The translations under genes and the position numbers were made by a program. From NCBI GenBank assembly GCA_921293015.1, contig OV121088.1:33579645-33643644 (forward strand): a stretch of 64,000 bases of DNA, read 5' to 3'. Positions 1 to 64,000 of the stretch are shown one piece after another. Under the pieces are notes generated by a model that ran no database searches, was not told the DNA's origin, and worked only from the letters and a program-made list of their open reading frames with translations. Positions within the stretch are counted from its first letter, which is position 1. Each line of letters opens with the position of its first letter. The DNA is from Phorcus lineatus. Its lineage: Eukaryota > Mollusca > Gastropoda > Trochida > Trochidae.

Positions 1-117
1 TAGATTTGTAATATATGTCTGTTTCAATTTGTCCCGCCTGAATGGAAACCATTACATCTAGGAATGGTAGCCTTTCCTTGTCAATGATATACTTGGATGT
101 AAGATGTGAAGGAAGTC
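1..117 (-). mobile_element. Reverse-transcriptase fragment, Penelope-like, cut by window edge
   Basis: The minus strand reads KERLPFLDVMVSIQAGQIET followed by DIYYK. This is the 'FLDV...TD-Y-K' block found after the YxDD motif in Penelope-like and related reverse transcriptases. Just upstream, another frame reads DFLHILHPS, equivalent to the usual 'FL..LN..HPSI.F' block, so one frameshift separates the two. The element continues off the left edge and looks degenerate. Confidence 0.55.
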
Positions 118-508
118 ATGTACCACTTATAAGGATTCGTTGTATCGAGTCCATAGTATGGAACAGTCGTCCAAGAATCTGTTCCTGGATGTTTCCTGGA
201 TACATCTTCTTGGATGCTATCAATATATCAATAGCCCGTTCCTTGATATATATATTTACATGTATAACCTTTTGCATAAATGATTCCATCAATTTTTTAA
301 AAGTACAATGTAAAGCCTCTTGCACCAACGTACAAAAAACAATCACAACAGCATTACACTGAACATTATGATATTTAAGGGATTTATCTATTTGCATCAG
401 TTCACAATCGTTTCCTCTTGAGCGTTGGTGCAGAGTGGTTAAGCTGATTGGGCGTTTGATGAATGTCTGTAACGAAATGGGGTCGGATCCCGACAAGATG
501 TTTTCCAC
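116..508 (-). other. Unassigned 130-codon open frame, possible exon
   Basis: A minus-strand frame open for 130 codons with an acceptor-like GTTACAG at about 472. From there it reads as amphipathic helices, for example CTFKKLMESFMQKVIHVNI and IQEQILGRLFHTMDSIQRIL, and ends in a stop just before the RT fragment. It has no basic tail and I found no partner exons upstream to about 1100. About one frame this long is expected by chance in 64 kb at this base composition. Confidence 0.2.
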
Positions 509-509
509 A

Positions 510-3500
510 TTTTCAAAAATATAATAAGGATATCAATGCAACTTTCGTTACTCAGATAAACGCAACAGTACAAATACATGCAAGTTTCTATTAATCTTAA
601 CAAACCTTGCCATGTTAATATCTTGTATAATACGAGTTTACCATGTACTGTTGAATCATTGTTGTTATTTTGTTTATTACATGAAAATAAATGGTAATTT
701 CATTTCGCTACTGTTAAATGGCCAAGCTAATTTCATCGATTATCTGGTCATCGAGTTTTGAAGAAAATTCTGTTCATTTGATAATACAATCACCACATGA
801 CAAATTGACAATCTACAGAACATGTGGGTACAATCTCATTGAAATAATATCTACATGCGTAACGGAGAGTAGCAATTTAGATTTTATTTTAATGAGATTT
901 ATGTAGGTATTGATATGGTGATAGAACATATTGAATATGTATCTTATGAAAAAGCAAACGAACACATCCATGCTAAAGGTACCCGATCCTGACCGTAGGC
1001 AATATGTTTATATGTATTGGAAACATTGCAAACGGGCGAAGCTGATATGAAAGGGAGGTAACTCCGCAAGGTTTACTTCCAAAACACAACACCCTCGTCT
1101 CTCGGAGGGTTTCTATTATCACGTGACTTCCCGATGGGTACGTTGTACATTATAACAATATACAATATGAAGTACGACTAGAACATTTTGGCAATTAAAA
1201 AGATAAGTAATAGATAGCGAACGGTTAGCAGTACATTATCGGGATATAAATGTACGATTTTGAGATGAATGGGCAAAGCGTCATGACGTTGTTTATATAT
1301 AATATATCAAACTATGATATTGATTTGATTAATATCTTGCTGAAGCAATGTTGGTATGTCAATATTTAAGGGGAAAGATCCAGAAAGACTTTGCAACAAC
1401 TTAATTTAGGCCGCACACGGTCAGGTGTGTAGGGCCTAGGTAACGGCGAGCTTAATTAGTTTACTTAACAGGACTCCCCTCTCAGAAATGAATTTCAAGG
1501 GGTCATGCTTGTTATTTCATATATGCTATTAGTACATGATTATAACACAACACAGTTGAATCACGTTACTGAGGGCAACATTTTGGTTGATTTAGAAGTG
1601 ACAAATTAGTAAATTAGAACCCACACTCGTTAAAAATCACAACAATGACAACTGAAGAGATTCATCGGTGAAATGATTTGGAAAGCCTTCCAACGGCATA
1701 TTTTTGATGAGTCTTCATCTTATTTGTAAATGTACAAAGTCATTGTTGATATTCCCCAAACAATGGGATGGCTGACCGATAATAGATGTGATGTTTTCTT
1801 TAGCTAACATTTTGTTCATAAAACACTCGTAATTGCAACGGCTGCGTCAGATATATTGTAAGCTATCACAGGCAATATGATAAATTGCAAAGGCAACTGT
1901 TGTCAAGCAATGTGATATATAGCATTTACTCATAATAATGTACATGACGCTGTTTACATATAATATGGTTCACACAAGGAAATAAACTAGTGTACAATGT
2001 CATAATTAAAAGAGTTTTTAATAACTAAACAATAGGTGCAACGTTAACCAGAATTCACAAAAATCTACTCAGTATAACTCAATAAATTTGGTGATATCAT
2101 AGTACTTAATGATTTCTTTTAACGAAAGTCAATATGAGGCACATGATTTCCAAGAGCATATGTACTGATGTGTCTAAGGTGGATATCCTCATTTCATGTT
2201 TGCAACCTAACCGTGTTTCAACAATGTGAAGGTGTTCCCATGCCAATTGCGGACGTCCTTGGTCCTGAGAATGACGTGGTCTAGAAAAAAGGAACTACAT
2301 GTACGCCAGTGTCATTCTGTTCCGCATTCTCAATGACTAAAACAAAAGAGAATTTTTAGTAACAATAATTTGTCCATTGTAGCATTTTAACATGTCTCTG
2401 GTCGAACTATATTCCCCTCAACAGGCACAATGTTTTTTTCGGTATTATATATTTCATCAATTTAAGCTTTTCTGTGACTATATAAAACAACAAACATTCT
2501 TAATACCATTTTGCAATTTTGTGTCATTTGCAATGTTGTAGAATCTAAAGGAAATATTTTCAAATAAAGTTTGTTATCATAATGCACATTCAAATCCTAA
2601 ATAAACTACTAGCAATGGTAGAGAAGACGTGATAAGTTACGTTTTTCAATGAGGTTGTTATTCTAGGATCAAAATATCAATATCTTAATTGATTTTATTT
2701 CAAATCGCCCTTAATGTATTTCTGTATCTCTGTGATGAATTTGACTGTCAAGGTGCGAAAATAAGAGCAACTGTGATCCAGCCATGAGCTAGTACTGTAT
2801 TATTTCAAAATCTCAACACTCATCTCTAAAAAAAAAGGTTTGACAAAATTAATTATATTATGTTAATTAATTATTAATTGATGGATATTTATTTATTAAT
2901 ATATAATTAATTATATCAAATTGTTTATAATGAAACACATTACAATCATCATTTCCATACCTAATTTGATTTTTAAAAAACACGCTAGCTTATCAAGCAT
3001 TGTACAATATTTTGAATTTCAGCAAAATCTTGTATTTAAACGTATGAAACACAACAGAATTATTCAATTTATTTGATAAATTTAAAAAAAAAATTTAAAC
3101 TAGAAAACAAGGCATATGTTTCTTTGCATTTGTAAAAATGAAATTATGTATAATTTTTTACAAGAACTATTGTGCATAATCCAGATGAATTTTACTTTTT
3201 GTCAGTAACAGACCCTAGATATAAGAACATATTTCTTCTCAGGTAGAATGCATGTTAATAAAGATAAAAGATTCCCCCTATTTTAACGTAACACGACCAG
3301 GATGATAAATGTTCTTAAACGTGGTATTGTTTAACACAAAATGAATACAGCACTGACAAGTATCGTATGACTTAACCGTTGGCCATTCACATTTTGATAG
3401 TGGTAAACGTCACGTCGCAATGAGATAAATACAAAAAGAAGATTTTATAAATGATTTCCCTGTTTCGAACAATATGACGACATGACTCAAACTAAACTCT

Positions 3501-4215
3501 TTTTCACCCATCGAGGGTCAATACTACAATTTGCATTAATTGTGTATCAGCCGTTTTCATAGTTTCAGGTGTAGAAATCAAATTTCAGTTCATTAGGGTC
3601 ATTCCGTTTGCAACCAGTGACCCTCTCATCAACTGCTGTCTGACATCACAGGCAATGAGAATTCAAAAATTGCTTTACAAATGGTATTTGTATATGTTCA
3701 TGGGGCTTTACAAGTATAGCATAACTGAAAATATGTGCAAATTGAAGACATTAACTCATTGATGTTTAAAACAAGGAACAGAGCATGTAATTGTTTGTTT
3801 TCATAACATAATCACCAAAGTTTTTACGTGACGTCGTCAGTTTACAAGGAGGCTCATTATCTGTCACGAGTGGTAGATTATGGCATCAATATAAAAAGGA
3901 ACTCTGTCTTCACATGTCAAGGAAATCTTTTCCGTGTTGCTGGTAATATCAAGTTTACACTGCAATCTTGAAATCGTGAAAAAAGTGCAGTCGTTACCAA
4001 CATGATGAATTCATGAAACTCGAAATAAAAAACCCTTCTCGATTTAAAAAATATTTTGAATCACGCTATTTCCTATTCCGTATTCCTTGTCAACATTTTA
4101 TAATTTTCTTCATCTTCACAACGTCATGGCTGAAAGGAAAGCATGCCTAATTTTTTCGCCTTCACCTAATTTTAAAAATAATTTATCAGTATAATCGACC
4201 TTTTAATTATGAATC
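510..4215. other. Intergenic, no gene seen
   Basis: AT-rich sequence with only short frames. A very AT-rich patch (ATTAATTA-type words) lies at about 2845-2930. No recognisable element otherwise. Confidence 0.6.
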
Positions 4216-4699
4216 TTAAAGAGCCACTCCGTAAGATGTTGGAGTCATATATGTTTAACTTAATCTATGGTGTAATTTGATCGCGAAGTATCGAATGTTA
4301 CCAAAAAGACGTATTTTAAAGCGTATTGGTTTTTTTTTTAAAATTGACAATATGAAGGTAGAACGTCGTAATTATGATTGAAAACCTGACAGTGGCGCAC
4401 GTTAAGTATAATCAAACGTAATTTTGGAGACTTATCTAAAACAGCCAGGAGGTAAGTTAGGAGTTGATAGTGTTTGTTAGGTTATATAACTAGTATCCAT
4501 GAATATTGGACGTGATATCTACACCTCTGTGCATTTATAAGGCTGTTTTTAGATTTTCATGGAAAACCAGTATTTTTCATAAATATGTCTTTTGGACATG
4601 AAAAGTTAAGATGTTTTGATTTTATATCACCACATATGACATGTAGGTTCGTATCAAAGGTAAATAATATGTTATGAAAATCATGGAGTGGTTCTTGAA
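4216..4699 (+). mobile_element. TTAA-flanked MITE, copy 1
   Basis: Starts TTAA AGAGCCACTCC and ends near GGAGTGGTTCTTGAAC, so the right end has decayed. The internal sequence shares long blocks with copies 2, 3, 4 and 6, such as the run through TATAACTAGTATCCATG. No transposase frame; the 69-codon frame on the other strand is repeat-derived. Confidence 0.75.
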
Positions 4700-5394
4700 C
4701 AAAATGAAATCTAAAGTGCTTCACTACGTTACGCGTATACATCATGTCAGACTCTTTATACCTCATGCCGTCAGGATAACCCGTGAGACCAACAAGTTCA
4801 TATCAACCAATCAGCGAGTTCGCCCCGTATGTTAGGGTTGCGACCTCTCTTACAACAGTGATCTCGAGCACTCGGAAAACGAAAATTTCCTTTGTTTCTC
4901 CAATGACTTGTATATCATAACAGATTCAGTTCTTCACCAGTGAACAGAAGGACATATGGAAATTATTTCAAATTGTTCTTTGTAAAATGGAAAGGTTATA
5001 TAGGTTTCATTTTCAAATATGGAAAATACTTGTAACTTCACTTATGGCCATCTAGAGATGTGCATTTTGATTTCTTGAATAGACCACCTGCGACAAGCCT
5101 GTGAGATGGCTTGAGAAATGAAACCTTTTGAGATCTATAAACCCATGTTATATTTGAAGCACTTAAACTGTATTCCCTGCAAACGTTCGAACACGGTCAC
5201 TTTGCTAATAAAATTAAACATGAACCGTATCATTTTTCGTTAAACTGCCGTATTTGCTCATCTAGAATTGATAATTTTTTAAATTAATTTTTAATTTCCT
5301 GCTAACTTGAGATAGGTTCATTATTCATGCTTCAAGACTACAGATAATTCACACTAGACTCTTCCCCAAAGTGAAGCAAGTTAAGTGACAATTG

Positions 5395-5565
5395 TACATC
5401 TTTAACTGGAAAGACAGCAAGATGACTCATAAATATCGCTTACCTTCTTAAGATAATTTTTCAAATTATGTTTGACTAATTGTCGATCGTTTTTGTCCGG
5501 TTTTCGATCATAATCGCCACTCGATACCTTTATATTATCAACATTATGCGATAAGCATATCTCGA
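5395..5565 (-). mobile_element. Short relic of the TTAA MITE family
   Basis: Contains TATGTTTGACTAATTG and GTCCGGTTTTCGATCATAAT, core blocks of the family, without terminal repeats. Confidence 0.4.
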
Positions 5566-7131
5566 TAGAACACACTGTTAAAATAGTTTGTGACTCTTAC
5601 GACTCACGAAGCATGTACTTCCGCATTCATGACCTAAAACTTACTGATCACGTAATTCAGAAGACTTAACCGAGATATGGACATTTATACTTTAGTTTGC
5701 ATTGCAGGGAAATAGTGAAGAATTGCAAGTTAAGGTAATGTACCATGACATGTTGGTTGATACAAATGAGTGAATATTCGGAATCTATGTTGTCAGTACA
5801 CAATAAACGCTTTTTATATCGCATGTAGGCACTTTATCTAGGGAAATATATCCGTTGAAACTAATATTATACTATGAGTTTTATACTAATACTATATTAT
5901 AGATGGGTTGGTATGTTCATACGTATCAACGAAACAGAAGAAAACAAAAGTTTTGCTTTCAAGTTGCGATGACTTACCGAGTTCTATATATAGATACTAC
6001 CCGGTTTCAGGTCACGTTCTATTTAAAGAACAAGGACTCGGGTGCATCAGGACCTTTAGCAAGGTTGATGAAAGGGCGAGAAAAAGTTTGTAACTTGTAA
6101 CTATTGTTTTTTGACAAGTCATTTGAGCTGAATTACAATAAAGATCGTCTTGACGTTAAAACGAAAATTCATTTACGAACATGTAGACTGTATAAAATCT
6201 CCATTTACCCATAGTATTGAGATGTGTTTCTATTTTAAGGATTGCTGATTAAAGATACTTCCAGAAGTTTCACATGAAAGTTACAAAACACTCATTGAAA
6301 ATATCGCTTCGTCTAACTAGATATTGCAATACCTGTAACATTTGAAAAAGACACCGTTATAATGATTTTTATATTTTTTTTATTCCATTTCATATTTTCA
6401 TTGGCAAAGATGTTCACACGTCCACTCCGCAAAAATAAATTACTCGCTCTCATACAAACAGCTATTTCTTAATTTATTCATAAAAAATATACGTACATTA
6501 ATACAATGCATCAACATAGGAAAGTCGATAATACAGTTGGAATGACATTTTTTCCACATAAACGCTTTTACATTTTACAATTTTTACAATTAATCCATTC
6601 AATAATAAATGCATTCGAAAATAACAACCAATATATAAAGCATTTATTCACAAACACAGTTTGTAAAGGAGGGATACCTGATACATACATGGTAATGTCA
6701 AGATTTAATATTTAAAGATAAAATCGTGTGACATTTGTGAACATTGTCATAGCAGATTCTCAATAGTTGGTGGCGGCGTGACATATTTTATGTCTACATT
6801 TGTATCTATGTATGATTTAAATGAATGTGTATATTTTATCTGTAGATGAAAATAAATAGGGAAATTTTACGCATAATTTATTATGTGTTATGTACAATGA
6901 TGTATGAAGACATTTTTAAATAACTTAAAAGTATCAATAACATGTCATGCATACAAAAACAGTTGATTTGATAAATGCTTAACGTATCAAATGCATTTGG
7001 TCGTATGAATAACATTTTGAAGTTCTTCAGCTGAATGGATGATAAACGCAATTACATTTTAAGGGAATTTAAGGGAATATGTACATGTCATGATGACATA
7101 TATGTAAAACTATGAATATGGTATATACAAA

Positions 7132-7137
7132 TTTATT
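7132..7137 (-). terminator. Candidate polyadenylation signal AATAAA for gene A
   Basis: AATAAA on the minus strand, about 180 nt after the gene A stop codon. It is the first canonical hexamer I noticed downstream; others lie further on. Not distinguishable from background without transcript ends. Confidence 0.3.
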
Positions 7138-7285
7138 TCATTTGGACTAGCTTTAGAAAATATCTAAAACAACTTAAATATGTTGGCAAAGGATGAATAT
7201 AAAATTATCAAATAAAAGAGAATACATCGTAATAGAAATATTATTACGTTTTGAAAGACAATGGACATTCAAGCAATAACTCACA

Positions 7286-7294
7286 AATAAATAA
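7286..7294 (-). promoter_or_regulatory. AU-rich element (UUAUUUAUU) in the gene A 3'UTR
   Basis: The nonamer TTATTTATT lies about 22 nt after the gene A stop codon on the minus strand. This nonamer is the core of destabilising AU-rich elements typical of cytokine mRNAs. The surrounding DNA is AT-rich, so chance is possible. Confidence 0.35.
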
Positions 7295-7315
7295 GTAATA
7301 TATATTCATATTCCA

Positions 7316-9867
7316 TCATTGCGTACTGCAATGTCGTCTACTACGACCTTCATTTTTCTTGTAAAAAACAGACTTCACATTTTTGCACCTTATTTTTGCA
7401 ATCTTAGACCTTTTCTTCGATTTACCCTTTTCAGATTTTCTATTTTTTCTCGATTTCCTATTTGTTTTGGATTTTCTACTTTTTGATTTTTTAACAACAA
7501 TTTTACAAGGTTCTAATTTTGTGATAATCTGATTCAGTGCATGTCTCATATCAAGGAGAGCTACTGCAGTGTAGTCGACCTTGTCACTGTAGGAGATGTT
7601 TTCATGTAGCGGGAATTGGATGGTTGTGTTTCTGGTACAAACGCTCGACCTTTCTGGAATTTTGACGTTCATCTCTCTCACGGTGTTGAGCGCATACGTG
7701 GCAATTTGTTCTAATCGAGGTATCAGTCTCGACGTACTGCTTAGCATCAACATGCCTTTAAGTTCATGGGCGGTAGTCAGCATTGAGGTCAACCACCATG
7801 CAGTCTCGAATAGGTGACGAGCCTGAAAAAAAATGATTAAGTTAAATGTATGTTAAGTTTGATGATCCTTGTCATATTTTAGATACCATATGGGATATTT
7901 TAGATACCATATATGATATTTGATTGATATTGATTGTATGTTGAGAAGAATTATTACAACTTATTTTCATTTCTTTTAGATGCATGTACATTATTTTCGA
8001 TATTTAAAACTACTAGATAGATATTGGTAAACATACCTGTTTATTTCGTGGAATACCAAGCTTCATATTGTGCTTTTTACTCGCTTTCGGGTTTAATTCT
8101 TTTAAGCAGCATTTTCCGTATTTACGTGCATTGACGAAAATGTTCGCCTTTTTCTGAAACGAAAATTGATATAACATTTCATATCAAACATATAAATTTT
8201 TCCGTAAAGAGATAATCAATTAAACGTACATAATGGTAAATATAGTTAGAAAAGCAGGGCTTATCCAAGTTCATAATGGCTTTGACGTATTTTCTAGTTT
8301 TTTAATTTTAATTACAATTCATCACACTCTTTAAAGGTGCCGTCTTAATTTCATTTAAAGGCGTTTTGTAAGAGAGTTTACAAATATGTAAGTTAACAAT
8401 GGGCGTTACATGCTAGCCATGTGTATTCATTTGGTAAATGGTGAATGCCATACGCTTAACAACATCAAAACAAATAGTTACGACTCCCACGGAAAAACAA
8501 GGCTGTATTTTTTAAAACGCAATTTCCCTTCTATATGAATCAATTGTCTCCCCTTTTTAAAACAACGTGTAACTGATGTCATGTACTATAATCATATATT
8601 ACAAACTTATAATTGAGACATTGCTATACCTGTCACACGGATTATATTCTATGTATAAACACGGAACTATATGAAAATACATCAGTAGATAGATGGGGAT
8701 GGTCATTTTCGTTATGACGTGGTCCTTGAAATTCATTGATGAATTATAAAACTTCAAATGGCGTTGTTTTAAAGAATTTAACCACGTCCTTTTTAAACAC
8801 ATTAATAACGAAAAATCAAAATGTGTAATTAAAAAATCGTTATTATGCTATCAGTTTGAAACTGCATTCAAACTTGTAATTAAAAAATTAATACTTTTTA
8901 AAATTAACGTTATCAACGTTTTGAAATCATGTTCTTAAGACACAATCATTTAGTTGCTTCAAAATAGTGATATTTACAGATTTTAAAAGAATGAAATTTT
9001 AGAAATGAACGATTGAAAAGATTATTTCAAAAGATGAAACCAAAATAATTAAATTATAAAAGGGAAATAGCGACATGACACTTATGATTCACTTTATATA
9101 TGGCTCATCAAATGAACTATAAAATAATATAATCAGCGAAATAACTTTTCAAAATATAACGACTTCTCAAATAAGCAACCAAACGTATAATGCATTGTAT
9201 TTAAAGGAAAATCATGCTCGAAGGAACTATTACATTTTAAAAAACATTAAAAACACTTTGCTTACAAGATACTGAATTTCTTCTTCAATGGTGGTTGGCA
9301 ATTGTTTCTTCAAGAGAATGAGAAACTGTGGTATTGCATCGCGTAGTTTCTTCCTATGGAGTCTCACAGGAATGTTGGACATCGGATGTGGGCACACATT
9401 GACAGAAATGTGGTATCTTTCATCAAGCTTGTTGTCTGCCATATCAGACTGCATTTCTGGTACTGCCTTTGGGGTACATTTGGCCCACACAAGCGCGAAG
9501 ATTCCTGCAAAGAAAAAACAAATGAAGAAATTAGAGGAAAAATAAAAATAAAAATGAAATCAAATAAAAATTGTAAGAATAACAAACTATCAAAAGGCAA
9601 ATCAAGATTAGATTAAAATTAATTAGAATAATTCACCGTATTGCCTATAATGGATAATCAATTGAATAAATAATTATGAGCGATAATTAAAAATTAGATA
9701 CTGATTTTAAGTTTTTAACATTCATTATTCTTTTAAAGAATAAAATATTCATGTATCACTTATTTTGAAATTGCGTAATTACCTAAGTAAGAACGCTCAA
9801 TATATAAGACGGGCAATAAACATCCTTATATCTTACCATAAGATATGAGATTTTTCACGATGTTCAT
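7316..9867 (-). CDS. Gene A: secreted helical cytokine-like protein with polybasic tail (4 coding exons)
   Basis: Exons on the minus strand: 9867-9837, 9504-9266, 8153-8037 and 7822-7316. They join in phases 1, 0, 0 to give 297 residues. Donors are G|GTAAGA, CTT|GTAAGC and CAG|GTATGT. Acceptors are TTTGCAG, GTTTCAG and a T-rich tract ending CAG. The start ATG (9867) opens a signal peptide, MNIVKNLISYGIFALVWA, cut before KC. Predicted helices: A about residues 58-90 (LRDAIPQFLILLKKQLP), a long AB loop with CC at 105-106, B about 128-152 (ARHLFETAWWLTSML), C about 158-185 and D about 210-233. Cysteines are at 20, 48, 105, 106, 191, 235, 275 and 294. N-glycosylation sequons are at 194 and 204. 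Residues 236-297 are Lys/Arg-rich. The order of helices and loops resembles CNTF/IL-6 family ligands. That is an architectural inference, because no family signature is visible in the sequence. Exon structure is confident; the cytokine role is inferred. Confidence 0.78.
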
Positions 9868-9928
9868 TTTGTTACTCTGTTCTTATGATCTTTAGGATTT
9901 AAATGAAGAAAATAATTTTGGCGCAGGC

Positions 9929-9968
9929 TTTATATGATTGAATATACCCTGAAACACAGGAATTCCCT
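9929..9968 (-). promoter_or_regulatory. Gene A core promoter: TATA box with upstream kappaB-like site
   Basis: On the minus strand TATAAAG begins at 9934, 68 nt before the start ATG at 9867, so transcription would start near 9900 with a short 5'UTR. GGGAATTCCT, one base off a Rel/NF-kappaB palindrome, occupies 9967-9958, 25 bp upstream of the TATA box. The motifs are directly visible; their use is inferred. Confidence 0.5.
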
Positions 9969-12381
9969 TATTCTGCGTTAGAAAAACCGGATGGTGACTG
10001 TCAACACGGGGTGCCCGTCTTTATTTAAATGGGGTTTACCGCTTAGGATACCCGTATCTAAAAATACGTTTAGTAGGTCATCGTTGAATGGCGATCCCAT
10101 GTTTATAAAGAGGAAATTGAATTTGAAAGAGGATATTATATACATGATGTGTGTATGTTAACCTGCATAATGACAACGTATAATCAAGTATGTAAATTAA
10201 TAAGACAAATAAAGTTTAATCTTATTGGAAATTAAAATTAAAATTTCATTCGAGTGTGATATACAATGTACCTAAAGGCATTTCTATTGCGCGAGTCCTA
10301 TTGCTGTCGTCGAATAATGAATATTACTTGTTAAGTGTTGTTGTATGGGAGGTATTCCCCTCTATATATATATATATTTCATCACACAAGATATTTGTGC
10401 AAAAACTCTAATTCAGAAGTTTACCACAAATTAACACTATCCATTTGACATATTCATTATTTTGCGTTAAAAAATGTTCATGGAAAGATAAGTAAAATAA
10501 GTGAGAATAAGTGGGATAATTAAAAATGTTAATGACAACGGACGATACTTGATTCTCACTTTAATTGAATACGTTAATGTTCATTTTTACAAATAATCAT
10601 GGAAATATTATACAAAGATACATCTGTCTGTTGCTCAACTCCATGTGAAACACGCAATGTGTAATATGTTTCCTACTACGTGTGTACATAGTATCCTAAC
10701 ATTGCGAAAAATTGTTTCCATGTTTTCAAATTCTTGTTTTGTACGTACATCCTGCTAGAAACAGGATTTTAAAAATGTAATTCTGCTTGTGTACGGGAAG
10801 TTTTTGTAGTAAATTTCAGAAGTTTTCATTAAACTTTTTGTTAAATTTCGACCAATCAAGATTTGGCATTGTTTTATTTTGTGTGCAAAAGATGTCGTCT
10901 TGAGTCACCACAGCTTTATAATCACGAACTATTGACACATTCTTTCCGTTTGGACATTGTATATATATAAATATACATATATATATAATATTGTATATCT
11001 GTATTTTGGTAGAGAGACTTAAAATCTAAGGAACCGAGACTTTTTTTTAAAGTTGGTGTTTACCAAGTAGTATACAGTCGAGTACTTGGTATGTGAGTGA
11101 TGACTATTATAGGTATAAACAAATTATTGCTCGCATGCTTCAAGGGAATTGAAAATAGAAATAAAATAATGTGTGGCAGAGACATAATGCATGGAGCCAT
11201 TCCAGCAGCTCCCTCTTTGTTGTGGAATTGACAACATTTGAACATTACATGCATCAGAATGTAAGCTATTCATTTAAACTAGCTTTTATATGATAAGTGC
11301 CCTTAAAGGAATAACACTTCTTTGATTAAAGTGCAAATATCATTAGATGTATGAACGATTTTCATTACGTTTTTAAAGGTATTTGGATGTATCATACATA
11401 AGATAACCATGATATTATTTTATAACATCATTTTTAATCTGAGCATACAAACGTTTCGGAATACTAAGTTTAAAAAAAAGATATATAGTTAGAAACGTCG
11501 TGATTTTCTTAAGCATGCCACTTTAAGATGCCATACCAGAAACTAGCCTATCTCTTCATTGCACCTAAATGTCTAAATTAATAGCTAACCAACCCCGCTG
11601 TGATGCTAAGTATACCTTTATGAATATCAAATAATGCACAATTTGAAGTATTCGTGAGGGAACAACACCTCGGATTATACTTTTATTGAAACATTACTTT
11701 GTAAAATCTTTGATATCAACAACAATGTCATTACAAATGTAAGAACATACATAGAAGTAAACAATGTTCCTATGTGTGGATATTTTCCATGTAATTATGA
11801 TACTTCCAATTGAAATCTATGAAAGCTGATAAGACAAAATATATTTTTTTACACATTTGCTATGCTTTTAGTAATATAAATACAAATTATAGTGTTGTCA
11901 ATATGTGAAACAATCTCTACCAAATTGATATCTAAATCAATAAAAAAAATAAAAATAAAGTAGTATTATACAAATATATGTTATACAAATATTTTATCAG
12001 CATTTGCTACCTTTATATGCTTAGTACATGTGGGTAATAGATCATTTGCTGAAATAGAAATTATACTAGTATAATAGTATGTTTTAGAAATATACTACTA
12101 CATATGCATTTATCAAACATTTCATGAAATACACGCATTAAACAGATTTTCTGTAACATATATACTTAACAGTGTTATGTAGATTTTAATACCAACTATA
12201 ACAATTCATTAATGTACATTTAATTCATCCTATGTGACGTGTGTCATAATTATTTGACGCTTTGTGTGTAATAAGGGTTCCAGTTGACTGCAGAATCCAT
12301 CTCGATACAGTAATTAAATAGATATAATGAACTTAATAAGACAACTAGAATGAGCCAACTAGTGACTTACAAATAAAAGAC
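9969..12381. other. Intergenic, upstream of gene A
   Basis: No coding exon or recognisable repeat seen apart from short TA runs near 10365 and 10965. Confidence 0.55.
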
Positions 12382-13176
12382 TTAAAGAGCCACTCCGTGA
12401 GTTGTTGGAGTCATATACGCCAAACTTAATCAATGGTGTCATTTGATCGCGAAGTATCCACTGTTACCAAAAAGACACATTTTAAAGCTTAATGGTTTTG
12501 TTTACAGTGACAATATGAACGTCGCAATTATGATCGAAAACCGGACAGTGGCGCGCGTCAAATAGTCAAACGTAATTTTGGAATCTTATCTAAAACTGCC
12601 AAGAGGGCAGTTAGGAGTTGATAGCGTTTGTTAGGTTATATAACTAGTATAAATGTATATTGGACGTGATATCTATACCTCTGTGCATTTATAAGGCTGT
12701 TTTTAGATTTTCATGGAAAACCAGTATTTGTCATATATATGTCTTTTGGACATGAAAAATTAGGATGTTTTGATTTTATATAATAATAGCATTCTTATAC
12801 CGCGCATATATCCATGACAAAGCATGCTCAAAGCGCCATGAGTATTATTACCCTGGAGGGATAGTACTTTCGGTGCTGCCGATTAACAAGCGCTCCGCGC
12901 GACCGTATAGGTCCGTACTTCCCCCTTGTTCAGGTACCCATTTGGGTTTACAGCTGGGTGAACTGAGTGCAAAGTGGATGAAGTGTCTTGCCCAGGGACA
13001 CAACACAGGATGAGACCCAAGTCACAAACTTTTGGTGTCTCCACCGGGATTCGAACCCGGGTCTCTGGCGTGAGAGGCAAGCAAGCTTACCACTACACCA
13101 CTGTGCTCCACTGTGACATTTAGGTTCGTATCAAAGGTAAATAATATGTTATGAAAATCCCGGAGTGGCTCTTTAA
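12382..13176 (+). mobile_element. TTAA-flanked MITE, copy 2, interrupted by a nested SINE
   Basis: Both ends are intact: TTAA AGAGCCACTCCGTGA at the left and CGGAGTGGCTCTTTAA at the right. The inverted repeats are about 15-17 bp, with TTAA on each side. Between about 12784 and 13111 the MITE sequence is replaced by a tRNA-derived SINE. About 10 bp of MITE sequence seen in other copies (TATCACCACATA) is lost at the junction. Confidence 0.8.
12784..13111 (-). mobile_element. tRNA-derived SINE nested in MITE copy 2
   Basis: On the minus strand the head reads as a tRNA: A box GTGGTGTAGTGGTAAGC, B box GGGTTCGAATCCC, with a CCTCTCACGCC anticodon-arm-like stretch that recalls tRNA-Glu/Asp/Gly types. 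The body contains GTGTCCCTGGGCAAGACACT, a block I recognise from metazoan SINEs. The tail ends in a GCGCGGTATAAGAATGCTAT region with ATT-type repeats. This is a SINE rather than a functional tRNA gene, because the tRNA acceptor stem does not close and a long body follows. Confidence 0.75.
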
Positions 13177-15344
13177 GGTGATAGTATTGTAAAATTAATA
13201 GCACTTCTTTGCTTTGTTTTTATTCATTAACATTGTGAATTAACTCTAGGTAATAAGTTCATTTGATTAATTGACATTGACTTAAAATATGTGTTCCTGT
13301 ATAGGTTCAACTTAATTGTACTGTTTGATATAATATTAGGTATGTAATAATATAATATAATAATATAGGTAATGTTCTTCTTTAGTTAAATTTCTCATTC
13401 CTCTCCAACGGACCTCATTTTTGTTATTTTCTATTTATTATTATTTCAAAATACGATTATCACAAACCTTTCTTTCGTGGGTTCTTTTTCATGTAAACTG
13501 AATCAATTTTCACTGCAACAACCTGCTTCACAAAACTTACCTCTAAATGTCATTACATGATTCAGATAAGAGTTTTTTATTTACCACACCACGTGCTTTA
13601 TATTGTAACTACTTTTTAAGAAATGGCTAAACTAGGTCGAAAATCAGAATGTTTAAATCGGAGTGTAAGGTTAACCATGTTTATATAATCTTGGTTTACT
13701 TGTTTTTATTCTAACTACTTAGGTTAAAAATGTCTATGCTCATGCTATCAAATATATAAAATGTTTGTAATCTGTTATGATACATTATTTGTATTTTGAT
13801 CAACAATTTTCAATGATTTTATTGTGACTTGCATTATTACGACTAGTCGATATTTACAATGTTTTTATTCTGATTATTTAAGGTTTAAAATGTGTTATTC
13901 GAATTATTCAATTATTATCTATAATACATATCATACTCTCTAATTCGATTAAGCTGCCAATAAAGGTTTCGTAAGTGATGATGTATACAAAATATATATA
14001 TATATATATAGACCTAAGAGTGAGTAAGAGTATTTGCGTTAATCATTTCAGGTATACTGAATTCAAATAGGTTTTTGGGATCTACAGAAATATATGACAA
14101 TGATAATAACACTAAATTACCGAGATGATAAAGGATATCCCTACACATGTCGTCGGCTGGGGATATACAAGAAGTTCACTACATTCGAAAACAGACACAT
14201 GTTTTAAACTTCCTTTCCGTTTCGTAACAACACCTATGCCACCTAGCGGTTTTACAATAGTTTAAAAAATTCGAAACTAAATACTGAAATGTAATGTATC
14301 TTTTCAACTAAGAAAAATCTTCATTTAATTCTTAATATTTATATCGCTCTACAATACCAACTTATTTCATTGTTGATAAAGCTGTTATTCAAAGCATTTA
14401 GAGACCTATCATTACGAGAAATATGATAATATGCATAGCTGAGTCCAAAGAGCTTGTTCATGTAACTTTGTTTTTTCTATACGTGGTATAAAGGCAAACT
14501 AACACAAATTTTTATATTTCAGAAATGCAAAGTATGTATCCGGAGTTTAACACATTAATATATGGCTCACTCTTCAATGTAGAATGTTTAAAGATATTAA
14601 CATGAATAGTAATTGACTTTCACATCTTCCACTGGTCAAGTTTAAATCAAATAGTATCTTTACAGTATGTCATGTCAACATATTACATATTTAATGCTGT
14701 TGCATCTCATATATCTTTACAAAATATTTTAAAATTACTTGTAATAAGGTATGAAACTGTGCGAAAAATAGAAAATAGGATTCTATTCGGAAAATGTTCT
14801 ATTCATCTTCTTTAGAACTCCCTTAACCCTTAAAATTGAAGATGATTAAATCAGCCACAAAATAACAATGAAATTCGACGATATCCTATGATTTCATTTG
14901 GTTGAAGTATGAAATTCCTATAAACTATCATGATTTGATAGTGCAAATACAACCTTTATGTCTATATCAGCTATGTTATGTATATCATTATATCTATAAA
15001 CATTCCTACCGGGTCACATAAAAAATTAAAAGCTCGCTGGTGTCCCTCGTTTAGTGCAACTTTGGTATAAATGCCTATGCCAATATCCACTATTTTTTTT
15101 ATATAGGGTGGCTTTAAAAGGACCTTTAAGGCAGTAATACTTAAATGTAATAAACAAACAAGATTATCCCTTCCATTTTTTTACTATAAGATTACTTTGT
15201 TCAGTTACACCGTCGATCGGAGTTAATCACCCCGAGAATGAGAATAATCAAAATGAGATTGAGTTAATTAGTGAGGTGGGTTTAACGTGTTTTGAACAAT
15301 ACTTCAATTATCTAACAAGTGGATGACAAGACATATATGACAAG

Positions 15345-15600
15345 ATTACAGCATCCAAAAGAGTGGACAGATCAGGGAGAAAAGGGGTCGAAAGGTTGAG
15401 ACAACAGCCCAAAAAAGTACATATAGAGAGAAAGACACCAGATCGTGAACGTACAGAATTTGGTCTGGCTTCTACCCGTCGACATGTCCAGCTTCGGTGC
15501 CCCTACCAGGAGCATGTAAGCTCCGGCTGCTATAGCTCTCGGAGTCTCTGAAGAACCCAAACCACCATGCCCCAATATGGTATTGAGTCATGTGGTGGTA
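15345..15600 (-). mobile_element. SINE-like repeat, third family, inverted copy
   Basis: On the minus strand it reads CAGAGACTCCGAGAGCTATA, CGGAGCTTACATGCTCC and GTCGACGGGTAGAAGCCAG, matching the element at 24385-24625. It abuts a short tandem of GGTATTGAGTCATGTGGT units at 15578-15620. Confidence 0.5.
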
Positions 15601-17664
15601 TTGAGTCATGTGGTGGTATTACCATTTTAAATCTAATATTATCTGAATATCAAAGTGTATCCAACAGTAACATTCACGCCATATATCTTGGATTGTGAGT
15701 TCATGTTATCTCATTAAGATCTATTGAAAACGATATAGAATTGTTAAAACAGCACATGGTAACAAAATTTATCACGTTCAAATATTGCTAATTACAGACA
15801 AACGTAAAGATTACATATTATATCAGGTGGACAGTGATAAGTGTATACTTAGATAAATAAAACTTTTATGCCATTAAAAAGTTAATAGCTTTAACATTTC
15901 TATAGTTACATGTATAGTAATACGTTGGAAAAGAAGTGTAAATATATTTCTGCTAATATTTGGAGTGAAATAGATGTTTCTATAACATATTGAAACAGAC
16001 TACTGAAGAAGTTTGAAGACCAATGTAAAAAGACCAATTTCTGTCATAAAGACATCAAAAATGTATTTATCTACACTTATACGGGTATGTAGGTGTAGTA
16101 TGTTTTAAGTCGTTCTATGAGGCAAAGTCCCTGGGTAACATTTATAACACCAAGTTTTATTTCATTGACTGTTAGTGATTTAACCGCTAAAACCATCAAA
16201 TGTATTCTTGATAGAGAGCCTATACTATTTTGTTTTCAAATGAGTGGGGAACGGAGGTTAAGGAGGCGATTATTATAAAATAGTATAAATATACCATTTA
16301 TTGACTTGCTACCTTGCTACTTTCGTATCAAACCCCAAGGCCGCAATTTGAGGAAAACACGTTCAATGCTTGACTTAAACTGAAAGGAAGCCTTCTTTAA
16401 TTGAGTTATACAGTGGGTTTCCACAGTGTACTTTACTCATATGGCACAGGTGAAATACTATCACCTGGTATTACCTACCCCGTTCAACCAAGCTGAGTTT
16501 TAAATTGTCAAAATCTTGGTGTTTCATTTCCAAGGACAATCCACTGTACTTGTACATTTAAAATGGAAAATTCAAATATTTCCACATTGTACTTTTAAAG
16601 ATTTACTATATATGAAAATTTCTTTAGCCAATTTTACAGTTACTTACACCTAGCGTTCGAACTAGGTATAAAACTGTTACTTTGACATAGTAAGATTATG
16701 AAAAATTATGTTCGCTACCCTGAACCAAAACTTCTAGCGGTTAACCGTAGTTGATTTTAACAAGATTGTGAGTGTTCAAATATTCGGACACGCTCAGGTT
16801 CCCCCGCCCATTATAAAAGAGTATATAGTTATCGTAAAACGTTACGGTTACCTTTCTATCAATTAAAATACTTGTTTTTTGGAAACAGACACTTATTGGA
16901 ATATACCTAAAGTATGGTTTACTTACATTAATAATGACATCATAAAAATATATCCCAAGACACAATAAAATAATGAACTGAATATTTGTGTCTTTTATAA
17001 CAAGCCAATACTTACATATACCGATTTCTCTGATACCACGTTGTGAATAAATGTAGGATGACAATATATCTGCCTTTTCGAATATCGGCTATTCCGGGAA
17101 GTCAGCAATGGAGTTCTTAACATGATTTGATATTTCCGATAAAACAGATAAGTCGCTCTCATATCAGAACCGTTTATAATGTACATTTACAAAAGCGTAT
17201 ATTCGTATATATATATATGTGTTGCAATCACATCATACATCAAAGACGTCCACATCGATACCTTTCTGTTTGAAATAGCGTCTTACTCAATCAGTTGTGT
17301 CAATTCTATGAAAAGCGATTATATCCCCTTAAGGTCATATTTCTTCGATCAACGCTGTTCCGAGAAACGCGTACTTCGCTGAATTAAAGTTCGTATTCGA
17401 ACATGTCTGAACGTGACTTCTATGAATTAGTGACTATTTTCATCGGCAAAGTACACCTTAACTAGTAACCAAGCTATGCGTTATAAGAAAATTAAAGGTC
17501 ATCCCATTCTTCAATATTTTAACATGATGTGGTTCAGTAAATGAAATAGTAAAAAAACAGTTTTCATATTTTTCGTTGTACTTATATTATTCAAATACAA
17601 TTAAAACACTGAACATGTATATAATATTCATATAGTGTTAATCATGACATTCAGTATGTCAAGC

Positions 17665-17692
17665 TGACCTCTTGTGACTTTGACCTGTGACC
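17665..17692 (-). promoter_or_regulatory. Cluster of nuclear-receptor half-sites with a DR1
   Basis: On the minus strand GGTCACAGGTCAAAGTCACA followed by AGAGGTCA contains AGGTCA-A-AGTCA, a DR1 of the kind bound by RXR/HNF4/COUP receptors, plus two further half-sites within 28 bp. No gene start is recognised nearby. Confidence 0.25.
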
Positions 17693-18363
17693 GGGCATTA
17701 TGACCTAAGTGACATCCCACAACGAGTACCCGGCTAGCGATGTTTTCATTGGTCATTGGACAACACTGCGTAGATACGCTTATGTCATATGAAAAGTAAA
17801 ATCTAGGAAGCTTACATTATTAGAAAATATAACTTTATGAATAATTTCCGTTTATTCGAACAGGTCACAATGACTTTATATCTTTCTCGGAATTAAGATT
17901 TCTATGAATGAGGCCTTTTACTATTACAATCCGAACAACGGGACTTTATATACTGAAGATGTTAAATAGGTATTCCGTATATTATTTTCAGGGAGCAGAC
18001 TGTTTGATACATATATGTTTCATGGTTGACACAATAAAAGATAAATGTGCGTGTATATATAATTTTAAATGATCCATTAGGCAGTATCTCTATTTCTTTG
18101 ACATGTATAAAATAAAATAAAAATGTTCCGATATCTCAGAATAGTCAATGATGGATATTGATGTTTTGACTAAGAAACATTGAGGTACAAATTCGTAATA
18201 CTTTTATATAATTATCAGGCGAAATGATTAACACAAAATGCTCAGGGTTTTACTCAAACATCATTAACCCGATATTAACTCAAAACTATTACTCTCTGGC
18301 GTCCTTATAAACTAGCAGCCAAGTAGCTATGGATTATCGTTCATCTTACCTTAAAGCTACTTC

Positions 18364-18860
18364 GACCAGGTATCCAGTGGCACTGCTAGGTGAACAAATG
18401 CACCATTGGAAAACAATTCCATTGGCATCACAAGTCACCATAGGTAGATAACCATTGCCGCTCTATAGGCATAGAATCGACCATTCAAAATCAACAGATC
18501 TAAATTCCCGTAAGAAAAGGTTAGAATTCATATTACCACAATATCATAACATGTACTTTGTACCCAATGTACTGCTGGGTGGACGGAGGCGTATTAGGAA
18601 GTCATTAACGCCAAAGAATTGTCAGTTGCGTTTCCAAAGAAAAAGACAAAATAGATGTAAGAAAGGGTTTTTAAACCCCAAAAGGCACCAACTAACATTA
18701 TCTTTGTCCCACATGCCAAGTTTCAATGAGCTAGGTCTTTATTTGTTTATATTTGGTTCAGTAAGAAATAGCTCGCACGCACACGAACGAACGAACGGGG
18801 GGCATTTCTATATCCCCGAAAACTGTGACGGGGCCAATTACTGGGTGAGACGAAGAAGGC
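18364..18860. mobile_element. Degenerate SINE-like sequence
   Basis: Two stretches (TATCCAGTGGCACTGCTAGG and TGTACTGCTGGGTGGACGG) recall the 'GGTACC...CTGGGTGAAC' body of the SINEs elsewhere in this window. The 147-codon plus frame 18455-18898 runs through it, has no recognisable domain and is not called as a gene. Confidence 0.3.
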
Positions 18861-20934
18861 AAGGGAAACAGGTGGGACAGATATTTGAGTACCTGTAAGG
18901 TTTGAGATAAGAAGCTGTGATCATTAAAGTCAAGATGTCAGAAGAAGATGTAAAATACAAGGTCTTACAAGTTTGTATCGTGTTCTCATTTAGTTTCTAC
19001 AGTTTGACACTCCCATACACTAATCCTACGAATGAACACGAATGGACAAACTTGAGCATTCGAGAAGATCCGTGTTACTTAGCAATTTCTTGACGTTGCA
19101 AGATACAGGTACGATATAGGTAGGATGAAGATAAGAATGTTCGTGGTATTCGGCTAGTTGTGCAACATTACTTCCAAGAACTCACTACCACTGATATGAA
19201 TCTCTTTTGAATACTGTGAGAACTCAAAGATTTAATTACAAAGTTTTAAGGATACGCAAAATGTTAGCACTAATAAAATACAACTGACATATATGTGTGT
19301 CTATTCGGGACAATTCTTGAGATCCATAATCACGATAGAGCTATTCTATCCGTCGCTTCACATTGTCTTCCTATCCTGCTGATTAGTGTTGACACAATCC
19401 TTTGCTGATGAATATCTTTATTCGGTGATTTTGAGACATACGGTGACACAATTAAAATTTTTAAAATTAAATTAGCCTTGCCATTGACGGACTGACCCTA
19501 ATTCCATTTTCAACTAACTGTAAACCTAATGGACCCGAAATCTCGGCTGTTTCGGAAATTATTCCTGAAAATCTTAAGTTTCGTGATTTCGTATTTGCTT
19601 CGTACTTGCCTGCTACCCGCTTCCTACTGTATTCGTAAGATTCGTGACTTATACGTTGATGATTTGTATTCGAGGCACGATTTCACGAATCCTCGAAAAA
19701 GGAAAAAATACCTACGCTTGCTTAAAAACAGTTACAATGGCTAAGAAACCATAACAACTTTGGCACGTATTCAAAGACAACGGATTACTGACTGCTTAAG
19801 ATCTTCAAGCACTTCCTACTATTATATTAGAATCCGTTAGGTACTCCACAATTAGATTACGAATCAACTATGAATCATCACATTTATCAATTCGTGGCGA
19901 TACGTGACATTTGTGGTCGTAGTGTGAGGGATGTATTTCAGACAACTGAAGACATTTTATGACGCTTCCGCGATTTTTAACGTTTTATCTGTTGTGAAAA
20001 CAAATGTACCTAGCTATCCGTTACTATACGTTCTAAAACACTAGGCTTGTGACGTCAGCAGAATTTTCAAAAGTTGTTACGACTTAACCTTTTTTTATTT
20101 GCATTTTATCCGTATTTGACCCCAAATGGATACCGAAACTATCCGTTTACTTTATTCAACTGAGGACATTAGCCGTTGTATGATAAATTGTTTTGTCGTC
20201 ATATTGCTTTATCCTGATAAATTGGATGTACATAATGAGTGGCAAATGGTAACCATGTAATCTAATTTTTAAAACGACGTTTTACTCTATTGCGCGCGAT
20301 TTTAGCCAAGCACTATTAATCGAAGCAGGATTCACTAAATTACCCTGAATTGTCTCATCCTAGTAAGATGTTTTGTCGGGGAGTAAGTGAGCATATAATT
20401 AATACCGATGAGCAATAAACAATAATGCTGGTACGTATTATGATACTGAAGCATTCGTAAAATGAATTCCTTCCCTGGCAAAATTATTTCGAGTTTCGTG
20501 GGCTAAATATTTTACGACTGATATAACTTTGGTAAAGAAGTGCTTTTTTCAAAAGAGTCTGGTGAAGAATGAGGACTATACATCCATGGATATTCAACTA
20601 CTTATATCTGAATGGATGACATTTAAACATGCTGATATCGTTGTAAAACAAGTCATGTCGCAAAAATAAGTAGATTTGCCAAATTGTATTCCCTTAAAAT
20701 TTTCTTTCTTCCTTGCCAGCGGTGCCGATCTAATCAAAAAAGCTCGTTACACTCTTTGTAGCGCAACAAATACATTTTTTAGACGGGAAAAATTCTTTAT
20801 AATTGTACGACAGCAAGAAAGGCGATATAGCTACAAATTGAACGTGTATCTGAAGACATGTTTCCTCCTTAACTGACTTTAGGCTGTTTTAACAGAAATT
20901 TCCAAAATTTGTAAATCATCCCTACCTCCATGTG

Positions 20935-21140
20935 ACCCAGTTCCTTATCATGGTGTGCTGGCTTGTGTGACTCCGTGGCCCTTAGAGCTACGTCAGCGGG
21001 ATCCTCAACGCTCCCAGCAGGGGCAAAAAAGCTGTAGAGTTCCAAGCGTCTCTTGTGTGTCTTTTTATGGCAATATCCCCGTGCTATAGCTAAAAAGGTG
21101 CCGACACCACCTTAAACCCTACTCTCTCACTCATCCTTTC
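20935..21140 (+). mobile_element. Possible SINE-like fragment
   Basis: A GC-richer block with GCTGGCTTGTGTGACTCCG, GTGCCGACACCACCTTAAAC and an end CCTACTCTCTCACTCATCC. Its base composition and CTCACTCA-type end resemble the third SINE family, but I cannot align it with confidence. Confidence 0.3.
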
Positions 21141-21229
21141 ATTGCATGCGTGTCTTGTTCATGTCCTGAAAAGGTGAGAACTTTGCAAAAGTTTTATACC
21201 CTCTCCAGGGGATCTTTAGCGTTTTTGCT

Positions 21230-21800
21230 GGCCCCCTATTCACCTGTCCCAGAATTTCGTCCAGAGAATATTTCCAAAACTTTGCATGCATACTTCACCA
21301 AACTTGATACACACGTTGACTATGTTCCATAGATGTGCCTTTTGTAAGTTACATGTGTATCGTTATTCTAATTTGAGTTTTTGTTGTTTCCATGGGAACA
21401 TTGCTATATACATGACTTTTTAGGGTTGTTATATTGTCGGGAGCATATCTACTTAAACATGCTAGCTTCAATTTGGTATACGTCATTCATGATAACTTTT
21501 GTGGATTAGACCTAAAATTGAAATACGTTTTTACCGTTTCCATTTTGTCTTGAGCATATGTCCTTTACTTATACATGACAGCATCACCAAACTTGGTACT
21601 CATTTCAACGTTGATCACTCTATGTGTACTTTGATGGTTTCGCCTATAGTGCAATATTTTAAGCGGTTTTGCTGGAAATATACCTACAACAACAACTATA
21701 TGAAAGTCGGCTAGTGATTGATATTTTGGAACATCTTACATACTAAAGTAGCTAGTTAACCAAAACTTGATACACGTCAACCATGATCCCTTGTATCGTT
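21230..21800 (+). repeat. Decayed tandem repeat, about four units
   Basis: Variants of CACCAAACTTGATACACACG recur near 21297, 21470, 21587 and 21762, each next to a CATGC/CATGA word and followed by a GTTGA-like or CATGAT-like word. Unit spacing is uneven (about 120-175 bp), so the array is old. The 60- and 71-codon frames in it are not genes. Confidence 0.45.
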
Positions 21801-21838
21801 CCTTTTTAGGGTAAGACATTTATTTGAAATTTTTAAAG

Positions 21839-22199
21839 TTAAAGTGACACTGGGTATGTTTCATGAATTTCGTATGTGGCTTAAATAAAGCCAAATTTCA
21901 TATGACATGAGTAAGTTCAAATTGCCCATCTACTGTTGTATCTTTACCTCTTAAATGCCATAATAATGACATTTTCTTGTCTTCAATAAGTTTCCAAACT
22001 TACGTTTGAGTAATTGGGGGCACGCTGTTGTCCGGTTTACGATCATAAATCTCGATGTTTTCCCTGTTTATTGTCAATATGCTTACTGATAAGCATTGAG
22101 GTGTTCCTTTTCAGAAGCAACCTCTATTTGTAGATGAAAAAACACCATTTACAAAGTTTGACATATGGGATTCAAACAACGTAATCGGTGCCACTTTAA
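21839..22199 (-). mobile_element. Short diverged relative of the TTAA-flanked MITE
   Basis: About 361 bp with ends TTAAAGTGACACTG and CGGTGCCACTTTAA, which are inverted repeats of each other. The interior has GTCCGGTTTACGATCATAAA and GTTTGACATATGGGATTC, matching family blocks. The terminal repeats differ from the main family, so this looks like a sub-family. Confidence 0.5.
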
Positions 22200-23194
22200 T
22201 ACGTTTTACCTAGAATGATACCCAGTTTTAAATAAAAAAAAATATTTGCAATTTTTTTTTCTTATTTAATATATATGTAAGAAAAGAGCATGAAGAAATG
22301 GCTAGGCTCCGATCTATGTTAGGTTTTGTTTAGGCCAAAATAACGCTAACTACATGTATGGTCTGGTAAGACTGGCATTTTACCGATTTGTAAGTGACAG
22401 AATTTATTCATCGTCTTATCCATGTGATTCTAATAAAAATACCACCAGTTAGATGAGAAATATAACATTAAACTGTCATACATATTATACATTAACATAC
22501 GAGATTGCACATGGATCTGGTGTAATAAAAATGGTATTGACGGTAAAACAGCACGAGTATCCACAAATGTAAAAGCGAATCATTGATGATATATATACCA
22601 CGTCCAGCCCGTGTATATACATGTAAGCTTTTCGAATAGCACAAATCAATGTATCCACAGTGTGCACCTAAAGAGTAAAATCGGCCAACTCATTCCTTCA
22701 GTGTTGTTGCCCACTTGCATATATGAGTATGAACTTGAAATTCTCGAGGAATGCAAGTATCCTCAAACTCAATTTATACGCGTGACTGGTTTATTGTCGC
22801 GTTTCATTTACCTTCGTTACCGTTGTTTTCACTTACGTGGGATGTGTCTTTTTAACTTTGTTAAGATTAAAAGATAAATTTAATTTTTAAACAAAATCCT
22901 CTCTGTCCTCCCACTGTGCGTGAATACCAACGTTTTAGGTTCCTTCATGAAACTGTCACGATTATGTTACACTTTCACTTTTTGTGTGTGGATGTCTGTA
23001 TAATATCGGTTATTTAGTTTTCATTTAGATATGGGCTTATCACTTTTTTGTGAAGTCCGGCCGCTCATGGGTCACAGCTTCGTATGCAAGCAATGTATGA
23101 TAACCAGAATCTACATTCAGAAGCAAAAGAAACGTCACTGAAGTTTTTTTAATAGCCAGAATCAAACCCTGCTGCCAGTTGATTGTGAATGCCA

Positions 23195-23670
23195 TTAAAG
23201 AGCCACTCCATGATTTTCATAAGATATTGTTTACCTTTGATACGAACCTAAATGTCATATGTGGTGATATAAAATCAAAACATCTTAACGTTTCATGTCC
23301 AAAAGACAATATATGTGACAAATACTGGTTTTCCATGAAAATCTAAACACAGTCTTATAAATGCACAGAGGTGTAGATATCACGTCCAACATACATGAAT
23401 ACTAGTTATATAATCTAACAAACACTATGAACTCCTAACTGCCCTCCTGGCTGTTTTAGATAAGTCTCCAAAATACGTTTGACTAATGACGCGCGCCACT
23501 GTCCGGTTTTCGATCATAATTGCGACGTTCTACCTTCATATTGTCACTGTAAAAAAACAATAAGCTTTAAAATGTGTCTTTTTGGTAACAGTCGATGCTT
23601 CGCGATCAAATGACACCATTGATTAAGTTTGGCATATATGACTCCAACAACTCACGGAGTGGCTCTTTAA
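23195..23670 (-). mobile_element. TTAA-flanked MITE, copy 3
   Basis: Full length (476 bp) in reverse orientation. It starts TTAAAGAGCCACTCCATGA and ends CTCACGGAGTGGCTCTTTAA. TTAA is kept on both sides. Probably the best intact copy in the window. Confidence 0.82.
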
Positions 23671-24384
23671 TAAACGAATGCTTTGTCAAATAGGAACACG
23701 CAGGTTAAATCACCCGTCTATCTACATTTGTTCAAATTGCCTTATCAGAGTCTTGACTATTGCATTTTTGTACCTGTTCGAACACAAACAGTGTGCTTAA
23801 ATAGTTGTTTTATGGTGTTTTGTCAACAGAATGTTTCGGATTTAAGTTGAATGTGGATAAGATATGAATAAGAATTAGTAAATTAGTAAAATATGAATTG
23901 TCATACTGCATCTGTTTGGATCTCGTTGATGCATCATAGATGTAGGACGACATAAAACACATTCACAGAGCCCAAAACGACAATTTTATAAAAACTTATT
24001 CTATAAACATGACCGAATAATGTTTAGAAACTATTAATAACGATTCATGATACACGATATAAATATGTATCAGGTGTATTTAACCCTCGTTGATACAACA
24101 TATATTGTGGTGGCATTGCTATTGAGTGCAATAAGAACACAGTTTAAAATGGCTTGGAACTTGAAGGAGACACGACTGATAATGCTATTCCTATGACGTT
24201 CTTTCGTTTTGCCATATTTCAAAGTTATCACTCAAGGGTGTGTATAGTAGGTTATGTTAAACTCATTATTATGGTAATTTAGACTCAGTTTTGTTATCAG
24301 TTTAATGGTGCCATTTAATGGGTCATCGTTATTGGATGTTTGGAAAAAAGATATATCCAACACTTGCCTCAATACCTCATCGTG

Positions 24385-24625
24385 TTATGGTTTGCGTGCT
24401 CCAGAGACCGCGAGAACGGAGACCGCCAGTCGGAGCTTAAATGCTACACGTCGACGGGTAGAAGCCATACCAAATTTGAGTTGTTCTCTTACTATACCTT
24501 TCTTTCCATCTTTCCCCTCATCCTTTCGATCCCTTTCTTACTGATTTGTCCACTTCCTTTAGACTGATTGGTGATTGAGGACGGAACTATTGTTCGAAAC
24601 GTTAAACACCAACTCACTCACTTAA
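24385..24625 (+). mobile_element. SINE-like repeat, third family
   Basis: Contains GCTCCAGAGACCGCGAGAAC, CGACGGGTAGAAGCCATACC and the end GTTCGAAACGTTAAACACC then AACTCACTCACTT. An inverted, diverged copy lies at 15345-15600. The overlapping 79- and 75-codon frames are repeat-derived. Confidence 0.55.
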
Positions 24626-27290
24626 AAGATATACCTAGAAGAATATTGTAATTGATCCTCTAAATCCAGGTTATATTTGAAGGCAGTTTATTGGAATTTT
24701 AATTCCTTTATCAGCTACATGGTCACTCACACCGATGGAGAACATGTTTTTTTATAGAAAACTAACTGCTTATTTACTTTCATATTATCATTGTACTAAA
24801 TAAATTCGGATTATATCTTATCGGTTCAGGGATTTACATTTAGATACATATACAGTACATTCTTGTAATGCATCCTTCAAGAACATATTGGTCATCTGTG
24901 GAACAACAATGTTAATTTATAAAGAATGAATCCATTTCTAATGTATCTACAATCTCTCCCCACAAAGGTAGCTGCGTTATTTATTCCTATACAAATGTTC
25001 TAATACAAGCTCTTTTTTAACTTGCGGGAAAATTATATATTTGTTGTCACATCAGCTTTTACTATGATGTAATTGCTAAAGAAGCCGAATGTACTGTGTA
25101 AAGAGGACTACAAGTGCAAATTCCATATTGGAATAAAATTTAGCTTTCTGAAAGCATACAGAAATATGTGAGGCGTTTTTGAGTGAAACGGCGTCGGTTA
25201 TTGCACAACGTACTTTGATTGCATCCAATGAGACTTCACTGCTAGACCTAGAAACGCCTGTAATAGGACAGAGGTTAGTATAGGATTTTATGACGGAACT
25301 ACCTTTTTAAAAAGAGTATAATATATTTGCAAGTATGATATTATTATGAAAATGCATCATTTCCTAATCTTCATTTATTTTGACATACTGAAACGTATCC
25401 ATGTAATTGATTTCAGACAAATCTTCAAGATCAATTTCTATTCTAAACACGACAGTTTAAATGAATGTACTCATTCTAAATTCCAATCCTTACTTATTTT
25501 AATCCTACGATTCTACGTTTGAACCGATCCAAATTAGTTTTGTTTTTTCAACATTTAAGAAACGTATCATCAGCAATCTGTTTCGTATTTTGGTCTTCTT
25601 GGCTCTATACTACTACAACTGTATATAGTTAGTTGAATGAGAATTTCAATAATAACTATCATAGACAATATTCAGATTTATTTCTCAACAGTTATATAGT
25701 CCATAATCAACTCTCTTTATAGTTTATATAAATTTATTAAATATAAACCACAAATCACTTTTCCGCGATGGTACATGCAACTACAAATACTATCGAAATG
25801 TGCCTATTAGATCCAATCTTACACCGTTATTAAATGTCACAGCTGTATGTATTTGTGATATTTGTCTTGTGTGGTCAGGTTTTGGTTTCGCAAGATTCAT
25901 GAATTTAACATTGTGATTTTCAAACATAATATATAAAACAAAAGTTGAATTTGAATGGTTTATTAAACGAAGTAGTAAATAAAAGCGTACTACATATATG
26001 TATGCACATTCTATGCTTTTATACATATTGTTGAACACAAACACTCATTTAAAACAAGTGCTAACATGATTAATGACTTTGATAAATACTAGAGAATTAC
26101 ATCTAATAACTAATTGGTAGTTCTTTATGAGAATATCATAAAGGTTCATTTGACATTTGGAACAATTGTATGGACAAACCGATATATGTAGAGATGATTG
26201 ATTTTATTCAATAAATACATGCGGTCGTACTTAATAAAAATGAAAAAAAAAATCACAAGGACATTCATTTAAGAAAGAGTAGGTAAATTGTTGTTCATAA
26301 AAAAGGGGAAATGAAAATTTAAAGATCTGTTGTTCTTATATGACTGTGCATGATTCCCTAATGCCTAACATCTGTAAGGCGATGAAAACAACAGTACGTG
26401 TTTTCTACGTGTGTTCATGGGTACATACACGAAACTTGTGAAGTCGGACATGCATCGCATCAAAGCGAAAAATTGTAAGATGAAACGAGTTGAGGACAAC
26501 AGTTTGACTACTTCTGTTGTAATGATCATAATGCAAAATCCCCAATAATTCTGTCCGTCACGTAACACTTTTAGATGATGGTCGTGCTTAAATTTTCTCA
26601 AAAGGCATCCAGACTAAACTATATTGCAAAATAAATTAAATTTTAGTTTGGACAAATTTACACCTACTTCCTATAACATCATGTAAAGGTTGGTTATGTT
26701 GTGTCACTAACGACGTGACAATCACATGCTATAGTTCATACACTGACATACGTGTTCCTTAGGTAGTGACGTGCGAAGGATATGTAATTTATGGTTTTTA
26801 TATTTGAAATCGAAAGTGGATGACCAAATTAATTATTTTGTAATCTATCTGGGAAAAAAGGTAAAATGTTGATGAGTTTGTAAAAAGCGAAATGAGGAGA
26901 ATCGAATCTTCTTCCATACGAATCACAGCTGTTCTTTAAATAAAGACCTAATCTACGTTAAAGAAATGTTTCAAATATACACGGCATGTAGATAGTGAAC
27001 AAATGTAATATTCCTAGATTTGGGATTCAACTTTCTTTCGCGGCCTGATGGTCGAGCTGCTGATAGAGTCTGCGCTGGCTGTATTGTCTGATTGTGACTC
27101 ATCAGAATTTCAACTGCAAACCGTCACACTTCACTGATCCGTATAATTTTTGTAGCACACTTTTCATGTAATAGAATGTCCCCTGTGTATGTATAACCCA
27201 ATTATACGAAGTTAAGAAATCGCATGAGGCAACTTAAGTGTGAACACCATCGAGAAAGAGAAATGGATTTGCTGTAGCTTGTCTGTTCGT
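24626..27290. other. Intergenic, downstream of gene B
   Basis: Only short unsupported frames. A GCGGCCTGATGGTCGAGCTG stretch near 27041 recalls a tRNA-type SINE head but has no B box. Confidence 0.5.
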
Positions 27291-27854
27291 TTAAAGTTAC
27301 TCAGAGATTTTTCATAAATTTTGTTTGAGATATGAGAGACAAAATGTCATATGAACGGAGTCATGTTCAAATTGCCTGTCTAAACTTGCATCTTTATCTC
27401 TGGCATAAATTGAAAAATTATGATATATTTATTAAAGCAATTGTATATAAAAAAAACGGTCATTCAAATTTAAATAAGTTGAATGCACTACCAATCTATA
27501 TGCGTCAATGTGCCTGCTGTAGATAAGTTTTCAAAATTACGTGTTAGTCATTGGCCCTCGCCATTGTCCGGTTTTCATCACAAATCTCGACTCTTAACCT
27601 TTTCATTGCTTCTTTTCTGAACGCCATTTACAAATTTTGACATATTTGACCATTTACTCTATATGTCTTTTAACCCTTGAATTGTTTGAGAGGTTGTCTT
27701 TTTTTCAATTTTTGTTAGATCATCTTTTTTTGTCCTAAAGAAACGTGCTCTAGTACCTTTAAACTTGAATCCCATTTGGAACATTTGTTGGAATTGACAT
27801 CATCTTCAAAGTTTGACATATTTGACTCCCAATAACTCTCGGAGTGGCTCTTAA
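27291..27854 (-). mobile_element. Diverged relative of the TTAA-flanked MITE
   Basis: Begins TTAAAGTTACTCAGAG then TTTTTCATAAATTTTG, and ends CTCTCGGAGTGGCTCTTAA. The interior keeps the block GTCCGGTTTTCATCACAAA seen as GTCCGGTTTTCGATCATAA in the young copies, but most of it has diverged. Confidence 0.55.
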
Positions 27855-27997
27855 AATTGACCAACACAACATACTGCCTGCATAGTGTAAAGCTGTCAAG
27901 AGAGATATGAACATGTTCGATATATCTTCACAGATACTGGGTACCAAGACTCATAACTTAAGCTATCGGAAAAGTTCCGAACGTAATGCTGTTAGAC

Positions 27998-30610
27998 CTA
28001 ATAGTTGCTTTCATTATTCCTTTCGTTATTTTTTTTCGGTTTGCGTTTCTTCTTCTGTTTTGATTTTCTATCCCTTGACTTCTTCCCTTTGTCTTTCTTT
28101 CCTTTCTGTTTCCTTCTTCTTTGTTTCCTACCTTTTCGTTTACTTTTCCTCTTTTTATTCCCCTTTCTTCTGTGTTTCTTGAGTTTGCCACAGGAAGGTG
28201 TCGGTTTGCACGAAAGATCCTGTTTGAACAACATCGCGCCTTTCTTTCTCATGGCCTTTTTGAGACATGACCGAAGGTATCCTAATTTACTAATGGTCTG
28301 AAGTTCAAAGGAATAAACGTTTGCCCTACTAATTGTTTTTGTTTTCAAGGAAATGAGACTAATTCTCATCTTTGTACCGATCTCGGATTTTGACCTCTTT
28401 AGCAATCTGCAAAGAAGTTCCCGTGCCTTTTTAGCCTGTGCTATTTGTTTATTAGCTGATTTATTTGCCCTTGCATCTAGGATTAGCTGCTTTTTGGCAT
28501 CAGAGACCCAGTCCAAATCATTGGAAAGCGCTTCGATGACCGTTGATGTGTTGTGCAACTGTAAATAGAATGTTTGTTACTGAATAATATGAACTCGAGA
28601 TTGATGTATAACATATAATGTCAAATTATTTTACGTACAGAAAGGTTGCATGAATCGCAGAAAATCAGTACAATATGTATGCAAAAATAATAGGCATGAA
28701 CATAAATCTACCTATTTCAACTAATGACTGCCAAATTAAAATTTTGCTTTGGAACACTTAATAGTCTTAATCCATAAGGGAAAACCTAACGGTGATGCCG
28801 TTACCTTTCTCAGGTTAAGTGATTAAACGCTCAACAATATGCTGTCGAGGAGGTTCTGAATTCTGAGTAAACCCTATCCTTTTTCGAAAAATAAATTTAA
28901 GGAAATTTTGTTTTTAAATCTTGAGCAGATTAGATTTACAGAATTTATATTCGTTGCAGGATATCCATGATGATTCATTCCCTCAATTTCACCATTAAGT
29001 GTAAGTTTATGCTAAATACATTTTCTTGAGACTTAAACATCTCTTTTAAAACCCGTTTATCCGTTGTCGTAGAATGTAGTTATCATATGAGAAGAGAAAG
29101 CATTATTTACGTCACCTAAGGGAAGTGAATTCGCGCAGCGTATCCGAGTAGATATGTCCTTGTATTGATTAAAATGATAATGATGTAATTGATAACATTT
29201 GTTGTCTTTGTGAGATCCTTTTATTTCCTGCAGAAATACGCTTCAGTCTCTTTAACTGCATATGGCATATAATCACTTCAAGTGCTATCAAAATCTGCTA
29301 TATTTGACTTCCTTTCATAATCTATTCCTTTGAATTTAGCACAATATTTTAAAAAAGGATGATTAGACCACAAATAGGATGTTTTTATGTTTACAACTTT
29401 AAAATCCTGATATGAAAAAAAAAGATAATATGTGCATGAATATGAGTTTAAAGTTATGTAGATATGTGAGTGAATAAATACGGATCAAGCTGCTTACCTT
29501 GCATTGCTCCTCCTTGAATGACCCTGCCTCCTTGTAATAACTTTCAGGTTCCTTAAATATGAAAATATATGTTGTTGCTAGGGTAATCAGTATTATTTGA
29601 CTCTTCATTACTGTGAAGGGGTACGAAAATAATCTCAAGAAATACATTGTATTATTTAATAGTAAGATATATTCTGATGTACTTGATACATTTATAGCTC
29701 TTTCAAATTAATTTTAATCGTTACTGTGATTCCTAAGTCAGTGCACAATGTACTGCACATGCTGTTAATGCCTAGAGAAACAACACGTACATATTATCCT
29801 TTAGAATTACAGTAAGTTGCTGATTAATAGGCAAGGTGACTTTCAGTTTTACCGTTCCATTCATAATTTGAGAGTTTCTTTTGTATTTGTATTGTTTAAT
29901 GATGAATATCTCTCTGATACTTGTCATTAACTAGATAATGCTATGTTCTACCAACTTTTACCAGTAGTTTGTTGTATTTCTTTAATGTACGTCTCAGATT
30001 TCTAACCAGGGAGCGATCGCTTTTACTCGTAGCGTTCCCAGGCAATGTGCACCCAGATGCAAAAATGACTGCAAAGGCAAGAATTGAAATTGGTATGTAA
30101 TGCATAAGCTTAAATAAATATGATACTTTGTTATGATCAGTTAGATAACTGATATCATTTGATAAGGAGGGTAACATTATATCCCCTATCCCCTTTAACT
30201 CTTACCTAAGCCTCGTATCAAAATGATTAAACTATGCAAAGTTACATTAACCTTGTTTCGTAGCAATATTCAATATTATTTACCATATGCATAATTAACA
30301 TATACGAGTATATATCAATTATGATTTACCTCACTTTCTAGATCCTTATAAAAAAATTACTTCTTTCTAATGACAATTAAACTTCAAACTTCAAATTTAA
30401 AATATTTAAAATTAAATTTCAATATAAGACCACAAGTGTTAACACAAGTTTTAAGTTAACATTTGAATAGATATCCTAAAAAATGAGTATTTCACTTAAC
30501 AAGTTTAACTATAAGCAAATTTCTTCTCCTTGTTCGTTAAGAAGCCCTGATAGAACGGTTAACTTACTGATATTCATCATCACGTAGATATGCCATATGA
30601 CTTTTGTCAT
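27998..30610 (-). CDS. Gene B: secreted helical cytokine-like protein with strongly polybasic tail (4 coding exons)
   Basis: Exons on the minus strand: 30610-30568, 30068-29962, 29551-29498 and 28558-27998. They join in phases 1, 0, 0 to give 254 residues. Donors are TCA|GTAAGT, CTG|GTAAAA and AAG|GTAAGC. Acceptors are CCTTTGCAG, a weak ATATTTAAG for exon 3, and TATTTACAG. The signal peptide is MTKVIWHIYVMMNIIIFASG, ending before Cys21. Helix A is SLVRNLRRTLKKYNKLL (about 34-50), followed by an 18-codon exon 3 with Cys67. Later helices lie about 72-98, 104-125 and 148-175. Cysteines are at 21, 67, 118, 166, 185 and 191. Sequons are at 26, 71 and 100. Residues 192-254 are almost only Lys, Arg, Gly and Ser. 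Exon 1 is the same coding length (43 nt) as in gene C. An in-frame ATG inside the exon-2 region (30105) could give an alternative signal-anchor start, but the spliced model matches A and C better. Exon 3 is the least certain piece. Function is inferred from architecture. Confidence 0.7.
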
Positions 30611-30660
30611 TTTTATCTGCATACCAACCTATGGTTTGAATCCACATGCATCAGTTGATG

Positions 30661-30668
30661 CTTTTATA
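30661..30668 (-). promoter_or_regulatory. Gene B TATA box
   Basis: TATAAAAG on the minus strand starts 58 nt upstream of the start ATG at 30610, a textbook TATA element and spacing. Only a weak Rel-like word (GGAAATTTA, 30687-30679) lies just upstream, so the kappaB arrangement of A and C is not clearly present. Confidence 0.5.
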
Positions 30669-30689
30669 CTTTTTGAAATAAATTTCCTT

Positions 30690-33600
30690 TTTAACTATAA
30701 TTAGCGTGTAACATGTGACACCTTAATAATTGTTTCACATGGAAGAGTGGTGTTAACGTTTGTTCGTAATATCATATTGTTCTTTCCATAACAGAATCAT
30801 ATGTAATTGTCAAACAAGCTACCGGTTTCATAACAACATCTTCTCATAATAACCTTGCAATATACCTTGCAAACAGACTTTGGACTTATGAATATTCATA
30901 TTTCCTTAAAACCATTCGTTAATGACAATGAATACTTTCGTAGGCGATCCTTAGTAAAACAAATGATCTGCAACGGATCTTGATGTAAACGGATTCAGAT
31001 TCATGTAATTAGATTCACATTCGAGAACTTATTCCTTCCTTCCATAGCACGGAATCTTCCTATGTACACCATCACCGTCTAGGTTTGGTTTTCGAATCCG
31101 AACTCAACTTTACTTGCTTTACTGCATGTAGGTGTTCGTGGTATATTTCGGGCGTTCAAATGTTCCATTAGATTAGCCTATTGCAGAAATTTGTTATACA
31201 ATGTTTTTTATTAACATATGTTCTGTTGTATATTCAGTTGTTTTATGCATAAGAAGATTGCTTTATTTATAAAAAGGTTCACTTACCACAAATTTTCATT
31301 CAAATTATTCATTTATTTACAATAACCAAATATTAAATGAATAAATTGAATTACTGAATTGAATTGAATTGAGTTCAAGTAGATGTCAAACTGTAGACAC
31401 GAACACAATATTTTGAAATCTATCACAATGTATCATTTCGATAGAAGTATTGGTAAACTTTAAACTTCAGTTTTCGTTTGAGAATGTTTGTGCTGAATTG
31501 GCAAATTGAATAATTGCAAATGTAAACTGATTTCTTTATAACGAAAAAGTCCACCTCTACTTCTACATGTAAACATACATGAACCATGTCCAATTCTAAA
31601 CACCAGTGTCATTCGTGTATTTATAAAAGGAGGACTCCGAGTACCATGGACTCATACATGTACAAATATATTCACCACCGTTTGCAAGGATATATTCAGG
31701 ATAGATATTTTGAGTGTTCATGTTCTGTCTTATGTTAATTAGCGACTGAACTTTGAAAATTGAAAAAAAAACTGTTTCAGGGTGGTCTTAAGGTTTTATG
31801 TGATTATTAGCTAATGTGATCATAATTGTACACAGTCGATACCATATTCATATTCGTCCGTTTTGCTTTTAGTTGTATCTGTCTTTATTACTTACTACTT
31901 CCAATATTGCTGCCAACACGACAAACAGCGCCCTCTTCGGCGAAAAGTTGTTGTTCTCAAAAGATTTATCATGAGACTATGAATATCTGTCGCAGCAGCC
32001 TGGACGGCAAGGCCTTTCCAAGCTGGTCATTTGGGCTTATGAAAGAATAGGCCAAATGAATACTATTAGCGTCTCAAGGTGAAGTTGATTATGACAGGCT
32101 TTTTTTACACGAGAGAAATGTTATGGTTATATTTTAAAAACGAATTTTACAATTAGATAAGGGGAATGATAGCGAAGTGTTAACGCGTTTGACTTTGGAT
32201 CATGTAACTAGCCTTCGAATCCCGCGAGGGGCTTTGCTGTGGAGAATTGTAGTAAGGCTTTGGTGCAATGCTACACTGACTTTCAGCGCACTACCAACCA
32301 TGGTTTGCTGGTAACAGCCGATGCATGCAGGTTTTTTTTACAACAATGCCAAGCCACGATAGCGCTGGATAGATTTGAAAGGGAATCCGATGCATTAGGT
32401 GGAACACCTCTGCTTGGTTGGCAAACGTGGCAAACCGGCAAACGATTAGCAGTTGGTCGAGTCACTTTTCGATCGTTGCACACCAGTCGGTGGACGAAAT
32501 TTGATACTTTTCAATATTAGGAGGAAACCATTGAGATGTTGTACAAGAGTTCAGCAACAAACATTCTAGATGTGACACAACAAAATGGAGGGGAAATTTC
32601 GAAATACCGGACAGCAGTTGGTAGACTCACATTTGAAATTCTGCAGAACGTTAATTACTTGGCAACGAAACTGTGGAAAAAAACTGTGATAAGTTGAAGA
32701 AACATTGCAATCTGTTTTTGGACATATTTTACACTTTATTTTTCATTAATTCCTTTAAATTATACGTCATAAGTCAACTTAACAAATGATGACTCATTTT
32801 GACTCTAATCGGTTTTCGTCCTGTTCTATTTTGCCACTTATTTGTATATCATTTTACATTTGGGGAAATTTAATCAAATAAATGACTGATAAAATATATG
32901 AAATGTTTTTTTTGGTTTAATCATATGTCCCAAAACAATATCACGAATATGCGGATATGTCGATAGCATCGACCCTATCTGTCCAATATTAATAATTGTT
33001 TTCCTAAAATCTTAAACAAGGGAGGGATGATATGAAAGATTTTGATAGCAAATTAATAGTAGGACTGCTATTTAATCAAAAGAACCAATGAACACTTAAA
33101 AACCAATTAAAAGAAAAGGCGTGAAGATATCATTGAGTAAGTTAATTCTTCATTGCGATGTTGAAATTATCTTACAAGGAAAAAACCTCTGTTGAAATAT
33201 TTAAGTTTCACTATGAAAGATGACGAAATAGTGATTTTATTTGTACTCATCAATGTGTACTCAGAAAATGAATTATTTCCTGTATGTCACATATTCATGT
33301 TTAAAAATCCAGTTCAAGTCTCCCCATTCATAAATGTGAATCAATGGGAATGAGTCAACCAATGAGAAATCTTTACGTCATCATGACGATGTTAAGAATA
33401 AATCATTCCTCGGGAATTGGGTCAAGTGAGGAAGAGGTTTGTAATCCACTTCCTATAAATAGCCTCAACAGTAGTAAAGTACCTGTTGGCTAGGCCGCTG
33501 AAATGGTATGTGATGAAATGAAAATATATTCGAAATAAAAGTTTCCCTTTGGAAAAAAGATAATTATTGTCCGGTTAGTCAGACTGTATAAACGTACATA

Positions 33601-36600
33601 ATTAAAGAAATGCGAACCTGTCTTACAATAACACAAAGCTAACCGTTAGCCTGATAATGAGACACCGAACTAGGATGACCTTCGACTTGGGGCGGTAGTA
33701 TGTTAGTTAGGAAATATTTTCCTAAGATCTCAAATTGATATATGTCTCTGCCAAATGTAATATCTTCAGGGGGCGAAGTACTTCATTACTCAACCCAACT
33801 ATTCGTAGTCGTGTAAGAATATTCCAGGTATCAAGTGAAAACTACATGCTGCCATTTTAGTGTGAACGTATTTAGATTATTTAAGGTGGGGAAATGGATT
33901 CGCTGGTACGTTTGTATTAAAACTGTATTTTTTCTAAAGTAAATTCTACAGTCTGGCAATTGGCAAAATTTAATTGAGTGTTCATAAGATAACTTTGTTT
34001 AGCTAAAAATCCTTGCCCCTTTAAATCCAAAGTGATCGGTACAAAGGTTTCTAGACATGCACATCGTTTCAACTTCATCTAAAAAGGGGAAATTTATAGT
34101 TTTCCCACACAAAAGTTTGTGTTTACTTTTTATCGCGTTTCAATGAACAAACAAGATTATCAATGTATGTGTGTTCCTTCCAAATTTAGCTGTTGAGAAC
34201 TTATAAGGAAATTACTTTAATTAAAGTTCAACGAATACCCTAAATAATATTTCCGCCAAACCATTTGTGAACAAAAAATAATCTCCCCTACCAAGATATC
34301 ATAACATTTCCTTAATCAGTAAATGTGTAAGAGTAACGAAGCGTTTTTATCGGAAACACCTCTGTGTTTACCGCTTAAAGGAAATGTGTTTATGCAATAA
34401 TTATGACGAAATCCTCATGTTTACCAGTATCTGAATATTCAAGTTTAAGAAACTGACTTTGGTTATAACAATTAACTAGATATGACTTGTTCGGAGATGT
34501 TTAAATATCATGTTATTTTCAAACATATGATTTGCTTAAATTGTCAAACGCTATTTTCATTAACATTTAGAAAAATGTTGATATACCGTTGAAATAATGT
34601 GAATGTAGCCTCTAGTTACGATCATCTGTGTATGGTCCCAACAAGCAAAATAAGTTTTTCTTAAAGTTGCACCTTAAATATTGTAAAGGCCAAGAAAGCC
34701 CTGTTCTTGCGGACATTCTTCATTCAAGGTTTTCTTTACAACATTTGATTTACAGATTATGCCAATCAAGTTATACGGGTCGAGAGAGAGAGAGAGAGTA
34801 CATCATTTGGCCTGTAAACGTTCAAATATTGGTAAAAGGGCTCCAAATGATTTAGTTTTTTGCGAATGTGGCAGAGAGCCTGTTTATTAGGCTACTTTTT
34901 TTTGGGTGATTTAATTTTGGCTTTGAGTTACTGACACATCTACTCATCGGTATTCATAATTCGGCTGTGTAACATATGTAAGTTAAATATGGTTGAAGAT
35001 GAATTTTATTTGTAACACTGTGCCAAGAATTCTGAGCTTAAGATCTACCGACCTCATATGATTCAAAAACTAGTTTCATCAACTTAAAAGTATCTTGTGA
35101 AACCAGGGTTATCATTGCGCTACAACTCTACATGTAGAGCCATCATGCACCGCGTCTAAGAGGACAACTATTGCAACCTGGTTCCTGGGCCTCGTTCCGC
35201 TTGCGCTTGTTTGCAACCAGGTTGACAACTATTGTAATATGTTATTCCCAACCTCCTCTATGTTACCGGAAGTGTATTCACCCGACGCCACGCGTACTTA
35301 GATGAACTGAATGAGAAGATATCACATGTAAGGAGATGTTTAAATATCGTTGTTTTCCCAGATATATAACAGTGCTTTCATTGCATAATCATTGTGAAAT
35401 AACTTGTTAAAATGCTATTTTAATATCATATTTAGCAAAAAAATATTACATTTAGTAACCTTGATTACAACTAGCAACATGCAGCGCCTTTAGATGAGGA
35501 TCTTTATTTGTGTCAGCAAAGTAGCGATGAATTACCTCGTATACATAAGAAATTGTCAAAACGAGTTAAGAACTGGAAAATTACGAAAATCTGTATTTTA
35601 AATTTTATCCAAGGGGTAGTAGTACGTTTTTTTGTAAATTTCAGTTTGTTTTTTTAAGCATAAAGTTTTATCTTCAAATTTATCTTCTCATTACTCTATC
35701 CGGTCAACCGGAAAATTAATCAGGGATCAAGAAAAAAAACATTTTTGTGTACACGCAATTTAGTCATTTGAGGTAGGGAAATTGATTCGCAAAGCTTAAC
35801 TGAACATGGTACGGTGGTTTCACAATTGTGTCTGTTCATTACATATCTTCGTCAATTTTCGTTTACTTGAGATCTCTTTAGTTACTCAAACAGTCGTGCT
35901 ACTGCTCCTTTCAGGATCTGTATTTTCACATTTAATGAAAATAAATTGCAAGTTTTTTCAAGGTAAGTGACTTACACTATTTTGTCTCCTGCAAACTTAT
36001 CATTTCTTTATTTTTGAAAAGAATCAGGATTGACATAGATGTGAAATGCAATCATCGTGTATCATATGATAGATCATACTATTGCAAATGCAAGTCGATG
36101 TTTAAGAAAAAATACAACATAAAGGGCATTAAATGAAATATATTCACAACGAATCAAGTTGCCAAATCATCAAGCAAAGACGTGAATGGATTTTAGAATT
36201 TCAGTATGATGACCAATCTAGTTAAAACTAGTTGTAATATAATACGCCCGAAGGCAGTTATTACATCTAGCGAATTAACTACCTATTCCGTGTCGAGCAG
36301 GCGCGAACATCAGCCTATCAAAAGAGAGTTGGCCAGCTCTTCGAAACGCGGGTTAATTGTTTCGCCGACTTTGAGCACCTCGATTATCAATGAATGTCGC
36401 AATGAATTGTGTCGAAAACAATTACATCATCAATTCTGTGGAAATTTATGCATTTGTTCAAAAGTAAATCAACAAATTAGGTCAAACAATCATAATATTA
36501 GTTTTAAAGGCTAGACATAGACAAACGTAGGGTAAACGTCAAAATTTTACTTTTAACCAAGATGCAAAAGAAACACGTCTTTGATTGGTTGAAAGCTGAC

Positions 36601-36814
36601 TTCCTACCCTCATTTTATTAGTCAGATCAAAATTCGGTAAAGGTCAGCTGAACATGACCTCAATCAGTATCTCTCTAGATGTATTGACGGATCTAGGGTT
36701 AACAAGATTGTATGATGACAGGTACTCGCGGAAATTAAAACACGATCCTAACTTGTCATTCACAAGCGATCGAAAATGCTCAAGGTCACTATCGAGGAAG
36801 TTTGAAAAGGAGTC
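30690..36814. other. Intergenic between genes B and C
   Basis: Contains the SINE head at 32165, a (GA)n run near 34782, an (AATTG)n patch near 31345 and faint direct similarity between about 33880 (GTGGGGAAATGGATTCGC) and 35770 (GTAGGGAAATTGATTCGC). The 102-codon plus frame 36206-36514 has no recognisable feature. No exon identified. Confidence 0.5.
32165..32240 (+). mobile_element. tRNA-like SINE head (A and B boxes)
   Basis: TAGCGAAGTGTTAACGC resembles a Pol III A box, and GCCTTCGAATCCCGC some 35 nt later resembles a B box. The sequence that follows (to about 32520) holds a 93-codon frame with no recognisable domain and may be SINE body. Confidence 0.4.
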
Positions 36815-37078
36815 ATAAAGCTTATTTTAGTTTGTTTAATTCATAAGGTATATTAGTTCAATGACCTATAGCTACATGTACCAAGCACTACCAACCTATA
36901 TGTGTCGTTGTGTCTTCTGTAAATCGGTTCCCAACATTAACCTTGTGAGTCATTGGCGCGTGCAATCGCGCGGTTTTCGATCACAAAAACCCGACTGTAA
37001 CATGTTTATCGTCGCTTTAAGATACAAATTATGATCAAATTTCGCCATTTCAGAAGTTTGACATGTTTGACCACATCA
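36815..37078 (-). mobile_element. Truncated relic related to the TTAA MITE family
   Basis: Contains GAGTCATTGGCGCGTGCAAT and CGGTTTTCGATCACAAAAA, equivalent to the GACGCGCGCC...CGGTTTTCGATCATAA block of the family, but lacks clear ends. It ends about 60 bp before MITE copy 4. Confidence 0.4.
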
Positions 37079-37139
37079 ACATACATGCCTATTTAAAATC
37101 TAAAATATGTGACTACTACAATGTGAATAGATGTGCAGC

Positions 37140-37586
37140 TTAAAGAGCCACTCCGTGAGTTGTTGGAGTCATATATGCCAAACTTATTCAATTGTGTCAT
37201 TTGATCGCGAAGTATCGACTGTACGACACATTTTAAAGCTTATTGGTTTTTTTACAGTGACAATATGAAGGTAGAACGTCGCAATTATGATCGAAAACCG
37301 GACAGTGACGAGCGTCAAATAGTCAAACGTAATTTTGAAGACTTATCTAAAACAGCCAGGAGGGCAGTTAGGAGTTGATAGTGTTTGTTAGGTTATATAA
37401 CTAGTATCCATGTATATCGGACGTGATATCTACACCTTTGCGCATTTATAAGGCTGTTTATAAACTTTCAAGGAAAACCAGTATTTGTAATATATATTGT
37501 TTTTTGGACATGCAAATTTAAGATGTTTTGATTCTATATCACCACATATGACATTTAGGTTCGAAAATCACGGAGTATATCTTTAA
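37140..37586 (+). mobile_element. TTAA-flanked MITE, copy 4
   Basis: Starts TTAAAGAGCCACTCCGTGAG. The right inverted repeat has decayed to CGGAGTATATCTTTAA. The internal blocks are those of the other copies. Confidence 0.78.
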
Positions 37587-37639
37587 TGGTTATATAAACT
37601 GTATGACATTGCCGTCACTTCCAAACAATGTATCCAGTT

Positions 37640-37865
37640 GTACTACTTAGTTACAAGAGGCACATTTCTAATTAAGTCTCTTGCTGAAGGTGACACCACA
37701 AGTCTCTCAACTCGTGTCTCAATGTGAGGCACTGAATCACCCTTCAGACTTTAATTCTGTTCAGCAATGAGAAGGTCACCCACCCATCAAGCCAGTCGTG
37801 CATGTTGTTGTTGAGCTTCACTGAAAGGGGTCTATAGTGCATCGCAAAGGACCATGTGCCGCCAT
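37640..37865 (-). mobile_element. Degenerate SINE, same family as 60698-61060
   Basis: Shares CTCGTGTCTCAATGTGAGGC and CACCCACCCATCAAGCCAG with the copy at 60698-61060 in the same orientation. The tail half is missing. Confidence 0.5.
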
Positions 37866-39092
37866 AAAAAATCTAAGTTATGTTCCATTATCTGTACGAA
37901 TTTTCTGGCTTTAGTGTGGTTATGTGTTCGTTATATACATATAATGTTATACAAAATGCTCAATGTTTTGAATGAATTTAATTTCAACGGCATATACCCA
38001 TTGAATAAAGCATGAATTATGTTTTATCAAGGTTTATTATGTGGACAATCTATTCCTGGTCTATTTCTTTATTTGTCTTCAAATAAAGGCCAATTATAAA
38101 CTTACAAATGTAATATTTAACCCCTAAGTGTTCATTTCACCTGTTTTTGAGAATGTCATTATAGATAATGAATATAAAGAAAATAACTGTAAAAAAGGTT
38201 TAATGTTTATTCACACAAACAATAAATAAAACTGATGTAGAAAATAATAACGTTAACAACATTTACTGTAAATTATGAATACAAAGATACTGGAAGAAAA
38301 CAATGTACGAAACAAAATAAAGAGTAGGAATTCTTAAGCAAATGGATCAAATCAGGTACAAACCAAATATAAATAACGAAATATAACTTATATAACAATT
38401 AAACAGTAAAACGGTGTAAAAATAAATAACATGATAAATAAAAGTCTCTTTATCAAGACAGCGCAACCCTGAAAAAAACAATTACTAAAGTTCTGAATAC
38501 AAATTGACCAACTGTCTTTAAACCGTTTAAGGGTAATGTATAGGTTTTTGTGAAAGAGTTGATTTGTAACACTGCTAATGTTAATATCCAAACGGAAGGC
38601 TGAAAATGTATTTTGTCAAAAAACTATATTGGCTCAATTTCATGAGTAAAAAAATTTAAATATCATGATCCTTTTTTAAACCTCGAATTTCGGTAAACCC
38701 AACATTTTTTAAAAACATTATTCAACAACCATTTTTAATAGCGTCACCATCGGAACATCAACCCGTCATATAGAAATATTATCAACATACATGTAAACCA
38801 AGGACAAGCCATGATCTTTGATGCTGACGTATGCAAAACGTCAAGTTATTTTATACATAAGGAAAAACGTTAAACACCCTAAGTTTTTCACCAGTAAGTT
38901 TTGGTCTGGTTATGGCCATTTTCTAAAAATTATGGAAAATTCTTATCAAATTTCAAAACCCAGTTTTGTCCTTATTGTGAAGGATACATGATTTTTTAAA
39001 GTGTAAAATTGTACCGTAACATCGGAATCCATCGGAACTTTTGACAAACGGACGATAGTTATACTGGGTGAAAAATCTGTACCATTACGTTT

Positions 39093-39098
39093 TTTATT
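39093..39098 (-). terminator. Candidate polyadenylation signal AATAAA for gene C
   Basis: AATAAA on the minus strand about 290 nt beyond the gene C stop codon. Chance occurrence is common in this AT-rich DNA. Confidence 0.25.
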
Positions 39099-39385
39099 TC
39101 AAGTTCTCAAAATGTCATCATGTATGATGGTTTTAAAGATACTAAGTCACGAAAACTTAATTATTATGGGGATCCATTTAGTCATAGTGTCCTATTTTTC
39201 TCCACAGATGCATTTTGCAATTTTGAAAATAGTGGGGTGCTTAACTTTGTTCTCTATGTATATATATCCAAACAAAATCTTACATAAAATAAAGCTATTT
39301 CCAATGCTGACTGCAACGACGATTGGCACATTGTATCATCAAACATATTTTGAAACAATGACATTCCAATCGTGCAGTAAACTCC

Positions 39386-41654
39386 CTATCGCCTTTGTCT
39401 CTTGCCTTTACCCCTTTTTCCCTTCTGACCTTTTTTGTCCTTCTTTTCTCCTCGCCACTTTCTTTTACCTCCTTTTCCTCTCCAACAGCGTTTCAGTACT
39501 TTACTTTCGCAATTGTTCTGGCCTTTTGCTAGACACTTTCCAAAGTCCTTAATAACTTTAACAACATTAGCAACACTTAAACTCTTTACCTTTTTAATGT
39601 CTAAGGTAAAAGTTTCCGAATCGTTAAAGCTGACGTAGTTGTTGAGTTTGTTCCACAATTTACATAGACGTTCATTTAGAACGTATAACTTAACAGACCC
39701 CTCAGATTCCTTCTTCACGTCGCAGGAACAGGAGTTGAGTAGAGAGCCACTGCATAATTTATTTTCATTTTCTATCGCAATATCTTCTAGCAGTGAGAGA
39801 TATTCTTGAAGAACCCGAGTTGAGATGTGCAGCATAAATTTTTCATCAGGCTGAAAATGAATATCGGTGCCATTAAAATATGCAGCAGATGAATAAATAT
39901 TGTTGAAATTCAATTTAGGTTCCTCAATGTACATTTGGATATTCCTTACCGTAATTAAACCAAACTCGATTCTCAGTTGTAATGCGAGAAAGTTCATCGT
40001 TTGTAGTTCAGGAAAATAAATTACTGAGAGCTTTAACTGGCATCATAATCAAATTCTATTATACTCAGTTCACCGATAAGAGACAGATTAATCTGTAACT
40101 ATAATGAAGATTATATCTAAAAATTCAAGGTTTACAAAATTTATTTGATGTGAATTCAAGTAACTTGGATTTATTTGTGTTACACATTTTGCCTTTTTGT
40201 AAATATATAAAATATATTAAAATATGTTTAGGAAAGAATCCTTTCCTGAAAGTTCTTTCTTTCACTCGAAAACCACTGATAAACTATAAGTAATTACCTC
40301 TGATGCAAGAGGGCACCGTTTCCATTTGCCCTTTCCTTCCCATCGTTTTAGAGTCTATGAAAAAAAACATAAATATATATATTATTCTTATTTTGAAAGT
40401 TTTGTTAATCATTCATTCACCAACGTACTTGATAAGAGACGCCAAGTACATGAATGCAATGAAAAAATATCATTATGATTGTAAAGGTATCACTAAACAC
40501 GGGTTATACCACGTTGATGCAATATCACAATTTCTTTCATATATTGTTTCTGAACCATGGAAATTCTCCAATTTTTTGGAGCTGATATAATATCTGACAC
40601 ACATTTACCTGAGTGTACTAAGTGTATTCTAAATCCATAGATAACTCGGATGCATAAATGTTATTACATAACAAAGCATTTAAGATTATGATAAGCATTT
40701 TCATGGTTTTGCAATAAAGCATCGTTACGATCTTTGATCAATCATAGAAAACTACCTTTTAATCAAGACGCTTCGATAGAAAGTATTTATTCATGTGAAT
40801 ATAAATTATATATATATAATTATATATAAATAATAAATTACTTACCTTAACTTTCAGAAAATTTGAAGCTGCTTCTTCTAATTCTATTCCAAGACTTGTC
40901 GTAGTAGCGGTCCCGAACATATGTCCGCATGTGTAGGCAGAGATAGTCCCCATAGAAACCAATTCTATATAAAACAAACATATGTCAATTATGATTAATG
41001 ATCTTTAACGGGTGAATTTAGACACAGGAATGTATCGATATATGTGAAAGAACATTATATACCTAAAAAACGAAACGTATATAATTTAATGAAGGTTTAT
41101 CCAACTCAATAGCCATATCATAAAACAAAACATAATTTCAAACATAAAACGGAATTATTATTGTGATAACCAGTAACATGGAAGGGTTTTAAGATAACTA
41201 CAGGTATGTTGAAATAAGCATGTTATTAGAATGGAAATATAATCCTTTACATATTTTAATTGATATAGCATAGAGATTGCAATACAGAACATCATAGAAA
41301 AATCTATTCGACTGTAGCTTATTTGAGAAACCAATGTTTGGAAAAAGATCAACTTTGGACTCATAAACAAAGCACAGGGTATAAAAACAAATGCACATTA
41401 TGAACTTAAAGAAGATTTTAGAAAATGAAACGTAAATAAATTGTCATAATGGTACAGAGACTCACAAATATCAATCAGTATTTAACATTTGGACTATATA
41501 CGATGTTGTAATATAACATAGTTTTAATTTTCAAATTTCGAGAAGACAACAAAAGATGAAGAACAGTGAAATATGATTGTTGAAAAGAATAACTAAAGCC
41601 CTTGAACTTACGTAACTGAAACAGGACGACCCAACTAATATCAAAAGACCTCAT
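39386..41654 (-). CDS. Gene C: secreted helical cytokine-like protein with polybasic tail (4 coding exons)
   Basis: Exons on the minus strand: 41654-41612, 40964-40846, 40354-40298 and 40036-39386. They join in phases 1, 0, 0 to give 289 residues. Donors are TTAC|GTAAGT, AAG|GTAAGT and GAG|GTAATT. Acceptors are TTTTATATAG, TTTTTCATAG and GATGCCAG. For exon 4, an AAG acceptor 6 nt further in would also keep phase 0 and drop two residues. The signal peptide begins MRSFDISWVVLFQLQLVSMG. Exon 3 has 19 codons with a Cys at 68, in the position of Cys67 in gene B and Cys105/106 in gene A. The last exon holds helices, for example VLQEYLSLLEDIAIENENKL and VANVVKVIKDFGKCLAKG, with Cys at 168, 176, 178, 198, 241, 249 and 257 and sequons at 128 and 211. 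The tail (250-289) is Lys/Arg/Gly-rich and ends KRQRR. Same strand, gene size, exon count and phases as genes A and B. Cytokine function is inferred. Confidence 0.68.
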
Positions 41655-41729
41655 AGTTGAGAAGACTCTTTGATGTCTTAAGTTGTAGAAAAATGAATTG
41701 AAATGGTACTCACATACACCATACATCAT

Positions 41730-41771
41730 TTTATACTAGAATTGTAACGGTGACTACATGAGGTTTTCCCC
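41730..41771 (-). promoter_or_regulatory. Gene C core promoter: TATA box with upstream kappaB-like site
   Basis: On the minus strand TATAAAAT begins at 41735, 81 nt before the start ATG at 41654. GGGGAAAACC (41771-41762) resembles the insect Rel/Dif-type kappaB consensus and sits 26 bp upstream of the TATA box, nearly the spacing found at gene A. Motifs are seen; function is inferred. Confidence 0.5.
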
Positions 41772-44220
41772 GTCGATTTATTCAGTACCCCAACGATGTA
41801 TCAGACCTATGACGTATCACGTTACTTGTCACGAACCAAAGCTCCCAGATATGAAAACTTATTTCCACAAGAATATTGAGAGTGACAGCCCACCCATTTC
41901 ATTACTAACTAGTCATATAGAAGCTACCGGTTTCAGAGGTCAGTTTCAACTTCCTCAAGATTGAAACAGAACTTAGCGCGAATAAGTCTGACGTTTAAGT
42001 TTAAAATTGGTATTTGAATTGCTAATGGTTATCAATTCATGTTTTAATTCATTAGTTTGGTAAAGTTGCGATTACCATTATGTCAATTTTTAAAAAACCT
42101 GTTTTCCACTCTTTTGCATTGTAAACAAATTTCCTTTTATCTATCATACTTGGTTGTAGTTCTTGCATTGTTATCAGCGTTTATCATTTATCTATTGATA
42201 ATGAACTGGTGTATTTACAAATGATTGATAACTTTGCATGTGTTAACGTACGATATGTTTAGTAACATGAGGAAATAAAGGTGCTTTATATAAAAATAAA
42301 TAAGTATATATATTTAGAAAGGAATGAAAACTATCAAATTTTTTTCTGTATTATGAATGACTTATTATGAAATAAATTATTTTAAATTAAAATTTATTAC
42401 TTGTGATTGAAGTCGCCTATGTCAATTTTGTAGAAGAAAACTTGTTCGATATTAACAATTTAAAGGACCGCCATTGCTTTATATTGAACATAATAATGTA
42501 TATGAAATATTTTACAAAACATAATGATTAGATCCCATGTATTGAAACATAATCAGACTAGCATTTCTCATATGTGATGTCATAACATAATTGGTCGTGA
42601 AATCACAGAAGTTGATGGTCAACCAACTACATAGGTGTTCAAATTATTCAAATGAAATAATTGATTTTTAAGAAACCATTTTGAACCCGAAAGTTTTGCA
42701 AGAAACAAAATCCAGCACTCAGCAATCACGTATTGTATCTAAACTCGTTAATGGGCAGTCTTATACATATTCGACATCCTTGTATGAATAAAAAAGGGTC
42801 CTAAGGCCCCAATAACGTTTCTCTTAATTATGAAAAGTACATGCATTCTGTATGTATCCTGGAATTAAGAGTTAAACCGGTCGTGATTTCCCATACTCCC
42901 CCGACTTGGATTCATCCACAATGATGCACAAATTGCGCTGTATCTCCTTACTTGCCGTCGCCCAGGTCATGCATCGATTCACAGTCGGATTGTGAAAAAT
43001 TCGTATTGCTCGGGTTACGTTTTTCATGGAGAAGTACGCTTCCTAGTTTGGTATGTGGAGGGACCATAAGAAAGTACTGAATGGTTATTGTTATGAACTG
43101 ACAAAGCAGATATACAAGGTAATCAATGTTATGGTGCTTAAAATCATTACGATTGAATATGTGCATGCTTTTGCTACATAAAAAATATTTAGCCTAACCT
43201 TTGCAATATTTATGTGTTGTTAACTAGCATGTATCTTTAGACTATGTATGTTCCTGTTACAGCCATAATTGTAAAAGGGCCTATATAATGAGTTTTTCTA
43301 GTTTCTTAAAATTACCATCATAATAAGCAAGCTGGAAAACATTATCTCTTTACCATGCCTTGATGGTCAGAATAATCTAATTTCAAAATTTGTAAGAATT
43401 TCTTATCAACAAGATATAACCTACAAATTTGAAAAAAATATTTAAAAATGTCCATATTGAGGCCAAATTATATCCATGTATACATGAAATAGTGTCCCTT
43501 TAGGTGTACATCACTTATTTAATTCTTTACTATATATCACTAATGTGAATAAGGATGATGATAGTTATACGTGCTTCAGCTGTACTGAAAAGAGATTATG
43601 TAACTTTTTATCGCAACAGCTCAGATTAATTCATAATTTTTATATTTTCATTTCTGAAAATTACTTTCTTCAAATCAAAATATATTTATCATATTCGTAT
43701 ATAACCACTGTCAATCTTACTCCATACAGATAGGTTTCGACTTACGAAAACAACTGGCTCGTTCATTAGGATAGCAAATCTCCATAATTCATCGAACAAT
43801 TTTTTTTATCCAAAATGTTTTTAATATCTCCATAAAAATGGTGATGCAGTAACTTTGAATATAATTACATTGAGAGTATCTATTTACAAACGTTGTGAGC
43901 TTTAACGTGGTAAATGTGTTGTAAGTAAAACGATTCCAACGCAATCCGTCGGTTTGGTATGTAGTTTGTTACAATTGAATGAGATAAATATCCTACTACT
44001 GTTTCAGGAAATGTTAAAACATACCACCCTCAGGTATGAAACGGGAGCACTGATTGTCCAAGCAACTTACCAGTTCAGCCTCAGAGTTGTCGACAAAAAC
44101 GGAGATAATAATCTTATATGATTTCACTCGGGTATAGACTTATTATTGTAGCATAGTTTATAGAAAATCACTGTAGACGAAGGAATTATGCTTATGTTTT
44201 CACTACTGAATATTACACTA

Positions 44221-44345
44221 CACCATATCTATTACATGTTACATTATGTTATGCTATACTTTTTTATACTATATTATCTTTTTCTGTACTATACTATATT
44301 ATACTACACGTATACTATACTATACGTCAATACACTATACTATGA
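44221..44345. repeat. Degenerate (TATAC/ACTAT) simple repeat
   Basis: Runs of ACTATACTATATTATACTAC type pentamers. The open frame across it is low complexity. Confidence 0.7.
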
Positions 44346-46198
44346 TTTTGATATCAGATGTCAAAGATATCACGATAAGTGTAATTTTTTAACTATCAAC
44401 AATAAATCTTCTCATTTCCTCCTGAAACTCATGATTATGATTTTTAATAGAACTCTTCTAACATACGATTCCGATAAATTATCCCAGTGAAAGAGATGTC
44501 AAATTTCCGAAAACGCCCCCTTAGGTGATTGCAATATGTTCATGACATGTTTTCAATTAAGATAACGTATTTTCAAATTATCTTTGACAGTTGCATGACG
44601 GATAATAATATCTATAGGGAAATTCCCACAATACGAAAGTAGCTGACCCATTTGTTAAATGCAAACAATATGAATATGATAAGTGAAAAGCTTCTATTTT
44701 GAGCTATGGTTGCTTTACAGTGTTAGCAAAAATGTCTTATATAATTTCCTTTAATTACTATGCTACATTGTATTTCAAGCTTTTCTACACTGTACACCAG
44801 CACGACCTGTAGACTTTTACTGTAAACTATAGACTTAGGAAGAGAAAAATATCAAACGTTTATTGTGACGGTACATCATGAAGAATGATTTCGCATGACA
44901 GCTCGCCAATTACGTTTCGTTCTGTGCTTTGAGTATGCCGAACTTTATAGTGGTCATTTAGGTATGCAAAGAATCATTTCTGTGTGTCATTGCGTACTTT
45001 CCAGCTTCCCAATGAAATTTAATCTAAAAATTATGATAATGTAAGAACCATTACATAAACATAGATAAAAAGTATTGATTACTTATGAATTGTCATTTGT
45101 AGGAACTTGTTCCAAACGGTTATGTTGAAACAGAGTATCATTAGAATTCAACTCTATCGCTCTGTGAATAACAGTGTTCTTTAGATATTCTCTCGACCAA
45201 TACCGAAACATTTTTTAGCATCACCATTTGTGTGTACTGTCAAATTTTAATTATTGACTCATGGTCTGAATTTGTTATGAAGATACTGAGGAATGTATAA
45301 AATAGAGAGACCAAAGTGTATGCCTTTGTGATGTCAATATGCAATCATTCTCTCTATATATTTATGTATGATGTAAAATTGTTGGAATGTTTTAAAGGTG
45401 TATAATCTTTAATAACCGTATAAAATTTCACTTTTGCAATAGAAATCATCAAATCCCAGTTATTAACATTGACAATTGCCTAGAATTAGCTGACCATGTA
45501 ACAGAATTGAGCTAGTCACCGACCATTGACGTGGAACAATTTACCCGAATAGGGGAATAGGCAATTACGGGAATTTGGTACGACGTATTTCTAACCGACA
45601 ATGAATAACACTGAATATGTTGATCCTAACTGTATATAGATTGAGTATAATAGAAATAATATTTTGATTTTCATTAGTTGCATTTACGGTGTATCAGCTG
45701 TTTTATAAGACATGGATTCACTTGCCTTTCTACCGCGTTCGTACAGAATGCATGCAATTTAGGATATTGAACACAAGTGCAACATATATTTGCTTCCGCG
45801 TTGCTTTGCCTGCAATTGAAATTAATATCCTTGATGAATTTCCCACGGAAACGATTTATGACTCGAAAATAATACTTTGTCATTTATTTGTTTGCAGTTT
45901 CCTAACATTTTAATCCAATTCAATTAGGCGTGACAAAAACCCCTTATGTAATTAAGAGACATTACTATTTCGAACTGTTTGCATACTTTAGTATTTTTAC
46001 AGTATAAGAAACTTTTTGTACTATTTCCTCATGAAACTCACGAGTGAAATTTCATTCAAACTATCGAAACATTAATTTCGATCAAAACATTAAAAATGAG
46101 ATATTGCTCCAAACTTTGTATGACAAAGATATATCATTTTGTATTAATGCTTTTTGTATCTGATGGTAGTAAGTAGGGATGTAATGTCTTGAGTTTGA

Positions 46199-46310
46199 TG
46201 AAATAACCAGGAAAAGAATTATTACTTCTGCAAGACTTCTTTTTGATCTTTGAAGAAATAACCGGGAAAAGAATTACTTCTGCAAAATTTCTTTGGGATC
46301 ATAAGAGGAA
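46199..46310. repeat. Short direct duplication
   Basis: GAAATAACCAGGAAAAGAAT then ACTTCTGCAAGACTTCTTT is repeated about 55 bp later as GAAATAACCGGGAAAAGAAT then ACTTCTGCAAAATTTCTTT. Confidence 0.75.
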
Positions 46311-47482
46311 TAAAAATGGCAACACCTTCAAACCGCTTATCTTTATAAAACCCACTGTATATTCTCTTACGTTGCGACATTAAAGAAGATACTTAGCGAT
46401 ATAAAGATGTGACACTCTCCCCTTTGAAGTTGATATCTAGTCGAACAAAAAGACTCTGGAATGAAAATTTGGTCAATATAGACAAAATATTGAATAGAAT
46501 GAAAAGGACTGCGGTTTTTTTCATTTCTTTAAACCGACATCCAAGGTCTTTTGCAGACGTGCTTTGTTTTTTTATATCTTATTTTAGGGTTCGACTGACA
46601 GACCAGTGGAAGTAGCCGGTTTCAGAAGCAACGTTTTTGTCAGGTTTGTTAGCCACAATATTGAGCAAGAGACCCACCTTTCGATAACTTATGATCAATT
46701 CTCTCCACATATTCCTTTTTTTGAAGTCGTCTCTTTTAGAATCCCAAGTACAGCATACAATCAATTTCTGATCAAACTACATTTGTGTTTGAGTACGACT
46801 ATTTAAGTACCATTTCTACCATTGGTAATGTATTTTTAAATTGTTGAGGGATTAGTTAGTTTTACTGAAGAGTATGCGGGCTCATAAATTAGTAGCCCAA
46901 ACGCCATAGGAAATGCGGGACAGGGCATTTACCCATTTCCCAATGATTATTGTTCAATGTTATTTTTTATATGTCCTTGTCTTTTTACTCAGATTTTTTT
47001 TTTCAAATTGAATTCATTATCAAACACAATAACCAAAGCCGACAATGATATGATTTTTTGAAAACACACGAAAGATAATACAAGAAGATAATATATATGT
47101 TAATTCAGGTTTAGATATTAATTTGTTTTAGGTTATTACAGTGTTTGAATGCAATATTAATTTACAAGTAAATTCAAATTAGTAAAGTCGCACGTTGGCA
47201 TGTGCCATGTGTTTTCACCATGTCGGCGTGAATACATGCATAATGATCTAAACGTATGTGGGAATTGTAATTATAGTTTTCATAAATAGTGTTCTTACAA
47301 TAGTCAAGTAAGATGACGAGAGAGTTTAGCATAATGCAAAACGACTTTCAATTGGCTTAAGGTGTTTTAATAATAACAACAAACGTGTTTCCGATAACAC
47401 GGACATGAGAGTAGTGTACTCAATTATTCACCAATATAACTCACCAATATTTATATTGATATTACATCATCATCTAGTTTAA

Positions 47483-47744
47483 TTATTGTTTGGGTAGTGT
47501 GGAAAGCTCAGGCGGGAGAAGTCTTATGAGACATAAAGGGTTTGGTAAGTTTTTTTTCCTCAACCACAGCTTTTTTACCGGCTTGAAAAAAATGGTCCCA
47601 TAAATGTTCGATAAGGGATAAGTTAGGTGACCGCACAGGCCTGACTTTGCAGCACGTTGACGTTGTTTCAATTAAGATATTACCTAACGATAGGGCTATC
47701 CTGCTATGTTTATATTGACAGATAACAGTTACTACGAATATCAA
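47483..47744 (-). mobile_element. Tc1/mariner transposase remnant
   Basis: The minus strand encodes VRSPNLSLIEHLWDHFFQAG, the end of a Tc1-type DDE domain (consensus SPDLNPIEHLWD, where the D of the SPD and the E are catalytic-region residues). Here the D is replaced by N. A single short frame remains with stops around it, so the element is dead. Confidence 0.6.
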
Positions 47745-49276
47745 TACTGTTTTATAGACTTTGGAAGTTATCTAGTTACGTAATTGATAAACAATGGCGA
47801 CGTTGATAAAAGGGACAAACAGAAGAAAGTGGAAAAGAGTGAAGGAACGAAACAAAAGCGTTGGGCATTGAAATTGGATTTAAATTTCAATTATTGCTGT
47901 AGTTAGTCAACATTTTCTATGATACATTGGAATTATATTTTAACTTTTTGTTTTTGAGAAATGCTCATCACTGACAATTGTAAATTTTCAGATATAGACC
48001 TATTGGATCAACATGTCTGTTTAGAAACTGCAAAACCAAACGGCAGAGTATTATTTTCAGTTTATACTCGTTACCATGGGACAACCATCATGAAAATTAA
48101 CAATTTCAGACGAAATGTAGGCTCTACAAGGAAGCAACTGATAATCGTTATATCCTGTAATGATAAATCCTGTTAGAAAACAGTAGCCGAGAAAAGGAAG
48201 AGAACTGTTATGAAACAATAAATAAAACAACAAACGAAATAAGAAATTGAATGCATTGTTTCAATGATGATACACAACTCAAAGTTAGGATTAATTATAT
48301 AGCAAATAGATAGAGATAGATGGATATATGGCAATTATATCAATTTCATTGTGAGAAAAGATTCATATAGTGGAATGATAATTTACATAGTTGACCACTG
48401 TCATAAAGTTCAGTAATTAACGGGTGCAGTTATTCATCTGATGGGTGACCTATATCATGTCTGCACCGTCTCTACATTAACAGATGTGAATTGAGAGAAT
48501 CGAGTTGCAATTATTAAAAAAAGATTTCCTATTTTCATACAGCAATTAGATTTGTTATCTTGTTTGATAGTAAAGCATATTGGTAACCTTGACCGAAGTA
48601 CATGTAATGGCATCGTCAACAGAATTCTTCCCAGAGAATGTTCTGGAAGAAAATATTCTTTTTAATAAACAACAAATCTAAACAGTGAATGTGTATGTTT
48701 ATTGTTTCATTATGGACATGATTTTGATTCCAAAGCAACAACCTGCGTTGTTTTTATTTACAAAATTTGTCAAACTACTTGATGACCTTTTTATTCAGTA
48801 CTTTTCGAGCGACGTAGCAAACAATGATGATAATCTAGCATGTACATGTCATTAAAGAATATAAAAGTAATCATTTGTCTTTATATCTTTAAGGACAGTA
48901 TTACGATACATGTAGTTAAGTAAAGCGGCCTAAGTGCCCTTAATAAGCAAAATGTGCCTCGTTGATAGTTTAGCCCTATCATGATGACACCCCTTGCTAT
49001 CTATAACGAACGAGTCCATCACCTTTCCAGTTGATGGAGCTTGCTTGAACGCTTTTGGAGTTGGGAAATTGGCATGCTTCCACTGTTTTGATTTTGGATT
49101 CAGCGTCAAAGTGATGTAAACAAGTCGCATCCTGGGTCACTAATCTTTTCAGGACAATATCTCCATTTCATATGAATCTTGCCAAACGTTAAACGTTCCT
49201 ATGAAATGTCAAAGCGTTAACATGTTTGGCATCCATCTTGCAGAAAGCTTGCTCATATGAAGAATGTCTGTAAGTA

Positions 49277-49420
49277 TTGTGTATGGCAACTATTGCCCGG
49301 TGTCTCAGCAATGTGTGGATTGGTCACACGTTTGTCTGTAAGCACCATGTGGTGAACAACATCAGACTAGACATCACTGGTGGGGGTTTATGGCCGATCA
49401 GACCTGGCATCATATACAAC
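49277..49420 (+). mobile_element. Possible Tc1-type transposase fragment
   Basis: A plus frame reads IRLDITGGGLWPIRP then TRLNPATHL, which loosely resembles the 'IRNRL...GL.A.RP...LT..HR..RL' linker of Tc1 transposases. Weak, with no catalytic motif. Confidence 0.25.
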
Positions 49421-50409
49421 ACTCGTTTAAATCCAGCAACCCACTTGACATCAAAAGAGCATACAGGGAACTCATTACCAATGTATCGACGATTTCTTGA
49501 TTTTCTGTGCAGACATTCCTTTCCTGAACAAAAACTTTATAAATTCATGCTTTTCAATTAACACCATTTACGTTTCCATTTTTCGTATGCAATTTTGATG
49601 TGATATGACGAAAACTCCGGATGGTTGCAATATTTTCAAGGTTATAACGTATGTAAATAGAAATAGCTGTGGGATTTTTCAGAAACGTGAGATCTTTATT
49701 GAGCAAAATGTTGTATACATTACAACGTCAAAACAAGTGATTGTGAGGGCGTATGTGGGAATAGTTATCTTCATTGAGGATATTCAAGGGATCGTATGTT
49801 TTTCGTATCGGTATAAGAAAAGAATTAACAAATCATACTCATGAACTAGATAGTGTTTTTACGAGTAAAAATAGATGTCTCCCCCTTTCACCATTTCAGC
49901 ATAATTTTGTTTTCGAAAATTCCATACAGTTTTTTAAACTCAAATAAGATTTGATAATTTTTCTTTAAAACAACATAAACTTAAAGTTTTAGTTAATCAA
50001 CATCCCCGCAGTAACAAGATATTAACTACATATGATTCAATTTAAGAATACTGAATCTTTTGGGACAGAGTTGTCAAATGTTTAAAGTCCAAATTGTTGC
50101 CATGGAAACAAACAAACATTTAAAATTGGAAAAGAAGTTGAAACCGCTAAGTGGCACATCTACATGTACATGACATGAAGGCAATGTATAACCATTTTGG
50201 TGAAGATCGGTCATGTACTTTCAGAGTTATTCTCCGGAAACGAATTGGGACCGCCAACACGAACGCAGACGCGTACGCGGTAAGGAACTCAGCCAAAACC
50301 AATATGTCTCCCGACCCTTCATGAGCAAATGAGAAGATTCATTGTATTGAAAATGGTTGAGAATAGATTAAATCTACATCTGTATCGATATCAATATCAT
50401 TATAAACCT

Positions 50410-50645
50410 GCCAAACACCTATATCTTATATGATGTAGTAAATTATACCATATACTAAATATAGAATAGAATAATATTGTACGGTATTAAAGAATACATC
50501 ACAGCCTAGTACAGCATAATACAGTTAAGCACAGTATAGTATATGTGTAGTATAGTATAATGTGGTATAGTATAGTATGGTAAAATAAAGTGTAGTATAT
50601 ACTAGCCAACAGCATACAGTATAGTTTTGTATATTGTAGTGTGAA
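50410..50645. repeat. Degenerate (TAGTA/GTATA) simple repeat
   Basis: Runs such as GTATAGTATATGTGTAGTAT and TGGTATAGTATAGTATGG, the complement type of the array near 44280. Confidence 0.7.
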
Positions 50646-51030
50646 GGTGACTTAAACTAATTCATTCATATTATTTTACATTCCAGTAAATACGTTCACG
50701 GGAAAATGTATCCGACCAAAATCCCGAATTTATTTTAAAAGAAACCTAACAACAAGAGTATCATAATGTGCCTGTGCCATTTTCGCAAAATAAACTTGTC
50801 ACTTGACACTCTCTTGTATGAAAGTGCACTGTATCATATCAGAGTTTTGTACAAATTTTATGATACTGGCTTAACTATTAATTGATTAACTTCGTGTTGT
50901 GTTGAAGTCTCATATGCTTAATCAGTAAGAAGGTGGTACAGTCGCGTACCTGCATGTAGAAGTATGACATCAAATATCTTAAGAAGTTGGACTATTGCTA
51001 TTATTGATTCATGGTGACACATTCTAAGCC

Positions 51031-51790
51031 AGACTTTACCTTTTACAGGTTGACTAAACACGAGTCAGCTACTTCCGGGATGTATAGAAATCCCGTTTAC
51101 CCTAGATATACAATGTACATATTTAGCTATACCTTATTAAGGTACGTGGAGCGTAGGTAAGGAAGCTGATAAATGTTATGGTAAGGGCGTATGCGGAAAT
51201 GATATAGATATATCTAAAGATCAGTTACCTGCAAGTAATTACGAGGGCGTATAAAAAATCGTTATCTTTTTAGGGATATTTTTAGAATTCTTCGTTTTTC
51301 AAACATTTTTACAATTCCTTTTACTTTCATGAGGAAATGGAAAGTGTTATTGTCTTAAAGATTGTTGACGATAGTTGAAACTTTCATTTGTATGGGTATC
51401 AATATAATTAAAGATGCCTGTGTGAATGACTGCAAGGTTTCTCATCCAAAATATTAAATGATTTTGAAATTTTGCTTTCCTCCATTAATGAAAGCACTTT
51501 CAAAACCAAACGTGACCTTTCGCAGGTTACTGACAAACGATGAGACAGCAACTTCCGGGTTCGGGAAATCCCCCTTACCCTTAATACACCTACTACTTTA
51601 TTAAGGTACATGAAACGGAGGTGAGGTAGCTGATGATAGAGGCATATTCGGAAATGATATCCGTAAAGTTGTAAAAAGCCAAGAAAGGATTTTTTTGGAA
51701 AGGATTCTGACTAAATCATATTCTTGAGTGCCATGAGGAAATTTGAAAAACTTTTTATCTAAAGGGCGTTCTTGACAGTTTAAACATACA
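51031..51790 (+). repeat. Diverged direct duplication, offset about 465 bp
   Basis: The segment 51031-51385 (with AGTCAGCTACTTCCGGGA, AAGGTACGTGGAGCGTAGGT, GCGGAAATGATAT and TCATGAGGAAATGGAAA) recurs at 51501-51790 (GAGACAGCAACTTCCGGGT, AAGGTACATGAAACGGAGGT, TCGGAAATGATAT, CCATGAGGAAATTTGAAA). A fainter third echo may lie near 49740-49810. Confidence 0.6.
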
Positions 51791-52499
51791 GCAGTCGAAC
51801 AAACGTTTGTCATTCGACGACGACGACATGCTTAATTTTCAATAGATACAGCAGCTACACACTGGCCACATTATATGTATCTTAGTGCAAAAAACCCCAT
51901 GTGAGTTATGTTCAGTTTGTGCGTCAATATAGTAACTTCAGCAAAATTGACAAAGGATCACCATTGTTTATATAAAACAGCCATCCATTAACTTATTTTA
52001 GAGAACGACTAGTCTCTCGTGTGAAAATTAGAATTTTGGCCAGATGAAAAATAATGAAGGAGTCATGATTTTTAAATTTCAATAACTTAAATTTTAGTTA
52101 ATTTTCCATATCGACTTTTTGAGGAAAATAATCAGCACAATAACTGAGATTTAATGCAAAAGAAAACAAATGACACACAAATCATTTTGCTTTTGGTCAT
52201 TCAGAAACTATACGAAACTCGATTAGTAAATTAATTTGCTATTCGTCGTTCAGATATAAAATCCGATTAGCTTATTGATTACTGCTCAATATGAAAAACA
52301 AACAGCAAAAATACGTGCTATTCGTCATGCGAATGACGAAAGACTAACAGCGAATATAAGTCTAAATTCTGGTTGCCTTAAAGCTCTTGAATAATTATAA
52401 AAGAATCTGTTGTGAAAAATGAAAATAAGTGTTTTCGAAATGTTGACCTCGTCGTTTCAAACCCCTCCCCATTTATTTATATTTTGTGTGCCATTGAGT

Positions 52500-52797
52500 G
52501 AGTGAGTTGTTGGAGTCATATATGCCATACGTAATCAATGGTGTTAGTTGATCGTGATTTGATTCAACTGTTACCAAAAAGACACATTTAAAAGCTTATT
52601 GTTTTTTTACACTGACAATGTGAAGGTAGAACGTCGCAATTATCGTCGAGAAACGGACAGTGTCAAATAGTCAAACGTAATTTTTGAGACCTATCTAAAA
52701 CAGCCAAGAGGGCAGTTAGGAGTTGATAGTGTTTGTTAGGTTATATAACTAGTATCCATGTATATTGGGCGTGATATCTACACCTTTTAAAACCACT
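52500..52797 (+). mobile_element. MITE copy 5, truncated at both ends
   Basis: Begins in GTGAGTTGTTGGAGTCATAT, lacking the outer inverted repeat, and stops at GATATCTACACCTTTT, lacking roughly the right 190 bp of the family. The middle matches the other copies. Confidence 0.7.
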
Positions 52798-53013
52798 GAT
52801 CTTCCAAATGCGATATCATTGTACCATTTACTTAGTTACCTTGCATTTAATCTTGTCCATAAATGTCTTCAACATGCTCTAAAATTTTAAATCCTTATCG
52901 AAAACTCGAGCTCCTTGTCATAATCTGAACAAATATTACCTTGCAGAAGGTGATCTTTTCCATAAATGTATTCAACATCTTCTAAAGGTTTACTAACTTA
53001 CGAAAATTATTGT

Positions 53014-53154
53014 CATAATGTGCCCAAAAATTGTTCACTTCTATTGCGCATATTAAATCTCATAATGTGCACACAAATTTTTAACTTCTATTACGCATAT
53101 TTAATCTCATAATGTGCACACAAATTTTTACCTTCTATTACGCATATTTAATCT
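53014..53154. repeat. 47-bp tandem repeat, three copies
   Basis: Units beginning CATAATGTGC start at 53014, 53061 and 53108, each ending in TTACGCATATTTAATCT or a variant. Confidence 0.85.
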
Positions 53155-53297
53155 CAGTGTCTGTTAGAGAACTCATATAATATCTTCTAAAGGTCATCCA
53201 CTTAACCCGAAAGTATAAGAATATGTATTTAAGATGATATTTTGGTTCGATTAAAAATACCCTTTCCACCACAACCTAAAACTATGTATTTATATAC

Positions 53298-53400
53298 AGT
53301 CAGACCTCGATAATCCGAACACTTCCGTTTTTCATCAAAAACGTTCGGATAGTGAAACGTTCGGACTACTGAAACGAACCAAATCTACAGACAGACGACA
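53298..53400 (+). mobile_element. Terminal inverted-repeat end of a pogo/Tigger-like DNA transposon
   Basis: CAGTCAGACCTCGATAATCC follows a TA, then GTTCGGATAGTGAAACGTTC and GGACTACTGAAACG. Ends of the form 'CAG...ACCTCGATAATcCGAA' flanked by TA are typical of pogo/Tigger elements. The opposite end and a transposase were not found; the plus-strand sequence to about 53520 may be internal. Confidence 0.5.
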
Positions 53401-53954
53401 ACGTATAACGAACATCTAATGAGTTTTATGTCCGAAATTGTGCTCTTGCCGATAGAATGTCCAAATGCCTGTCCAAAATGTTTGCTTATGAAATCAAAAC
53501 TGGCCTTTACATTTTCCTGCTTAGACACACAGTGACTTATCAATATCTAAAGAGGAAAGTTTACATGGTTTAGAAAAAAATCATCAATTAATTTTACAGT
53601 TCACTGACTTTAAGAAGCTCGGCAATAATAAGTAGAGTGAGTTGAGATGTTGAATAAGCAGCATTTGAAACTACACACACACGTTTTAAGGAACCATTAG
53701 CCGCCGAAACCAAGAAGTTGTTGTTTTTAAGACACAAATACTTTGCCTCCTGTGATTTCAAGAATCTTTATCAGTGCCTCAATGGCTTTACGGCCACCTA
53801 CCCGTCAAAGGTACATAATCAGTATGTGTTCCTGTCTTCAAAATGTTGCCATGGCAACCTCCAGCAAACTGAAATCCTTTCGATACATATTGTGTTCACA
53901 CTTTGCTCTTTATCCTGTCATTCGGATCCTAGAACATAAAATAGGAGAGTCTAC

Positions 53955-54436
53955 TAAAGAGCCACTCTGTGATTTTCATAACATATTATTTGCCTTTGAT
54001 ACGTACCTAAATGTCATATGTGGTGATATAAAATCAAAACATATTAACCTTTTCCAGTCCAAAAGACATATATATGTGACAAATACTAGTTTTCAACAAA
54101 CGTCTAAATACAGCTTTATGAATGCACTTAGATGTAGATATCACGTCCAATATACATGGATACGAGTTATAAAACCTAACAAACACTATCAACTCCTAAC
54201 TCCCCTCTTGGCTGTTTTAGATAAATCTCAAAAATTACGTTTGACTATTTGACGCGCGCCTCTGTCCGGTTTTCGATCATAATTGCGACGTTCTACCTTC
54301 ATATTGTCACTGTGAAAAAACCTAGAAGATTTACAACGTGTCTTTTTAGCAACAGTCGATACTTCGCGCGATCAATTAACACCATTGATTAAGTTCGGCA
54401 TATATGAGTCCAACAACTCATGGAGTGGCTCTTTAA
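53955..54436 (-). mobile_element. TTAA-flanked MITE, copy 6
   Basis: Reverse orientation. The left end is CTAAAGAGCCACTCTGTGA, with TTAA mutated to CTAA. The right end is CATGGAGTGGCTCTTTAA. The overlapping plus-strand open frame of 169 codons (53743-54252) runs through this element and is not a gene. Confidence 0.78.
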
Positions 54437-55377
54437 GGCTAGAAAATGTTAGCAAGTCTTGTTGTCTCAGATCTGGTTAAACATTTTCATATCTTAATTT
54501 ACAAAGTAGAATTACATTGTGTTAAAAGAATAATTTACTTGAAAATTGACGGCTATTATTATATACAACGTATACAAATTCAATGTTTCGTTTGGCGTCA
54601 ATCTAAATTTATTGTTATCAACAGTGAACAGTCGATCTTCATCATCATGTTTGGCATTCAAATACTTTTTTCTAACAAAAAGTGAAGATATATCTGGACA
54701 CGACATTTCTATAAGGCTTGCTCCGCATTGATTTCAGTTAATTTTTAGATCAATAACTGATGATATATTAATATTATGCCAAAATCAGCAATTCAAGATA
54801 GATGATATGGAATGAAAATCTCGGTTGATATCATATCTTATCTACTGTAAGGAAGCTATGAATTAATCAATTGTACAAAAACAAACATCAGTTGACAAGG
54901 ATGTTAAGATTTTACGGCCGCTTCTACGAGTCTTTGTCTTAGTTAGCAATATGCCAATTTACCAAAACGCCTGTTGCAAATCCTTTAACAATACACTGAC
55001 GTCACCAGATACTAAGACTAGATCAAGTTTATTCATGTCCCTTGTCAGCGAAATCCCTTTTCTCTCTTCAGTTCATCCTCAACTAAGCCTTTATGATGCG
55101 ACTTAAAAGCACAAGTGCACAGTCAATGTTAGTAAATATGAACAAGTCATAGATAATGCACATCTTTCGATATTACTAACAACCCGTACTGAGGTAATCT
55201 ATTATAAAAGTTATCTGGAAACTCCTCGCGTATTCAGGCTACAAAGTAAATTCTAATGCTAATGCAATAAACATTATTTCTTTCCAACAAAAATATATAT
55301 GTATATAATCTGACAAAGTTTTCATCCTATTTTTAGAGATTACAGAGATTATACAAACAGAAAATGTATCATATTTC

Positions 55378-55702
55378 TCATATTTCATCAGCAATTTCAC
55401 AGTCTCTCTCATTTTTTGCTTTCCATTCATGTAAATATTGGACAGATTTGTAGCTAAGACGTTTCATAACTATTTCATGTTCCATGTAGTCTATGAGAAT
55501 CGGAATACGTATTGTTTCGTAATGAAAATCGTCTCGCAGGTTCCTTGGCAATACTTTCATGATATGTTGTCTCGCATAATAAAACTTGAATCGGGATACA
55601 TCGTATCGACACTAGCTGCTGGCCACGATCAAATGTCTACAAAGGACACGACTCATATATAACAAAATCTGATATGAAACGATGATCGATATCTACGATA
55701 AA
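55378..55702 (-). pseudogene. Decayed TIR domain (Toll-like-receptor/MyD88 type)
   Basis: Reading the minus strand, a segment IVDIDHRFISDFVI (about 55702-55660) resembles TIR box 2 (L-C-I-x-x-R-D-F-x-P-G). After a frameshift comes SRVLCRHLIVASS, then a TAG stop (55614-55612), then CRYDVSRFKFYYARQHIM. This matches the TIR pattern S..VL...F..S-W-C-x-Y-E with the Trp codon TGG changed to TAG. Downstream, IPILIDYMEHEIVMKRLSYK and VQYLHEW match the TIR C-terminal I-L-I-L-L-E ... TYLEW region. The frame ends with a stop at 55378. No leucine-rich repeats, membrane segment or death domain could be read nearby, so this is an isolated fragment. Its frameshift and stop make it a probable pseudogene. An intron hiding the stop is possible, because a CAGCTAG acceptor-like word lies exactly there, but that would remove the upstream half. 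Confidence 0.62.
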
Positions 55703-56684
55703 TTGGGGTAGGACAAGAAGGATTCTGGGTGATCGATACAGTTATTGATATACGTGCAGACGATGAGAGAAAGCCATAGTGCGTTTGTAGTTTCTTTATT
55801 AACTTGATTTAGACTGTTGACCAACGATACTGCTGTTTCTTTACCATGTGGTGAAACAAGTTAAGCAGTTCTACATTTTTCATATGTTCAAATGTTCAAA
55901 TGTTAGCAACATTTGTTTCGACAGGAGTATCCAAATTTCGTCTATGACGTCATAAATCAACTGTTCGTTACGTCACTGAAGAAAGATTTTTCTAGGGTTT
56001 TTTTAAAAGTCATATGACAAACTGTATTCGTTTAATTTTTAATCATATGTTACGGACGATGTAACGAAAACTTAACTTAGACTAGACCCGTTTATCCGGA
56101 AGAATGATAAAACAATATGATTACCAAGCCATCAATAGTAAGAGAGAAGTAGTGAGTGAATAAAATGTTTCATTTGCAGTCTATAAAAGACGATGAAAAA
56201 ATTCTTTTAAATTAATTGAGCGGTATTTCAAATTTTAGGGTAATAGGTGATGCTATGCTATTAGAGTTACTTCCCTTTAACTATAATCGAACAACAAATA
56301 TTAAGACGCTTTATACCTCTGTTTTTTTCTCTCGAAACAGCATGCTTTATTAAAAGTGAAGTTGATTGATATTACGTGAAGAAGATGCTCTAGCATTTAC
56401 AAGCGAAGTTTGGTGTTTCCTTTAAATGGCCGCTTCATGTTTCTCCATGATCAGACATTAAAATGTTTATATGTTTCCATTGTTGAAGCCCGTAATTCAT
56501 TGTAGCTGTCCGGAAACTCTATGACTTGTATAAGTAAATGTGCTATTCTTGGCTTAATAGACCTTTCATTCTCCTGTTGATATCAAATATTCTTCTTTTC
56601 AATTAAAAACTTTTTTTTGTAAAAAGAAATAATGTCTTGTTTAAATGTCATTCAACATGGGGAAAATGGTGTTTTTTAAAAAGT

Positions 56685-56830
56685 TTGCGAAATATTACAT
56701 CGAAGAACCGTTTTTCTGCTGGTCTAAACATTATTTTTCAACAAGGAAGAAAAAATATATCGTGTAAACAAGTTGTCAAAAATATTACACTTAAGAACTG
56801 TATTTTTGCTGGTCTAAAAAATGTTATGCA
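56685..56830. repeat. Diverged direct duplication
   Basis: AATATTACATCGAAGAACCG then CTGCTGGTCTAAACATTAT recurs about 100 bp later as AATATTACACTTAAGAACTG then TTGCTGGTCTAAAAAATGT. Confidence 0.55.
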
Positions 56831-58898
56831 AATATGAAAACCTGGACGAAAATTTAAGATATTTAAGTATGGAAAACATCTTTAGATATAAAGTAATAAT
56901 CAACGTGTCCAACGAGTTTATCGCAAATATGCATATTAACGAATGCTGTTAGTATTTGCTTGAGAAATAAATACACAGACATTTCATGTAAGACGCATGT
57001 CACCTTTTCCGACAGGCAATTTTAAAACCACAATTCCCTCATCTATACCTACGTGTTTCAAAAGGACGATTACCTGGTTTTGACAACAATTTTAAAATGT
57101 CGTTTCCGTGTCTCTTTAAAGCTATTGGTCCCTCTTCAATTAAGGAAGTTGACTATCAATGCTTCACACACGCATTCTGTAGTGAGTTATTGGTCGACAC
57201 GGGATGTCGTGTCAAATCTGACTAAATCTCCTTTACTCATAATGTATTTATAAACGATTATTTCTATACTTTAGCAGTGTATCATGCGACGAAAATTATT
57301 TGAATGATAAGACATTATTTGGTAGGTGGAATATTCTGATATTCCATTTTGAAAATATTTTAAGGAAAATAAAATTGCATAAGATACTTAAACCAATAAA
57401 CATTTCATACTTTATCATGTAGATCTTTTATATCATTTTCAGATAACAAATATGGTCGTTTGTCAAATTCATTATTTAAGAATTCATACAGAGACAACAA
57501 CCCTCTTTTTCCAAATTGAGAAATATTTCATTGAATGAAAGCTATAGCTTGGATACTGATGTCACCATAACCAATTAATGGCTAACGGGATATGAAAGTA
57601 GATCGGAGATTGTAGTGGACGGTATATATTTAAAAAGGGGTAGAGAATATAGAAAAATCATGATGATCTGTTATTAAAGTTCAATCACATGTAGTTCACA
57701 TGACATGATTTTTTTTATAGGAACAGTAAAAACTATGAAAATAAAACATCGAGACACTTACTTATACACTGCTTATACATGTAGCATGCTGGTTTGGCTA
57801 CATTTTACGATATTTCTTCATAGAATTATTATAACAATAACATGATATCATATTCATTCCTCAGTCTTGAATAAAACAATTGCAAAAATATAAACGTATT
57901 CTTAATATCAACTAATTCTAGTGAGATAAGAACAAGGGATTTAAAGATAACTAAGCTTGTGCCTTTTGATATATAATACACGAGTGATAGGACGTATACA
58001 TGTATATATTTTTTCATCTTCACAAGTAGTCGTAACTTTTCGATAAATGATGTTTGAATATTTCGATCTCATGTGAACACCATTTCAAATGACTTTTGCG
58101 CTAAATTTGAAAGTAAAGGAACAAACTGTTGTTAAGCGGCTGTAGATGATCATAAACCAAAAACACATTTGATGGATAAAGGTGCGTTTTTTCAATGTAT
58201 CTAATATCTATTTCGAGCTGCATCACCGTTTAGGGCATAATAAGTTGAATATAGATATCCGTCACATACCAAAAGACCTGTAAATCCGTTGAAACTGTCA
58301 AGGCAGTTCAAAGCAGTGACGTAAATATAAACTTAACACGTGTACTACATGTATGCATTTACACTCGTTTTTGCTCATGTCACTATGTCCACGTGCACGA
58401 AATGTACATGTAATTTATCCGCTTCCTACTTCCGCATTCCGCCCGTGGATCTAGACTTTAATTATGTCAGTCCTTTATATAGATTTAAATCTTCCAGTAT
58501 CAAAAGCTTTTCGGTGCATATCATTTATCGTAAAGGTACGCAATTATGATATACGGGATCTTGTTCAAATGTAACACATAATATACATTGGATGTAAACG
58601 CATTTAAATCAAGTTTGGGAAATAAAAAGCAATTAAAAAAAGGTACGCAGTGAAACATTCTTATAACACAAACTGTATATCAAATAAAAGAGAAATATTT
58701 TGAAGTAAAAGTAAATTAAATATCTACCGCTTTGCACGTCGTCTTTTCAGCGTTGGCGTTATCCTGTACGTGTATGTTGTTGGTTTTTTTTGAAAAATTT
58801 GCAATCACGTAATATATCACATAAAATATTAAAGGACATTAATAATTTACGTAAAGAATCTGTAAAATTGCTTTTCTTGCGATGTCAAGCTTGATTGG

Positions 58899-58902
<4 letters not shown>

Positions 58903-58929
<27 letters not shown>
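58903..58929 (+). repeat. 27-nt poly-G tract
   Basis: Uninterrupted run of G, able in principle to form G-quadruplexes. The exact length may be a sequencing estimate. Confidence 0.85.
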
Positions 58930-59674
58930 TGTAGACACGATTGAGCAAGCATTATGTTGATAGCTGGACATACCATCGAAATTTTGATAACGGCTTATTG
59001 TCTTTAAGATATATCGCAACAGTTCTATTACAATTAAAGATGCATTTGGGAGCCATTACTCTGATGTTTTTGTTAGAATTTATTAACTTAGATTGTAATT
59101 TGTTTACGAATGTGAGATGGGAACAATAGGAGTCTTTGTCATCATCGTATTGCCTGGGCAGCCTTTTTGTGAAATGTCCATTGGATGTGATGAGTTTCAA
59201 AAAATTTCAAAAAACATATCTAATATATTATTCCTACCTATCTTATATAGAAATAAACTTTATAGGTGAGAAAAACGATTTTGTTTGAACAATTTTTAAC
59301 CTTAAATGATAACTATAAATGTTCCAACAAACGATGATTGGTACATGTTTTTTTAGAGGGAAGTTCATTTTAATGCTGCAAATTAGCATTTTAACGCCTA
59401 CATTGTATTGGTTGCGTGCAATGACATTTTGAATTTAATTCATGACCTAAAACCTGATAATTAAACTCTAGCAGCGCGAGCCAACATCATTAAAAAAACA
59501 ACGAGAGGCAGATAAAATGATCTGTTTGGCAGTTTTCTGATGTTTAATGAATAATTTCACTAGTGTACATATACTGTATGATTTCAGCTTAAGCAAATAG
59601 CATTTTCCGATTCTTACTGAAATGTTTTGCTAACATGTAAGTCGAATGAGATGAAGTGAAGTAAGATTTGTCTA

Positions 59675-59675
<1 letters not shown>

Positions 59676-59717
<42 letters not shown>
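59676..59717. repeat. (TA)n microsatellite
   Basis: About 20 TA dinucleotides in an uninterrupted run. Confidence 0.9.
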
Positions 59718-59720
<3 letters not shown>

Positions 59721-60697
59721 TTTGTGTATGGTATTTTGGCAAGTATCAAAATAATAAAACTTATTAATTATGGAACATACTCTTACGTGACCAGGGTTGT
59801 GTTTCTATGCTAACGATTGCGACAAAACTGAAAGAAAAAACAACGAACTTAACATCAGGCGCCTTGTCAAATTACAACAAAATGTTTTCTTATGGTTTAT
59901 TTCCTTTTGCAGACGATAGGGAATTATAACTCTCTTAATAAGTTATTGGACTTTTTATTATAATAGCAAGAATAATTCCTGTCATCAAAGAGGAAGACTT
60001 CCAACGGTTAATTACATTTTTTAATGCCTTCCCTATCTAAAAAAAACCTTAAATGTTTTTATGACCTCAATGTCAATAACGGTGGGCAGAGATTTATGAG
60101 AGATTGCAGAATTCGTAACTTCACGTTGATAAGCCCAATGTCAATAATTCAATGCTTTGTAACAAATTTTCTTTTGTAGTTCAATCAACTTAATCAAATA
60201 TTTGGCTAGCGAAGCAGGAAGAGTAATAACATTGTTAGGTCAATCACAGAAACGGGTTGCCTCTGTCTTTCCCTTCCGACAGTACACATTTTTATGAATT
60301 ATGAATAGCATTGACAACTTATTATACGTATTTATAATGCAATCTTATTTTTCACTCATATGTTGCGCAGGTAATTACCGATATTGTCTCTAACAACATT
60401 CCACAATATTCAGCATTAATTCAAAAGTAAAACTGAAATATAGTTGATCCATTATTTTATTCATTCTTTATTCATGTAAAAAATAGACTAGGAACGAGTT
60501 CCCCAACTTTGAAATCCTTTTTCCGCAGTACAAGTCTGTGCAGTGATGACACTGCAACATTATTTGACGATAATTGAAAGTTGAAATACTTAACATTTCT
60601 ATGTACTTATGATTCTTCACTTCATCATATAAACCATTTTAAAAATATTTGATGCATACACAGAAACTTTGAAGGAAGGATTATTAATATTGCATAA

Positions 60698-61060
60698 TAG
60701 GGTATTTATATAGCGCACATATCCATACTGAATACATGCTCAAGGCGCTCCCTGCATTATTACCCTGGTCTAAACCAAGCTGCCGATTAAGAGCTTAAAT
60801 GTCACCTCCAACACAATCTACACCAGGTACCCAATTAGTAATGCTGGGTGAACAGAAGCACATTTTGAATAAAGTCCCTTGCTTAAGGAGACACCATGAT
60901 ATTATCAGCTCGTGTCTCAGTGTGGGGCAGGGAATAACCCTTGAACTCTCAGTTAATACAGCAACGATCGGGTAACCCAACCATCCGGCGAGCCAAGCCA
61001 GATGTTGCTGAACTTCAACTGAGCTACGCACAGGACCACGTACCACCACGTGCCAGAATA
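60698..61060 (-). mobile_element. SINE, second full-length type
   Basis: On the minus strand a tRNA-like head with GCGTAGCTCAGTTGAAG (A-box-like) leads into a body with GGTTACCCGATCG, CACCCAGCATTACTAATTGG and a tail GGGTAATAATGCAGGGAGCG, ending TGTGCGCTATATAAATA. The tail half is homologous to the SINE nested at 12784-13111, while the head differs. Open frames here are repeat-derived. Confidence 0.65.
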
Positions 61061-61204
61061 CGTCAATCACCCTGTTTTCTATCGAAACATTATTTAAAAT
61101 GTCTTTCGTTGTTGAAAAGACATTTAAGTGAATATTTCAATATGTAATGAATATATGCCATTTCGTTAATGAAATAATTTGATTTGTTGTATTTTAAATC
61201 CCAC

Positions 61205-61300
61205 CTTCCTTGGTCTCGTTGGCAAAGTGATTGAGTAATTATCATTTTCATTACTGGCAATTGTTGCTTGCAGTTTTGGGTTCAAATCCAGCATCAAGAA
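61205..61300 (+). mobile_element. tRNA-like SINE head, diverged
   Basis: TCGTTGGCAAAGTGATTGAG (A-box-like) and GGGTTCAAATCCAGC (B-box-like) lie in the right order, but the spacing is long for an intact tRNA. Confidence 0.35.
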
Positions 61301-62680
61301 CACCGTGGGAAAATACGAACAGCGTCCCTTTATGGATTCGTGTTATTGTAAATTTAACAGTGTTAAAGGAATGGAGTTATTGCATTATTTAACATGTTTT
61401 ACTTATTCAAATCATTTGCATTTTCAGTTTCAATGGAAAATACATCACAGACAAAATGGATAAAATGTAAAAGTGAAACTCATTAACAGTATTATTATAA
61501 GGTCAACAGGTCTATTAAAAAACAATTTATCTTAGCATATCTTGTTTCGACGTGCCATTTGGTGACAGAGGTACATATCGTTTCATCTGGAACACGTTCA
61601 AACAATGGAGAGTCTTTGATTGTTTAATTTGCTATTACATACCATGTGATTCATTCCCATAACTTTCATTTGTATTTCAAGAGTTTTATAACCTACAATC
61701 AGTTTCGAAATTTGGTTAGCAACGCACTACACTCAACTATCGTTTCCTGACTGAAATTAATTATCTTTTGATGTAGTTCCTTATTTCATGATACATCTCT
61801 CATGATAGTTATTTATACAGTATTTAAAAACATTATGCGCATAAGTATTCACGAGTAAGAAAAGTCTTTTAAATTAAAAATCGAAATATTATCTATCCTT
61901 TTTACTCCCTTTTACACCGACTTCACAAATTACAGCTACCTTACATCTTTTAACTTGTTTCAAAAACAATGCAACGCGTCCTTCAGTTTTCGTTTTTTCA
62001 TGCAATTTCATAATTTCATTACTTCGGGCAGTTAATCGAATGTTCGAGTCCTCATTTAAACGTATTCGCCAACATTGCTACATCAACGAGAAATAAAGAT
62101 ACAGAAAAAACGGCGATGAAATAACGATAGCCCCATATATAGGCCAAATATAACACCAATGAACGACACACAAGTCAAATTGAATAATATACTTGATGCT
62201 GCAGGGTACTGTTCCTACTTTGTAATTTATATTCGTAACGATATGATCTTGAAACTCGGAAGTTAAACGAGATTAATACATAAGGTCAAGTGCTTCAAGT
62301 GTCATGAACTTAACAAGCAGGGCTGATAAAATTTCAGTGAACAATTTGAATGTGTTCTAAAGTGCATCGTTATCATGATGATTTTGTTTACTTATTCTTA
62401 TAATGTATCTAACTGTGTAACATATCAATCCATCATCATTGAAGTAGCTAAGAAATTGTTCAGTTATGTCTCAATACAATTGCCTGGCTGCACTACAGAG
62501 ATACATGTACGTGTTACAATATCAACAAAGTTGCTATACATGTACGTTAAAAACCTTGTTATTACTATTATTAAACTATTTATACATAGCAGGGTTTTAG
62601 CCAGGCTGTCCCCCTCGCTTAATATGAATAATTTTATATAGCACATCTCTTGTTAGTCTTAAATCCCTGGGAAACATAGT

Positions 62681-62976
62681 GTAGGGAACCTTGGCACACT
62701 ATAAAGAACCTTGATATATACTTTGGTATCTTGGAACACTATATAGAACAGAGATATACAGTATGGAATATTGGTGCACTATATAGAACAGAGATATACA
62801 GTATGGAATATTGGTGCACTATATAGAACAGAGATATACAGTATGGAATCTTGGTGCACTATATAGAACAGAGATATACAGTATGGAATATTGGTGCACT
62901 ATATAGAACAGAGATATACATTATGGAATATTGGTGCACTATATAGAACAGAGATATACAGTATGGCATCTTGGTA
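62681..62976. repeat. 40-bp minisatellite, about 7.4 copies
   Basis: Unit GTATGGAATATTGGTGCACT followed by ATATAGAACAGAGATATACA. Near-identical units start at 62761, 62801, 62841, 62881 and 62921, with a partial copy at 62961 and two diverged units before. Minus-strand frames through it are repetitive translations, not genes. Confidence 0.9.
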
Positions 62977-62977
62977 G

Positions 62978-64000
62978 TGTCACGCGGTTCGAGCGTGCGG
63001 CCTTTTTCCCGCCTCTCCTGTAATGTTCTTTCATAAAATATCACCAGTTATTGTATATATCGAAAGTACATATTATGTACTTTACATTCATGTATCTATT
63101 TTTATCATTCATGTCTTTATTCGCCGACTGTGGCTATTTTTATATGTTCAAATGTCATTTTCATGCTCCATTTATCAGCCTTATTACACGTAGCATTTAT
63201 ATGCCAATACACATGATATATATATATTTATACCTTCTTGTAGAGGAGTTTGCGCCCTTTACAATAAGCCATTGTAGGGCCCCATACCTTAAATATTAAT
63301 GTATCTAGGGATAGTTTAGTTTCCCAAAGAAACACAGATTCGAGATATCCTTACGATAGGCTACCATTCTGTTCTTCGAGCTAGGCATGGGTTACTCCGA
63401 CGTCCGCACGGAGCCAATAAATAGCGAGCTAAGCTCTGGTACCAGTAGTCTTGACTTGACCCTTGCTGGGAAAGGTCACGGGTGGACCTGGGACGTTGGA
63501 GGTGAATTGGTGAGGTTGATTTTCCTTTATTTTTCTCTGTATCTTTCTGGGGTATGTGATCACTTCCTTTAAGAACTTAAAGTTTTAACCTTACCTTCCC
63601 TCCCATTATTTGATAAGTTCTACTATACCTAAACTAGTGTTCTTATTCATTTACTCACTCAAGTAGTGATTAGGGATAATCTAAAGTACTGGGTGCATGT
63701 TGTTTATTCATCCCTATTGTTAGTCCACCCGTGCCCCGTTCCCTTCTCTTGTATATTCACGCCAAAGTGTTGATTTGTCTTATGTATGCTATCTTGTTAA
63801 GACGGCCATTAGCTTATCTTGTTGTTACAACGTCTGGGGGTATTCCCTACAATTTGTCTATTTGTGTATTCATGGGTTGTTGACTTCCTTAATTAGTTGT
63901 TAACTCCTGTTGAGTGGAATACGGGTAGCTTGTTGCTGTACCCGGTTACCGTCTTGTTTAGACTGCAAATAAACCACTTGATTCACGGATTGGCTTCTCT
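62978..64000 (+). mobile_element. Possible LTR (or LTR-like repeat) running to the right edge
   Basis: Starts TGTCACGCGGTTCGAGCGTG immediately after the minisatellite. It is more GC-rich than its surroundings, has a TATA-like CCAATAAATAGCG near 63413, a long C/T-rich middle and AATAAA at 63968-63973 close to the edge. No primer-binding site or gag/pol is in view, so this is a guess from composition and signals. Confidence 0.3.

Follow-up and report, generated by a model that had tools for sequence, protein, structure and literature searches.

Three predicted genes on the minus strand of the 64-kb window (the whole stretch of DNA that we analysed), here called A, B and C, are best read as the left-hand members of a gene array that continues to the right of the window with a family of amphipathic helical proteins. 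We favor, by a modest degree of confidence, the view that A, B, C and this family are tandemly arrayed and encode small, secreted, helical signalling proteins, which would work like class I four-helix cytokines. The array is a good candidate for the missing cytokine signals of an invertebrate.

Gene models

Genes A, B and C, all on the minus strand, have predicted spans of 2552, 2613 and 2269 bp, respectively. Each has four coding exons in which all junctions are GT-AG and internal stops are absent, and the intron phases, 1-0-0, are identical in the three. In gene A, exon 1 (9837..9867) contains the start and the first half of the predicted signal peptide and ends in a phase-1 donor, exon 2 (9266..9504) contains the end of the signal peptide, a cysteine and putative helix A, exon 3 (8037..8153) encodes a putative A-B loop with a Cys-Cys pair, and exon 4 (7316..7822) encodes putative helices B, C and D, a polybasic tail and the stop. 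The model of gene B consists of exons at 30568..30610 (with an alternative start at an in-frame ATG at 30622), 29962..30068, 29498..29551 and 27998..28558, and that of gene C of exons at 41612..41654, 40846..40964, 40298..40354 and 39386..40036; both last exons end in a polybasic tail and a stop. Antisense to gene C, the plus strand carries an ORF of 181 amino acids.

The exon joins were set by eye to match the earlier description and were tested afterwards, and the signal peptides were predicted from hydrophobicity only. The only minus-strand ORFs of at least 178 amino acids in the window are the last exons of A, B and C, and 60 windows simulated with an order-2 Markov model contained a mean of 0.03 such ORFs per 64 kb, counting both strands. 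When phase-0 exons were enumerated between exons 2 and 4, the described exon 3 ranked first in A and C; exon 3 of gene B, which has a strong donor and a poor acceptor (score -0.8), ranked first only once the acceptor threshold was lowered. Elsewhere in the window, equally good candidates number 0.008 per kb for A, 0.042 for B and 0.05 for C. An alternative second exon 3 in B (29227-29111) was rejected as being at chance level, with 0.32 such candidates per kb elsewhere.

Scanning the window for a TATA box, a phase-1 signal-peptide exon and a Cys exon recovered A, B (with two nested starts) and C, together with one further match that is repeat-borne and on the plus strand, compared with a mean of 0.23 matches and a maximum of 2 in 30 simulated windows; the scan favors A, B and C because its criteria were chosen after the genes were known. 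The first-pass annotation had described three co-oriented four-exon genes of about 2.3-2.6 kb. As predicted gene models, these hold, on the strength of the GT-AG junctions, the phases and the ORF-length control, and the observation as a whole is partly confirmed.

Predicted proteins

The predicted mature proteins are 27-32 kDa, with a pI of 9.6-10.7 and six to nine cysteines each. Lysine and arginine make up 42-56% of the last 45 residues, in agreement with the polybasic C termini first reported for all three. A cysteine is also found in each exon 3 within residues 14-17, as had been claimed (residues 15 and 16 in A, 17 in B and 14 in C), but since these exons encode 39, 18 and 19 amino acids, respectively, conservation of its position is loose. 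The helical character ascribed to the last exons is marginal when amphipathic periodicity is measured in single proteins (p = 0.115 for A, 0.04 for B and 0.26 for C).

AlphaFold modeled exon 4 of A at a pLDDT of 47.5, with low-confidence helices at residues 2-25, 33-50 and 84-103. The resulting order of helix, 7-residue loop, helix, 33-residue loop and helix suggests, at low confidence, the loop layout that an up-up-down-down bundle requires. The model for exon 4 of C (pLDDT 34.3), which has strands rather than a bundle, is uninformative. No cytokine stood out when the low-confidence A model was compared using VIA-align, and the likeness of gene A to IL-6/CNTF-type ligands, noted in the first-pass annotation, is a presumed resemblance.

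Promoters

All three genes have a TATA box 58-81 nt upstream of the ATG, and two of the three have a loose kappaB-like site. In the minus-strand core promoters of A (9928..9967) and C (41729..41770), the TATA boxes are at -67 and -81 and the kappaB-like sites, GGGAATTCC and GGGAAAACC, at -100 and -116, respectively; the TATA box of B (30662..30668, minus strand) is at -58, and a kappaB-like match is absent. The stricter kappaB pattern GGGRNNYYCC and STAT and ISRE patterns had no matches in the three 400-nt upstream stretches. A 15-mer, TGAAACCGGTAGCTT, occurs on the minus strand upstream of both B (30816..30830) and C (41921..41935), and these are the only 2 copies in 304 kb. AU-rich elements at the 3′ ends were dropped as candidates; the nonamer is present in A only.

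An adjoining family of helical proteins

In the 140 kb to the right of the window are nine last exons that belong to a single protein family, with eight of them on the minus strand, and one further, borderline last exon; the 100 kb to the left contain none. Genome-wide, a search with member E returned five significant places, all at the array locus, and a search with member K added two family last exons on contig C1. The mean hydrophobicity of the nine last exons, among which the near-copies E and H are both counted, peaks at the alpha-helical angle of 100 degrees (z = 4.13; 0/1000 permutations as high), with no peak at 140-180 degrees, pointing to a mainly alpha-helical core.

Members D and E, which we modeled back to exon 2, enter that exon in phase 1 and have phases 1-0-0, with phase-0 third exons of 33 and 34 amino acids. 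The gene structure of class I cytokines, phase 1 followed by phase 0 with a small loop exon, is found as a prediction in A, B and C and, from exon 2 onward, in D and E. This plan is not specific, as secreted proteins are described as commonly having a phase-1 intron close to the cleavage site of the signal peptide (PMC1626468). The polybasic tails of A, B and C are absent from the nine family members.

By sequence, gene B has a weak link to this family. Its exon 4 aligns to the family profile from exon residue 7-9 through the invariant cysteine, with a score reached in 0/100 and 1/200 shuffles; hhalign gives a probability of 2.3-2.4%, and the hmmsearch E values for the B ORF, 3.3-7.5, are not significant. 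The last exons of A and C have no sequence link to the family profile, and the similarity of A, B and C to one another is not above that of 300 shuffles. In genome-wide searches, the last exon of C matched only itself below E = 0.6, and that of A had no match but its own sequence up to E = 0.001. A and C are joined to the family only through place, strand, architecture and promoter. The single array first proposed for A, B and C is strengthened in that a larger array extends to the right of the window, but weakened in that A and C stand without a sequence link.

Database searches

Searches for homologues with trimmed A, C and B gave 192, 306 and 58 word-sharing candidates, respectively, and none at E up to 10. 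Viral contigs had no matches to the last exons of A and C, and prokaryote contigs had none to A. Scans of A, B and C against Pfam, which includes a lysin model, brought up no family at its cut-off; at E up to 1 only two DUFs appeared, both below their cut-offs, and the lysin family did not match. The cut-off was likewise unreached for the seven family members scanned (D, E, F, G, J, K and M), and thirty other ORFs of the window gave only Benyvirus_P25 and DUF1636, both below cut-off. Searches of the PDB with single sequences and with the family profile yielded no cytokine match. The best matches of the profile were coiled coils and designed helices (E = 0.026 or worse), and a match of B to DOT1L (E = 0.024), which spans a helical segment rich in charged residues, was rejected as composition. 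Since neither Pfam nor the PDB provides a cytokine match, the array is filed under no cytokine family by name; for class I cytokines, whose sequences diverge, a sequence match is not defining. A search of the same genome with IL6Ra-bind gave no matches, with controls equally silent (0/14 detected). In the open-licence papers that we searched, we recognized no description of such an array.

Discussion

How might these genes act? The proposal of cytokine-like ligands, put forward in the first-pass annotation, is partly supported: it gains from the adjoining amphipathic family, the same phases in D and E and the weak link of B, and is held back by the lack of a cytokine match, by the unlinked A and C and by the low pLDDT of both structure models. 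If it is correct, the TATA promoter, aided in A and C by the kappaB-like site, would switch the gene on, and the signal peptide would be cleaved off upon secretion, leaving four helices. Helix A would come from exon 2 and the A-B loop from exon 3, and exon 4 would supply helices B, C and D, with disulphides holding the four-helix protein. The K/R-rich tail of A, B and C may tether the protein to acidic glycans close to cells. The ligand would crosslink a class-I-type cytokine receptor and signal through JAK-STAT. Of this scheme, the sequence shows the reading frames, the phases, the promoter motifs and the array with its helical family; fold, secretion, induction, matrix binding, receptor and pathway are inferred.

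This reading also supposes that A and C share an ancestor with the family. Another possibility, somewhat unlikely in our view, is that the right-hand family, perhaps with B, is cytokine-like and that A and C are unrelated secreted neighbors with the same phases; this overlaps our preferred reading, so that the probabilities of the two do not sum to one. The missing sequence links of A and C to B or the family, their longer last exons, their different cysteine spacing and the confinement of polybasic tails to A, B and C would all fit. However, strand, adjacency, exon number, phases 1-0-0 and the exon-3 cysteine are common to these genes, as are a TATA box at a similar distance and, among A, B and C, the tails, and B and C have the 15-mer in common. 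That the gene models are artefacts in which unconnected open frames have been joined is highly improbable: they are predicted from sequence, no homologues were found and the exon-3 acceptor of B is weak, but ORF lengths, the exon-3 enumeration and the architecture control all argue against it, as does a neighboring family with the same intron phases.

It is also conceivable, though unlikely, that the products of the array are secreted helical proteins restricted to one lineage but other than cytokines, such as fast-evolving reproductive (sperm-lysin-like) or matrix proteins. Fast divergence, a tandem array and helical proteins also fit this, A, B and C are very basic, and a match to a known cytokine is absent. 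Against it, A, B, C and the seven family members scanned reached no Pfam cut-off, A, B and C have six to nine cysteines whereas sperm lysin is not known to have any, and TATA promoters, together with a phase-0 exon set apart for the loop, seem better suited to an inducible ligand. The high pI, the K/R-rich tails and the kappaB-like sites of A and C would also be consistent with cationic host-defence proteins that act directly on microbes through these tails; given a mature size of 27-32 kDa with a large core, and nine adjoining family members without the tail, we find this quite improbable.

Returning to the reading as cytokine-like ligands, it is possible, at somewhat less than even chances, that an invertebrate class-I-cytokine/JAK-STAT system has its ligands encoded here, in a tandem array of roughly twelve or more genes for long-chain four-helix cytokines built on the vertebrate IL-6-type exon-phase plan. 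If so, and if the host is a protostome, the IL-6-type gene plan would predate the protostome/deuterostome split. Should the fold be confirmed, the common intron phases would argue that the class I cytokines of invertebrates and vertebrates descend from one ancestor, a relationship no longer visible in their sequences. With candidate ligands arrayed at a single mapped locus, the question can be put directly to the test through expression, structure and binding.

Compared with vertebrate long-chain class I cytokines (IL-6, CNTF, LIF, CLCF1, EPO and GH type), the predicted proteins are alike in having a helical core of about 200 amino acids behind a signal peptide and in the phase-1 signal-peptide intron, the later phase 0 and the small phase-0 A-B-loop exon. 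The low-confidence model of A suggests the same long-short-long loop layout, and, as in EPO, cysteines lie close to the mature N terminus and to where the putative last helix ends. They differ in that sequence similarity is undetectable, the fold is a proposed one, and A, B and C have a polybasic tail. In addition, a single exon here encodes putative helices B to D and the coding exons number four, against five in IL-6 and GH genes. Drosophila Unpaired proteins (Upd1-3), the ligands of Domeless, an invertebrate class I receptor, would resemble the predicted proteins in being divergent secreted ligands, basic and clustered.

IL6 is reported from jawed vertebrates only (PMC13203501). The three-dimensional structure of the oyster IFN-like protein CgIFNLP is described as similar to class II helical cytokines (PMC9756803), and its reported band of about 15 kDa (PMC8218723) differs from the 27-32 kDa predicted for A, B and C. 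The introns of teleost type I IFN genes are given as all phase 0 (PMC4929537), in contrast to the phase-1 first intron of A, B and C. Finally, the amphioxus GH-like protein is described as a sequence-divergent type I helical cytokine, with several other divergent ones said to exist in that genome (PMC9010856); by that description it is 208 amino acids long and comes from one hormone-like gene of a chordate, whereas the genes considered here lie in a dense array.

Gene models of A, B and C

A, B and C, three minus-strand genes for predicted secreted, cytokine-like proteins, were assembled from the sequence so as to match the first-pass annotation, which had proposed four coding exons in each. 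Exons 1 to 4 are predicted at 9837-9867, 9266-9504, 8037-8153 and 7316-7822 in A; 30568-30610, 29962-30068, 29498-29551 and 27998-28558 in B; and 41612-41654, 40846-40964, 40298-40354 and 39386-40036 in C, with precursors of 297, 254 and 289 aa. The plan held, with GT-AG at every junction and intron phases 1-0-0 in 3/3 models. The only three minus-strand ORFs ≥178 aa in the window contain the last exons of these genes (60 simulations of order-2 Markov sequence of window length gave a mean of 0.03 such ORFs, both strands), and G+C is 38-40% in the exons versus 33% in the window.

Models of this kind are least secure at exon 3. In an enumeration of phase-0/phase-0 open exons lying between exons 2 and 4, scored by simple splice-site weights, the small exon proposed earlier was the sole candidate in A and C; B's ranked first of five, and only after the acceptor threshold was lowered. 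Scores were 8.2 (A), 6.3 (B) and 5.9 (C), equally good candidates occurring elsewhere in the window at 0.008, 0.042 and 0.05 per kb, respectively, and B's second candidate is at chance level. Antisense to the last exon and 3′ end of C, a 181-aa open frame (39007-39552, plus strand) that has no Pfam match is probably a by-product of the coding exon it overlaps.

The predicted mature proteins have a pI of 9.6-10.7, and the polybasic C-terminus described previously was borne out (K+R, 42-56% of the final 45 residues), as was the exon-3 Cys (one each in B and C, two in A). Another Cys lies shortly after the putative signal peptide, and exon 4 carries more, including pairs spaced 44, 48 and 43 residues around the putative C-D loop. 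For A, B and C, a Pfam scan returned nothing above cut-offs, a PDB search no match of note and a large protein collection no homologue; their mutual similarity does not exceed shuffled controls.

Each gene has an upstream TATA box, at -67 in A, -58 in B and -81 in C. A and C also carry the loose kappaB-like pattern GGG(A/T)4-5CC (A, -100; C, -116), which precedes the TATA box by 33 nt in A and 35 nt in C, and A has it again at -165 on the reverse strand; B has none in its 400-nt upstream stretch, and the stricter GGGRNNYYCC has 0 matches in those of all three. The 15-mer TGAAACCGGTAGCTT is found upstream of B and of C, with no other copy in 304 kb.

A helical family to the right of the window

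We examined 100 kb leftward and 140 kb rightward of the window. The right flank carries nine last exons of a helical protein family, plus one borderline (N), and the array's right end probably lies beyond this stretch; no family last exon was found in the left 100 kb. In window-relative coordinates, those of D (65134-65556), E (90210-90680) and F (141045-141470) were among long ORFs. The others came from tblastn (G, 77007-77369, E-value 2.6e-19; H, 86354-86761, 4.9e-60; I, 132802-133140, 8.7e-10), a first profile search (J, 163932-164273, 5.9e-07; K, 172114-172440, 2.7e-12) and a second (M, 183816-184139, 9.8e-06); N is at 200985-201344 (0.0032). All are on the minus strand except H (plus). 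H and E form an inverted duplicate pair (95/105 residues identical, 10/105 different), their exons 4 differing at 26/315 nt, of which 15 fall in synonymous codons and 11 in nonsynonymous ones.

Genome-wide (957.8 Mb, 74 contigs; the window is C13:33579645-33643644), a search with E gave five significant places, all at this C13 locus, and one with K two extra, C1:11533855 (E-value 2.8e-7) and C1:11599828 (1.1e-6). This second locus comprises very similar copies in opposite orientation, ~66 kb apart (11533855-11534154, minus; 11599828-11600127, plus).

In the family last exon, one Cys around residue 45-50 is invariant, and the final segment follows the consensus RxYxIxRDxxxxL. The hydrophobic moment of the column means across nine members (not fully independent, E and H being near-copies) is highest at 100 degrees (z 4.13; 0/1000 permutations) and shows no peak at 140-180, indicating amphipathic helices, not strands.

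The predicted upstream exons of D and E are a phase-0 exon 3 (33 and 34 aa) and, before it, an exon 2 that follows a phase-1 intron; J has the same predicted layout (exon 3, 25 aa). Phase-0 exon-3 candidates were found for G (34 aa), K (30 aa), M (24 aa) and N (23 aa). Scores for E, G, J, K, M and N were 3.5-5.7, each near chance over the 4.2 kb searched; the search was ambiguous for F and I and gave no convincing exon for H. Despite these scores, the candidates of E, G, K and M have an FP motif in common, and exon 3 of the seven aligned members has an invariant Pro. The last helix and exon-3 loop are, we presume, reminiscent of IL-6/CLCF1-type ligands; family-profile searches of PDB left this likeness unconfirmed, the top matches being coiled coils and designed helices (E-value 0.026 or worse).

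Do A, B and C belong to the family? In an hhalign shuffle test of all three, B exon 4 aligned with the family profile from exon residue 7-9 through the invariant Cys (P 0.019-0.02, probability only 2.3-2.4%), and 0/100 and 1/200 shuffled B sequences scored as high; hmmsearch of the B ORF with the family profile was not significant (E-value 3.3-7.5). A and C did not score beyond their own shuffles, and their ties are limited to genomic position, strand, exon plan, the exon-3 Cys, the tail and the promoter.

Other features of the window and flanks

A ~480-bp interspersed repeat lies at 4216-4699, 12382-13176, 23195-23670, 37139-37563 and 53955-54437; its ends, AAAGAGCCACTCCG, have 9 matches in the window versus 0.15 expected. 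The longer copy, 12382-13176, contains a tRNA-like match (13044-13100), which may mark an inserted SINE. Minisatellites occupy 53013-53156 (47-bp unit x 3.1) and 62697-62975 (40-bp unit x 7.0). In the left flank, long minus-strand open frames at -96872..-96120 and -70128..-69427 read, by eye, like animal haem peroxidase exons.

Proposed function

The sequence establishes the tandem array and its helicity. The best account of the array is that it encodes ligands which would be inducible and secreted, fold as four-helix proteins and act on a class-I-type receptor to engage JAK-STAT; the basic tails of A, B and C may favor matrix retention. The gene plan backs this account only moderately, since phase-1 introns are usual close to signal-peptide cleavage sites, according to one study (PMC1626468). 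As for known systems, three reports describe IL6R, JAK and STAT without IL6 in molluscs (PMC13203501), an oyster IFN-like protein that is helical (PMC9756803) and a GH-like cytokine in amphioxus (PMC9010856).
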